DNA of 47,879 nt from Pirellula staleyi DSM 6068 (GTDB lineage: Bacteria > Planctomycetota > Planctomycetia > Pirellulales > Pirellulaceae). This document shows positions 1 through 47,879 of this stretch, piece after piece. Location of the stretch: the NCBI GenBank assembly GCA_945900945.1, contig CAMDKL010000026.1:1-47879 (forward strand). The letters are read 5' to 3'. Within the stretch, counting starts at the first letter, position 1; each line of letters starts with the position of its first letter. A program made the position numbers and the translations under genes. A model generated the notes under the pieces. It saw only the letters and a list, made by a program, of their open reading frames with translations, ran no database searches and was not told the origin of the DNA.

Positions 1-78
1 TTTTGGCGAACGGATTTTCCAATACACATACACCGAATGCCGGTATTATTACAATAGAATACTAGTTTCGGGTAAGCT

Positions 79-98
79 TTTCGACCTGTACGATTGAA
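79..98. repeat. 20-nt intergenic repeat, copy 1
   Basis: The sequence reads TTTCGACCYGTACGATTRAA. It recurs at 8177-8196 with two transitions. Both copies lie upstream of a gene for an exported protein (starts at 146 and 8295), 47 and 98 nt before the start codon. The core CGTACG in copy 2 is palindromic. It could be a regulatory site or a remnant of a dispersed planctomycete repeat. The rest of 1-145 shows no gene. Confidence 0.45.
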
Positions 99-145
99 TT
101 AGCCGAGTAAATTGAGTTTTTCCCCTCAAATTCTTTGGAGTCATT

Positions 146-1081
146 ATGAAGAGATCACGTGGTTTTACATTGGTGGAACTTTTGGTGGTTATCGCGATTA
201 TCGGAATTCTTGTTGGCCTATTATTGCCCGCTGTTCAGGCGGCCCGTGAGGCAGCGAGGCGCATGCAGTGCAGCAACAACCTAAAGCAGATTGGTTTGGC
301 TCTGCACAACTATCACGATGCCAACAATAAATTCCCGCAAGGATTCACCCGTAACCATTCGTGGGGATGGGCTGTGAGGATTTTGCCGTACATCGAGCAA
401 AGCAACCTTTTCAACAAGTTGGCATCTGATAGTGGAAATTGGGGACCGATCAACAACGCAGCAAATCCGATTCTCTTGGCAACGCTTCAGACGAAGATGC
501 CTGGATATCTTTGCCCTTCCGACTCTGCGCCTGATCTCAATGACAAGCGAACTTTGGGCGGACGACAAGTCAGCATGGGAAACTATGCTGGAGTCAATGG
601 AAGCCTCCTGTTTTTTCATCTGGGGGCATGGTATGACGCTGAAAGCTCCCCTGGAAATTATGTTGGTGGAAATGGTGCATTGTTCATGGATAGCAAAATT
701 GGCTTCCGCGACATCACGGATGGTACCAGCAACACATTGCTTGTGGGCGAACGCGATTACAAATTCCACAACGGCGTTGTCTGGCAAGGAACAACGAATA
801 CGAATGGAGGCTACGCCAATCGCCACTTCTGCATAAGCACAGCTGGATTTACGGATCTCGGACGCGATCACAAAATAAATGGCTTAGACCCGAACGCATT
901 CGGTAGCCGACACACCGGAGGAGCACAGTTTGCCTATTGCGATGGTTCTGTCCATTTCTTGTCGCAATCCATCAGCGTCTGGGACGGGGTGGAAACTGCT
1001 GGCCAAGCGGTGAGACCTTGGGGGGTGTTTGATCGAATGGGCGCCCGAAATGATGGTATGGTTGTTGAGACTCCTGAGTAA
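146..1081 (+). CDS. DUF1559 pseudopilin-like protein with N-terminal methylation motif
   Basis: The 311-residue protein begins with a type IV prepilin-like leader: basic MKRSRG, then [14 protein letters not shown] with the conserved Glu at position 5 after the Gly6/Phe7 cleavage site, followed by a hydrophobic helix running to about residue 35. The globular part matches the planctomycete DUF1559 family (SBP_bac_10). Near the C-terminus His256, nine residues and Asp266-Gly267 form the H-x9-DG motif typical of these proteins. A Shine-Dalgarno GGAG at 137-140 lies 5 nt before the ATG and fixes the start. The protein is probably processed by a prepilin peptidase and displayed in the envelope as a pseudopilin; planctomycetes carry many copies and their exact role is unknown. 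The lipoprotein gene 33 nt downstream is a common partner and probably co-transcribed. The length is ordinary for the family. Confidence 0.95.
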
Positions 1082-1114
1082 GCTTACTAGAAGTTTTCCG
1101 TAAAGGTTTTCGAG

Positions 1115-1525
1115 ATGATGCGTCGGTCCAAAGTTAGTATTCTTCGTTGGGTAGTCCTGTTAGGGATGTGCACTTTGTTCGGCTGCGGAGGTGCGCAGTT
1201 CGGTCAGGTTTCGGGGCAAGTAACCTTGGATGGCAAACCACTGCCGGACATTGCCGTACGATTTGAGGACGAAGGAGGGAGCGCAGCCATTGCGAGAACC
1301 GATAAATCTGGGCATTATGAAATGCGGTACACCGTAGACCAAATTGGTGCCCCCGTTGGCAATCACAAAGTCACCATCTTCACTCCGGCTCCACTATCCG
1401 AGGGAACGGGAGAACGTGCCAAGGCGGAAATCGTGCCTGCCAAGTACAACACGAAGTCCGCACTTACGCAGGAGATTAAATCTGGAAAGCAGACATGCAA
1501 TTTCGAGCTGACTTCTAAACCCTAG
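1115..1525 (+). CDS. Small lipoprotein with carboxypeptidase-regulatory/transthyretin-like domain
   Basis: The 136-residue protein starts with a basic n-region (MMRRSK), a hydrophobic stretch and a lipobox-like LFGC, so it is probably lipidated on Cys24. The mature part opens with 'GQVTLDGKPLPDIAVRFED', the beta-sandwich signature of carboxypeptidase regulatory-like or transthyretin-like domains, and continues with 'TDKSGHYEM' and 'GNHKVTI', which fit the later strands. Such lipoproteins are very often encoded directly after DUF1559 genes in planctomycetes, as here. No catalytic residues are expected; a structural or binding role in the envelope is inferred. Two adjacent ATG codons (1115 and 1118) could each start translation; a weak AAGG lies upstream. 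Nothing suggests truncation. Confidence 0.85.
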   Translation: MMRRSKVSILRWVVLLGMCTLFGCGGAQFGQVSGQVTLDGKPLPDIAVRFEDEGGSAAIARTDKSGHYEMRYTVDQIGAPVGNHKVTIFTPAPLSEGTGERAKAEIVPAKYNTKSALTQEIKSGKQTCNFELTSKP

Positions 1526-1575
1526 CTTTGTCACTTGAAAACATCTTCTATGCCGAGTGCGTGTCATAACTCGCC

Positions 1576-2790
1576 TTAGAACGCTTTCTCGAGAATATTG
1601 ACCAAATCCAGCTCTGTTGGACGACGCGGATTCACGTCCATCAACCGCTTGATTTGAAATGCTCGATGGGCCACAGTGGGAATCCGTTCCCTTTTGAGAC
1701 CCAATTCGCTTAGTCGAGCCCTTATTCCAACGGCCTGGGTAAGTTCGACAACAGCCGCGATCGCTGCATCGGCTGTAGCCACTGAGGAAAGTCCAATTGG
1801 TTTGCAACCTAACCAACTGGCAACCTGTGCCATCGATTCCGTACATTCCGGCAAATTGAATCGCATCACATGTGGCAGAAGCAGGCCGTTGCCTTCGCCA
1901 TGACTACAATGGGTCAGTCCACCGATCGGGTATTCGAGAGCGTGGACAAGAGCGACACCGCTATTGGAGAAAGCCATCCCAGCTAACATTGCTGCTAACG
2001 CCATTCCATCACGAGCTTCTGAATCGTTCGGCTGTCGATACGCTCGTACAAGAAATCGTCCAACCAATCGAATGGCTTCCCCGCCTATCAGTTGGGTCAG
2101 GGGGTAGCTACCTTCGTATGCTCTCGCTTGAGGATCCACTTCAGTCATCTCGCTAAAGTCTCGATTCGTAACCGCTTCGATGGCGTGTACGAGCGTGTCG
2201 ATTCCGCTATGAGCCGTTACAGTCGGAGGGCAGGAATCGGTTAGCGCAGGGTCAACGATTGCAACGTTGGGTCGCAGCCATCGGCTAAGCGTGCTGACTT
2301 TTGTTTCTGCGATGGAGTCCGTTAAAACTGCCGCATGCGAAACCTCGCTACCGGTGCCGGCAGTGGTTGGCATCGCTATCAAAGGCAGAATTGGCCCCGG
2401 CACAACGTCGAAACCAAAGTAGTCGCGAGGAGATCCTCCGTGCCGCAACACCGTTGCAGTAATCTTGCCAACGTCTAAATTGCTACCGCCTCCAATTGCA
2501 ACAACTCCGTCTGCTGCGATTCGTCTTCCAAACGTGATGGCATCTAGTGCGGTCTCGATTGGCGGCTCGGGAACGCAACCATCGAAAACATGGGCTCTAG
2601 GAAAAGCGTGTTTCAAAGCTCGAAGCAACTCTAAAACCTGCGGCAGATTTGCGATGGTCCTGTCAGCGATAACCAGTGGTTGAGCTACATTCAAACGCTG
2701 CAACTCATCTGGCAGCAACATTGAGCATCCGCGACCAAAGCGAATGTTTGCGGCGGTAGCAAATTGCCAAATGGTGTTTTTTGTTTGCAT
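1576..2790 (-). CDS. Iron-containing alcohol dehydrogenase family protein
   Basis: The 404-residue protein has the group III (Fe-type) alcohol dehydrogenase layout. An N-terminal Rossmann-like half carries the NAD(P)-binding 'GGGSNLDVGK' at about 100-109 and 'PTTAGTGSE' at 141-149. The helical C-terminal half carries a full metal set: Asp198 and His202 in 'SGIDTLVHAIEA', His283 in 'ALVHALEYPIGG' and His297 in 'HCSHGEGNGLLLPH'. It is therefore expected to be an active cytoplasmic NAD(P)-dependent alcohol/aldehyde oxidoreductase; the substrate cannot be told from sequence. The ATG at 2790 lacks a clear Shine-Dalgarno and lies only 18 nt after the stop of the yhaN/sbcC-like gene, so it is probably read through from that operon. 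It is convergent with the lipoprotein gene, 50 nt away. Alternatives within the family include 1,3-propanediol or lactaldehyde dehydrogenases. Confidence 0.93.
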   Translation of the reverse strand: MQTKNTIWQFATAANIRFGRGCSMLLPDELQRLNVAQPLVIADRTIANLPQVLELLRALKHAFPRAHVFDGCVPEPPIETALDAITFGRRIAADGVVAIGGGSNLDVGKITATVLRHGGSPRDYFGFDVVPGPILPLIAMPTTAGTGSEVSHAAVLTDSIAETKVSTLSRWLRPNVAIVDPALTDSCPPTVTAHSGIDTLVHAIEAVTNRDFSEMTEVDPQARAYEGSYPLTQLIGGEAIRLVGRFLVRAYRQPNDSEARDGMALAAMLAGMAFSNSGVALVHALEYPIGGLTHCSHGEGNGLLLPHVMRFNLPECTESMAQVASWLGCKPIGLSSVATADAAIAAVVELTQAVGIRARLSELGLKRERIPTVAHRAFQIKRLMDVNPRRPTELDLVNILEKAF

Positions 2791-2808
2791 GTGCGTCGTG
2801 TTATCGTG

Positions 2809-5800
2809 TTAGGAAGCATTTTCCTTGGATGTACTCCACCAGAGATCGTGCGGTTCGCCTTCCAATGGCAGCTCAATTTGATCGATTTCGTACCAAAGAC
2901 ACTGTGCCGTCTCCGCCACTGGCTCCTCATCGTAGTGGTACCAAAGTCGATCCATACCGGCCGGTTCCCATTGGACTGGAGCAACCGGTGCAGGAATCGG
3001 TTGCCGTCGCGGCTGGCGGCTAACTCGCTCCAACTTTAACGCCGGCGGCTGCTCCGTCGTTTCAATGAAATCCGACCTCAACGGAATTGTCGACCTCAAA
3101 GGCGTTGCTGGCGTCATTGGGATGGAAGGGATCTCGATCGTTGGTAACGGCACACGCTCTACGACTGGCTGGCTGGCTTCTGAAAACTTCGCCAACACGG
3201 GAGCGTCAACGGCAGGCTTATCGACGATGACTTCCGATACCCGACGCACACCTTTTTGGACGGGTACATCGTGCGGTTGATAGATGCGAGCGTCACCGGT
3301 CTGGCCTTGTGTAGGCAATACGCGCACCTGCACGTCAATGTCGTGAAAGATCCGCATAATGTGCTCATGGCACGTGAACATGATCACCTGGTGACCGAGC
3401 GATGCGAAGTCGCGTAACACTTTGGCCGCATGCGTCGCGCGGATCGAGTCGAAGTTGACCAATACGTCATCCAGCACCAAAGGCAACGTCACTCCGCGTC
3501 GAGAATAGGCAGCCGCCAATGATAACCGCAACGCGATGAAGACCGCTTCGCGTGTACCTCGACTTAGCACTTCGAGTGGCAAGCTCTGGTTCTTTTCGTT
3601 GTCTATCCTCAGAGCGTTTTTGCCGAGTGGTGTCCAAACGCGAACGTACTTGCCATCGGTCAGTTGTTTCAGGAACGCTGAAGCCTCACGTAATGTCTCC
3701 GGCTGACGTTCCGTTTCGTAGACTTCACATACTTTTTCTAGCATGCACGTCGTCGCAGAGAGCGTTCGCCAATGTTCGGCACAGGCCTCCAGTTGCCTCT
3801 CAAGACAAGCCAGTTCGAGCTTTACCTCTGCCAAACGGTGATCGGCGGCCAGGCTCTTCATTTCTTGAGCTGTTTCGCCCTGTCGTTGTAGCAATTGCGA
3901 GACCCGTTCATCCGCCTGTTGGCTTCGCTGTCCAAGCGTTTCCCAACGCTTCTCCAACTCGCCGGCCGGAGCATTCTCTAGTAGACGTGAAATCGACTCA
4001 TAGGGAACATGGCCACCGATGATCGCACTGATTCGCGAGTCGAGATCTGCGATTTCCTGCTTCAGCTTCAAAAACTGATGTTTTAGCGAAAGCTGCTCTT
4101 CGAGTTGCTGTTGGTTTTCCACTCCCATTTCCGCTAAGTGCGTTTGGCGAGCACGAATCCATCGCTCCATCAGCCTTTGCAAAGACTTTTGCTTCTTGGA
4201 GAGCTCTTCATCTTCGGCACGCAATTGACGTCGAAGCGCGATGTACTGTTGGTGCTGAGCAAGTGTATTGGACAGTTCCTGTAGTTTGAGCAGCGGTCCG
4301 TCGGTGACGCCATCCTTAGGCAACGCAGTCGCTGCTGCCGTTCTCAGCGCAACCTGGTCATCCCGATTGCGTTGCTCTCGCTTGTCAACTCGATCGCGTG
4401 AATCGCGCGATTGACGGCCATCTCGGTCCGAAGTTTTGTTGGGACTGCCCTGAGAGTTTTCGCGAGAATGTTCGACGCGTTCCAGTAATGAACGTGCCGC
4501 TGGATCTTTGTACTCATGACTTGCATCATCGACTGCAACTTTCAATTGCAACGACAATGCCTCGATGCGTTGCAGGCCGGTAGCCAATTCCAGTTTACGC
4601 TGATCCAGTTCGTCCTCGTGTACTTTTAATCGTCGCCGAGTCTGTAGTAACGATTCATAACCCTCGGCAAGCACTCGAATGTTTTTGGGAGAAAGTGAAT
4701 CGGCAAGCCCAAGTTGGCCAAGTGTCTTTTTCCATTGATTGCGTGCCGACTTTAGACCATGGATTGCATCTAGTCCATGCTGTCGGACAGTCCGGTAACG
4801 CTGCTGAGCTGCTTGCAGATTGTGAAACACCGGCAAATAATTCTCGCACTGAGCGACATCGTGTTCTGCTTCACGTATGCGTTGCTCCAAGGAACCACCA
4901 TGCTCGGGCAGTAGTTTAAGCAACTCTTCGCGTTCGGATTCCGTCTTTCGAACTTGGACACCGAGCGCTTCGAGCTGCGAATCGCAATCTTTTAGGTCGT
5001 CGCTAGAGCTGTCTTCAAGCCGTTTCCAAAAGTAATAGGTTCCAATTAGGACAGCGGTACCCAAGAGGAATAGCATCAGTCCAAACGATTGTTCTGTCGA
5101 AATTTCTCGGGCCAGATTGGCCGCTTTCTCTGCTGCAGAGAACGGCCAACGGGAAACCGCTTTGATTGGCGGAGAACTGGTCCAGTGCCAACCAAAGAAT
5201 TTACCCAAGCCGAGAATCAGCATGATCGAACCGAGGATAAACGGCGGTGCGAGTCGAAACACGTGGTCGACCGGCAAGCCTTCTTCGCCTTCCATGCTGA
5301 CCGCATCTTCTTCGATCTCGCGTTTGTGCTTTACTAGCTTGTCCAATCGCTCCTCTAAATTTTGACTCTTGCGCAACGAAAGCAACAATTCGCTCGATTT
5401 TTTGTGTGCTTTTTGGAGATCCTTTTCGTTCCTCACCGATAGAAAGCCACTGATTTCGGCAGCAAGTCGATCCGCCTCCTTTTTGTCGTTCAGTCCCTGC
5501 TCTTTGGCCTGTTTGAGTCGAACCTGATGGGTGCGTACATCCCGCGCCGGGCCCGCGAGCTGACTGATCGCCTGCCGAGACAAGTCAGGCATATTAGCCA
5601 AGCGTTTGTCGTTGAGCAACGATTCTTGATCCTGCTCGCTGAGCCCTAACCGCTTTGCGTCCTCGATCAATTGCTCCTGCGTCTGAACATAGTCCGATTC
5701 CAAGCGTTGGATCTGCTTTTGAAGCGAAATGATCCATGGCCCTTGTTCACCTGCCGCTTCGATTTTTCCTGCTAAGGAAAGGATTCCCTTGCTAACAGGC

Positions 5801-6729
5801 ATCTCGCCAGCACGTTGTCGAATCTGCTTGCGTTCTTCTTTAACCGCTTGAACTTGGCGTCGCTTGTCCTCGATCTGCTCTTGAATTTCCCGAAGCTTTT
5901 CGATCGCATTCTCAGGCAAATCGACGCGTGCATTGAGAGCCTTGAGGCGATTGCGAGTGTTGTCCCGTTGCACCCAAGGTTCTCGGACTTGCACCGCCGT
6001 TTCAACCGCTCTCGCTTCGAGTTCCCATTGTTCGCTGCGTTGGCGTAGCTCCTCGATCTCAGTGTGTTGGTTCTTGCGATGCGCGGCTAGTTCACCCCAC
6101 CGCCTGCCTCGCGCCGTATGCTGCTCCAATTCGTCGCGTAGCTTCTCGCGTCTGGCCAACATCGTCGACATCTGCCCCGTATCAGCCGAGACCGAAACGA
6201 TTTGACCGCGAGCTGTTTTGAGTTGACGCATCACATCCACCAGCGACACACGATCGAGTCCACTCGATAATTTGTATAGTTCGTCCGCTGCATCGGTATC
6301 GTCCAGCGTGCTCAACTCCTGCAATTCCCTAAGTCCAATAGCAAATACATTGGTAAAGATCGACTCGTCCACGCTGCCGAGCAGCGAGGTGAGGCGGTGT
6401 TGTCCTTGTGTGACCCCATCGCTGCTAGTAACGGTCAGTTGCCCGACAATGCTGGGGTCATTGAGCGTCGCACGCCTTGCGATTTCATAACCGCCACCTG
6501 GACCGCTGACTCGCATCGCGCCACCAGGCTTGCCAGGAAACACGGGAGGCAAATACCGCTGCCGACGCTCCGCCGTGAAACCGTACAGCATCGTCCTCAA
6601 AAACTGCATCAACGTCGTCTTGCCCGCTTCGTTGGGGCCATAAAAAACGGTCATGCCATCCGGCAACGAATCGACCGAGAGACCAGACCATACACCAAAG
6701 CCATCTATCTGAATGTCACGTACCTTCAT
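2809..6729 (-). CDS. YhaN/SbcC-like AAA+ (SMC-type) ATPase with membrane segments and Pro-rich tail
   Basis: The 1306-residue protein is an SMC/Rad50-type ATPase. Walker A (GPNEAGKTT) is at 31-39. Long coiled-coil arms follow on both sides of a central region with two predicted transmembrane helices at about 494-516 and 545-569. The C-terminal ATPase half has the ABC signature 'LSRGTREAVFIALRLSL' near 1052, Walker B 'LPLVLDDVLVNFD' near 1085 and the H-loop 'MFTCHEH' near 1118. Central membrane helices point to the YhaN subfamily rather than classical SbcC, which has a zinc hook. About 150 residues beyond the ATPase form a Pro-rich tail ending in three LWY/LWW motifs, which I do not know from YhaN. 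The start codon overlaps the stop of the phosphoesterase gene by ATGA, indicating coupled translation and a complex. The inferred role is DNA-end processing or repair at the membrane. The gene is longer than B. subtilis yhaN, partly because of the tail. Confidence 0.9.
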   Translation of the reverse strand: MKVRDIQIDGFGVWSGLSVDSLPDGMTVFYGPNEAGKTTLMQFLRTMLYGFTAERRQRYLPPVFPGKPGGAMRVSGPGGGYEIARRATLNDPSIVGQLTVTSSDGVTQGQHRLTSLLGSVDESIFTNVFAIGLRELQELSTLDDTDAADELYKLSSGLDRVSLVDVMRQLKTARGQIVSVSADTGQMSTMLARREKLRDELEQHTARGRRWGELAAHRKNQHTEIEELRQRSEQWELEARAVETAVQVREPWVQRDNTRNRLKALNARVDLPENAIEKLREIQEQIEDKRRQVQAVKEERKQIRQRAGEMPVSKGILSLAGKIEAAGEQGPWIISLQKQIQRLESDYVQTQEQLIEDAKRLGLSEQDQESLLNDKRLANMPDLSRQAISQLAGPARDVRTHQVRLKQAKEQGLNDKKEADRLAAEISGFLSVRNEKDLQKAHKKSSELLLSLRKSQNLEERLDKLVKHKREIEEDAVSMEGEEGLPVDHVFRLAPPFILGSIMLILGLGKFFGWHWTSSPPIKAVSRWPFSAAEKAANLAREISTEQSFGLMLFLLGTAVLIGTYYFWKRLEDSSSDDLKDCDSQLEALGVQVRKTESEREELLKLLPEHGGSLEQRIREAEHDVAQCENYLPVFHNLQAAQQRYRTVRQHGLDAIHGLKSARNQWKKTLGQLGLADSLSPKNIRVLAEGYESLLQTRRRLKVHEDELDQRKLELATGLQRIEALSLQLKVAVDDASHEYKDPAARSLLERVEHSRENSQGSPNKTSDRDGRQSRDSRDRVDKREQRNRDDQVALRTAAATALPKDGVTDGPLLKLQELSNTLAQHQQYIALRRQLRAEDEELSKKQKSLQRLMERWIRARQTHLAEMGVENQQQLEEQLSLKHQFLKLKQEIADLDSRISAIIGGHVPYESISRLLENAPAGELEKRWETLGQRSQQADERVSQLLQRQGETAQEMKSLAADHRLAEVKLELACLERQLEACAEHWRTLSATTCMLEKVCEVYETERQPETLREASAFLKQLTDGKYVRVWTPLGKNALRIDNEKNQSLPLEVLSRGTREAVFIALRLSLAAAYSRRGVTLPLVLDDVLVNFDSIRATHAAKVLRDFASLGHQVIMFTCHEHIMRIFHDIDVQVRVLPTQGQTGDARIYQPHDVPVQKGVRRVSEVIVDKPAVDAPVLAKFSEASQPVVERVPLPTIEIPSIPMTPATPLRSTIPLRSDFIETTEQPPALKLERVSRQPRRQPIPAPVAPVQWEPAGMDRLWYHYDEEPVAETAQCLWYEIDQIELPLEGEPHDLWWSTSKENAS

Positions 6730-7994
6730 GCTTTGGTACCTCCAAATTTCCTTGTGGATGCCAGTAGATCGATCTTATGACCGCGCAGTAAATCGACCCC
6801 TAGTAAAGTAGCACGGTCGAGCATTCCCGTGACGGTGTTCGCATCTTCGTTGACTAAAAGCGATTGCCAAGCGGGGTTGCCGGGCGTCTCACTTTCAACC
6901 AGCGTCTTGAGATTAACGTTTTTACCCAAACTCTTACGGCTCTCGGAACAGGTTCTCAAGAAGTCACCGAGTATTGTTTCTTCCTCTTGCCACTTCTTTG
7001 GGAAAGCCTTAGGAGAAAGGACCTCGATATCCGTTGACCATACGGAACATGAGCCGTGTCCATACTCGCGTCGGAGCCAAGAAAGGATCTCTTCGAGAGA
7101 AGCGGGGCCAACCTGCGAAGCATTTTCCAAATCCATTTCAATCCGCCAGTTTACGATCAGGTGGCGAGTGCCATTTTCCGATTGCAACCGCGAAACGCGT
7201 TTCGTCATCAACTGACGAATGTCTCGCCCGAGAGCCAAGTCCTCGGTATCTAATGTTTGAGTGACGTATCGAAACACGTCGACATCTTGGGCCGTTATTT
7301 GAGCGTCGTGGTTTCCGTCTACCTCTACGGTCCAATAGCCATGCGAGCCATCCTCGGAAAAGGAACGGCCTTGAGGTGTTCCACAGATACGCATGTGAGG
7401 AGCTTCGCCATGGAGTGTTTGCCGCTGATGATTGCCGCCAAGTGCCCAATAATCGATGCGTTGACTGAGCAGCGAATCACGATCGGCGACCCCGTGAGCA
7501 AGTGCAATGACATACGTATCATCTGCTTCCAGTTGAAATTCTGCGGCTCGGATCGACTCGCGTCCATCGTTGGATCGCCCTAAAATCGTGGCCAGCGCAA
7601 AACCGTTGCGACGGTAAACGACCGGTTCAAGCTGGCGTTTGGAAAAGAGATGAACGTTGGCTGGCAGGGCAACCGCATCCGGCCAGCGGTCTGGATCGTC
7701 GACTTGGCCACCGGCCCAGTAAACTTGAATATTGCGTTGCTGAAGTTGCTCGAATTGTTCCAGCAAAAATGCAGGGCCCGCAGCACCGCAGGATACAGGA
7801 TTCAGAAGATCACCCGCGAGCAGAATGAAGTCCACATTTTCGACGATGGCAGTCTCGAAGATCGCTTCGGCGGCCTTCCACGGAGCATCGACGAGAGTCT
7901 GCTTCAGGTGCTCGGGCAAATCGATGAGATCCTGCATCGGACGCTCAAGATGAAAATCCCCGGCGTGAATAAAGCGAATGGATTCCTTGCCCAT
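6726..7994 (-). CDS. YhaO/SbcD-like metallophosphoesterase (degenerate motifs)
   Basis: With the ATG at 7994 the protein has 422 residues. This start is preferred because AGGGAGG at 8001-8007 lies 6 nt upstream; an in-frame TTG at 8036 would add 14 residues without support. The fold is the calcineurin-like phosphoesterase of Mre11/SbcD/YhaO: 'FIHAGDFHLERP' supplies Asp13 and His15, 'VDFILLAGDLLN' supplies the GD motif at 61-62, 'VIALAHG' gives His167, and 'DYWALGGNHQRQ' with 'GTPQGR' is the YhaO-type C-terminal signature. Where active enzymes have GNH(D/E), this protein reads 'WAGGQVDD' (94-100), and GHxH reads GGNH (186-189), so Asn, catalytic His and one metal His appear lost. It is first in the operon and overlaps the yhaN-like gene by 4 nt. 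It is probably the partner of that ATPase, with weakened or altered nuclease activity. Confidence 0.88.
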   Translation of the reverse strand: MGKESIRFIHAGDFHLERPMQDLIDLPEHLKQTLVDAPWKAAEAIFETAIVENVDFILLAGDLLNPVSCGAAGPAFLLEQFEQLQQRNIQVYWAGGQVDDPDRWPDAVALPANVHLFSKRQLEPVVYRRNGFALATILGRSNDGRESIRAAEFQLEADDTYVIALAHGVADRDSLLSQRIDYWALGGNHQRQTLHGEAPHMRICGTPQGRSFSEDGSHGYWTVEVDGNHDAQITAQDVDVFRYVTQTLDTEDLALGRDIRQLMTKRVSRLQSENGTRHLIVNWRIEMDLENASQVGPASLEEILSWLRREYGHGSCSVWSTDIEVLSPKAFPKKWQEEETILGDFLRTCSESRKSLGKNVNLKTLVESETPGNPAWQSLLVNEDANTVTGMLDRATLLGVDLLRGHKIDLLASTRKFGGTKA

Positions 7995-8176
7995 GACCAC
8001 CCTCCCTGTGGATAGAATTCGATCACTCTGCTCCAAAGCAGAAGTGTGCCTCGACTCCTACGGCAGCCAGCAATGCTAGCAAACGGATGTTGAGTCGCGA
8101 CAAGTGGGGAGTTTAGTGGAAATGGATAGTCTCTGCCAATGTCGATTCCCTGGATGCGCTGCAAAATGCAAAAAAA

Positions 8177-8196
8177 TTTCGACCCGTACGATTAAA
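8177..8196. repeat. 20-nt intergenic repeat, copy 2
   Basis: This copy of TTTCGACCYGTACGATTRAA differs from 79-98 by two transitions. It lies 98 nt upstream of the GGT-like gene and 10 nt before the hairpin at 8206-8225, so the two may form one dispersed element. Confidence 0.45.
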
Positions 8197-8205
8197 ACAT
8201 CCTTG

Positions 8206-8225
8206 CCGGTGGCGTCAGCCACTGG
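8206..8225. repeat. Short hairpin (CCGGTGGC/GCCACTGG)
   Basis: Eight-base arms with one G-T pair surround a GTCA loop. Similar 'ggtggcgtcagccac' sequences are, from memory, dispersed in planctomycete intergenic regions, so this is more likely a REP-like repeat than a terminator; there is no T-tract. Confidence 0.4.
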
Positions 8226-8294
8226 AACCATGACGTCCTAACTGCTTGGTAATTCGATATAGTACTTCCCATGTAAGCACAAACCTATCGATGG

Positions 8295-10175
8295 ATGTGG
8301 ATCAAAATCATGAATAAAATTTCCGCGTTACTCTGCTTGATCTTTCTTTACAACAACGCCTGTGGCCAGGAGTTCAATAACCTACCTGTGACCACCCAAA
8401 AGCCACCGCTGCACGGACGGCACTGGATGGCAGTCACCGGCAAGCCCCTCGCGGCCACTGCTGGGGCCATGGTTTTCACCAAGGGTGGTAACGCAGTGGA
8501 CGCCTCGTGCGCCATGCTCGCTGCCACATGCACCATGTGGGACGTGCTGAGCTGGGGCGGAGAAACACAAGCGCTCATCTACAACCCGCACACCAAACAA
8601 GTTATCGCGATCAACGCGCTCGGTGTTGCTCCAACAGGTGCGACCGCCGAGTTCTACAAGAGCAAGGGGATGAAGTACCCGCCTGAGTACGGACCCTTGG
8701 CGGCAGTCACGCCTGGAACGCCCGGTGGACTGATGACCATGTTGGCTGAGTACGGCACAATGAGTTTGACTGAAGTCTTAGCACCGGCAATGCAAATGGC
8801 CGAAGGGTATCCGATCGAAGCTCAAACCGCCAATTCCATCGAACGTGGGAAATTGCAAATCAAAAAGTGGCCCTATTCGAAAAAGGTCTTTCTGCCACAT
8901 CTCGGCGAAAATCGGGAAGCACCCAATGCGGGCGAAATTTTCGTTCAAAAAGATCTGCTAGAGACGTTAACGAAAATGGTTGCGTCAGAACAAGAGGCAC
9001 TCAAAAAAGGTGCGTCGCGCAAGCAAGCGATCTATGCGGCAAACGATCGTTTCTACAAAGGGGATATCGCAAAAGAGATTGCACGCGGTTGCCAGGAACA
9101 GGGCGGCTTGATCACCGAACAAGACCTTGCACTTTGGCAAGTTAAAATGGAGGAACCAATGATGACTAACTACAAAGGCATTGAGGTCTACAAACTTCAA
9201 CAGTGGACCCAAGGACCAGTCATGCTTCAAATGCTCAATATACTTGAGAACTTTGATTTGAAGGGCATGGGCTACAATTCGACCCATTACATTCACACGA
9301 TGTACCAAGCGATGAACCTTGCCTTTGCGGATCGCGATTTCTATTACGGCGATCCTGCTTTTGCACCTGAGGAACCGATGCAGGGCCTTCTTTCTAAAGA
9401 GTACGCAAAAGAACGCAGCAAGCTCATCGACCGCGAGCGGAACAACCCCAAGATAGGACCGGGGGACCCGTATCCATTCGAGGGCAAGGTTAACCCGTAT
9501 GGCGACACGTTAAACAGATGGAGTGGCTCAGGGGCAGGGGTTCACCAGTTTGGCAATTCACTCATGGACGAAAAATTCTCGGAGAGTTTTCAGTCCGGAA
9601 CGACATCCGTCGAGGCCGCCGATGCAGAGGGTTGGGTAGTGAGTATGACCCCGAGCGGCGGCTGGGTTCCTGCATGTATCGCGGGTAACACGGGTGTTGG
9701 TCTCAGCCAGCGGATGCAATCCTTCGTCTTGGATGCCAAAGAGAATCCGTTCAATGTTGTCGAGCCTGGCAAGCGACCTCGCGTCACACTAACGCCGACG
9801 CTGGCCATGAAGGAAGGCAAGCCATTTCTGTCGTTTGCCAAGCAGGCAGGGGACGAACAGGATCAATTACTACTTCAGTTCTTTTTAAACATGGTCGAGT
9901 TCAACATGACTGTGCAGGAAGCGTGTGAAGCACCAAGCTTCAAGACATTGCAAATGCATTCTAGTTTTGGCAATCACGAGAAGAGCCCCGGGGGGTTGAC
10001 GCTCAACGAGCAAACACCCTCTTGGGTTCGAAGGGATCTCAGCAGAATGGGGTATCGGCAGACATTTCAAGAGCGAACATCTGGACCGATCAACGCCATC
10101 TGGTTTGATTGGAAGCACGGCACATTCTGGGGCGGCTCAAGCAATCACGGAGAAGATTATGGCTTAGGGTGGTAA
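8295..10175 (+). CDS. Secreted gamma-glutamyltransferase-like Ntn-hydrolase
   Basis: The 626-residue protein has an N-terminal signal peptide (hydrophobic 'ISALLCLIFLY', likely cleavage near 'NACG/Q', residues 21-25), so it is periplasmic or secreted. The body follows the gamma-glutamyltransferase family: 'TKGGNAVDA' (62-70), 'GGLMTMLAEYG', 'YEV'-like middle region, and the presumed autocleavage nucleophile in 'SGTTSVEAAD' with Thr436. 'KRPRVTLTPT' and a C-terminal half of normal length follow. Several canonical residues differ: the Arg that binds gamma-glutamate ('FREMAP' in E. coli) is Leu109 in 'NALGVAP', the SSM oxyanion segment is 'RVTL', and PGG is 'QAGD'. Substrate use may therefore differ from glutathione. 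Two in-frame ATGs (8295 and 8310) are possible and neither has a good Shine-Dalgarno. Neighbours give no pathway hint. Family assignment is firm; the exact reaction is not. Confidence 0.88.
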   Translation: MWIKIMNKISALLCLIFLYNNACGQEFNNLPVTTQKPPLHGRHWMAVTGKPLAATAGAMVFTKGGNAVDASCAMLAATCTMWDVLSWGGETQALIYNPHTKQVIAINALGVAPTGATAEFYKSKGMKYPPEYGPLAAVTPGTPGGLMTMLAEYGTMSLTEVLAPAMQMAEGYPIEAQTANSIERGKLQIKKWPYSKKVFLPHLGENREAPNAGEIFVQKDLLETLTKMVASEQEALKKGASRKQAIYAANDRFYKGDIAKEIARGCQEQGGLITEQDLALWQVKMEEPMMTNYKGIEVYKLQQWTQGPVMLQMLNILENFDLKGMGYNSTHYIHTMYQAMNLAFADRDFYYGDPAFAPEEPMQGLLSKEYAKERSKLIDRERNNPKIGPGDPYPFEGKVNPYGDTLNRWSGSGAGVHQFGNSLMDEKFSESFQSGTTSVEAADAEGWVVSMTPSGGWVPACIAGNTGVGLSQRMQSFVLDAKENPFNVVEPGKRPRVTLTPTLAMKEGKPFLSFAKQAGDEQDQLLLQFFLNMVEFNMTVQEACEAPSFKTLQMHSSFGNHEKSPGGLTLNEQTPSWVRRDLSRMGYRQTFQERTSGPINAIWFDWKHGTFWGGSSNHGEDYGLGW

Positions 10176-10244
10176 TGGCTTTTTCTCGTGCGTGGCACAT
10201 GGCTTTGTCCTCGGTAACCAGAATCTAAAACTGCCCCGATCTTG

Positions 10245-10293
10245 CCCAACTCCCTCAAACTGCTGCAGTAGGCAGCAGTTTGAGGGAGTTGGG
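10245..10293. terminator. 22-bp perfect inverted repeat after GGT-like gene (possible terminator)
   Basis: Arms 10245-10266 and 10272-10293 are exact reverse complements around a 5-nt AGTAG loop. It sits 69 nt after the GGT-like stop codon. The very stable stem could end transcription in either direction, but no T-run follows, so it might equally be a REP-like repeat. Confidence 0.5.
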
Positions 10294-10295
10294 GT

Positions 10296-10412
10296 GGGCT
10301 GATGAAAATACAAGCCCGACGCGCAAGCGAGGGGTCGGAATCATCCCTCGCTTGCGCGTCGGGCTTGTATTGAAGCCGTTAGTTCAACTATTGGCTGCGA
10401 TTTCATCAGCCC
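10296..10412. repeat. MITE/REP-like element: 27-bp perfect inverted repeat inside 12-bp outer inverted repeat
   Basis: Arms 10307-10333 and 10345-10371 are perfect reverse complements of 27 bases around an 11-nt loop (10334-10344). Outside them, GGGCTGATGAAA at 10296-10307 is matched by TTTCATCAGCCC at 10401-10412. The core 'caagcccgacgcgcaagcgag' type of sequence is, from memory, a high-copy dispersed repeat in Pirellulales genomes. The nested structure suggests a small non-autonomous element; no target duplication was identified. Confidence 0.65.
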
Positions 10413-10462
10413 AGAGTAGGGGTGGCCTGGAGGTACCATTTTCTGGTTGCCAAACCTGCTCA

Positions 10463-10483
10463 CCTTCGGCACGAGGCCGAAGG
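10463..10483 (-). terminator. Small hairpin downstream of LigD-like gene
   Basis: CCTTCGGC at 10463-10470 pairs with GCCGAAGG at 10476-10483 around ACGAG. It begins 21 nt beyond the end of the minus-strand gene, a reasonable terminator position, but there is no T-tract on that strand. Confidence 0.35.
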
Positions 10484-10498
10484 GGTCGATTTGGGACA

Positions 10499-10514
10499 GT
10501 CGAACTAGTTCGAC
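10499..10514. repeat. 16-bp perfect palindrome over a stop codon
   Basis: GTCGAACTAGTTCGAC is its own reverse complement. The stop codon of the minus-strand LigD-like gene (TAG at 10507-10505) is embedded in it. It might be a protein-binding site or part of the 3' end structure. Confidence 0.5.
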
Positions 10515-11017
10515 CCGAATTCGTGAGTGTATTCCATTGTCCATCGATCATGGTTGGATTGTTCGCCGAGTTTGGAAATTCTTAGTTCACCTTGGATTGT
10601 GAATGCTCGATCTACGTTGGATAAAGATCCAGACGGAAACAAGTCCGATTGAACACATAGTATTAGCGAAACGTCTTTAAGGAGACGCCATTGAATGGTC
10701 CCGGTCAGGATTCGGGTTACGATCCCGCGATTGTCGGAAAGTTGGCCGTCATAGTGTAAGTAGATAGGTCGGTGATCGGGCAATTTTCGAATGGAAATCG
10801 GATTCCGCCATTCGTTTGGTGGAACAGAAACCTCAAAGGTAAGCAATCCACTTCCAAATTCGGGTGGTTGTTCCAGGAGCACGTCCCAGTGAGAAGCGCG
10901 TTCGGAGTCGGCTGGCATTTGATGGTGAAGGACCGCAAATCGGAAACTCACTAATTTTTTCCCGAATTCTTCAAGAGATTGATTTCCAGCCAAGGTAGCC
11001 GGAACCTTTCGCGGCAA
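10505..11017 (-). CDS. LigD 3'-phosphoesterase-like (DNA polymerase ligase N-terminal-like) protein
   Basis: The 170-residue protein resembles the phosphoesterase domain of bacterial LigD found as a stand-alone protein. 'FAVLHHQMPADSERASHWDVLLEQ' (27-50) corresponds to the His...His-Asp metal-binding segment, with His31/32, His43 and Asp45; 'LPDHRPIYLHYDG' (79-91) supplies His82 and Tyr86 with the H-x3-Y spacing of the catalytic His/Tyr; 'GTIQW' continues the barrel. The position usually held by Arg two residues after the Asp is Leu47. This is a by-eye family match. The known domain trims 3'-phosphates or ribonucleotides at DNA ends. The only start in frame is TTG at 11017, since a stop lies 7 codons upstream; initiation is thus uncertain. 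No ligase, polymerase or Ku gene is nearby. Divergent from G1. Confidence 0.65.
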   Translation of the reverse strand: MPRKVPATLAGNQSLEEFGKKLVSFRFAVLHHQMPADSERASHWDVLLEQPPEFGSGLLTFEVSVPPNEWRNPISIRKLPDHRPIYLHYDGQLSDNRGIVTRILTGTIQWRLLKDVSLILCVQSDLFPSGSLSNVDRAFTIQGELRISKLGEQSNHDRWTMEYTHEFGSN

Positions 11018-11203
11018 TTGGCATCCAAAAAGTCGTCAAAGACCGCAAAACCGTCGTGTTCTGCGGTTGATGACGGTAGTAGGTGCATGGATTTTTTAAA
11101 ATCTGCTGCTTTTTCCGTCGCTTAGAAACTGGTTCGACCCATTCTTTAGGGTGGTAATCTCCCTTTTTGGTAGTCCGGTTTCTCGAAGGAGGGCTGTACA
11201 AGT

Positions 11204-11231
11204 TTGCATCCAAATCCTACGCAATTATACT
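11204..11231 (+). promoter_or_regulatory. Candidate sigma70-like promoter for G1
   Basis: TTGCAT (11204-11209) and TATACT (11226-11231) are separated by 16 nt. Transcription would begin near 11238, giving a leader of about 140 nt that includes the hairpin at 11321-11346. The match is by eye only. Confidence 0.4.
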
Positions 11232-11320
11232 CGAAAACGAGTGTTCTTTTGACCTCGCTGTCGTTGACGTGGCTTTATCGCCCCTTGGCGGATGCGAGTT
11301 CGAGACGCAATTTTTCACAG

Positions 11321-11346
11321 CCCCGCGAAATTTGTTGATCGCGGGG
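11321..11346 (+). promoter_or_regulatory. Leader hairpin upstream of G1
   Basis: CCCCGCGA (11321-11328) and TCGCGGGG (11339-11346) form a perfect 8-bp GC-rich stem with a 10-nt loop, ending 33 nt before the ATG at 11380. It lacks a T-tract and leaves the ribosome binding site free, so a role in mRNA stability or attenuation is possible but unproven. Confidence 0.4.
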
Positions 11347-11368
11347 GGTTCCTGGCTACTTTTGCACT

Positions 11369-11373
11369 GAGGG
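11369..11373 (+). promoter_or_regulatory. Ribosome binding site deciding the G1 start
   Basis: GAGGG lies 6 nt before ATG at 11380. This favours 11380 over the upstream in-frame TTG (11374) and GTG (11377), which overlap or abut the site. Confidence 0.65.
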
Positions 11374-11379
11374 TTGGTG

Positions 11380-14300
11380 ATGACCATCCGCCGGCTTCGC
11401 AACACGAGTTCTCCTATCAATACCAAAACACCTAAAAATGCCCAAGCGTCCAGCGTAAAAAAACGTGGCAAGCTTCGTCGTTATCTATTAGAGGCATTGG
11501 AGCCCCGTCAACTCTTAGCTATTGGGCCGCATTTGATTGGCGTGCAGCCGAACAATAGCGACTTGATTGAGAACGGAGTGATTCGCAACATTGCCCCGCG
11601 CGAACTGACGTTCCGTTTCGACGATTCGCAGATAATCGACGCGGCGACGGTTGGGGGAATTCGAGTCACCCGTGCGGGTTCGGACGGTTCCTTTGCGTTG
11701 CCGAGCGTGTCGTCGGATTTCGGTTCGAATGGTCGAGTCGATATTCAGCTATCTAGTCGCAACGCGTCGGACCTCTTGACGATCAATGTCTTGAGAAGCG
11801 ATCTCGGGCCGACCGGCGATCCGACATTTGCGATCAACGGGATCAATGTCACGATTACTCTGAATTCGAATCCGAACGGGTTGGTTACTGCTCAGCGACT
11901 GGTCAATTTGATCAATGGTTCAGCCGTGGTTTCGCCTCGGCTCTCAGCCAAAATCAACGGTGGATTGGCGTCGGCGAAATTGGGTGGTGTTGATACCGCC
12001 AGTTACAGCCCAATTCAGCTTAGATCTAATAATGACGTGGTCGTACAACCAGGTGCTGTCGTCATTGGAGACCGACCTAACGAGAACGAAGTCACACTGC
12101 GTTTTGCGGAAAACTTGCCAGACGATGCGTATCGCTTGGAGGTTTTTGGTTTTGATGATGCGAGCCGAGGGATTCGCGGGCTGCGCAACACGAGCGGCGA
12201 GTTTTTTGTTCCTACGAACGCCAGCACACGTCAAGATACCATCGACTTCCGATTGGACTTGGGCTCCAAGGTCACGGCTGTTGTTCCGCAGCCTGTGGTT
12301 CGACTTGCGAATGGTACCATCGAACAGCAGCGCGATACGATCGTTGTGTACTTTGACAACGACAAGTTGCTGGTAGAGAATGATTCCGTCGGCAAGCCTA
12401 CGGCTCGAAGTGTAGAAAATCCGTCCTTTTATCAATTGATTTACACAGCGGACACGGTTCGAAATACGGACGATTTACCCGCATACTTTCCCACAACGGT
12501 TTACTACAACGCATCGGCGAACACTGCAACGCTTCGATTCGACAATGACATCGATTCTCTGCCAGGGCCATTTTTGCCATCGAGTACTTTCAGATTGCGA
12601 ATCGGCACACGCGAGTCGGCGCCGATGTCGCCCGTTCGCACGGATGCTTCAGCGACCGCCATTTCGGATTTAAATACCAACGGCAGTGCCAAGCTTCGAT
12701 TTACCTCGAAGGCATTGGGTCATGCAGGCGGTGGTATTACCGTCTCGTTTGTCAATGGTCCCGCTTCTCCAAATCCGACCGTCACAGTAGTCGGTAAAGC
12801 GATAACCGTTAACATCGGCAGCGCAACAGCAGTGTTGCCAAACACGGTAACTACCGTCAATCAAGTTCTCGTCGCGTTAGAAACAAATCCGGCTTCATCT
12901 GCTCTGATTAAAACCATACTGGAGCCAGGCAGCGATGGAAGTCGAATCATTGGCAATCGACCTATCAACTACTCCCCCGTCCCTATATATGGACTTGGAA
13001 GCAGTTTCGATACCGCCTCCAATTTAGGCACGATCGGTTCATCCAGCGTCGCTCAGACGAGTCTCTTGCTGAGTTCCGCCATTGATCCTGAGACCAATGT
13101 TTTGGACTTGATTGGCGCCGTCAACGATCCAGCTCAACGCATTGTTGGCGAAACGTTTGAAAATCATATCAATCCGGCGTTTGGTGGCGATAATTTCGAC
13201 GGGATCCGAACGATCTATTACAACTTCAAGTCGATCTACGGTACAGACGCTGGCGTACCGGTTTCGAACGTGATTACAGAAAAGCAGAAGCTTCGAATTC
13301 GAGAAGCGTTTGCGTTGTGGTCGAATCAGCTAGGGGTTCAGTTCGTTGAAACGGCGGATATCGGATTGACGATGGCGCTGGGAACCACCAATGCGCTTCG
13401 TTTGGGGCAATTGCAAGTTGAAACGGTGGGGCAATGGGGCGTTCGGATTGACCCAACCTACCAAAACAGCTTGGCGGTTTTTTCAGCCAACAATGTATGG
13501 AATGATAACTACGGCGAGAATTTGACCCGAGCCGCAGCGACCAGCATTGGCTTCATGCTTGGGCTTTCGCGTGCGGCGAATTTGGACCCGTCCGAATTGC
13601 TCAATCTCGATACCGGCTTCCTTACTTTCCGGTCAACGGCGGATCGTAATTTCGAACCGATCTTCCCCGGCAATCAAGACATCATCCATGGTCAATATGT
13701 GCATCGCCCCGAGAGTAGCGATATCGACTTGTATCGTTTTGATGTCGATTTTGGCCCGAACGGTCAATCGCGTGAAGGAGTTCTCGTCGCTGAAACGTTG
13801 GCCGAACGCCAGGCGAATAGTAGTACGCTCGATACTCGCCTCGCTTTGTATCGTGAAGTTCAGGCAACCGCCACGTCGAATCTTGGTTTGGGGCAAGGGG
13901 TACAGTTGCAATTCACAGCGGTCAAACCGGGTAAGCTCGGAAACAATCTGCAAGTGTTTGTGACTCGGAGCAATCGGGGAGCAGGTGCGTTGCCGATCGT
14001 CAATGTGTTTCCCAATGCAATTTCGGTCGATTTGAACTCGACTACGGGTTCCGAATCCACTCTGGGACAGCTTGTTGCTGCGTTGGACAATGATCCTGTG
14101 GCCCGCTCGCTCGTAAAGGTAAATCTATTAGGTGGCAACCCAGCAACCAAAGTTGGGGATCGAGATATTACTTATTCGCCCATAACACTCAAGGGTGGCG
14201 AAATGCAACTGATTTCTCAGAACGATAATTATTTTAGCAAGGACTCGCTGATTCGTCAAAGTCTTTCGTCGGGCGTTTATTATGTTGGGGTTTCCGCTTC

Positions 14301-17300
14301 CGGAAATGATCAGTACGACGCGACGATTTCATTTACTGGGACCGGCGGTAGGACCCAGGGAAAGTACGATTTACGATTAACGTTTAGAGCTCAAACCGAC
14401 AGCGTGGACTCGATTCAAGACGTCACAGGCGTTGGTGGCGATGTGTCGATTGCCCTCGATGGTGATGCGGATGGTGTCAGTGGAGGAGTCAATAATTTTT
14501 GGTTCCAGACTCGACCTCTCGATCGGGCTATGCGATTCAATGCTGGCGGATCCTCGGCCCTGGAAGGGCAGATCGTGACGATTCGAGGTGGCAATGGAGT
14601 CGATAGACGGTTCGAATTCAGTAAAGATACGAATATCGGTATCGGAAACACTCGGATTTTATATTCGGATGCTCCAATTGCCAGCACCTCGGGTGATTTA
14701 GCTACCGAGTTAGCGATTGCGATTAACAGCCGTTCCGCGGAACTGGGTGGGGTTACCGCAATCGCCAACGGTGCACGCGTAACGCTGCGTGGAGAGCGAT
14801 TGGTTCAGCTATCGCCTGGCATGACGGTGCTCGACATCGCAGGCAAGACCCTATTTGTTGATAAATCGGCTGGTCCAAATGCGGACGGCTCATTAGCTCA
14901 TCCATTCAACAACATTTCCGCCACAGGCGTAGCAAATGCCTTTGGTTCAACTGTTCCTGGTGACATTGTTCGGATCGTTGGAAATGGCGGAGCCGACCAA
15001 AAGTTGGAAACCGTCGGGGATAATTTTGCTTACGAGATCGGCTTCGGACTGCTGGCAGGATCGATCTTGTCCGATGGCGCAACGATGGATGTCCCTAAGG
15101 GTGTGACGGTGATGATCGATGCGGGAACTGTCTTCAAGTTAAACCGTTCGAGAATTGGCGTTGGAAGTTCTACGCTTGGAGTGGATCGAAGCGGTGGTGC
15201 ACTGCAAGTCTTAGGTGCACCTATTCTTCTGGATGCAGCCGGCAATGCCAAGAAGCTCAGCGATGGGTCGACTGCTTCCGGTAGTGTGTTTTTCACGTCA
15301 TGGTTAGACGAGTTGATTGGTTTGGACAATTACCAGCCTCGGACGACGCCCGCAGCCGGAGATTGGGGTGGATTGCTATACAAACGCGATCTGGACCTTT
15401 CTGCGGGTCGGTCTGATTTAGAAGACGAAGGCATCTTCCGACAGTACGTCAATCATGCGGACATTCGGTATGGTGGATCCAGCGCTGTCGTGGTCGACAC
15501 AATACAGCAAACGGTTAACTCGATCCAAATCGCCGATATGCGTCCGACGCTGTCGTTCAATAAGATTACATTCGGTTCCGATTCCGCGATCAGTGCAACT
15601 CCCGATAGCTTCGAAGAGACTCTTTTCAGCGAGCCTAAGTATCAGCGTAAAGGCAGTTTCACTCCGGACTACAATCGAGTCGGGCCAGAGATTCACGACA
15701 ATGTTCTGACCAAGAATTCCATTAACGGATTGTTTATTAAAGTGAGCACGCCAGCGGGCGGCGAACTGAAACAACTGACAGTTCCTGGGCGATTCGACGA
15801 TCCGGATGTGGTTCACGTCCTTTCGGAAAACGTGCTGATCCAAGGTGTTCCCGGAGCTAGTCTATTAGACCAAACTCTTTTGCCTTCCAATCTGGTTTCG
15901 TTGAGGGGCAGGACCGGGGGTACGATTACGCCTGGTATTTACAATTACAAGTTCACGTACGTTGACAAGTACGGGTACGAGACGCCGCCGAGCAATGCAA
16001 CACAAAACGTGACCGTGGCTCCAGACCAAACTGCGATTAGCATGACCGGTTTGCCAAGCGTCAACGGCGAGTTCGTAGCACGTCGATTGTATCGAAGTCT
16101 AGGGGTAGGTTCTGGGCCGTACCGATTGGTCGCCGAGCTCGATGGGATATCGACATCCTACGAAGACTTAGGGGCCGTTCTCACCGATTCCAACGATGAC
16201 AAAGCGACCTTGTTCCGGGACCGTCCGGATGTAGGTGGAGTTGTCTCGACGCCTTCCCTAGGTGGTTTTCTGTTTGCCGGAGACTACACTTACCGTGTTG
16301 TTATGGTGGACGCTGCGGGTCGAGAAGGATTGGCTTCGGCACCGACATCGGTGATTGCGACGGATTTAGTCAATCAAGCTGTAAGCCTGACTAATCTGCC
16401 TGCATTGCAATTGGGTTACGCGTCTCGTCGTATATATCGAAGTTCCTCGTCCGGAGCGGGTACGTTCCGACTAATTACGCAGCTTAACAACCCGAATGCA
16501 ACTTCGTATCTTGATAACGGCTCCAATTTGCAGGGCACGTTGTCGGTAGAATCGCTTGGCACTATTCGTCCGCGATTAGATGCTTCGTTGGCTATCGATC
16601 CAGGCACGATCATTAAGCTCGAAGGAGCGCGCATCGAGATCGGTCATAGCGCGCAGCTTTTGGCCGAGGGATTGGATGGAGGACGCGTTGTATTTACTAG
16701 CAAGCAAGATGACCGATTCGGTATCGGCGGCACATTTGACACCAACAACAATGGATTGCGTGCTGCTCTCGATGCACAGCCTCGCGACTGGAGCGGGATT
16801 TACGCATCGCCAGGTTCGACGCTCCAATTGGATCATACCGTATTAGCTTATGCCGGCGGATCGTCTCGAATCGAGGGTACGTTCAAATCGTTTAGCCCGA
16901 TTGAATTGCAACAAGCAGACGCTCGCATTGCGCATACGGTGTTTGAAAACAATGCAAATGGAATGGGCGGTCAAGGACCTATCGATCGACTGGGACGTCC
17001 CGCCAATGAAAATTATCCGCTAGGAAACAATCTAAGCCGCGGTTCGACGTTGTTTGTACGCGGTACACAGCCTATCATTTTGGACAATGTATTCCAAAAC
17101 AACGCTGGCAGCGCGATCACCATTGATGCCAATTCGATGGACGCCGTTCTGCGAGGCGACTCGGGACGGCAATCGGGAGCAATCGATCGCGATCCGACCC
17201 TAGACACCAATCGCGGTCCGCTCTTCCGAGCAAATCGACTGTTCAATAACGGTATCAACGGTTTAGAAATTCGTGGCGACTACAGCACGAACAATCGAGA

Positions 17301-20300
17301 TGAAACCGCATTGGCGGTGCGTGACCTGCAGCGAAACATCTTGACGACTGAAAGCGTCTGGGATGATATAGATATTGTTCACGTTCTGTTCGATTCTATT
17401 ACCGTTTCGAATTTGGAACATAGCGGTGGACTTCGGCTACTAAGCGCGGTTAACGAGTCGTTGGTTATCAAGATGGAAGGTCAGGGTTCCAACTTTGACA
17501 AGGAACGAGGGACGGGTATCACTGCGACTGGCACCTATAGCAGTATACCGGATCGCGTGGGCGGAACCGTACATATTATTGGTCAATCAGGTTTCCCTGT
17601 AGTCTTTACCAGTTTGCGTGACGATGCCGTTGGGGCAGGAACGCAACCGGACGGTCGCCCGCAGACGGATACGAACAATGACGGCATCGCATCCGTACCT
17701 CGACCTGGCGATTGGCGAAGCACACTGTTCGATACGTTCAGCAATGATCGAAACGTGTTAACTGTTTTGGAAACCGAACGGGTTGACATGGTTGCGCCTG
17801 GAACGAACGATTACGCCGCGACGGCTCAATTCCTTGGAACTTTGGCAAAGAACGAATCCTCGACGGACGAAAGCTCTCCGCTCGGCTTTGTAATCCATGG
17901 TGTCCTTAGCGACGCGAATGATCAGGACGTGTTCAGCTTCGTGGGTATTGCTGGCACTCAAGTTTGGTTTGACGTCGACAGCACTCGTTTTTCGTTGGAC
18001 ACGGTTATCGAGGTCTTGAATGCCAACGGAGATTTACTAGCGCGAAGCGATGACAGTACAACCGAACAAACGGGAACAACTGCGATTTTCACGACGCCAC
18101 TGATCGATGTGAACAGCGCAAATCCGCTTCTGCGCCGAGCCAATGCGGTTGCACGCAGAAATGTCTCCGGGTTGCTGAAGGATGACTATACGAGCAATCC
18201 ACGCGATGCAGGCTTGCGAGTTTTATTGCCAGGAGTGACGGGCGCTCAAAGCACGTTCTTCTTCCGAGTTCGCAGCAAGAGCGTCAATATTGAGAACTCC
18301 GGTGCAGGTCTGACCAGCGGTTCATACGATGTGCAAATTCGATTGCGAGATGCCCAAGAATTCGCGGGGTCCACCGTGCAGTATGCGAATATTCGTTACG
18401 CCACTAATGGTGTGCATGCGACTGGACTTCCGTACCACTCGCCCCTCACTGGCGAGGCCAACGTTGGCATGTTCGATGGTACGCCGAACGATAACATCAC
18501 ACAACTTGGGTCACTGAATCTGACGGATCGTGGTGCCATCAGCGTTGCGGGATTGTTGACGGCTGGGTCGGCCAATGTGATGCAATTTACGTTGGGAGAC
18601 ACCGATCTTATTCAATCGGGATTCAATACCCTTTACCCGATTTCCATCGATGTCGATTATGCGGACGGTCTCAATCGCCCAGACACGACGGCCTACTTGT
18701 TTACATCCCAAGGTCTCTATATTGGCGGAGACAGCAACATCGTGGACGACCGTGCAGGGCCACTGCGAGGTTCGGATCTTTCGGACTTGTCGCGTGGGTC
18801 GGTAGGGACCAAGGATCCGTTTATTGGAACGGTTTCGCTGCCTCGTGGGACTTATGATTTAGGTATCGGTGGGCCAACATCGCAACCAACCGTTCTATCG
18901 CGAAACACGGTCCTTTTCGACGACAGCTTGGAGTCGCTACCTTACAGTTCGATCAAGAATCCCGCCGCGAGCCCCTTCATTAATACGGCTCTCGCTGCCA
19001 ATAATTATGTAACAGACGTTAACTATTTGTGGAGAAACTTCACCACGACAGAGGGTGGGCACGGCGGGACTAGTGCGTTCGGTTTCCAGATTGGTGACCC
19101 GGGCAAGGCAGTGGGGCAAGCGAATCCACTTCAACTGATTTCCAATACTTTTTCGTTTCCATCCACGTGGGAAAGCGGCGACCCGGTTCGCTTTTCGATG
19201 AACTATCGATTTCCGAACGGTCCTGGGGCAAGTGGGGATCTGCTGAGAGTCTCGTTGGTCGAGGTTGTTGACCCAACAACGAACGTAGTGCGTCAAACGA
19301 CGGTAGTCGGTTTTTCTCAATCGTGGCAGCAGTTGGTTATGGACATGAGTTCATTTGCAGGATCCACCGGCCGCTATTTTATCGCCTACGACTATCTTTC
19401 AGGCCCTGCGACCATGAACCCCAATGCGGGCGTCTTGATGGATGATTTTTATCTGGGCATCTGGACGCCCAGATACTCGCCATTGGATACCTATCTGTCA
19501 ATTGCGAACGAGTCTTTCGAGGGTACAACCCCAACCGCCACGATCGGGGTACTCTTCGATCCGACGTCGGTTGGCACAGGACAGAATTTATGGAACTTCC
19601 GCAATGTCGGATCGGACAGAAATCATCAAGGCTTCAACGCACTTGCTTTCCAATCCAATGGTGGAAACTCCATGGCGGCAGGAGCGTTTGGCGAGATCGT
19701 TTCAAATCCGATTGATTTGAGCAGTGAGACGGGAACAGGCCTCTACTTCACCTATGACTTCAATCCGCACGACAACAACGAACGGCTGGATGTATTCTAT
19801 CGAATCGCGGGACGACCAGACGTATTGATCGCGAGTAGTGCCCCGACTTTTGGTTTTGGATCCGCTACGGTAACGCTTGCACGGACGCAAGGGCAATGGG
19901 AGCAAGCTCGAGTGGACTTGCGAAGATTTGAAGGTGAAGTCGGAAACCTAGTATTCAGTTACGACACCCAAGGTGCTAATCCAGCGGGGTCCAGAGATAC
20001 CGGATATGCGTATATCGATGACATTTTGATCGGTTTGCGTTCACGCGGTGAGCAAGTGACGAACATCGGTTCCGCCAGAACGTTTACCAACTCTGGATTT
20101 GGCGGGACTAGTGGAAATTACCAGGTCGAAATCCGCAAGTCGGACGCCTTAAAAACGATTGGGACATTTTTCCCTGTTGTCGTTCCCAAGGAGCGATATG
20201 ATCGCGGTTCATTCAGTACATCGCTCTATTTCAAGCCAGGGCTCGTGATTGCTGACAAGAGCATTATGGAGTTGAGTGACGGTGCTAACCGAGTCAAGTT

Positions 20301-23300
20301 CCAATTCACTTATGATGGAACGTTTGGTTTTGGAAACAGCCCGATCGTCATATCTGCAACGTCGACTCCGTGGGAGTTGGCTGTTTCGGTCCGCGACGCA
20401 ATCAATACGTTGTTCACTCAAAACCGATTGAAGATCAGCGCTGCCAACAGCAACGGCGTGGATACCGGTTTGGCTGCAAAGAACAGCTTAATCAATCTCG
20501 TGGGAGATGTGGAGTTTATCAGTGGAGCGAATCTGTTTGGCGCAGGCGGTGTCTTGTTGTTCAACGGTTTTGGTGACCAGAACGTCGCTCGAGACCAAGG
20601 TCAGTTTGTCGTCAACGCGAGCACCATTTCGGATTCGCGGGATTACGCGGTCTGGTCAGCGCCAGCCGATCTGTATTATGCCGACGGTCGTGCCGCACAA
20701 CCATTGACGGTCACAGGTGGCGGCGGTGGTGGTGGTGGTGGATTTTTCGGCAATAATTATAACTACGTAGGAGCTCCGACATTGGGGGGGGCTTATGCGC
20801 GTAAGTTGCCGGTGCTCAACACGGTTGCGTTTGCGGTGAATCCCGGATCCGTAGCCGAACGAGCTGGATTGGCTCCAGGCATGGTCGTGGTCAATAATAT
20901 TTTCGATTCGTCTGGTCTGGGTGGACTTCATGTGGAAGGGCAAAACCCATTTTGGCGTATAACGGCGAGACCGGGTGCTCTGGACAGCAGCCAGACCGAC
21001 AACGCGTGCGGAGACCATGCGGGTTCTTTCTTTGGAGGTGACGGGGCGTCGTTTACCGTTGACTACGGCCGACAAAGAGTAGGCTTCGAATTTGAGGAGA
21101 TATCGGGCGCTGCCGGTGATTGCGGTGGATCATCTGTCGTAGGTGGAAATGGTTGGAGTCCGGATCGAATTCCGATCTATTACCGCAGTGATACAGGAGC
21201 AACGTACCTGCGTGCAGGTGGGACATCCTCTGGATATGCAGCAGACGAAATGGTCAAGGCGATTCGCGACTCCATCATGGGTAGCGTCTTGGTAACCAAC
21301 GGAACGACTCAAAATGTCCGTTCATGGGTAGAGCCTCAAGCAGCATTCGTACTCCCTATTCCCCCAGCACTTCCAGTCCGTCCCTCGGCTTCCCTTATTA
21401 TCCAGGGCCCCCAAAACATTGCCAGCAACGGAGGCGGACAAATTCAGCGACTTGGTGAGTACACGGCCGCTCCTTTTCTTCGCGCTGTGAACAACACCAT
21501 TATTGGCAATGATGGCCGAGCGTCGTTCAATGCCCAAGCCATCGATAGTGCAAGCAACAATACGATTGCCGGTGCTACCGAAACCTGGCAGGGAACCGGT
21601 ACGAATACGGCTCCTTACGTAGTGAATGGTACGTTGAATCCAGATCCATTGTCGACGGGTTCCTCGGATGTCGATCTCTACAAATTCTACTTGGAGGTGG
21701 GAGAGCGTGTTCTGATCGATGTCGATACTTTGCCATTGAGTTCACTGGATTCATCACTGAAGGTTTTTGACTCCAAGGGACGTGCGCAAGTTGTCTCAAT
21801 TGGACTCGATCCAAAAACGATGGATAGCCAAGCTGCACCCGGCGAAGTCGTGGCAGGGGCAGATCCCTACGTCGACTTCACCGCGACGGTTGCAGGCGTT
21901 TACTATGCCGGTGTGAGTGCATCAGGAAACACAACCTACGATCCGCTTTCGCTGGCGGACCGTCGACGGGGAGGCACAAGCGGTAACTATAATCTCAGCA
22001 TCAAGGTGTTGAAGCCAGAGAGTTATGTCATCACTGCCGAAGATTCGTCTGCTTATTCGGATGGCGATACGTTTACGATTGAGCAAGTTGCGGATTTCGC
22101 CGGTACAACGAATCGGGGAGTGACTTTTGAGTTCACACGTTCGGGCAACGTCACAGCCGGTAACATTCCAATTTATATTGGTCCTGAATACCGAGTGCCA
22201 GATATGGCCAGGGCGATCGCGGGTGCGATTAACTTCTCAGGCTTGCTGAATACACAGACGCTCAGCAACGGGGCGTTTCCAGTTGCTAGTCCATTGGCTC
22301 CTGTTTCTGCAATTGCCTTGGGCGGGATCAACGGGCACAATCCAACTCTGGACATCGCAGTTGCGAATACGATTGTTAATCCACCAATACTAACAGTGGA
22401 TGTCGGTATTAATTCTGGAAACATTCGAGGCGCCGAAATAGAAGCAGGTTTGAATCGTTACCCTGGATGGACAAACGATCAATCGCCTTTCGATTCAATC
22501 GCCGGTATAGGCCAGAACAACGGTTCGACTTCAACCACATCCACTTTTCAAGGGCATGGAAATATAGGGATCGGCCACGATAGAACCATGTCGTTGCCGT
22601 TCTTGACGTCCAATTCTGCTCTTCCAATTACCTCCCGCGGCAATGGAACGACAGAAAAGTACGTTGTGGTTCGCAACGCGTCGTCCATCATTATCAGAGG
22701 AAACATTCGAGTCGACAAAGATTTAGGGGCCAACAACAACCTCAATCAGATTATTCCGGAGTCCGGGATCTTGGTCTCGGGTGGTGCTACTCCGACATTG
22801 CTAAATAACGTGTTTGTCAATGTTCAAACACCGATCGTGCGAGAATTTACTGCAGGTCAAGTGAACTCCGCTCGACCATCGGCTGTGGTGGTTGGCGGGT
22901 CGACTTATCAGTTTGCTGAAAGCCGTCAGGCGTTTGCCTACCTAGGACAAGCTGTAGAAACTTCGCCAACGAACGTTCCGAATACGCTCTTGGACTTTAA
23001 CTTTACGGCGGGCGACACGGAACAGTTATTTGTGGACGCACCGGGTGGTAATTTCTTGCCAGCTCCCGGTTCACGTGTGATTGATAGTTCGATTGACTCG
23101 CTGCCGGATCGTGAAGCGTTCCGAGCGGTCAAGTTGGCTGTAGGGATAGCGGCATCTCCAGTCCTCGCTCCGGATCGCGACCAGAGCGGCCAACTGCGAG
23201 CTGATGATCCGAGCGTAGCTCCGCCCAGCGGTTTGGGTGGTAACGTGTTCAAGGATCGCGGTGCGATCGACCGAGCTGACTTCGTCGGTCCGACCGCCAT

Positions 23301-26300
23301 CTCTTTGAATCCAGTCGATAACGATGCACAGGGTGTCGATATCGATACGACAATTTCGGTTGTGCGTCTAACGAGTGGTGTTTATCCAGAATTCCGCATT
23401 CAACTTAAGGACGGCTTTGAAACAGGAAACTTGCAAGCAGGTACGGGCATAGATGACAACTCCGTGACGGGTCGCGACGGTGGAAATCGTTTGCCAGGCT
23501 CGGTGGTAACCATCACAGAAAACGGCCGTCTGTTGGTTGAGGGGATCGATTATGCATTCTCCTACAACACAGGGACGAACGAGATCGTCCTCAAACCGTT
23601 AGCGGGCATTTGGAAGAACGATCGAGTCTACGACATAACGCTCAACAACAAGGATCGATTTGTTATTGACGCGCCCGCTGGAGATCAAACGGCGGACGGC
23701 GATAGCTTTACCATTCTCGACAGTGCGAATGGTAGTGTAACCTTCGAATTTGACAGTGGATACCGACTGCAGATTCCACAGGGCGTCGAGTTGATTGTAC
23801 CTTTGGCCGGCGGCGGTGCTGGGGGTATCAACGATGGCGACCGATTCGTTATCGACAATGGCATTCAAGGCTTCACGTTCGAATTTGACAATAACAATAA
23901 TTCGATTGCAGGCAATTTCCGCGTGCCATTCACATCGTTATCGACTCGCTTGGACATAGCCAATTCAATTGTGACTGCCTTGTCAGCGATACCGAATATT
24001 GTCCCTCGCATTATCAGTTCCGGAAATGTTTTTGTTGGCTCCGTTTTAGGTGCCTACGCGGACACGACAGATGCGGCCGCGCTGACACAGCCAAAATCCA
24101 CAGTTGCGTTGCTTGTGCCAGCACTTGGAACGCGACCTGGTGGAGTTACCGACGGTCAAACGTTTGGAGTGTCGGATGGTCGTCAGAGTCTGATCTTTGA
24201 ATTCGACGGTGATCGGGCTGTACAGCCTGGTAACATTCGAGTCGATATCTCCCAGGCTAGCACCGCAGCCGAAGTGGCTATCGTCATCAAGTCGGTGTTA
24301 GATACGTCCGGACTGGCGCTCGCCACGCAGATCGTGGACGGTGACAAGGTTTACTTGGGGTTACCAAACGCTGGACGGTTCGATCCGATTGGTTCCACTT
24401 TGAGAAGCGTGGGTGTGTCGCGAGCTTTGGTTGATGGCCAGTCCATCTCCATCACTCGGACCGTCGGCGCAGTTGTTACCACCAAAGTGTTTGAGTTCGA
24501 TACCAACCCCAATCCAGGCGTAGTCGCACCCACAAGCATACGCATACCGATTTCCGTTTCGGATACCCAGTCCGATATCGGGCAAAAACTGGCTATTGCG
24601 ATTTCGTTTGCTGGCCTTGGGCTAGACCCGCAACACGTCGGCGATGGAAATGTGTTTGTCGGGGGAACCGCTGAGCATTCTATTTCGACTGCCAATGCAA
24701 GTTCTGTCGGTTTATTCGGTCGACCTGGAGTACAGAGCAGTACGACTTTGGATATTTTCGGAACATTGCTAATGCAGATGCCACCACGGGGTGGAGTGGA
24801 CGTCGTCGATGATACTCGGTTTACCATCACCAATAACAACCGAACCGTAACGTTCGAGTTCGACGGCAATTTTAGTGGGCCAAGCACGCCTGCGAACGTG
24901 GCTGTTCAGTATACCGCAGCGAGTACGTCGAGCGATCTGGTAGCAACTCTATTGCCGTTGATTCTGAATGCGGGCTTAGGAATCGTCCCTCGCGATGCAG
25001 GTGGTGGTCGAATCGACTTAGGTTTGCTTCAGAATTCCGCCGTAAACGTATTGACCTCGGCAGTGACGTTGTCTCGCGGTAGCGTCGCGGATGGCGATTA
25101 CTTTGTCATCAACAATGGCACACAATCAGTGACCTTTGAATTTGAGAATCTGAGTATTGGGAATGGTCGCAATCCGGCCTTTACGCCAATTCGCTATAAC
25201 AATCAAAGTTCTCGCAATGATGTATTTTTAGCCATGAAGGCAACCATCGAGTCTTCGGTGTTGGGTCTTACGACGGTAATTCAATCGAATGGCTTGAGGT
25301 TGCTTGACAATGCTAAGTTTACTACCAACATCGACAATGCTCCTTCATTGGTGATGACTGGAGTTCCGGGTGGTGCAATCCCGATTAGCTTTGTGCAGGA
25401 TCAATCCTTTACATCGCTTCAAATGCGAGATTCGATTGTTCGAGCGATCAGCGATGCGTTCACTGCCGGTCGTTCGACTCTCCAGGCTAAAGTACGAGGC
25501 GGCTCGACGCTGTATGTTGAGAATGCCGTGAGTATTAGTCCAGATGTCATTAGCTACTATTTGCGAGGTATCGCAGACAACGCTGGCAACTTCCTGAAGA
25601 GCAATCGGATCAACAACGAGACACAGTTCACGATTTTGATGCCTGGCATTCAATTGGACTTCGGCGACGCTCCCGATCCGGTAACGACGACTCCAGGGCG
25701 ATATCCGACGCTGCTCGGTTTTGACGGTGCTCGGCACGTATCCAATGCCACAGCGTTACGATTGGGTGCTGGCATCAGCTCCGAATTGGATGGCACGCCG
25801 ACGCCTCGCGCCGACGGCGATTCGAATGACGATGGCGTTTCGTTCCAATTCCAATCGTTGGTCACACCGAGTTCCAATCCAATTTTCAACCGCAACGTGG
25901 ACACCACCATTACGGTCACGCTCTCCACACCTGGAATCGTCGATGGCTGGATCGATTTCAACGCTGACGGAGACTGGACAGATCCAGGCGAAAACGTTCT
26001 TAACGGGGCCGTATTTACTTCGACTACCTTGACTCGGCAGTTTCAAATCCGGGTACCTGCAACAGCTCCAGTTCCTGCCACAGGACTCGATTCGTTCGCA
26101 CGTTTCCGTGCATCTACCGCAGGACAAACGCTGCCAACGGGGTTGGCATTGGATGGCGAAGTAGAGGATTACTTGGTTCGAATCGTACCGGGCATTCCAC
26201 CGATTGGCGTGGCCGACACGTACACGATGAGCGAAGATCAAGTGGGTGGCTTGGTAACGACCGATCCGACAGGAAATCTGACCCCAAGCTTCAAGGTCGA

Positions 26301-28734
26301 CGATGGTGTTCTGGCAAACGATATTAGTCCGGACGGAAGCCCGATGCTGGCAAGACTCGTTACACCTCCACAACAAGTTGCGGGTGGTTCGTTTGTGTTC
26401 AGTTCAAACGGAACCTTTAGTTACCAGCCGACGCCGGACTATTTCGGTACAGATACGTTTGTCTATGCGAGTTATATCAATCTCGATATCACACAAGGCG
26501 AGAAGATCGATTCGCTCGCGTTGACGACGGTGACAATCAACATACGGCCTGTGAATGATGTTCCAATAGCCAACAACTTCAACAGTTCAATCGATGAGGA
26601 TACCCTGTTGGTGCTCTCGGAACAGAGTATCATCCTATTCAGCGGAGCGACTCCGGGACCAGCCAATGAATCTGGGCAAACGTTGCGAGTTTCGCTGCCG
26701 AATTTTGTTTCGGCCCAAGGTGGCAGTTTGAATTTGATCGGTAACAACTTGGTTTACACTCCCAAGTCGAACTTCAGCGGTATAGATACGTTCGCGTTCA
26801 CGCTGACCGACAATGGTCTGACAGGTGCGTTACTCGACTCGCTGTCCGTGACTCGAATTATTACCGTCACGGTTCGAGATACCAACGACGCACCCACAAC
26901 GACCCCCAAGTCGATTACGGTTGTTGAAGACATCGTTGATTCGAGGAACACGTTCCCTGTTTCCTTCTTTACTGCCGGAGATTCTGCAGGACCATCTAAT
27001 GAAACGGATCTGCCACCACTCGGGCAAGGCCAGACACTCGCGTTCTCAGGTGTGGTTCTTCAAAGCGAAAAGGGGGGAACAGTCTCCTTTGCTAACGGTT
27101 TGGTCACCTACGCATCAGCTCCTGATTTCAACGGAGTCGATCGATTCTTTTACTTAGTTACGGACTCGGATCCAACGGATCCAAAAACGTCGCGTGGTAC
27201 GGTCACAGTCACCGTCACGCCAGTCGACGATGCTCCGCGAGTTGTGGCGTCTTTAGGGCGGATCAATATGCTGGAGGACGAGACAGAGCGGGCATTGCCC
27301 CTTGCATCGTACTTCTTCGATCCAGACGTTATTCCAAACGACGATCGTTTGACCTATCAAGTTATCTCGAACACCAATCCGTCCCTAGTCGAGCCAACCA
27401 TTGGCCCGAATGACATCTTCGTTCGCCCCAAGGCGGATCAAAATGGGTCCTCGATCATTGTTTTCGAGGCGACCGATAGAGCTGGCAACAAGGTTCGCAA
27501 TACGTTGACTGTGGTCGTGTCACCAGTAAACGATGCCCCGCGTTTGACCGCCCCGTTCCCGAACTTGAACGTAGCTGAGGATTCGCTGATCCCAGATACG
27601 ACGTTGTCGCCAACCCATTTCTTCGATCCGGATGTGATTACTAACGGGGATACGCTGGTATTCAGCGTGACCAACACGAATCTAGACGTGGTCACGGCTT
27701 CGATTGTCAATGGAAAATTGCGATTGGTCCTCGTTCCAGATGCGTCGGGGTTGGCAACCATTACAGTAAAGGTAGTGGACAGTACCGGAAACGTTTTGGA
27801 AGACAGTTTTGATATCTCGGTGGCACCGGTCAACGACGCTCCACGGGTCGTAGACGATCTGTTCTACACGACACCCCAAGGAACAGAGCTGCGAACAAGT
27901 GATGCCAGAGGCACGTTGACAACTGCTAGGAACGATGACGGTGTGTTGGCAAACGACCGGGACATCGAAGGCAATACTTTTACCGCTCGTATTCGAGTTG
28001 CCCCGACCCTCGGCTCGGTTACGCTCAATTTGGATGGCACGTTTAGTTACATTCCATTTTCAACTACCCTAAAGGGTGCGGTGGATTCGTTCAAATACGA
28101 AGCGGTTGACTCGCTTGGTGCTGTAAGTACTCAGGCAACGGTTGCGATCACGATTGGGAATCCACCTCCGCCGACGCACCAAAATCCAATCCAAGGTTTG
28201 GACGTTGACGCGGACGGACTCGTTTCGCCGATCGACGTGCTGTTGATTGTGAACTACATCAATTTTAATGGTCCGTCTACTCCGGTTGCCGGACTGCCAG
28301 CTCCCCCTCCTTATAGGGATGTCAACGGGGACAATCGGATTGATCCGTTGGATGTCCTCGCGGTCATCAATTTCATCAATGCTCGCGGAAACGGTGGTTC
28401 TGGCGAAGGAGAAATGGTTGGGATTTTGGAGGAACTGCCGAGTTTCGCAGCACCGCTGAACTGGTCCTCAGACGTGATGCGAGATACACCGAACCTTGGT
28501 ACAAGCATGGTTTCGGTACCGGCTCGCTCACTTGCTGACTCACGTAGTTCCAGCTGTCCTCAGCCGGAATCTTGGAATTCGGTTTCGGCTCCGATGAGTC
28601 TAGCGGACTACTTATCGAGCTTCGGGATGGATGACGAAGCGGTCGAACAGTTAGCTTTGTCGACGGCCGATTCGCTGGCAAAGGACGACCACGAATCGTT
28701 AGACTCGTTCTTTGCGGAAGTGTTTGGCACCTAG
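11380..28734 (+). CDS. Giant multidomain LEPR-XLL/dockerin protein with pseudo-metzincin domain (G1)
   Basis: The 5784-residue protein begins with a basic segment and 'LEPRQLL' (40-46), the LEPR-XLL motif of planctomycete exported proteins. In order follow: Ig-like domains interrupted by inserted modules (118-219, 435-541); a metzincin-like domain without zinc ligands (about 606-755); a PPC-type domain split by a third module (about 776-1005); beta-helix-like segments (about 1150-2130) with two FN3-like units; a second PPC domain; jelly-roll-like modules (about 2505-2895); a Gly-rich stretch; a third PPC domain (about 3420-3545); an FEFD-module array (4105-4720); a GEVED domain (about 4825-4935); six PVNDAP Ig-like modules (to about 5590); a dockerin (5601-5678) and a tail ending 'SLDSFFAEVFGT'. 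Only three Cys were seen. It is inferred to be an extracellular adhesin- or scaffold-like protein and a paralogue of G2 110 nt downstream. Precise function is unknown. Confidence 0.9.
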   Translation: MTIRRLRNTSSPINTKTPKNAQASSVKKRGKLRRYLLEALEPRQLLAIGPHLIGVQPNNSDLIENGVIRNIAPRELTFRFDDSQIIDAATVGGIRVTRAGSDGSFALPSVSSDFGSNGRVDIQLSSRNASDLLTINVLRSDLGPTGDPTFAINGINVTITLNSNPNGLVTAQRLVNLINGSAVVSPRLSAKINGGLASAKLGGVDTASYSPIQLRSNNDVVVQPGAVVIGDRPNENEVTLRFAENLPDDAYRLEVFGFDDASRGIRGLRNTSGEFFVPTNASTRQDTIDFRLDLGSKVTAVVPQPVVRLANGTIEQQRDTIVVYFDNDKLLVENDSVGKPTARSVENPSFYQLIYTADTVRNTDDLPAYFPTTVYYNASANTATLRFDNDIDSLPGPFLPSSTFRLRIGTRESAPMSPVRTDASATAISDLNTNGSAKLRFTSKALGHAGGGITVSFVNGPASPNPTVTVVGKAITVNIGSATAVLPNTVTTVNQVLVALETNPASSALIKTILEPGSDGSRIIGNRPINYSPVPIYGLGSSFDTASNLGTIGSSSVAQTSLLLSSAIDPETNVLDLIGAVNDPAQRIVGETFENHINPAFGGDNFDGIRTIYYNFKSIYGTDAGVPVSNVITEKQKLRIREAFALWSNQLGVQFVETADIGLTMALGTTNALRLGQLQVETVGQWGVRIDPTYQNSLAVFSANNVWNDNYGENLTRAAATSIGFMLGLSRAANLDPSELLNLDTGFLTFRSTADRNFEPIFPGNQDIIHGQYVHRPESSDIDLYRFDVDFGPNGQSREGVLVAETLAERQANSSTLDTRLALYREVQATATSNLGLGQGVQLQFTAVKPGKLGNNLQVFVTRSNRGAGALPIVNVFPNAISVDLNSTTGSESTLGQLVAALDNDPVARSLVKVNLLGGNPATKVGDRDITYSPITLKGGEMQLISQNDNYFSKDSLIRQSLSSGVYYVGVSASGNDQYDATISFTGTGGRTQGKYDLRLTFRAQTDSVDSIQDVTGVGGDVSIALDGDADGVSGGVNNFWFQTRPLDRAMRFNAGGSSALEGQIVTIRGGNGVDRRFEFSKDTNIGIGNTRILYSDAPIASTSGDLATELAIAINSRSAELGGVTAIANGARVTLRGERLVQLSPGMTVLDIAGKTLFVDKSAGPNADGSLAHPFNNISATGVANAFGSTVPGDIVRIVGNGGADQKLETVGDNFAYEIGFGLLAGSILSDGATMDVPKGVTVMIDAGTVFKLNRSRIGVGSSTLGVDRSGGALQVLGAPILLDAAGNAKKLSDGSTASGSVFFTSWLDELIGLDNYQPRTTPAAGDWGGLLYKRDLDLSAGRSDLEDEGIFRQYVNHADIRYGGSSAVVVDTIQQTVNSIQIADMRPTLSFNKITFGSDSAISATPDSFEETLFSEPKYQRKGSFTPDYNRVGPEIHDNVLTKNSINGLFIKVSTPAGGELKQLTVPGRFDDPDVVHVLSENVLIQGVPGASLLDQTLLPSNLVSLRGRTGGTITPGIYNYKFTYVDKYGYETPPSNATQNVTVAPDQTAISMTGLPSVNGEFVARRLYRSLGVGSGPYRLVAELDGISTSYEDLGAVLTDSNDDKATLFRDRPDVGGVVSTPSLGGFLFAGDYTYRVVMVDAAGREGLASAPTSVIATDLVNQAVSLTNLPALQLGYASRRIYRSSSSGAGTFRLITQLNNPNATSYLDNGSNLQGTLSVESLGTIRPRLDASLAIDPGTIIKLEGARIEIGHSAQLLAEGLDGGRVVFTSKQDDRFGIGGTFDTNNNGLRAALDAQPRDWSGIYASPGSTLQLDHTVLAYAGGSSRIEGTFKSFSPIELQQADARIAHTVFENNANGMGGQGPIDRLGRPANENYPLGNNLSRGSTLFVRGTQPIILDNVFQNNAGSAITIDANSMDAVLRGDSGRQSGAIDRDPTLDTNRGPLFRANRLFNNGINGLEIRGDYSTNNRDETALAVRDLQRNILTTESVWDDIDIVHVLFDSITVSNLEHSGGLRLLSAVNESLVIKMEGQGSNFDKERGTGITATGTYSSIPDRVGGTVHIIGQSGFPVVFTSLRDDAVGAGTQPDGRPQTDTNNDGIASVPRPGDWRSTLFDTFSNDRNVLTVLETERVDMVAPGTNDYAATAQFLGTLAKNESSTDESSPLGFVIHGVLSDANDQDVFSFVGIAGTQVWFDVDSTRFSLDTVIEVLNANGDLLARSDDSTTEQTGTTAIFTTPLIDVNSANPLLRRANAVARRNVSGLLKDDYTSNPRDAGLRVLLPGVTGAQSTFFFRVRSKSVNIENSGAGLTSGSYDVQIRLRDAQEFAGSTVQYANIRYATNGVHATGLPYHSPLTGEANVGMFDGTPNDNITQLGSLNLTDRGAISVAGLLTAGSANVMQFTLGDTDLIQSGFNTLYPISIDVDYADGLNRPDTTAYLFTSQGLYIGGDSNIVDDRAGPLRGSDLSDLSRGSVGTKDPFIGTVSLPRGTYDLGIGGPTSQPTVLSRNTVLFDDSLESLPYSSIKNPAASPFINTALAANNYVTDVNYLWRNFTTTEGGHGGTSAFGFQIGDPGKAVGQANPLQLISNTFSFPSTWESGDPVRFSMNYRFPNGPGASGDLLRVSLVEVVDPTTNVVRQTTVVGFSQSWQQLVMDMSSFAGSTGRYFIAYDYLSGPATMNPNAGVLMDDFYLGIWTPRYSPLDTYLSIANESFEGTTPTATIGVLFDPTSVGTGQNLWNFRNVGSDRNHQGFNALAFQSNGGNSMAAGAFGEIVSNPIDLSSETGTGLYFTYDFNPHDNNERLDVFYRIAGRPDVLIASSAPTFGFGSATVTLARTQGQWEQARVDLRRFEGEVGNLVFSYDTQGANPAGSRDTGYAYIDDILIGLRSRGEQVTNIGSARTFTNSGFGGTSGNYQVEIRKSDALKTIGTFFPVVVPKERYDRGSFSTSLYFKPGLVIADKSIMELSDGANRVKFQFTYDGTFGFGNSPIVISATSTPWELAVSVRDAINTLFTQNRLKISAANSNGVDTGLAAKNSLINLVGDVEFISGANLFGAGGVLLFNGFGDQNVARDQGQFVVNASTISDSRDYAVWSAPADLYYADGRAAQPLTVTGGGGGGGGGFFGNNYNYVGAPTLGGAYARKLPVLNTVAFAVNPGSVAERAGLAPGMVVVNNIFDSSGLGGLHVEGQNPFWRITARPGALDSSQTDNACGDHAGSFFGGDGASFTVDYGRQRVGFEFEEISGAAGDCGGSSVVGGNGWSPDRIPIYYRSDTGATYLRAGGTSSGYAADEMVKAIRDSIMGSVLVTNGTTQNVRSWVEPQAAFVLPIPPALPVRPSASLIIQGPQNIASNGGGQIQRLGEYTAAPFLRAVNNTIIGNDGRASFNAQAIDSASNNTIAGATETWQGTGTNTAPYVVNGTLNPDPLSTGSSDVDLYKFYLEVGERVLIDVDTLPLSSLDSSLKVFDSKGRAQVVSIGLDPKTMDSQAAPGEVVAGADPYVDFTATVAGVYYAGVSASGNTTYDPLSLADRRRGGTSGNYNLSIKVLKPESYVITAEDSSAYSDGDTFTIEQVADFAGTTNRGVTFEFTRSGNVTAGNIPIYIGPEYRVPDMARAIAGAINFSGLLNTQTLSNGAFPVASPLAPVSAIALGGINGHNPTLDIAVANTIVNPPILTVDVGINSGNIRGAEIEAGLNRYPGWTNDQSPFDSIAGIGQNNGSTSTTSTFQGHGNIGIGHDRTMSLPFLTSNSALPITSRGNGTTEKYVVVRNASSIIIRGNIRVDKDLGANNNLNQIIPESGILVSGGATPTLLNNVFVNVQTPIVREFTAGQVNSARPSAVVVGGSTYQFAESRQAFAYLGQAVETSPTNVPNTLLDFNFTAGDTEQLFVDAPGGNFLPAPGSRVIDSSIDSLPDREAFRAVKLAVGIAASPVLAPDRDQSGQLRADDPSVAPPSGLGGNVFKDRGAIDRADFVGPTAISLNPVDNDAQGVDIDTTISVVRLTSGVYPEFRIQLKDGFETGNLQAGTGIDDNSVTGRDGGNRLPGSVVTITENGRLLVEGIDYAFSYNTGTNEIVLKPLAGIWKNDRVYDITLNNKDRFVIDAPAGDQTADGDSFTILDSANGSVTFEFDSGYRLQIPQGVELIVPLAGGGAGGINDGDRFVIDNGIQGFTFEFDNNNNSIAGNFRVPFTSLSTRLDIANSIVTALSAIPNIVPRIISSGNVFVGSVLGAYADTTDAAALTQPKSTVALLVPALGTRPGGVTDGQTFGVSDGRQSLIFEFDGDRAVQPGNIRVDISQASTAAEVAIVIKSVLDTSGLALATQIVDGDKVYLGLPNAGRFDPIGSTLRSVGVSRALVDGQSISITRTVGAVVTTKVFEFDTNPNPGVVAPTSIRIPISVSDTQSDIGQKLAIAISFAGLGLDPQHVGDGNVFVGGTAEHSISTANASSVGLFGRPGVQSSTTLDIFGTLLMQMPPRGGVDVVDDTRFTITNNNRTVTFEFDGNFSGPSTPANVAVQYTAASTSSDLVATLLPLILNAGLGIVPRDAGGGRIDLGLLQNSAVNVLTSAVTLSRGSVADGDYFVINNGTQSVTFEFENLSIGNGRNPAFTPIRYNNQSSRNDVFLAMKATIESSVLGLTTVIQSNGLRLLDNAKFTTNIDNAPSLVMTGVPGGAIPISFVQDQSFTSLQMRDSIVRAISDAFTAGRSTLQAKVRGGSTLYVENAVSISPDVISYYLRGIADNAGNFLKSNRINNETQFTILMPGIQLDFGDAPDPVTTTPGRYPTLLGFDGARHVSNATALRLGAGISSELDGTPTPRADGDSNDDGVSFQFQSLVTPSSNPIFNRNVDTTITVTLSTPGIVDGWIDFNADGDWTDPGENVLNGAVFTSTTLTRQFQIRVPATAPVPATGLDSFARFRASTAGQTLPTGLALDGEVEDYLVRIVPGIPPIGVADTYTMSEDQVGGLVTTDPTGNLTPSFKVDDGVLANDISPDGSPMLARLVTPPQQVAGGSFVFSSNGTFSYQPTPDYFGTDTFVYASYINLDITQGEKIDSLALTTVTINIRPVNDVPIANNFNSSIDEDTLLVLSEQSIILFSGATPGPANESGQTLRVSLPNFVSAQGGSLNLIGNNLVYTPKSNFSGIDTFAFTLTDNGLTGALLDSLSVTRIITVTVRDTNDAPTTTPKSITVVEDIVDSRNTFPVSFFTAGDSAGPSNETDLPPLGQGQTLAFSGVVLQSEKGGTVSFANGLVTYASAPDFNGVDRFFYLVTDSDPTDPKTSRGTVTVTVTPVDDAPRVVASLGRINMLEDETERALPLASYFFDPDVIPNDDRLTYQVISNTNPSLVEPTIGPNDIFVRPKADQNGSSIIVFEATDRAGNKVRNTLTVVVSPVNDAPRLTAPFPNLNVAEDSLIPDTTLSPTHFFDPDVITNGDTLVFSVTNTNLDVVTASIVNGKLRLVLVPDASGLATITVKVVDSTGNVLEDSFDISVAPVNDAPRVVDDLFYTTPQGTELRTSDARGTLTTARNDDGVLANDRDIEGNTFTARIRVAPTLGSVTLNLDGTFSYIPFSTTLKGAVDSFKYEAVDSLGAVSTQATVAITIGNPPPPTHQNPIQGLDVDADGLVSPIDVLLIVNYINFNGPSTPVAGLPAPPPYRDVNGDNRIDPLDVLAVINFINARGNGGSGEGEMVGILEELPSFAAPLNWSSDVMRDTPNLGTSMVSVPARSLADSRSSSCPQPESWNSVSAPMSLADYLSSFGMDDEAVEQLALSTADSLAKDDHESLDSFFAEVFGT
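11491..11520 (+). other. LEPR-XLL motif of G1
   Basis: EALEPRQLLA at residues 38-47 follows a Lys/Arg-rich stretch. This motif marks the N-terminus of many large planctomycete surface proteins and is thought to be linked to export; no conventional signal peptide is visible. Confidence 0.85.
11731..12036 (+). repeat. Inserted 'YSPI' module copy 1 in G1
   Basis: About 102 residues beginning 'GRVDIQLSSRN' and ending 'YSPIQLRSNND'. It shares with copies 2 and 3 the order: beta-rich start, a Pro-Thr segment, 'G-x-x-I/V-T-V/I-x-L/I', a helix with 'LVxLxNxxP/A', and final 'YSP'. In G2 the flanking sequence is continuous across this site. Confidence 0.6.
12682..13002 (+). repeat. Inserted 'YSPI' module copy 2 in G1
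   Basis: About 107 residues, 'GSAKLRFTSKALG' to 'YSPVPIYGLGS'. It contains 'PTVTVVGKAITVNI', 'VLVALETNPASSALIK' and 'IGNRPINYSP', the clearest form of the module. G2 passes directly from the equivalent of 'FRLRIGT' to 'SAANIGT' without it. Confidence 0.65.
13195..13640 (+). other. Metzincin-like domain of G1 lacking zinc ligands
   Basis: The segment aligns end to end with the metzincin domain of G2 ('ITEKQKLRIREAFALWSNQLG' against 'ISPEQKQRVREIFEFYSAQLG'; 'FPGNQDIIHGQ' against 'FPGDDDVIHGQ'). At the zinc motif (13540-13572, residues 721-731) it reads TSIGFMLGLSR, so all three His and the catalytic Glu are replaced while the intervening glycines and hydrophobics remain. Confidence 0.85.
13891..14202 (+). 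repeat. Inserted 'YSPI' module copy 3 in G1
   Basis: About 104 residues, 'GQGVQLQFTAVKPG' to 'YSPITLKGGE', sitting inside the first PPC-type domain between 'LYREVQATATS' and 'ISQNDNYFSKDS'. G2 has the equivalent of these flanks almost adjacent ('GALTVVATNNNYFSDDS'). Confidence 0.65.
15916..16545 (+). repeat. Two FN3-like units in tandem in G1
   Basis: Two related units of roughly 90 residues: 'GIYNYKFTYVDKYGYETPPS...RRLYRS' (15916-16188) and 'GDYTYRVVMVDAAGREGLAS...RRIYRS' (16258-16545). Both share the 'Y-x-Y-x-x-x-x-V-D' strand and the 'ARRLYRS/SRRIYRS' strand. G2 has one equivalent unit at about 32056-32322, so G1 gained or G2 lost one. Confidence 0.6.
20716..20791 (+). repeat. (GGT)n polyglycine tract and G8 homopolymer in G1
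   Basis: Nine consecutive Gly codons, mostly GGT (20716-20742), are followed 41 nt later by a run of eight G (20784-20791) encoding part of Leu-Gly-Gly. The protein stretch is a flexible linker. Both tracts are prone to polymerase slippage. Confidence 0.85.
23692..25539 (+). repeat. Array of 'FEFD' modules in G1
   Basis: About 616 residues made of repeated units with the pattern 'D-G-x-x-F-x-I-x-[ND]-G...V-x-F-E-F-[DE]', then a Gly-Asn/Ile strand, a helix ('A..I..A/S..'), and a final beta strand. It has an N-terminal half unit (23692-23826), five full units (from 23827) and a C-terminal half unit without FEFD (25375-25539). G2 has a single intact unit at the equivalent place (about 39070-39330). 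Confidence 0.7.
25846..26190 (+). other. GEVED domain of G1
   Basis: After the 'LDFGDAPDP' linker, the segment shows 'GWIDFNADGDWTDPGE' and ends in 'GEVEDYLVRI', the hallmark of GEVED domains in large bacterial surface proteins. Confidence 0.85.
26206..28160 (+). repeat. Six PVNDAP-type Ig-like modules in G1
   Basis: Six divergent cadherin/VCBS-like Ig modules of roughly 95-120 residues, mostly ending with 'P-[VT]-[ND]-D-[AV]-P'. Individual units show 'DVLANDxD' or 'FxPxxxFxGxDxFxY' motifs. Such arrays form stalks in extracellular adhesins, often calcium-bound. Confidence 0.85.
28180..28413 (+). other. Type I dockerin of G1
   Basis: Two F-hand repeats, 'LDVDADGLVSPIDVLLIVNYIN' and a second with 'RDVNGDNRIDPLDVLAVINFIN', carry calcium-binding Asp/Asn positions (residues 5601-5678). 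No cohesin is seen in the window, so the partner is unknown. Confidence 0.9.
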
Positions 28735-28844
28735 ATAATCAATTAAAATGACCTTTGCCTCGACAGAGGTGTTGGGTCCAACTATCACAGAATCAACCCC
28801 ATTCATCTTTTTCCAATCTGTTAAGCATTCAAGGTTCATCCAAC
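28735..28844. other. Gap between giant genes G1 and G2
   Basis: Only 110 nt separate the stop of G1 and the ATG of G2. No stable hairpin with a T-tract was seen, so read-through from G1 is plausible. AAGG at about 28831-28834 is the only weak ribosome binding site before 28845. Confidence 0.55.
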
Positions 28845-31800
28845 ATGGGAATTGACGCATCGAAATCTGCAGACCGAAATCGCTCCTCGATCAAGTTGAG
28901 AAGGAAAGAATTTCGAACGCTGCTTTGCGAAAACCTCGAACGCCGGGACCTGATGGCTGTCGACGGGCCGCGATTGTTGTCGATAGCCCCAAATTTGGGC
29001 GAGATTTTCTCGACGACGAGCGCGAACAATCTCAACGAGTCCCCGCGCGAACTGGTGTTGCGATTTGATGCTAACTTAAGCGCTGCATCGGTTCAAAACG
29101 GGAGTGGAATTCGGATCAGTCGATCCGGTGGGGATGGGATTTTCGGGAACACCGGAGATGTCATCGTTCAACCGGCATTTTTGAATTTTTCCGATCCTCA
29201 AAATTCGCGCGTGGTGGTGGCGAGATTCGCTCAGCCTTTGCTCGATGACCTCTATCGAGTCGAAGTCTTTGGGGTCGATATTCCTTCTCAATCGGTCAGT
29301 GCCCTGCGAGATACAGTCGGAGTCGGGCAGTTGCTGAAACCGCGTAGAGTAGGCACTGATCGAGACACGTATGACTTCGACCTGGAGTTGGGCACCAAGA
29401 TCATCGCGGTTGTTCCTCAACCCATTGTTCGCGACGCAGGTACGGGTGCCCTGACGCGCCGAGGCGATCAAATCGAAGTCTATTTCAACGACAGCGAGCT
29501 TTACAATCTGCCGGTGACATCCATCCCGGGTGGTCTCAATCCAACTGTTGTCGACCCTAGCTTTTATAACCTGTTGTTCACCAAGGACACCATCGGACCA
29601 GCAGACGACGTTGTTTTCTCGCCAAAGCCAGATGGGATTTCGTACGATCCGGTATTGAGGAAGGCCACATTGACGTTTGCTCAGGACATCGATCAGTTGA
29701 CGGGCGTGGGTGGGACTTTCCGATTGCGAGTCGGCACTAGTTTGACGGCCACTCCAATTACGCTGGTGGATTTGACGGCGACGGATCCGGGTGGTGATTT
29801 GCAGAGCGCTGCCAACATCGGAACTCCAGGTTCGTTTTCTACGGTCATCAGTCAGCAAATCGTAACGACCACGAACCCACTGTTGAATGATTTTCCTGGG
29901 TCCAACTTTGAACCTGGCCACCGCGACATTCAGGACGAATCGCACTTGGGATTAACCACCGATTCCACTCAAGGGATCACGACGGTTTTTTATAGTTTCA
30001 TGGACAATCAACCCTATGGAAGCGACAGTCTCGGGCGACCAGTCTTCAGTTCTATTTCACCAGAACAGAAACAGCGAGTTCGCGAGATTTTTGAATTCTA
30101 TTCCGCTCAATTGGGAATCGATGTCGTAGAGCATTTAGGGCCGACCGTTACTGGGGACGGAATTAAGAAAGTGGTTGTAGGGGATCTCAATCCCCTACTA
30201 GGTTCGAGTGGCCCAGGCGGAACAATTGGGATAGCACCGGTCGGAGGCGAACTGGCGATCATGGACGGTGCAGAGGCGTGGGACAACACCTTTGGCTATG
30301 GTTCCAACATTCCTGGCACTCAAGGCTTTTTCGAAACCACCTTGCATGAGATCGGGCATTTGCTTGGACTGAGCCACACCTACGACTTGCCGCCCGGAAC
30401 AATCCAAGGCAGTGAGCGCATACTTGGTCGTGTAGGAAATCCACTTGAGCAAATTTTCCCAGGTGATGACGATGTTATTCACGGTCAACGTCTCTACCGT
30501 CCAGACAATCGCGATGTCGATCTTTATCGATTTGTTTTGGCAGAGAAGGGTGATTTCCGTGCGGAAACCATTGCCGAACGTCTTAACAATTCCAGCAACC
30601 TCGATTCTTACCTAACGCTCCTACGAAGAGATGGGGCAACGGGAGCACTGACTGTCGTCGCAACCAACAACAACTACTTCAGCGACGACTCACTCATTAG
30701 CCTGAGTCTTGAGCCAGGCGAGTATTTTATTTCTGTTACTGGCAAGGGTAACGAAGACAACAATCCGGAAACATCCAACACGGGTAGTGGAGCAGTCAGT
30801 CAAGGCCGATATGATTTGCGAGTGGACTTCAAGAGTTCGGTCGTCAACGGCATCGTGGAAGAAGTGGCTGGTTCGACCCGCAAGGGAAGCGCATTGGATG
30901 GGGACGGCGATGGACTCGCTGGCGGCAACTTTGATTTCTGGTTCCGATCAGCTGCGTTGCCATCCGCTGTGGATCCGCCTGTTTCTGCTGCTGCTGTCCT
31001 TGGCTCGCCAACCAATCCTACGACTCCGCGTACACTACTAGTCGATAGGGCCTTTACCGGTCCCGGAGTTGCAAATGGTTCCGTGGCCATTCCGTACAAT
31101 CGAATCTCGCAAGCGACGGCAGTTGCGCGTCGTGGGGACATCATTCGTGTGGTAGGCGATTCTCGAACACCGACTAACTTGACGGATGAATCTGCCTACG
31201 AGATTGGCGATGGCGGTGGCTCGGTTGGAATATTGGGCGACGGTGCGTCGTTGGATGTACCGCGCGGGGTGACTCTGATGTTGGAAGCCGGTGCTATTCT
31301 CAAGTTGGGTGGCAGTCGAATTCTGGTCGGCAGCAACGACAGCACCACCGATAGAAGCAGCTCTGCCGTTCAAGTCCTTGGGATACCGGGGCTTCCGGTA
31401 TACTTCACAAGCTTTTCCGATGAATCACTTGGTAGAGACAATAATCCATTAACTACGACACCCGCGGCTGGAAACTGGGGTGGAATCGAGATCCGAAACG
31501 ACTTCGATCGTGCGCAAGGTCGCTTTGACCGCGAGCGGGAAGGCATCTTTTTGAATACCATTTCCAACGCCGATATGCGTTTCGGCGGTGGCCAAGTTGG
31601 AGTGGGTGCGTTGGCCAAAGTGGTCAGCCCAATCGACCTTTCGGAAGCCAGACCGCTGATCCTTGGAAATCGCATTTCTCGAAGTGGTGACTCGGCGATT
31701 AGTGCAGACCCAAATAGCTTTGAGGAAACCCTCTTTACCGAACCTCGGTATCAAAACGGCGGGGCCTTCGTCCCAGATTACTCGCGCGTTGGTCCCGATT

Positions 31801-34800
31801 TTCGTTCCAACACATTGACGAATAACTCGATCAATGGATTGTTCGTGCGCATCGATACGCTTGCGGGGCAAAACCTCAAGACATTGAGTGTACCGGGGCG
31901 TATGAACGATTCGGAAATGACCATCGTTCTGGGTGAGAATTTGATCATCGAAGGCACGCCTGGCGGGTCGTCGCGGGAATTGATAGGACCTGATACGGCA
32001 TTGGTAACCACGACAATATTGGTGCCACCCGACCCTAGAATCGTTGGACCTGGCTTCGCTTCAGCGGGCCCCTTGACCTACATCCTCACCTACGTTGATC
32101 GTTTTGGTCAGGAGAGTTTACGCAGCGCTTCGATTCTTGCGTCGGTCGCACTTAACGGGGCCGTTCTCCTCGGTCAATTGCCAACGGCAACTTTGGATTA
32201 CGTCTCTCGCAAGATTTGGCGACAAGTGGGAGTCGGTCCCTTTGAGTTGGCAGGAGTTATCAATCGCGACGATACTTCGTTCGTCGACAATGGTTTGAAA
32301 CTGGCTGGCACCCTAGCACTACCGGCCGCATCGGTTCAACGCGCACGGCGCGATGCAAGTTTGGTTGTGGATCCAGGTTCTGTCGTCAAGAGTCTCGGTG
32401 GACGCATCGAGATTGGAATCAGCGCAACCATGTTGGCAGAGGGCTCTGAGTCGAAGCCGATCGTGTTCACCTCACGTCTGGATGATCGCTTTGGAGCGGC
32501 TGGCAATTTCGACACGAACAACGATGGAAGTGCCGCCAACCCCATAGCTGGAAATTGGGCCGGTATTGTCTCAAGGCATTTGGGTGAGTTGAGTATCGAC
32601 AATGCCTTGATCACCTTCGGCGGTGGTAATTCGCGAGTTCCAGGCGGATTCGCGTCGTTCAACGCGATTGAAGTTCATCAGTCGACCGCTCGAATCGCAA
32701 ACTCGGTCATTGAAAAGAATGCTTCGGGCGCCGGTACCGCAGGAACAACCAATCGCGATGCTCGAGGTAAGAACGACGAAGCGGCTATCTTTGTTCTCGC
32801 TAGCCAACCGATTATTTTGAATAACATCATTCGAAACAATTTTACCAATGCCGCGGATCGTGACACGGCCGCTATCAGCATCGATGCCAACTCGCTGAAT
32901 TCGGACCGAGTTTTCGATGTCGGTCGGTCGACCGGAACCAATCAACGCGAAAACGTTGGAATAGGTAACTTTGGCCCGTTGGTCAACAACAATCAACTGG
33001 GGCGTAATGCACTCAATGGCATGATCGTTCGGGGCGCGACTTTAACCACGGAAAGCGTATGGGACGATACCGACATCGTTCATATTCTTCAGAGCGAGAT
33101 CGTCGTTCCCGACTTCCATTCTTACGGTGGTCTGCGATTGACGAGCAAGGCAGATGAAAGTTTGGTTGTGAAATTGTCGGGCGCGAATGCAGGCTTTACC
33201 GCGTCTGGACGTCCGCTTGATATCAAGGATCGAATTGGCGGTTCGCTACAACTCATTGGCGCCCAAGGCTTCCCAGTCGTCTTGACTAGTTTGTCCGATG
33301 ATACCATCGGAGCCGGCTTTGACTTTGCTGGCGGCTCCCTGTTGGACACGAACAATAACGGAGCGACTGTAGGTTCCTCTGGGGATTGGCGTTCGGTCAG
33401 GTTTGAGCCATTTAGCAACGATCGCAATGTTGATTTCAATTACGAGCGAGAAGCCGACCAGATCGCAGAAAAAGGAACCAATGATTTCCCTACCGAAGCC
33501 CAAGACTTAGGGTTGTTGGCTTCGAACCTCTCAAGCAGTGACGAAAACTTGAGACTCGGCACTATTCTTACCGGATCGATCGCATCGCCGGGGGATCTAG
33601 ACGTGTATCGATTTGTTGGAACAGCGGGATCGACTCTTTGGATCGACTTGGACCAAACCACCGCGACGTTGGATTCAGTGGTCGAACTGATCGATGGCAA
33701 TGGACAGATTATCGCTCTGAGTAATAACTCGATCGATGAATCGGTTGCAGGTTCGGTGTATTTCAATCCTGCATTCATCCCGACTGGCCGCGTTTGGCCA
33801 ATGGATCAACAAACTTTTGCGAAAACAAATACTTTTCAGCCTCTTGCTCACGTGGACTTCTTGGGAGTGAATCCGCTGGACGCGGGCTTCCGCGTCGTAC
33901 TGCCGGGTTCCGCTGGCAGCCAGAACAACTACTTCGTTCGCGTTCGCAGCAGCAATGTCTCACCGGTGGACCTATTAGGCGTGGCTCGCTCCAGTACCGC
34001 TCGCTTGACCGATCCTGCTCTCGTGCGAAGCGGCATCACGGTTGGGGAGTACAAGATGCACCTAAGATTGCAACAAACCCAGGAAGTGGCTGGTTCCACG
34101 GTTCGGTTTGCGGACATTCGATTCGCAACGACTGGTATCGAAGCACTTGGTCAACCTTTGCACTCACCTCTTTTGGGTGAAGTAGGGGAGCTGAATCCGA
34201 ACGAAGCAAATGCGGCAAGTGGATCGACGATCAATATTGGCAACATTCTGAGCAATGATCGGGGTGCTTCCTCGATCGCTGGTAATCTGGCGGCCAATGG
34301 GGATATCGATTGGTACGATTTTACCATCGTTCGAGACTCGATTCAGTCGGTTAGTCCAACCGCGGGTCACCATAGCGTTACGTTTGACATCGATTATGCA
34401 GACGGTTTGGGTCGCGCGAATACTCAGCTTTGGATCTTCCAGGGTGATATACTGGTTGCAACGGCGGACAACTCGAACATTCAAGACGACCAACCGGCAC
34501 CTCTACGCGGATCCGACGTAACAGATCTCACGCGAGGTTCGGCTGGAAACCGAGACGCGTACATCGGACCCATCGAATTGCCGGCAGGTAACTATCGCGT
34601 AGCGGTTTCGAACGGATCGCTTAGCCACATTGCTTCGCAGCAGTTTTCTACGTCGACGACCACCCAAAACTTAGTACGGTTCGAACCACTTGATTCGGTG
34701 CGAAGGATCTCCGAAGATCGCATCGATGGTGGTGGCTCGCGACCAACAACGAATCAAGCGGCGGTAATAGTTGCTTTTGGTAACGAAGCAAAAGTCAAGA

Positions 34801-37800
34801 CTTCCAGTGAGCCTAACTTTGGCAACACCGGATTACCGAGTGCAGTCCCATTCAATCTGTCGGACGTGACATTCTTTGTGGCCACAAACGCGGGCGGTGC
34901 GTCGCGAATGCAGTATGCGAATGCGTTGACAGGTGCCAAGGAAGCGGAAGCGAGCAATGACGGATCGAACCCGATCAATCTAAGTACATCCAATGGAATC
35001 AATGACATTGCAGTGTCCCCCGCGGGTGCAGCCTTTGGAGCTGTTCCGCCTAACGGTGGACGTGTCGACGATGCGAATGCAGGCACCTTCATCGGCATCA
35101 ACATTGGGGATGCCGGAGTAGCAATTCCTGCAGCGGTCGGTTCAGGATTGCAGACGTTTGCGAACTATTTTGATGCCGCGACCCCTCCCAACATTGTGGC
35201 TCGTAGGTCCCAAGACGCTGCTGGAGCAGCCATTGGGGACGGAATGGTTTTCAATGCCTTGACCTTCTCCGATTTTCGACCTAACGGAGGCAATGCTGCC
35301 ACGTTCTGGGGAGTCGCAAATCGACACAACGATGGTGCGTCGTCTAATGAAATTCCACCGATTACGATCAATCCAACTTTGATAACCAAGAATATTGTTT
35401 ATCGCCTAGACCCAGCCACCGGGGCTGCACTTAGCTGGGATACGACCATTGCCGACCGGACAGGTAACGGCCTGTCCGCTAGAGCGGGAACTCAAAAAGT
35501 TGAATTAGGGCAGTTTAGTACTGCCGTTGGCACTGTTACCGGCCTGGCAACGATTAACCAAGTTTTTTTCGGAGTTACCAATCAAGGTGAATTGGTGACG
35601 ATGACCGGTGGTCGAACGGTAATCAATGATCCTACAACTCTACTTCCTATTGTGTTCACGGGTATGAGTGCCGGTCCACGCAATGTAGAAGGGGGTCGTT
35701 ATGCAAATATGCTCTTCGGCATCACTGCTGGCGGACGCATCTACGCGTTTTCCACGGCTGGGGTGCTTCAACCGATTTTCCAACGTGGGGCAACCGTTAT
35801 CCAGGGCACCGACCTTGGAACCGTCGGCGGTATTGATTTCTCTTCCCTTGACGTCAACTTGTGGCACGAATCGGATCAGGAATCGGGCGTGGCTGGGCAT
35901 GGTCGACCTGCTGATTTTAATAATTCACGCGACGCGGTGGATGGCGGCAACAGCTTGAAATTCGGGTTTACGAATCCAAGCAATGCACGGAGGCAAGTAG
36001 GGACTTGGAACGGTATCTATGACATTGCTGGATTCTATGATAATTCTGCGCTGCCTGGTGGTGCCATGGGCGCATTGGAAAGCGACTTGATCGACTTGCG
36101 AGATTATTCCGCAAATGATCAGCCCATGCTTTACTTCAATTACTCTACCGCGAATCAAAATCCTGCCGCGAACAGCAACGATGGAAGCGCGTTAGGGGAC
36201 GGCCGAGCTGCCCTGGATGCATTCCGCGTGTACGGAATCGGCGATCGCGGAGAATGGATATTATTGGGTACTAACAACTCCACCCGGGACAATAATTTCG
36301 CGGGAGGTACCGAGGAGTACGACGTTCCACTGAATCGAAATAGGGATATCTTCGGTCGAAGCTACGCTTCTTCCGAACTGTTTGATGGTCAGGGATGGAG
36401 ACAAGCCCGCATCAATCTGGCTCCGCTGGCTGGGCAACGGGACATTCGAATTCGATTTGAATTCAGCACCGGAGGCGACTTCCGAACAAATGATCCTTTG
36501 CGTGGTGGCGTAGAACTGGTCGCGGTATCTGGTGATCGAATCAAGGATGGGGATTTCGTCACCGTGAGCGGTACCCGCTTTGAGTTCGATCTCGGGTTGG
36601 TGCTGAACACTCCAAGCGGAGCGAGCATCGTCTCCGGTACTGACGGAATCCGATTGAATGGAGTTGACCATTTCTTTGGAACCAATATTCCATTCCTGGC
36701 GACGGACACGCCAACGCAACTCGCGGCTAAAGTTCGGACCTATTTGCAATCGCAAGGGTTTGGAGTAGCAACGCATTCCACCACGGCAAATGTTCTCAAT
36801 GTGAGTGGTGTCTCCACCGCCTCCATCATCGGTGCGGACCCCGCCATCATCATTGGCAGCCCTGGCGTCTCCTCTGGATTATCCGTCAACATCACCAATG
36901 CGATGACCGCAACCCAAGTTCGGGATGCGATCCGAAATAGCTTGATGATCGCTTTCAACGCGGTTGGGCAACGGGGGCCTACATTTGGAGAACCCTCTAA
37001 CCTGAACCGAGTTCGAGGTAACTCCATCATTCTGTTCAACGAAACCATTGGCGCGAAACAAGGTCCGGTTGGGGGCACAACCAACCGAATCGGCGATAAA
37101 TTCGGTCCACTCGATAATGCCACCGCAACTGCGTTTGGGACAGCATCGTATTTGCGAGCCGGGCTTCGCACTCAGACCAACCTCGCAACATTGGTTCGAA
37201 TCGATGATATTGTCATCGGTTTCGCGGAACGCGGCGAGATGATCAACACGGCACCAGCCGGAGTCGACAACTTCGCAGCAACTTTCCAGTACGAAGTTGT
37301 CGGCGGGCTGAATGGGACTAGCTCCAACCAGATCGAGACGGGAACGTACCAGTTGGAAATCCGCACGGCAGCGGACTATGGAACGACGAACGGCAACGAA
37401 TTGCGGCTGGAAACGACTTTCGCTGGACCGCTTGGTCGAACCATTGACACCAACGATCGCCTGACCAACTCCTACGCTTTGGTATTCAATTCCGCCAGTG
37501 GAATCGCCGATGGTGCTACCTTCACGCTCAGTGATGGGTTCAACACCAGCACCTTTGAGTTCGATGTGACGACTTCGGCAGCTGACCGCAGGGTCGGTGT
37601 AACAGCTGGTAGCCAACGTATCGCGATAGCTCCAAATGCGACCGCAGTAGAGATCGCGCGTGCAGTCCGCGACGCGATCAACGACTCCACCACTCAAGCA
37701 AATATTAAAATTACGGCTATCACCAGCGGCGATATGCAGGGAGTAATTGGTTCGGTTTTGACGGACCTACCTTTTGCCACTGGACTTGCAGCCCCCGCTC

Positions 37801-40800
37801 GGTCTGTTCGCGTGCAACTCAATGGACAAGTAAGCTCGAACACCCTTGGTGGCATAGCCGGTTTCACAGGTGGTGGAGTGCCCATCACTTTGGTCACGTA
37901 CGGCCAAGATACGAAATGGGGCGAAGACCTTGGTGACGGAAACGTAACTCGGGACCAAGGTCAGTTCATTGTTTCCTCTAGTTCCATCTCGGATTCGTCC
38001 GGTTTCGGCCTCAATATCGATGCTGCTGCTCAGGCTCAGTCTGGTGTTTCGAATTTCGCAGGCAATCGGCCCTACCCTGGTGCCGTTCGCAATTTGGTCA
38101 CTCTGAATTCTTCGAACGTGGCTCCGGGCGCAGTTGTCATCAACAATGTCATTGCGAGAAACGCATCGGGCGGCATCCGAATCAGTGGTGACACGGTGAA
38201 CACAAATGGAAATCCGCCCTTGACGGTGGCTCGTGTTTTGAACAACACGCTCTTCGGTCGCGGTACCACCGACACGGGTATCTTGGTTAACGAAGGGGCA
38301 TCGCCCACAGTCTTGAACAACATCGTTTCGCGGTTTCAAATTGGCATTTCGGTCGCTGGCACCGGCACAACGGTTTTGGGCGCAAATATCTACCAGTCCA
38401 ACGGTGCAAATACCGCACCCGCGAATTTGGCGCAGTCCTTTGAGATCGATCTTGCCGCTGGCGACCCGTTGTTTATCAATAGCGCCATCGGTCGGTTCTA
38501 TCTGGCCTCCCTATCGCAAGCCATCGATTCCTCGATTGCTTCGCTCGAAAACCGATCCAGTATCGAGCAAGTCAAAGATGGTATCGGTCTGCCGGTAAGC
38601 CCGATCATTGCTCCGAGTTTCGACGTAAATGGATTGCGAAGAGGCGACGATCCGTTGGTGAACACACCAGCAGGTCAAGGTCAGAATGTGTTCATCGATC
38701 GTGGTGCCATCGACCGCGTGGACTTCCTTGGACCTATCGCTGTCATTCAAAGACCGCTGGACAACGATTCGCAAAACATAGACAGGGATCTGTCCAACAC
38801 CTATTTGCGACTTCGTACTGGCAACTACGACTTCTTTGAAGTGCTGTTGGACGAACGAACCGGTACTGGAACCGATCCGCTCACCATTACCGCCAACTCG
38901 CTCATCTTGACGGAGAATGGCCGACGACTCATCGACGGTTCCGATTACATCTTTGGTTTCAGTGCCAATAGTCGAACGATTCGCCTGACTCCGTTAGCGG
39001 GCTTCTGGCGAAACGACAGCATCTACGAAATGACGCTTGTGAACAAGCAAACAGCTCGTATCGATGCGCTGAGTGGCGACAAGATTACCGATGGCACGAA
39101 GATCAATTTGACCACCGCTACGGGGATACCATTCGTACTGGAATTTGACAACAACAACAGTGTTGCAGTCGGTTCGATACGGATTCCGTATACTGCAACA
39201 GCGGCATTCACAAGTGACTTGGTTGCTCAGCAAATCGTCAAAGCGATTAACAGCATCGGCCTGGGAGTCAAAGCGACTCCACTCGGATTCGGTCTACTCA
39301 TTGTCGAGGGAATCCAGACGTTGACTGGAACCGGAACCGTCTTAATTCCCGCAATCTCGGATTTGGCCTCGAATCAGCTTCAAACCAACCGTGCGAACTC
39401 CCTCACTCAGTTCACGATTTTGATGCCCGAAGTCGGTGTGGATTACGGTGATGCTCGTCCGGGCGCGAACAATCGGACGTTGCAGGCAAACGATGGCGTT
39501 CGACATGGTTTGTACCCTGACGACATCCCGCTGTTGGTTCTTGGCCAATTTGCAGGTGCCAACGTCGATGGTCAACCGAGTGTGGCAGCTGATGCGGATG
39601 ACTTCGGCTCAGCCTTTACTTTCTCGGCCGGCTTGCCCATGTCGATCGGATCGCGTGGTCCAACGCGATTGAATTTCGTGGCGGCACCAACGGCAGCGGT
39701 GCTTGGCAAGAAGATCACCATTTCCGACACGATTAACAGAAGTGTCACTTACCAGTTCATCGATAGCATCAATACACCACCACTCGTGGTTGGTAATGTC
39801 GCAGTTGACTTGACGGGAGTCACGACCGCTGCGGGAGCAGCCTCCAGCTTGACCACGGCCATTCGGAATTCCATCCGTGCTGGCCGAATCACTGGCATTC
39901 ATTCGATCCTGGATGGAAGCAGCGTTGCGATAGGCGGAACGTCCGGGCACATCGTGGATCTAAGTGACTTATCAGGTGTTACGTTCGTCAAGAAGCAGGC
40001 TAGCGGTTCGGTCGATTTCGTCGTTCCGGCGGTCTTAACGGGACTGGTCCAAGGCCAAACGTTTACGATTCAAGATGGATCAGGCAACACCGTAACATTC
40101 CAGATCATCAACACGACAGCACCTGTCGCATTGATTTCAGACAACGATCCGATCGTGATTGACACGGCGGCAGCGACTCAATCGACTTTCACGACTGCGG
40201 TCGGAAACGCCATCAATGGCGCAATCACCGCTGGACGCTTGAAGCTGCCAACGGTCGTTTTCAATGCCACGACCGGCATCCTCACGGTGAATGCTGACGA
40301 TGAAGATGGAGTTCGGTTCAATGGTTTGTTTAACGCGAGTGTGACCCCACCGGTCTCCGTTGTCGTAACCGCATCTGGATCAGGCTACCTTGATGCCTGG
40401 TTCGACTGGAATCAAGACAGCGATTTCGACGACGCGGGTGAGCAGACCCTTGTTTCTCAGCCGGTTGTCGCTGGCGGAAACACGTTCTTGGTAAGCACTC
40501 CGGTTAGTGCGGTCATCGGTTACACCACTGCTAGGTTCCGACTCAGTGCTACCGGTGGACTATTCACGTACGGATTAGTTGTTGGCGGTGAAGTAGAGGA
40601 TCACATTATCGAAGTTTTGGCTGGCGTTCCACCCGTCGCAGTCAACGATCCAGATCCGACCAAGCTTGCCCAGTATCGTGTCAATGAAGATCTCGTACTG
40701 ACCGTATCAACTGCAGATGGCGTTCTATTCAACGACACAGACGTGGACACTCCTGCGGTCGACCGTAAAGTATTTGACGAAGATCCATTCCTAGCTGGCA

Positions 40801-43800
40801 TTCAGCCTGTGACCACTACCCAAAATGGAACCGTGGTTCTGAGCTTGGATGGTTCGTTCGTTTACACGCCGAATGCAAACTTCTTTGGTACGGACACGTT
40901 TTCGTATCGCTTGACGGACCCACGTTTGGTTAGCAATAACATTGCGAATGTCACGATTACCGTCAATCCTGTCAACGATGTCCCCTTTGCCAACCCGGAC
41001 ACCATCACCCTATCCGAGGACAATGTTCAGACTTGGGCTGGGGCGCTATTCACTGGGAACGACATTCAAGGAATAACCCTGCCGCTACCTGGAGTCGCAA
41101 TTGCAAACGAAGCGAATACAACAGTAGGATTCCCTGCTCAGAAACTGATCGTAAAATCTGTTAATTTGGTGACTGCAGGCCGACCAGGTGAGTCGGTATC
41201 GGTGACCAACAACGTCATCAGCTACACACCTGGAACGAACTACAACGAGCGGATCAATGGTCCGGTTCTTATTCGACTCGAAGTTGAGGACGATGGCGTC
41301 ACTGGATTCCCGGCTGTTGCCGATTTTAAGAGTGCTTTTAGTACGCTCACGGTCAATATTACCGCGGTCAACGACTCGCCGCTTTTCAATCTAGCTGAAG
41401 TCGTACCGACCGTTGCACCGAATGCATTTACTAACGCTCCAACCGTGAATGCAAACAGCGAAGAAATCACCGTCACGGCTAACGAAGATGCGCCGACGCA
41501 AAAGTTGCTTATTTTCAAGAATATTGTGGCTGGACCAGTCCTTGCCGAAGACGAACTATTTGGAAACGCGTTTCCAGCCGACAAGCAACCGACTGATTTC
41601 ATCGTCACGATTCGACCTCAGGACACCTACCTGTTCACCGCAGCGGGTCTACCTAAGGTCAATCAGATAGGAGGTGGCATTGGAGAATTAGAGTTCACCT
41701 TGGCTCCAGACGCCAATACGTTGGCTTTAGGACCAGCTATCGTAACTTTTCAGATCGATGACAAGGGCGGACCAGGTGCCACACCCAATGGTCCAACTGG
41801 ACCATTGTCCAAGATACATACGGTGACGATCAATGTTCGCCCAGTCAACGATGCTCCGATCTTGGTGGATGATACAAAGACGTTCGACGAGGATTTTGTC
41901 CAATCCTGGAATCAGACCGATTTTACCGGTAATGACCTGCCAGGACCTGCCAATGAAAATCTACAAACGCTGACCATTGTCAATGCACAATTGGTGGATC
42001 CATTAAACCCAAGCAACGTCATCCCGCCACGATCTGGCGAGAGCATTGCAGTAACGACCGTTGGGCCTAATACCTTTGTCAATTACACCCCTGGCACGAA
42101 TTACAACCTACGGATCGGTGGAACCGTGTTTGTGAGGCTATCGATCAAGGACTCGTTGGTTCCAGATGATCAAGGCTCCGTACAAACGCTGACCAGTATT
42201 CTTCGGATCACCATCAATCCGGTGAATGATTCGCCGCTCTTCAACCTGGCTTCCGTGGCTCCAACTGTGGCACCGAACGCATTTACCAATACTCCGACGG
42301 TGAGTGCGAACGGCGAGGAAATCACGGTCACGGTGAACGAAGATGCGCCAACTCAAAAGATGCGCATTTTCACTGGCATTGCCGCAGGACCAGTCCTTGC
42401 CGAAGATGAACTATTTGGAAACGCGTTTCCAGCCGACAAGCAGCCTACGGACTTCATCGTCACGATTCGACCACAAGATACTTACTTGTTCACTGCGACG
42501 GGTCTTCCCAAGGTCAATCTAATTGGTGGAGGCATTGGCGAGTTGGAGTATACGTTGGCCGCCGACGCCAATTCGTTGGCCTTAGGTCCAGCTATTGTAA
42601 CATTCCAAATCGATGACAAGAGTGGAGCGGCGTCTACCCCTAACGGTCCTACCGGAAATCTGTCCAAGATTCACACGGTGACGATCAATGTTCGTCCCGT
42701 GAACGATGCTCCGATCTTGCTCGATGATGCAAAGACCTTTGACGAGGACATTGCACAATCCTGGAATCAAACCGATTTCTTGGTCCGGGACGTCACTGGA
42801 CCTGCCAACGAAAATTTGCAAACGCTTAAAATCGTCAACGCCGTTTTGGTCAATTCGGCCAATGTCGTGATTGCCGCTCGCCCAGGCGAAAGCGTGTCGG
42901 TAACCTCGGTCGGACCCAATACGTTTGTCAATTACACGCCTGGCACGAACTACAACCGACTGATTGCAAGTACGGTATTCGTTCGACTATCGATCCAGGA
43001 TTCGTTGGACATCAACGATCAAGGGACCGTGCAAACCGTTTCGAGCCTATTGGCCATCACCATTGATCCGGTGAACGATTCGCCATTGTTCGATTTGGTA
43101 GCGGTTCCGCCAACAACGACCGTTCCAACGACGAACCCAACGACCGGTTCCATGTCACTTGCACTGACTTTAGAAGAAGACGTAGCGACTCAGAAGCTGG
43201 CGATTTTCTCGGGAATTGCGGCTGGACCAGCCCTTGCCTTCGACGAGCTTGGAAACGTAGTGGATTTGCCAGCTCAACCGACGAACTTCATTATCACAGT
43301 TCGCCCTCAAGACCGATTCTTGTTTACGGCTGCCGGTCTGCCTAAGGTCAACTTTCTGGCTGGTGGTACGGGTGAACTCGAGTTTACCCTGGCTCCGGAT
43401 GCAAACACGATCTTGGGACCAGTGGTTATTACTTTCCAGATCAATGACAACGGCGGGGCAGGTACAACTCCGAATGGTCCAACAGGACCCCTTTCGAAGA
43501 TTCACACGGTCACGATCAATGTGAATCCGGTGAACGACGCTCCCCAGTTCACCATGTCCACCAACACCTTTAACACCGTCGAGGATACACCGCTAACACG
43601 CATCCCGGGCTTCTTAACCGGGATTGTTCCAGGACCTGCAACCGCAATCGACGAATTCGGCCAAACCGTGACGATCAGGGTCGCTCCTGCGGATGCTATC
43701 AACGGCGTCAGCTATTTCAAAGTACAGCCTAGAATTACTGGAACGGGTGATCTCGAGTTCCAGCTGAATGACAATGTCAATAGTCGGTTCTCGGGCAGTC

Positions 43801-46800
43801 TGAATATCGCGGTTACGGCCACCGACAACGGTACTCCGCTGATCGCTTCGACCACCAAGATTTTGACGATAACGGCTGCGGATATCAATGACTCGCCTTC
43901 GTTTACGTTGAACAAACCAGTTGTATCGGTTCGGGAAGACGAAGAAACGTTTGCACCGGCAACAACGCGGACCGAGATATTGGATTTTGTTGGAAATCTT
44001 AAGAAAGGTCCTGATACGGCGTTGGATGAGAGAGGCCTTGGAAGGGATCCGGCACAAACGCTATCGTTTGAAACCGTGGTCAATTCAAACCCGTCGCTCT
44101 TTACCGCAACTGGGCAACCGTTTATCGATCCATCGACCGGAAGCTTGATTTTCCACACATCTCCAGACCGCAGCGGTTCGTCGGTGTTCGTTGTTCGATT
44201 AGTGGACAACGGACGTGTTGGTCCTCCTCCGAACAGCAACGTTGGTTCAACAGCGACGTTTACCATCAATATCAGTTCGGTCAACGATGCTCCCGAGTTT
44301 AGCCTGCCCCCTTCGCTGCAGACGACTGTCAACGAGGATCAGGGAGTCGTAACGGTTCCTGGTTTCGCAACCGGAGTTCGACCAGGTCCAGCGACTGCAA
44401 TTGACGAAAGCACGCAAGAACTGACGTTTATCGTCCGAGCTGAGAATCCTTTGGTTTTTGCAGTCCAGCCAACCCTTCAGGCAGACGGAACACTGGTCTT
44501 CCAGACCGCCAGGGATGTGAACAACAACACGAGGGACAGCTCTGGCGTTTTGCTCAGTCGCCGCGTTTTTGTTTCGCTTCGAGATAACGGTTCTTCCGTA
44601 AGTCCGAATGTCAACCAATCGGCTGAACAAATGTTTACCGTCAATATCACGCCTGTAAACGACCCGCCGATTCCGAGTGTCCACATTCGTCAAGGTGTTG
44701 AGGACACGAGAATTAGTTTCAACACGTCGAGTATTTTTTCCCCGATTCCGCCGGAATTCGCGGACTCGCCAGGTCCATTGGATGAATTGGCAGCAGGTCA
44801 AGTCGTTCGTATGACACAAATCGAGCGTACTACCGATCTCGGCGGCGTGCTGACCCCGGTATTCGTGGGCGACCAGATTGTTAGCTTTCAATACACTCCA
44901 CCAATCAACTACGTTGGCGATGACATAATCAGGTATGTCGTAACGGACGACGGCGTTCCACAGCAAAGCGCTACTGGGACGATTACGATTCAGTTGGCAC
45001 CTGTCAACGATCCACCCCAGTTTGTACCTGGTCTTGATATCACGGTTCAAGAAGATGCGCCAGCGTTTTCGGCACCTTGGGCGGCCTCCATTTTGGCTGG
45101 TCCACCAAGTGCAGTCGACGAAATCAACGGAGTTCCGCCACTCATTCCGGCACAAACGGTTACCTTCGCGATCACCACGAACAACGATGCACTGTTCGCT
45201 GGTGCTGCTGGGTTCCCTAAGATCAATGGAGCTGGAGTGCTCACATTCACTCTAGCAAAAGATGCAAACGGTCGAGCAATCTTGGATGTCGCCGCGGTTG
45301 ATAGCGGTTCAGGCGTGTCGCCGAGTAACAACCGATCTGCTATTGTCAAGTTGACGATTGTCGCCAGTCCGGTCAACGATGCCCCTGGCTTCAATGTCAT
45401 CGGGAACGTTTCAGTCGACGAGGACTCCAGTCGCTACAGTGGTCCAGCGATCAAGAACATTGTGCCTGCCCAGGGCATGAACGATACACCTGCAACGGGT
45501 TCCGATGAACTTGGTCAAGTTATTACAATCTTGACCACGAACAACAACACGGGCCTTTTCTCGGTGCAGCCAACCATTAGTGCAAGCGGCATCTTGGAAT
45601 TCGTTCCGGCACAAGACGCGTTTGGTTCAGCCATCGTGAGTGTCATTGCTCGCGACAACGGAGCCAATACCCCTCCCAATGTTAATGAATCTGCACCTAA
45701 GACCTTTACGATTACTTTGAGACCGATCAATGATGCTCCGGTTGCCGTGAACGATCGATATTCGACTGGGGAAGATGTCCTTTTGACCATCAATGCTCCA
45801 GGCGTGATTTCCAACGATCGTGACGTCGACTTGCCAAACGATACGATCACAGTGGCTACGTCGCAGTCGACCAGTACCCTGGGTGCAATCGTCAGCGTTT
45901 TGCCGAACGGCCAGTTTACTTACGACTCTCGCAATGCAGCTCAATTGCAACGGCTGGTTAATGGCGAGACAGCGCTCGATACGTTCACCTACACGTTGCG
46001 TGATGCTGTTGGTGCAACCAGCAATTTGGCAACCGTGACGATTACCGTTTCAGGGAACAACGATGCTCCAATTGCTGTCGACGATAATTTGAGTGTTCCA
46101 TTCGGTGTTACCGAACTACTCAATGTGTTAGCCAATGATCGCGACGCGGACACTTCGATTGATCCGCGAACTGTGGAAATTGGTCAGTTAGCTTCGCATG
46201 GCACAGTCACCGCCCAGCCGACGGGACGAATCCAATATCGACCCGTGCCTGGCTTTAAAGGCGTGGACACGTTTACCTACCGAGTTCGCGATGCACTTGG
46301 GGCGCTTTCGAATGAAGCACTGGTAACCGTCACGATCAATTCCGCTCCGTCGGCGGTTGCGGATTTTGTAAGAACCAACGTCAATACGCCGGTGGTTGTG
46401 GATGTCTTACAAAATGACAGCGATTCTGATGGAACGCTCAATCGAAACTCTGTGGCAATTGCTAGCGGTCCAGATGTCGGTTCGGCTGTTGTTCAAGCCG
46501 ACGGAACGATTCGATATTCACCATCTTCCAATTTCGTTGGAACAGCGACGCTGCAGTACTCAGTACTAGATAACGATGGCCTTGCAAGTAATATCGCAAC
46601 GGTCACCATTGTCGTTGGTGGATCAATCCACCAAAATCCTGCTAATAGATTAGACGTTAATGGGGACGGAAGTATTTCTCCAATCGACGTCTTGAATCTG
46701 GTTAACGACATTAATTTCAACGGTATCCGAACACTACCGTCCGACTTGCCAGTACCACCCTACTTGGATCCAAATGGAAACGGCCAAATCGATCCACTCG

Positions 46801-47156
46801 ACGTATTGGATGTCATTAATTACATCAACGCTCAGGGAAATGCTGGGGCTGGCGAAGGCGAATCGTCCATGGCGGACCTTGGTTACAGCCAAGCAATTGT
46901 CAGAATTCAGTCGAAAGACGAGATCTTAAGCTCGATTCTGCGGTCGGAGTACCATTCGAGCACCGAGGGGCAGATTGATCTTGCAGTTTTGGCTGTATCG
47001 ACTGAGTCGTCACACTACGGTCCAGCGTTAGCAACTGCGAGTAAAGATGATGGTTCGGATGAATCGCTGGAAAGCTACTTGGCCGGTTGGGTAACGAAAC
47101 CCAAGCGGTCGGAGAGTTCGCTCGATTCGATCTTCGCTGACGAAACTTGGATGTAG
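28845..47156 (+). CDS. Giant multidomain dockerin protein with intact metzincin motif (G2)
   Basis: With ATG at 28845 the protein has 6103 residues; an in-frame TTG at 28755 would add 30 residues that look unlike a protein N-terminus. A basic start leads to 'LERRDLMA', a variant of LEPR-XLL. Then come Ig-like domains, a metzincin domain with HEIGHLLGLSH (501-511), a PPC domain (about 550-660), beta-helix-like segments with one FN3-like unit, a second PPC domain, a private propeller-like insert (about 1930-2340), a jelly-roll split by an FEFD module, further FEFD modules, a GEVED domain (to about 3930), at least fourteen Ig-like modules ending in variants of PVNDAP (including three A-B super-repeats), a dockerin (5930-6006) and a tail with 'SLDSIFA'. 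The mature part appears free of Cys. It is likely a secreted or surface zinc protease/adhesin and a paralogue of G1. Confidence 0.9.
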   Translation: MGIDASKSADRNRSSIKLRRKEFRTLLCENLERRDLMAVDGPRLLSIAPNLGEIFSTTSANNLNESPRELVLRFDANLSAASVQNGSGIRISRSGGDGIFGNTGDVIVQPAFLNFSDPQNSRVVVARFAQPLLDDLYRVEVFGVDIPSQSVSALRDTVGVGQLLKPRRVGTDRDTYDFDLELGTKIIAVVPQPIVRDAGTGALTRRGDQIEVYFNDSELYNLPVTSIPGGLNPTVVDPSFYNLLFTKDTIGPADDVVFSPKPDGISYDPVLRKATLTFAQDIDQLTGVGGTFRLRVGTSLTATPITLVDLTATDPGGDLQSAANIGTPGSFSTVISQQIVTTTNPLLNDFPGSNFEPGHRDIQDESHLGLTTDSTQGITTVFYSFMDNQPYGSDSLGRPVFSSISPEQKQRVREIFEFYSAQLGIDVVEHLGPTVTGDGIKKVVVGDLNPLLGSSGPGGTIGIAPVGGELAIMDGAEAWDNTFGYGSNIPGTQGFFETTLHEIGHLLGLSHTYDLPPGTIQGSERILGRVGNPLEQIFPGDDDVIHGQRLYRPDNRDVDLYRFVLAEKGDFRAETIAERLNNSSNLDSYLTLLRRDGATGALTVVATNNNYFSDDSLISLSLEPGEYFISVTGKGNEDNNPETSNTGSGAVSQGRYDLRVDFKSSVVNGIVEEVAGSTRKGSALDGDGDGLAGGNFDFWFRSAALPSAVDPPVSAAAVLGSPTNPTTPRTLLVDRAFTGPGVANGSVAIPYNRISQATAVARRGDIIRVVGDSRTPTNLTDESAYEIGDGGGSVGILGDGASLDVPRGVTLMLEAGAILKLGGSRILVGSNDSTTDRSSSAVQVLGIPGLPVYFTSFSDESLGRDNNPLTTTPAAGNWGGIEIRNDFDRAQGRFDREREGIFLNTISNADMRFGGGQVGVGALAKVVSPIDLSEARPLILGNRISRSGDSAISADPNSFEETLFTEPRYQNGGAFVPDYSRVGPDFRSNTLTNNSINGLFVRIDTLAGQNLKTLSVPGRMNDSEMTIVLGENLIIEGTPGGSSRELIGPDTALVTTTILVPPDPRIVGPGFASAGPLTYILTYVDRFGQESLRSASILASVALNGAVLLGQLPTATLDYVSRKIWRQVGVGPFELAGVINRDDTSFVDNGLKLAGTLALPAASVQRARRDASLVVDPGSVVKSLGGRIEIGISATMLAEGSESKPIVFTSRLDDRFGAAGNFDTNNDGSAANPIAGNWAGIVSRHLGELSIDNALITFGGGNSRVPGGFASFNAIEVHQSTARIANSVIEKNASGAGTAGTTNRDARGKNDEAAIFVLASQPIILNNIIRNNFTNAADRDTAAISIDANSLNSDRVFDVGRSTGTNQRENVGIGNFGPLVNNNQLGRNALNGMIVRGATLTTESVWDDTDIVHILQSEIVVPDFHSYGGLRLTSKADESLVVKLSGANAGFTASGRPLDIKDRIGGSLQLIGAQGFPVVLTSLSDDTIGAGFDFAGGSLLDTNNNGATVGSSGDWRSVRFEPFSNDRNVDFNYEREADQIAEKGTNDFPTEAQDLGLLASNLSSSDENLRLGTILTGSIASPGDLDVYRFVGTAGSTLWIDLDQTTATLDSVVELIDGNGQIIALSNNSIDESVAGSVYFNPAFIPTGRVWPMDQQTFAKTNTFQPLAHVDFLGVNPLDAGFRVVLPGSAGSQNNYFVRVRSSNVSPVDLLGVARSSTARLTDPALVRSGITVGEYKMHLRLQQTQEVAGSTVRFADIRFATTGIEALGQPLHSPLLGEVGELNPNEANAASGSTINIGNILSNDRGASSIAGNLAANGDIDWYDFTIVRDSIQSVSPTAGHHSVTFDIDYADGLGRANTQLWIFQGDILVATADNSNIQDDQPAPLRGSDVTDLTRGSAGNRDAYIGPIELPAGNYRVAVSNGSLSHIASQQFSTSTTTQNLVRFEPLDSVRRISEDRIDGGGSRPTTNQAAVIVAFGNEAKVKTSSEPNFGNTGLPSAVPFNLSDVTFFVATNAGGASRMQYANALTGAKEAEASNDGSNPINLSTSNGINDIAVSPAGAAFGAVPPNGGRVDDANAGTFIGINIGDAGVAIPAAVGSGLQTFANYFDAATPPNIVARRSQDAAGAAIGDGMVFNALTFSDFRPNGGNAATFWGVANRHNDGASSNEIPPITINPTLITKNIVYRLDPATGAALSWDTTIADRTGNGLSARAGTQKVELGQFSTAVGTVTGLATINQVFFGVTNQGELVTMTGGRTVINDPTTLLPIVFTGMSAGPRNVEGGRYANMLFGITAGGRIYAFSTAGVLQPIFQRGATVIQGTDLGTVGGIDFSSLDVNLWHESDQESGVAGHGRPADFNNSRDAVDGGNSLKFGFTNPSNARRQVGTWNGIYDIAGFYDNSALPGGAMGALESDLIDLRDYSANDQPMLYFNYSTANQNPAANSNDGSALGDGRAALDAFRVYGIGDRGEWILLGTNNSTRDNNFAGGTEEYDVPLNRNRDIFGRSYASSELFDGQGWRQARINLAPLAGQRDIRIRFEFSTGGDFRTNDPLRGGVELVAVSGDRIKDGDFVTVSGTRFEFDLGLVLNTPSGASIVSGTDGIRLNGVDHFFGTNIPFLATDTPTQLAAKVRTYLQSQGFGVATHSTTANVLNVSGVSTASIIGADPAIIIGSPGVSSGLSVNITNAMTATQVRDAIRNSLMIAFNAVGQRGPTFGEPSNLNRVRGNSIILFNETIGAKQGPVGGTTNRIGDKFGPLDNATATAFGTASYLRAGLRTQTNLATLVRIDDIVIGFAERGEMINTAPAGVDNFAATFQYEVVGGLNGTSSNQIETGTYQLEIRTAADYGTTNGNELRLETTFAGPLGRTIDTNDRLTNSYALVFNSASGIADGATFTLSDGFNTSTFEFDVTTSAADRRVGVTAGSQRIAIAPNATAVEIARAVRDAINDSTTQANIKITAITSGDMQGVIGSVLTDLPFATGLAAPARSVRVQLNGQVSSNTLGGIAGFTGGGVPITLVTYGQDTKWGEDLGDGNVTRDQGQFIVSSSSISDSSGFGLNIDAAAQAQSGVSNFAGNRPYPGAVRNLVTLNSSNVAPGAVVINNVIARNASGGIRISGDTVNTNGNPPLTVARVLNNTLFGRGTTDTGILVNEGASPTVLNNIVSRFQIGISVAGTGTTVLGANIYQSNGANTAPANLAQSFEIDLAAGDPLFINSAIGRFYLASLSQAIDSSIASLENRSSIEQVKDGIGLPVSPIIAPSFDVNGLRRGDDPLVNTPAGQGQNVFIDRGAIDRVDFLGPIAVIQRPLDNDSQNIDRDLSNTYLRLRTGNYDFFEVLLDERTGTGTDPLTITANSLILTENGRRLIDGSDYIFGFSANSRTIRLTPLAGFWRNDSIYEMTLVNKQTARIDALSGDKITDGTKINLTTATGIPFVLEFDNNNSVAVGSIRIPYTATAAFTSDLVAQQIVKAINSIGLGVKATPLGFGLLIVEGIQTLTGTGTVLIPAISDLASNQLQTNRANSLTQFTILMPEVGVDYGDARPGANNRTLQANDGVRHGLYPDDIPLLVLGQFAGANVDGQPSVAADADDFGSAFTFSAGLPMSIGSRGPTRLNFVAAPTAAVLGKKITISDTINRSVTYQFIDSINTPPLVVGNVAVDLTGVTTAAGAASSLTTAIRNSIRAGRITGIHSILDGSSVAIGGTSGHIVDLSDLSGVTFVKKQASGSVDFVVPAVLTGLVQGQTFTIQDGSGNTVTFQIINTTAPVALISDNDPIVIDTAAATQSTFTTAVGNAINGAITAGRLKLPTVVFNATTGILTVNADDEDGVRFNGLFNASVTPPVSVVVTASGSGYLDAWFDWNQDSDFDDAGEQTLVSQPVVAGGNTFLVSTPVSAVIGYTTARFRLSATGGLFTYGLVVGGEVEDHIIEVLAGVPPVAVNDPDPTKLAQYRVNEDLVLTVSTADGVLFNDTDVDTPAVDRKVFDEDPFLAGIQPVTTTQNGTVVLSLDGSFVYTPNANFFGTDTFSYRLTDPRLVSNNIANVTITVNPVNDVPFANPDTITLSEDNVQTWAGALFTGNDIQGITLPLPGVAIANEANTTVGFPAQKLIVKSVNLVTAGRPGESVSVTNNVISYTPGTNYNERINGPVLIRLEVEDDGVTGFPAVADFKSAFSTLTVNITAVNDSPLFNLAEVVPTVAPNAFTNAPTVNANSEEITVTANEDAPTQKLLIFKNIVAGPVLAEDELFGNAFPADKQPTDFIVTIRPQDTYLFTAAGLPKVNQIGGGIGELEFTLAPDANTLALGPAIVTFQIDDKGGPGATPNGPTGPLSKIHTVTINVRPVNDAPILVDDTKTFDEDFVQSWNQTDFTGNDLPGPANENLQTLTIVNAQLVDPLNPSNVIPPRSGESIAVTTVGPNTFVNYTPGTNYNLRIGGTVFVRLSIKDSLVPDDQGSVQTLTSILRITINPVNDSPLFNLASVAPTVAPNAFTNTPTVSANGEEITVTVNEDAPTQKMRIFTGIAAGPVLAEDELFGNAFPADKQPTDFIVTIRPQDTYLFTATGLPKVNLIGGGIGELEYTLAADANSLALGPAIVTFQIDDKSGAASTPNGPTGNLSKIHTVTINVRPVNDAPILLDDAKTFDEDIAQSWNQTDFLVRDVTGPANENLQTLKIVNAVLVNSANVVIAARPGESVSVTSVGPNTFVNYTPGTNYNRLIASTVFVRLSIQDSLDINDQGTVQTVSSLLAITIDPVNDSPLFDLVAVPPTTTVPTTNPTTGSMSLALTLEEDVATQKLAIFSGIAAGPALAFDELGNVVDLPAQPTNFIITVRPQDRFLFTAAGLPKVNFLAGGTGELEFTLAPDANTILGPVVITFQINDNGGAGTTPNGPTGPLSKIHTVTINVNPVNDAPQFTMSTNTFNTVEDTPLTRIPGFLTGIVPGPATAIDEFGQTVTIRVAPADAINGVSYFKVQPRITGTGDLEFQLNDNVNSRFSGSLNIAVTATDNGTPLIASTTKILTITAADINDSPSFTLNKPVVSVREDEETFAPATTRTEILDFVGNLKKGPDTALDERGLGRDPAQTLSFETVVNSNPSLFTATGQPFIDPSTGSLIFHTSPDRSGSSVFVVRLVDNGRVGPPPNSNVGSTATFTINISSVNDAPEFSLPPSLQTTVNEDQGVVTVPGFATGVRPGPATAIDESTQELTFIVRAENPLVFAVQPTLQADGTLVFQTARDVNNNTRDSSGVLLSRRVFVSLRDNGSSVSPNVNQSAEQMFTVNITPVNDPPIPSVHIRQGVEDTRISFNTSSIFSPIPPEFADSPGPLDELAAGQVVRMTQIERTTDLGGVLTPVFVGDQIVSFQYTPPINYVGDDIIRYVVTDDGVPQQSATGTITIQLAPVNDPPQFVPGLDITVQEDAPAFSAPWAASILAGPPSAVDEINGVPPLIPAQTVTFAITTNNDALFAGAAGFPKINGAGVLTFTLAKDANGRAILDVAAVDSGSGVSPSNNRSAIVKLTIVASPVNDAPGFNVIGNVSVDEDSSRYSGPAIKNIVPAQGMNDTPATGSDELGQVITILTTNNNTGLFSVQPTISASGILEFVPAQDAFGSAIVSVIARDNGANTPPNVNESAPKTFTITLRPINDAPVAVNDRYSTGEDVLLTINAPGVISNDRDVDLPNDTITVATSQSTSTLGAIVSVLPNGQFTYDSRNAAQLQRLVNGETALDTFTYTLRDAVGATSNLATVTITVSGNNDAPIAVDDNLSVPFGVTELLNVLANDRDADTSIDPRTVEIGQLASHGTVTAQPTGRIQYRPVPGFKGVDTFTYRVRDALGALSNEALVTVTINSAPSAVADFVRTNVNTPVVVDVLQNDSDSDGTLNRNSVAIASGPDVGSAVVQADGTIRYSPSSNFVGTATLQYSVLDNDGLASNIATVTIVVGGSIHQNPANRLDVNGDGSISPIDVLNLVNDINFNGIRTLPSDLPVPPYLDPNGNGQIDPLDVLDVINYINAQGNAGAGEGESSMADLGYSQAIVRIQSKDEILSSILRSEYHSSTEGQIDLAVLAVSTESSHYGPALATASKDDGSDESLESYLAGWVTKPKRSESSLDSIFADETWM
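29968..30460 (+). other. Metzincin protease domain of G2
   Basis: The zinc motif HEIGHLLGLSH lies at 30345-30377 (residues 501-511), matching HExxHxxGxxH with three His ligands and the catalytic Glu. The downstream segment 'TYDLPPGTIQGSERILG' runs into 'FPGDDDVIHGQ' without a Met, so the usual Met-turn residue is not evident. Confidence 0.88.
34639..35860 (+). other. G2-specific propeller-like insert
   Basis: About 400 residues with recurring strands such as 'FGVTNQGELVTMTGG' and 'LFGITAGGRIYAFSTAG' suggest a beta-propeller, though no standard family signature was recognised. G1 has no counterpart: it goes straight from the equivalent of 'LPRGTYDLGIGG' to its jelly-roll modules. Confidence 0.45.
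36530..36950 (+). repeat. FEFD module interrupting a jelly-roll in G2
   Basis: 'RIKDGDFVTVSGTRFEFD' opens an FEFD-type unit lying between 'IRFEFSTGGDFRTNDP' and the strand 'LVRIDDIVIGFAERGEM' that should complete the jelly-roll. Two more units (about 39680-39980 and 40010-40290) lie between 'ADADDFGSAFTF' and 'DEDGVRFNG', just before the GEVED domain. Confidence 0.5.
40351..40629 (+). other. GEVED domain of G2
   Basis: 'YLDAWFDWNQDSDFDDAGE' and the closing 'GGEVEDHIIEV' mark the domain, which precedes the Ig-like array just as in G1. Confidence 0.85.
40977..43535 (+). repeat. Tandem A-B super-repeat in G2 (three copies)
   Basis: Two alternating Ig-like unit types: A 40977-41372, B 41373-41849, A 41850-42227, B 42228-42704, A 42705-43076, B 43077-43535. 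The period is 855 then 849 nt. Units B1 and B2 are nearly identical in protein ('DELFGNAFPADKQPTDFIV' in both) with a stretch of about 35 identical bases; A0 and B3 are more diverged. This indicates recent duplication or gene conversion. Confidence 0.9.
43536..46620 (+). repeat. Remaining PVNDAP-type Ig-like modules of G2
   Basis: About nine further modules, divided by variants such as 'DINDSP', 'SVNDAP', 'PVNDPP', 'PINDAP' and 'NNDAP'. The last three carry 'VLANDRDAD'-like motifs typical of VCBS/cadherin-like repeats. They would form an extended stalk before the dockerin. Confidence 0.82.
46632..46862 (+). other. Type I dockerin of G2
   Basis: Two F-hand repeats, 'LDVNGDGSISPIDVLNLVNDIN' and one with 'DPNGNGQIDPLDVLDVINYIN' (residues 5930-6006), closely parallel the dockerin of G1, including the trailing 'GxGEGE'. 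Confidence 0.9.
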
Positions 47157-47205
47157 TATCTACGAGAAGTCGCTCCGTGATTTACGGCTTTGAGCAATTG
47201 AAAGA

Positions 47206-47231
47206 AGCAGAAATACTTTATCCTTTCTGCT
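47206..47231. terminator. Candidate bidirectional terminator between G2 and Uma2 gene
   Basis: AGCAGAAA (47206-47213) pairs with TTTCTGCT (47224-47231) around a 10-nt loop, followed by GTTTT on the plus strand. It starts 49 nt after the G2 stop and overlaps the last codons of the convergent Uma2 gene. The stem is AT-rich and modest. Confidence 0.4.
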
Positions 47232-47874
47232 GTTTTCGAAGTTGGTCTAACTCCGCCTGTATTCGTTCGCTTTTTGCCTCGGCTGCTATTCTAGCTTGAC
47301 GCTCGAATTCTTCGCCGGTCAAGACCTCGTTGCCTGTTCTTGAATCGATCAACTGCAATTTCGTATCATGGATCGAAATGTCCACACCTAATACTTCCGA
47401 ATGGAATTGGTCGTTTTGGTGCAACATAGCGGCTAGGGCTCCATTCACGAACCGAAAGCCTTGAAGCTGCGGTAATAAATAGTCTCCGGTGGGATCAAAC
47501 AGAAATAACTCCTTGATCCCGATCTGTTCGTAGAACTTTGGCTTGAATACTTGGTCCTCGCGTGCAGTCGAACGCGATGTGATCTCGAATACAATGTCGG
47601 GAGTCCGTTTTTCTTCCCAGACCTTAAACGTACGACGATCCTTCGGTTCGCAATCAAAAACCACAAAGACGTCCGGTACTACGAAACGACGTGGTTCACC
47701 CTCGACGTAATAAACCAATAGATCGCTGCCAACGTAGACTTGTTCACCACGATACCGCAGGCGCAGCATGTCGCGTAGTCGAATGATCGCATCGATGTGC
47801 CAGTCTGTCTCGCCCATCGGCTTTCCATCGCTTTCGGGATAATCCATTTCAACACGGGAAAACAAGGTGGACAT
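47218..47874 (-). CDS. Uma2 family (DUF820) PD-(D/E)xK-type endonuclease-like protein
   Basis: The 218-residue protein matches the Uma2/DUF820 family, putative restriction-endonuclease-fold proteins abundant in planctomycetes and cyanobacteria. 'VVPDVFVVFD' supplies Asp68, 'TPDIVFEITSRST' supplies Glu97, and 'KPKFYEQIGIKELFLFDP' (111-128) is the typical YxxxGVxEYWIVDP-like strand. The C-terminal 35 residues are a charged coiled coil ('ERQARIAAEAKSERIQAELDQ'). The gene is complete: ATG at 47874, 5 bases from the window edge, so its ribosome binding site cannot be judged. It is convergent with G2. The biological role of this family is not established; a nuclease activity is inferred from the fold. 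Confidence 0.9.
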   Translation of the reverse strand: MSTLFSRVEMDYPESDGKPMGETDWHIDAIIRLRDMLRLRYRGEQVYVGSDLLVYYVEGEPRRFVVPDVFVVFDCEPKDRRTFKVWEEKRTPDIVFEITSRSTAREDQVFKPKFYEQIGIKELFLFDPTGDYLLPQLQGFRFVNGALAAMLHQNDQFHSEVLGVDISIHDTKLQLIDSRTGNEVLTGEEFERQARIAAEAKSERIQAELDQLRKQQKG

Positions 47875-47879
47875 AAAAT

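Follow-up and report, generated by a model that had tools for sequence, protein, structure and literature searches.

Two giant genes stand in tandem in the window (the whole 47,879-nt stretch of DNA analysed here), and where the second carries an intact metzincin active-site motif the first carries an altered one. An earlier note on this locus read the pair as a duplicated giant protease, one copy of which had become a non-catalytic partner of the other, for example a substrate trap, scaffold or regulator. The locus raises the question of what the altered copy is: a partner of its neighbour, a relic or a conserved protein with a role of its own.

Two giant genes in tandem

The two genes are paralogues on the plus strand. 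G1, which holds the pseudo-metzincin domain, spans 11380–28734 (about 5784 amino acids; open reading frame, 5786), and G2, which holds the motif-bearing metzincin domain, spans 28845–47156 (about 6103 amino acids; open reading frame, 6133). Their separation was given in the earlier note as 110 nt, which agrees with a G1 stop codon ending at 28734 and an ATG at 28845 (MGID) that is likely the start of G2; the TTG at 28755, where the mechanically called G2 reading frame begins, is probably not in use. Inside this gap, 12 nt past the G1 stop, folding energy points to a plus-strand hairpin at 28747–28779 (−14.5 kcal/mol, z = −2.84 compared with 200 single-base shuffles).

Translation of the N-terminal region of G1 reveals a signature, LLEALEPRQLLA (11485–11520, plus strand), which we take to be LEPR-XLL-like; the Pfam model Planc_extracel reached just 13 bits on this N-terminus compared with a cut-off of 25.5. 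Elsewhere G1 matched the Pfam GEVED, Big_9/cadherin-like and dockerin models as well as tandem-95. Dockerin type I (PF00404), which the enzymes of a cellulosome-like assembly carry, was found on the plus strand in each giant, at 28201–28380 in G1 (E = 9e-13) and, as the best stretch, at 46764–46847 in G2 (E = 1.7e-9).

A metzincin domain with its active site replaced

The metzincin domain of G2, taken together with the start of a PPC domain, covers 29868–30632 on the plus strand (AlphaFold and an MMP-1 profile match), and its counterpart in G1 covers 13087–13923 on the same strand (alignment, profiles, AlphaFold and Foldseek). The zinc-binding and catalytic motif HExxHxxGxxH is present in G2 as HEIGHLLGLSH (30345–30377, plus strand) and absent from G1, where the active-site helix reads TSIGFMLGLSR (13540–13572, plus strand) and the catalytic Glu and three zinc-binding His are replaced by T, S, F and R. 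HExxH occurs exactly once in G2, and neither HExxH nor HxxxH occurs in all 5786 amino acids of G1. These replacements had been described in the earlier note, as had the alignment of the flanks, which we recovered with blastp (102 of 307 positions identical, 33% over 307 amino acids; E = 2e-33) and by comparing profile with profile (E = 1.2e-66). The BLAST, profile and fold matches rule out chance likeness of the two domains.

Pfam Matrixin (PF00413) scored 20.1 bits on G2 and 11.9 on G1, both under the gathering cut-off of 24 bits, and 22.6 and 15.3 bits in the genome search, in which 10 of 14 control genomes matched too; Reprolysin_3 fitted G2 about equally (21.1 bits, cut-off 22.4). A profile built from 23 motif-bearing copies matched MMP-1 (E = 8e-9). 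Searched against the PDB, the profile of G1 alone reached only E = 0.35, and that of G3 alone, a third dead paralogue located elsewhere in the genome, had no match. AlphaFold modelled the G2 domain with a pLDDT of 86.8 and a pTM of 0.81, and the G1 domain with a pLDDT of 81–96 over residues 31–170 and a pTM of 0.70; the alignment behind the G1 model included active relatives, so its predicted fold is not independent of homology. Among the best 50 of 693 Foldseek rows for the G1 model, all were MMPs, karilysin or snapalysin (best E = 6.4e-7, probability 1.00), with TM-scores by target mostly between 0.56 and 0.73 and an rmsd of 5–8 Å. The G1 domain is accordingly predicted to fold like a matrixin, the model showing the backing helix, the sheet and the active-site helix of metzincins, in line with the earlier claim that this segment is metzincin-related. 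In the column that we ourselves assigned as the Met-turn, G2 has Q, the residue found in 20% of 40 active copies, while 75% have M. With its intact site, G2 is likely the protease of the cluster, a putative role read from its sequence.

A roaming module of about 110 amino acids occurs three times in G1 on the plus strand, at 11704–12039 (E = 1.6e-39), 12655–13005 (E = 1e-37) and 13867–14208 (E = 3.3e-46), each copy itself being part of the model. The third copy sits where the PPC domain of G2 continues, and the alignment of G1 with G2 is interrupted there and then picks up again. The module was ruled out as a marker of dead domains, as dead G2 copies occur without it.

A probably old loss in a domain under selection

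Some copy of the domain family was found in 106 of 110 Pirellulaceae genomes, and G1 itself in at least 14 genera. Throughout the tree, cluster and row counts, 'active' says only that the native domain contains HExxHxxxxxH; 4 of 77 'active' rows have the motif without its glycine. The count of the first His, the Glu and the second His (H1, E and H2) drew on 245 rows, including a duplicate (L137) and fragments, one of which (L342) has no motif columns, and the recount on 234 tree rows representing 227 distinct copies. All 77 distinct copies of the G1 clade are dead, none of its 78 rows retaining H1, E or H2, and so are all 46 of the G3 clade. Outside these two clades the motif is kept in 69 of 104 distinct copies; the G2 clade keeps it in 12 of 17 rows and is dead in 5. 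The loss is thus fixed in the G1 clade, a point on which the earlier note had asked for a check, and G2-type copies mostly retain the motif. Neither of the two refutations that the note named, a G1 segment unrelated to metzincins or a motif missing from most G2 homologues, is borne out. Because G1 copies from at least 14 genera are dead without exception, the loss is probably older than the genera carrying it. The simple history in the earlier note, a duplication after which one copy died, is not supported, given a clade so widely dead and a G3 that is dead elsewhere, and both the trees and the dN/dS values argue against a recent duplication followed by decay of G1.

Apart from its ligands, the helix remains conserved: the seven non-ligand columns have a conservation of 0.79 in the G1 clade compared with 0.82 in active copies, and the former ligand positions hold mostly A/G/S and L/F/M. 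Using NG86 and just those pairs in the usable dS range, which are not independent of each other, we obtained median dN/dS values of 0.043 for the dead G1 domain (range 0.017–0.137; 23 of 300 pairs usable), 0.041 for the active G2 domain (5 of 66), 0.048 for the dead G2 domain (4 of 10) and 0.031 for the dead G3 domain (20 of 351). These values indicate purifying selection on the dead G1 domain similar to that on the active one. The domain is conserved about as well as the remainder of G1 (domain/remainder, 77/70, 69/66, 67/62, 52/54 and 49/51%).

Gene order and rival explanations

Gene order bears on the idea of G1 as a partner dedicated to G2, which might trap substrates, inhibit the active copy or serve it as a scaffold. 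G1 precedes G2 in all 13 clusters retrieved from the genus, which were picked because both copies share one contig, and the gap is 96–110 nt in 12 of them. Tandem pairs of a dead and an active copy recur more widely, a question raised in the earlier note: a further copy follows G1 on the contig in 32 cases, and in 24 of these a copy that follows bears the motif. A single native copy with the motif is present in 50 of 72 typed genomes, and the identities of G1 and G2 correlate at 0.75 once genomes G021 and G023 are left out. Over all 17 genomes, however, the correlation is 0.48, the same as between G1 and G3, which is equally dead and sited elsewhere. The other 8 of the 32 clusters have nothing but dead native copies downstream, which rules out a strict pair of one active and one dead copy as the rule; G094 has its motif-bearing copy upstream of G1, in reversed order; and in G023, which has the G1 closest to that of the window (84% identity), the G2 domain is just 41% identical and belongs to a different clade. 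Of the original proposal, the metzincin relationship of G1, its fixed site loss and the recurrence of tandem pairs are supported; a role of G1 as partner, trap or regulator of G2 is possible but, given these exceptions, we regard it as unlikely.

Catalysis might instead be secondary family-wide, with G1, G2 and G3 sharing an adhesive or assembly module whose active sites are repeatedly lost and gained. Changes of active-site state, at least 13 among 149 copies and 16 among 234, speak for this reading, as do the dead rows within G2's own clade. So does the second, intact matrixin grafted at the N-terminus of G1 in 12 genomes of the genus, which means that G1 as a whole is not always protease-free. 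Yet catalysis seems to matter, given the one motif-bearing copy kept in 50 genomes and the motif in all 4 typed genomes of the single-copy genera g38 and g53, and we find this explanation quite improbable. Strong conservation of the G1 domain would also suit a newly gained activity or metal site, but the small and hydrophobic residues now at the ligand positions make that very unlikely. A decaying remnant without function would account for the lost catalytic residues and for the reading frames of G1 that are broken in 2 of 13 clusters (G020 and G023); these, like the ragged G1 end in G001, may reflect either draft-assembly error or real loss. The low dN/dS and the retention of G1 in at least 14 genera disfavour such a remnant, to which we give hardly any credence.

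The reading that we prefer, with a probability of roughly 0.6, sees in G1 a giant, probably secreted protein whose pseudo-metzincin domain is ancient and conserved and has a binding or structural function without catalysis. The presence of a conserved pseudo-metzincin in G1 is itself well supported. Its matrixin-like domain would have retained the fold while zinc binding was lost along with catalysis, probably at a time when the carrier genera had not yet separated. From its place close to the N-terminus of this giant protein, the domain would most likely act through surface contacts, much like its pseudopeptidase counterparts in ADAM22 and ADAM23, next to a gene whose product retains the site; the adhesion-type domains of the giants count in favour of such a binding role. 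More tentatively, giant surface proteins across the Pirellulaceae may form a system that retains live and dead metzincins together, usually a single live copy with at least two dead ones. The dead copies would then be dedicated binding modules within a shared extracellular assembly, and a newly grafted matrixin could arm a dead giant again.

Comparison with known systems

ADAM pseudopeptidases are animal M12 membrane proteins far shorter than G1, and the G1 domain differs from theirs in being matrixin-like and in lying in giant tandem genes. In the available part of a review concerned mostly with animal inactive metallopeptidases (PMC11266112), ADAM2, 11, 22 and 23 and C. elegans unc-71 are covered; as in G1, HExxHxxGxxH is eroded partly or wholly in multidomain extracellular proteins, a location that for G1 is probable. 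G2 shares its zinc motif with the matrixins (M10: MMPs and bacterial karilysin), and the profile and fold matches are MMPs; unlike matrixins, both giants fall under the Pfam cut-off and G1 has neither the zinc ligands nor the catalytic Glu.

Closer in size are the Stieleria varia giants Pla52n_17480, 17490 and 17500, the last annotated as Matrixin with 6858 amino acids (PMC7717043, Table 2). Likened by description, they share consecutive locus tags, cadherin-like domains and the matrixin label with the clusters here, and the portion of that paper available to us notes no inactive site. The hypothetical planctosome of Nemodlikiaceae, as presented in the excerpts at hand (PMC6461901), contains dockerin-bound M12B-like peptidases and resembles the giants in its metzincin-type peptidases, for which assembly through cohesin and dockerin is proposed; its model proteins, unlike G1 and G2, are not giant-sized. 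The literature searched, a partial collection, yielded no report of pseudo-metzincins in Planctomycetes.

G1 would thus represent a bacterial pseudo-metzincin under selection in at least 14 genera, in giant genes, with an often adjoining active paralogue as a natural control and with protease domains that were repeatedly lost and apparently gained back inside one gene cluster. Planctomycete giant genes, described so far by domain names in the sources available, would gain a testable function. If the tentative family-wide view is right, the Pirellulaceae system would parallel, in bacteria, the division of labour seen with ADAM pseudopeptidases.

The G1 and G2 giants and their metzincin domains

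Most of the window is taken up by two co-directional giant ORFs, G1 (11374-28734, + strand; 5786 aa, first ATG at 11380) and G2 (28755-47156, + strand; 6133 aa, likely start ATG at 28845). The motifs singled out in the earlier note, the dead TSIGFMLGLSR of G1 (13540-13572, + strand) and the intact HEIGHLLGLSH of G2 (30345-30377, + strand), were both present, and the domain alignment it suggested gave 33% over 307 aa (E = 2e-33). Because co-linear matches extend through much of both proteins (for example, 41% over 902 columns), the genes themselves are paralogous, beyond the domains alone. In the window's G2 (28845-47156), Q stands where 75% of 40 active copies have M, at a column that may be the Met-turn. 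A third copy, G3, lies on another contig of the same genome (G000:C76).

A profile of 58 relatives matched MMP-12 in the PDB (E = 3.4e-8), and one of 23 motif-bearing copies matched MMP-1 (E = 8e-9) over the stretch that begins with the backing helix and ends with the zinc helix. The best reach of a profile of G1 orthologues only was stromelysin-3 (E = 0.35), and a G3 profile had no match in the same kind of structure-database search; against the active profile, the G1 and G3 profiles scored E values of 1.2e-66 and 7.7e-54. A metzincin fold is predicted for G1. In the structure prediction that the earlier note had proposed, the AlphaFold model, based on an alignment that included active relatives, reached a mean pLDDT of 77.6 and a pTM of 0.70 (pLDDT 81-96 for residues 31-170), with secondary-structure elements in matrixin order. 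Using Foldseek, 197 matches to this model reached E = 0.001, with TM-scores by target mostly of 0.56-0.73, and the 50 matches listed were MMPs, karilysin or snapalysin. The G2 model was better (mean pLDDT 86.8, pTM 0.81), and the motif fell within a similarly placed helix in both.

Motif loss and selection across Pirellulaceae

The G2 domain had a match in 46 of 60 genomes (own genome counted), and in a wider sample the family profile matched 106 of 110 Pirellulaceae genomes and 38 of 40 genera. G1-profile matches came from contig records named Pirellula, Rhodopirellula, Stieleria, Roseiconus, Roseimaritima and Rubripirellula, and the G1 clade is present in 14 genera by group code. The motif is lost throughout this clade: in a tree of 234 copies (227 distinct), all 77 distinct G1 copies and all 46 distinct G3 copies were dead (without HExxHxxxxxH), as were 35 of the 104 distinct copies outside both clades, the other 69 having the motif. 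The first zinc His, catalytic Glu and second zinc His were absent from every G1 and G3 row, and the third His was kept in 14/77 distinct G1 copies. All domain trees were unrooted. SH-aLRT support for G1 was 100 in the first tree (149 copies, helix columns excluded; 57 G1 rows) and 84 in the wider tree (96 for G3). After thinning to 95 rows, a careful tree gave support of 78/59 for G1 and 100/97 for G3, so the G1 clade lacks a firm outer boundary. Motif state changed at least 13 times over 149 rows.

The dead domain is under purifying selection. From pairs with dS of 0.1-1.5, median dN/dS was 0.043 for the dead G1 domain (23/300 pairs usable), 0.041 for motif-bearing G2 (5/66), 0.048 for dead G2 (4/10) and 0.031 for dead G3 (20/351). 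Conservation of seven non-ligand helix columns was about equal in G1 and active copies (0.79 versus 0.82), and that of the four catalytic columns was 0.52 versus 1.0 (the latter by definition). At the ligand positions, G1 mostly has A/G/S and L/F/M, residues able to pack a helix. Weighing against this picture, breaks occur in the G1 frame of G020 (L221-L223) and G023 (L206-L208) and in the G2 frame of G020 (in each case assembly error or true loss), and the G1 end is ragged or early in G001 (L227-L229; assembly error or true change); all three genomes are drafts.

Tandem order and G1-G2 coupling

G1 precedes G2 in all 13 genus clusters fetched, namely those with both copies on one contig. The gap from G1 to the MGID start was 96-110 nt in 12 clusters and 1274 nt in G001. 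In the window, a hairpin lies between the genes at 28747-28779; one begins 9-17 nt past the G1 stop in all 12 gaps folded. Against single-base shuffles, its folding energy z was -2.4 to -6.9 in 11 gaps and -0.96 in the other. A U-run was seen in none of them, and the hairpin may serve in termination, processing or attenuation of the transcript.

Across 72 typed genomes (main copies only, excluding weak partial matches and G045 and G056 entirely), native motif-bearing copies numbered one in 50, two in 5 and none in 17, the last including four drafts without G2 (G012, G018, G025 and G026). For 32 of their 48 G1-clade copies, another copy followed on the same contig and strand: one motif-bearing in 19, two in 1, a dead then a motif-bearing copy in 4 and dead only in 8. 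Tandem active/inactive pairs, whose recurrence the earlier note had asked about, were therefore present in 24/32 and absent in 8/32, and in G094 the motif-bearing copy is upstream instead. Clusters in G032, G093, G084 and G101 hold three consecutive giants (dead-dead-motif-bearing), whose first and last domains are 36-42 kb apart. Among single-copy genera, all four typed genomes of g38 and g53 were motif-bearing, and both of g58 (n = 2) had lost the second His. The g58 motif reads HEIQELLGLGH or HEISTLLGLGH (G083:C2:88685, G106:C1:1058861), retaining the first His, Glu and third His.

Several observations speak against a strict G1-G2 partnership. The G2 site is HEIGQSLGLDN in G009, G015 and G017 and REIGHLLGLGD in G022 and G024. 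G023 has the G1 domain closest to the window's (84%), yet its G2 domain is at 41% and elsewhere in the tree. Over 17 genomes, identity correlations were 0.48 for both G1-G2 and G1-G3; without G021 and G023, they were 0.75 versus 0.56. A direct G1-G2 complex is possible. The G023 G2 (contig C38) is a mosaic relative to the window's, with 68% identity over the N-terminal 300 aa, mostly 40-58% in the central part and 72-79% towards the C-terminus; the G2 ends of the two are 65-79% identical.

Grafted matrixins and a roaming module

Among the 26 genus genomes having a G1 copy, 12 (G001, G004, G005, G007, G010, G011, G013, G014, G018, G019, G020 and G025) carry a second, canonical and intact matrixin N-terminal to G1, in a separate frame in G018; two examples scored 48.8 and 66 bits by Pfam. 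Grafts are exemplified by L133:7424-8107 and L137:7736-8416. The 12 genomes correspond to one 11-row tree clade plus G019, whose fragment is outside the tree. The dead G2 of G022 and G024 also has a second matrixin, so that in both genus events the giant concerned has a dead native domain. Outside the genus, grafts sit beside a dead domain in L196 and live ones in G084 and G085. An N-terminal HExxH stretch in G032 looks like a different kind of graft; by our choice it and the G084 graft entered the graft profile. Neither G1 nor G2 of the window has a graft.

A module of ~110 aa occurs three times in G1 (11704-12039, 12655-13005 and 13867-14208, + strand), and twice in G3 on G000:C76. A search of 12 G2 frames from the genus, both dead and active ones, found no copy. 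Beyond the genus, a single motif-bearing giant (G101) gave four weak matches (E = 1e-3 to 2e-5).

Proposed function

We propose a non-catalytic role, in binding or structure, for the G1 domain, which lies close to the N-terminal end of a long and probably secreted protein carrying PPC, GEVED, cadherin-like and dockerin domains. G2 is the cluster's likely protease. The analysis demonstrates the motif loss, the selection and the tandem order and predicts the fold; secretion, binding by G1 and proteolysis by G2 are what we infer. The G1 domain would, by analogy, act as do the pseudopeptidase domains of ADAM22/23, whose eroded motifs (PMC11266112) resemble that of G1.
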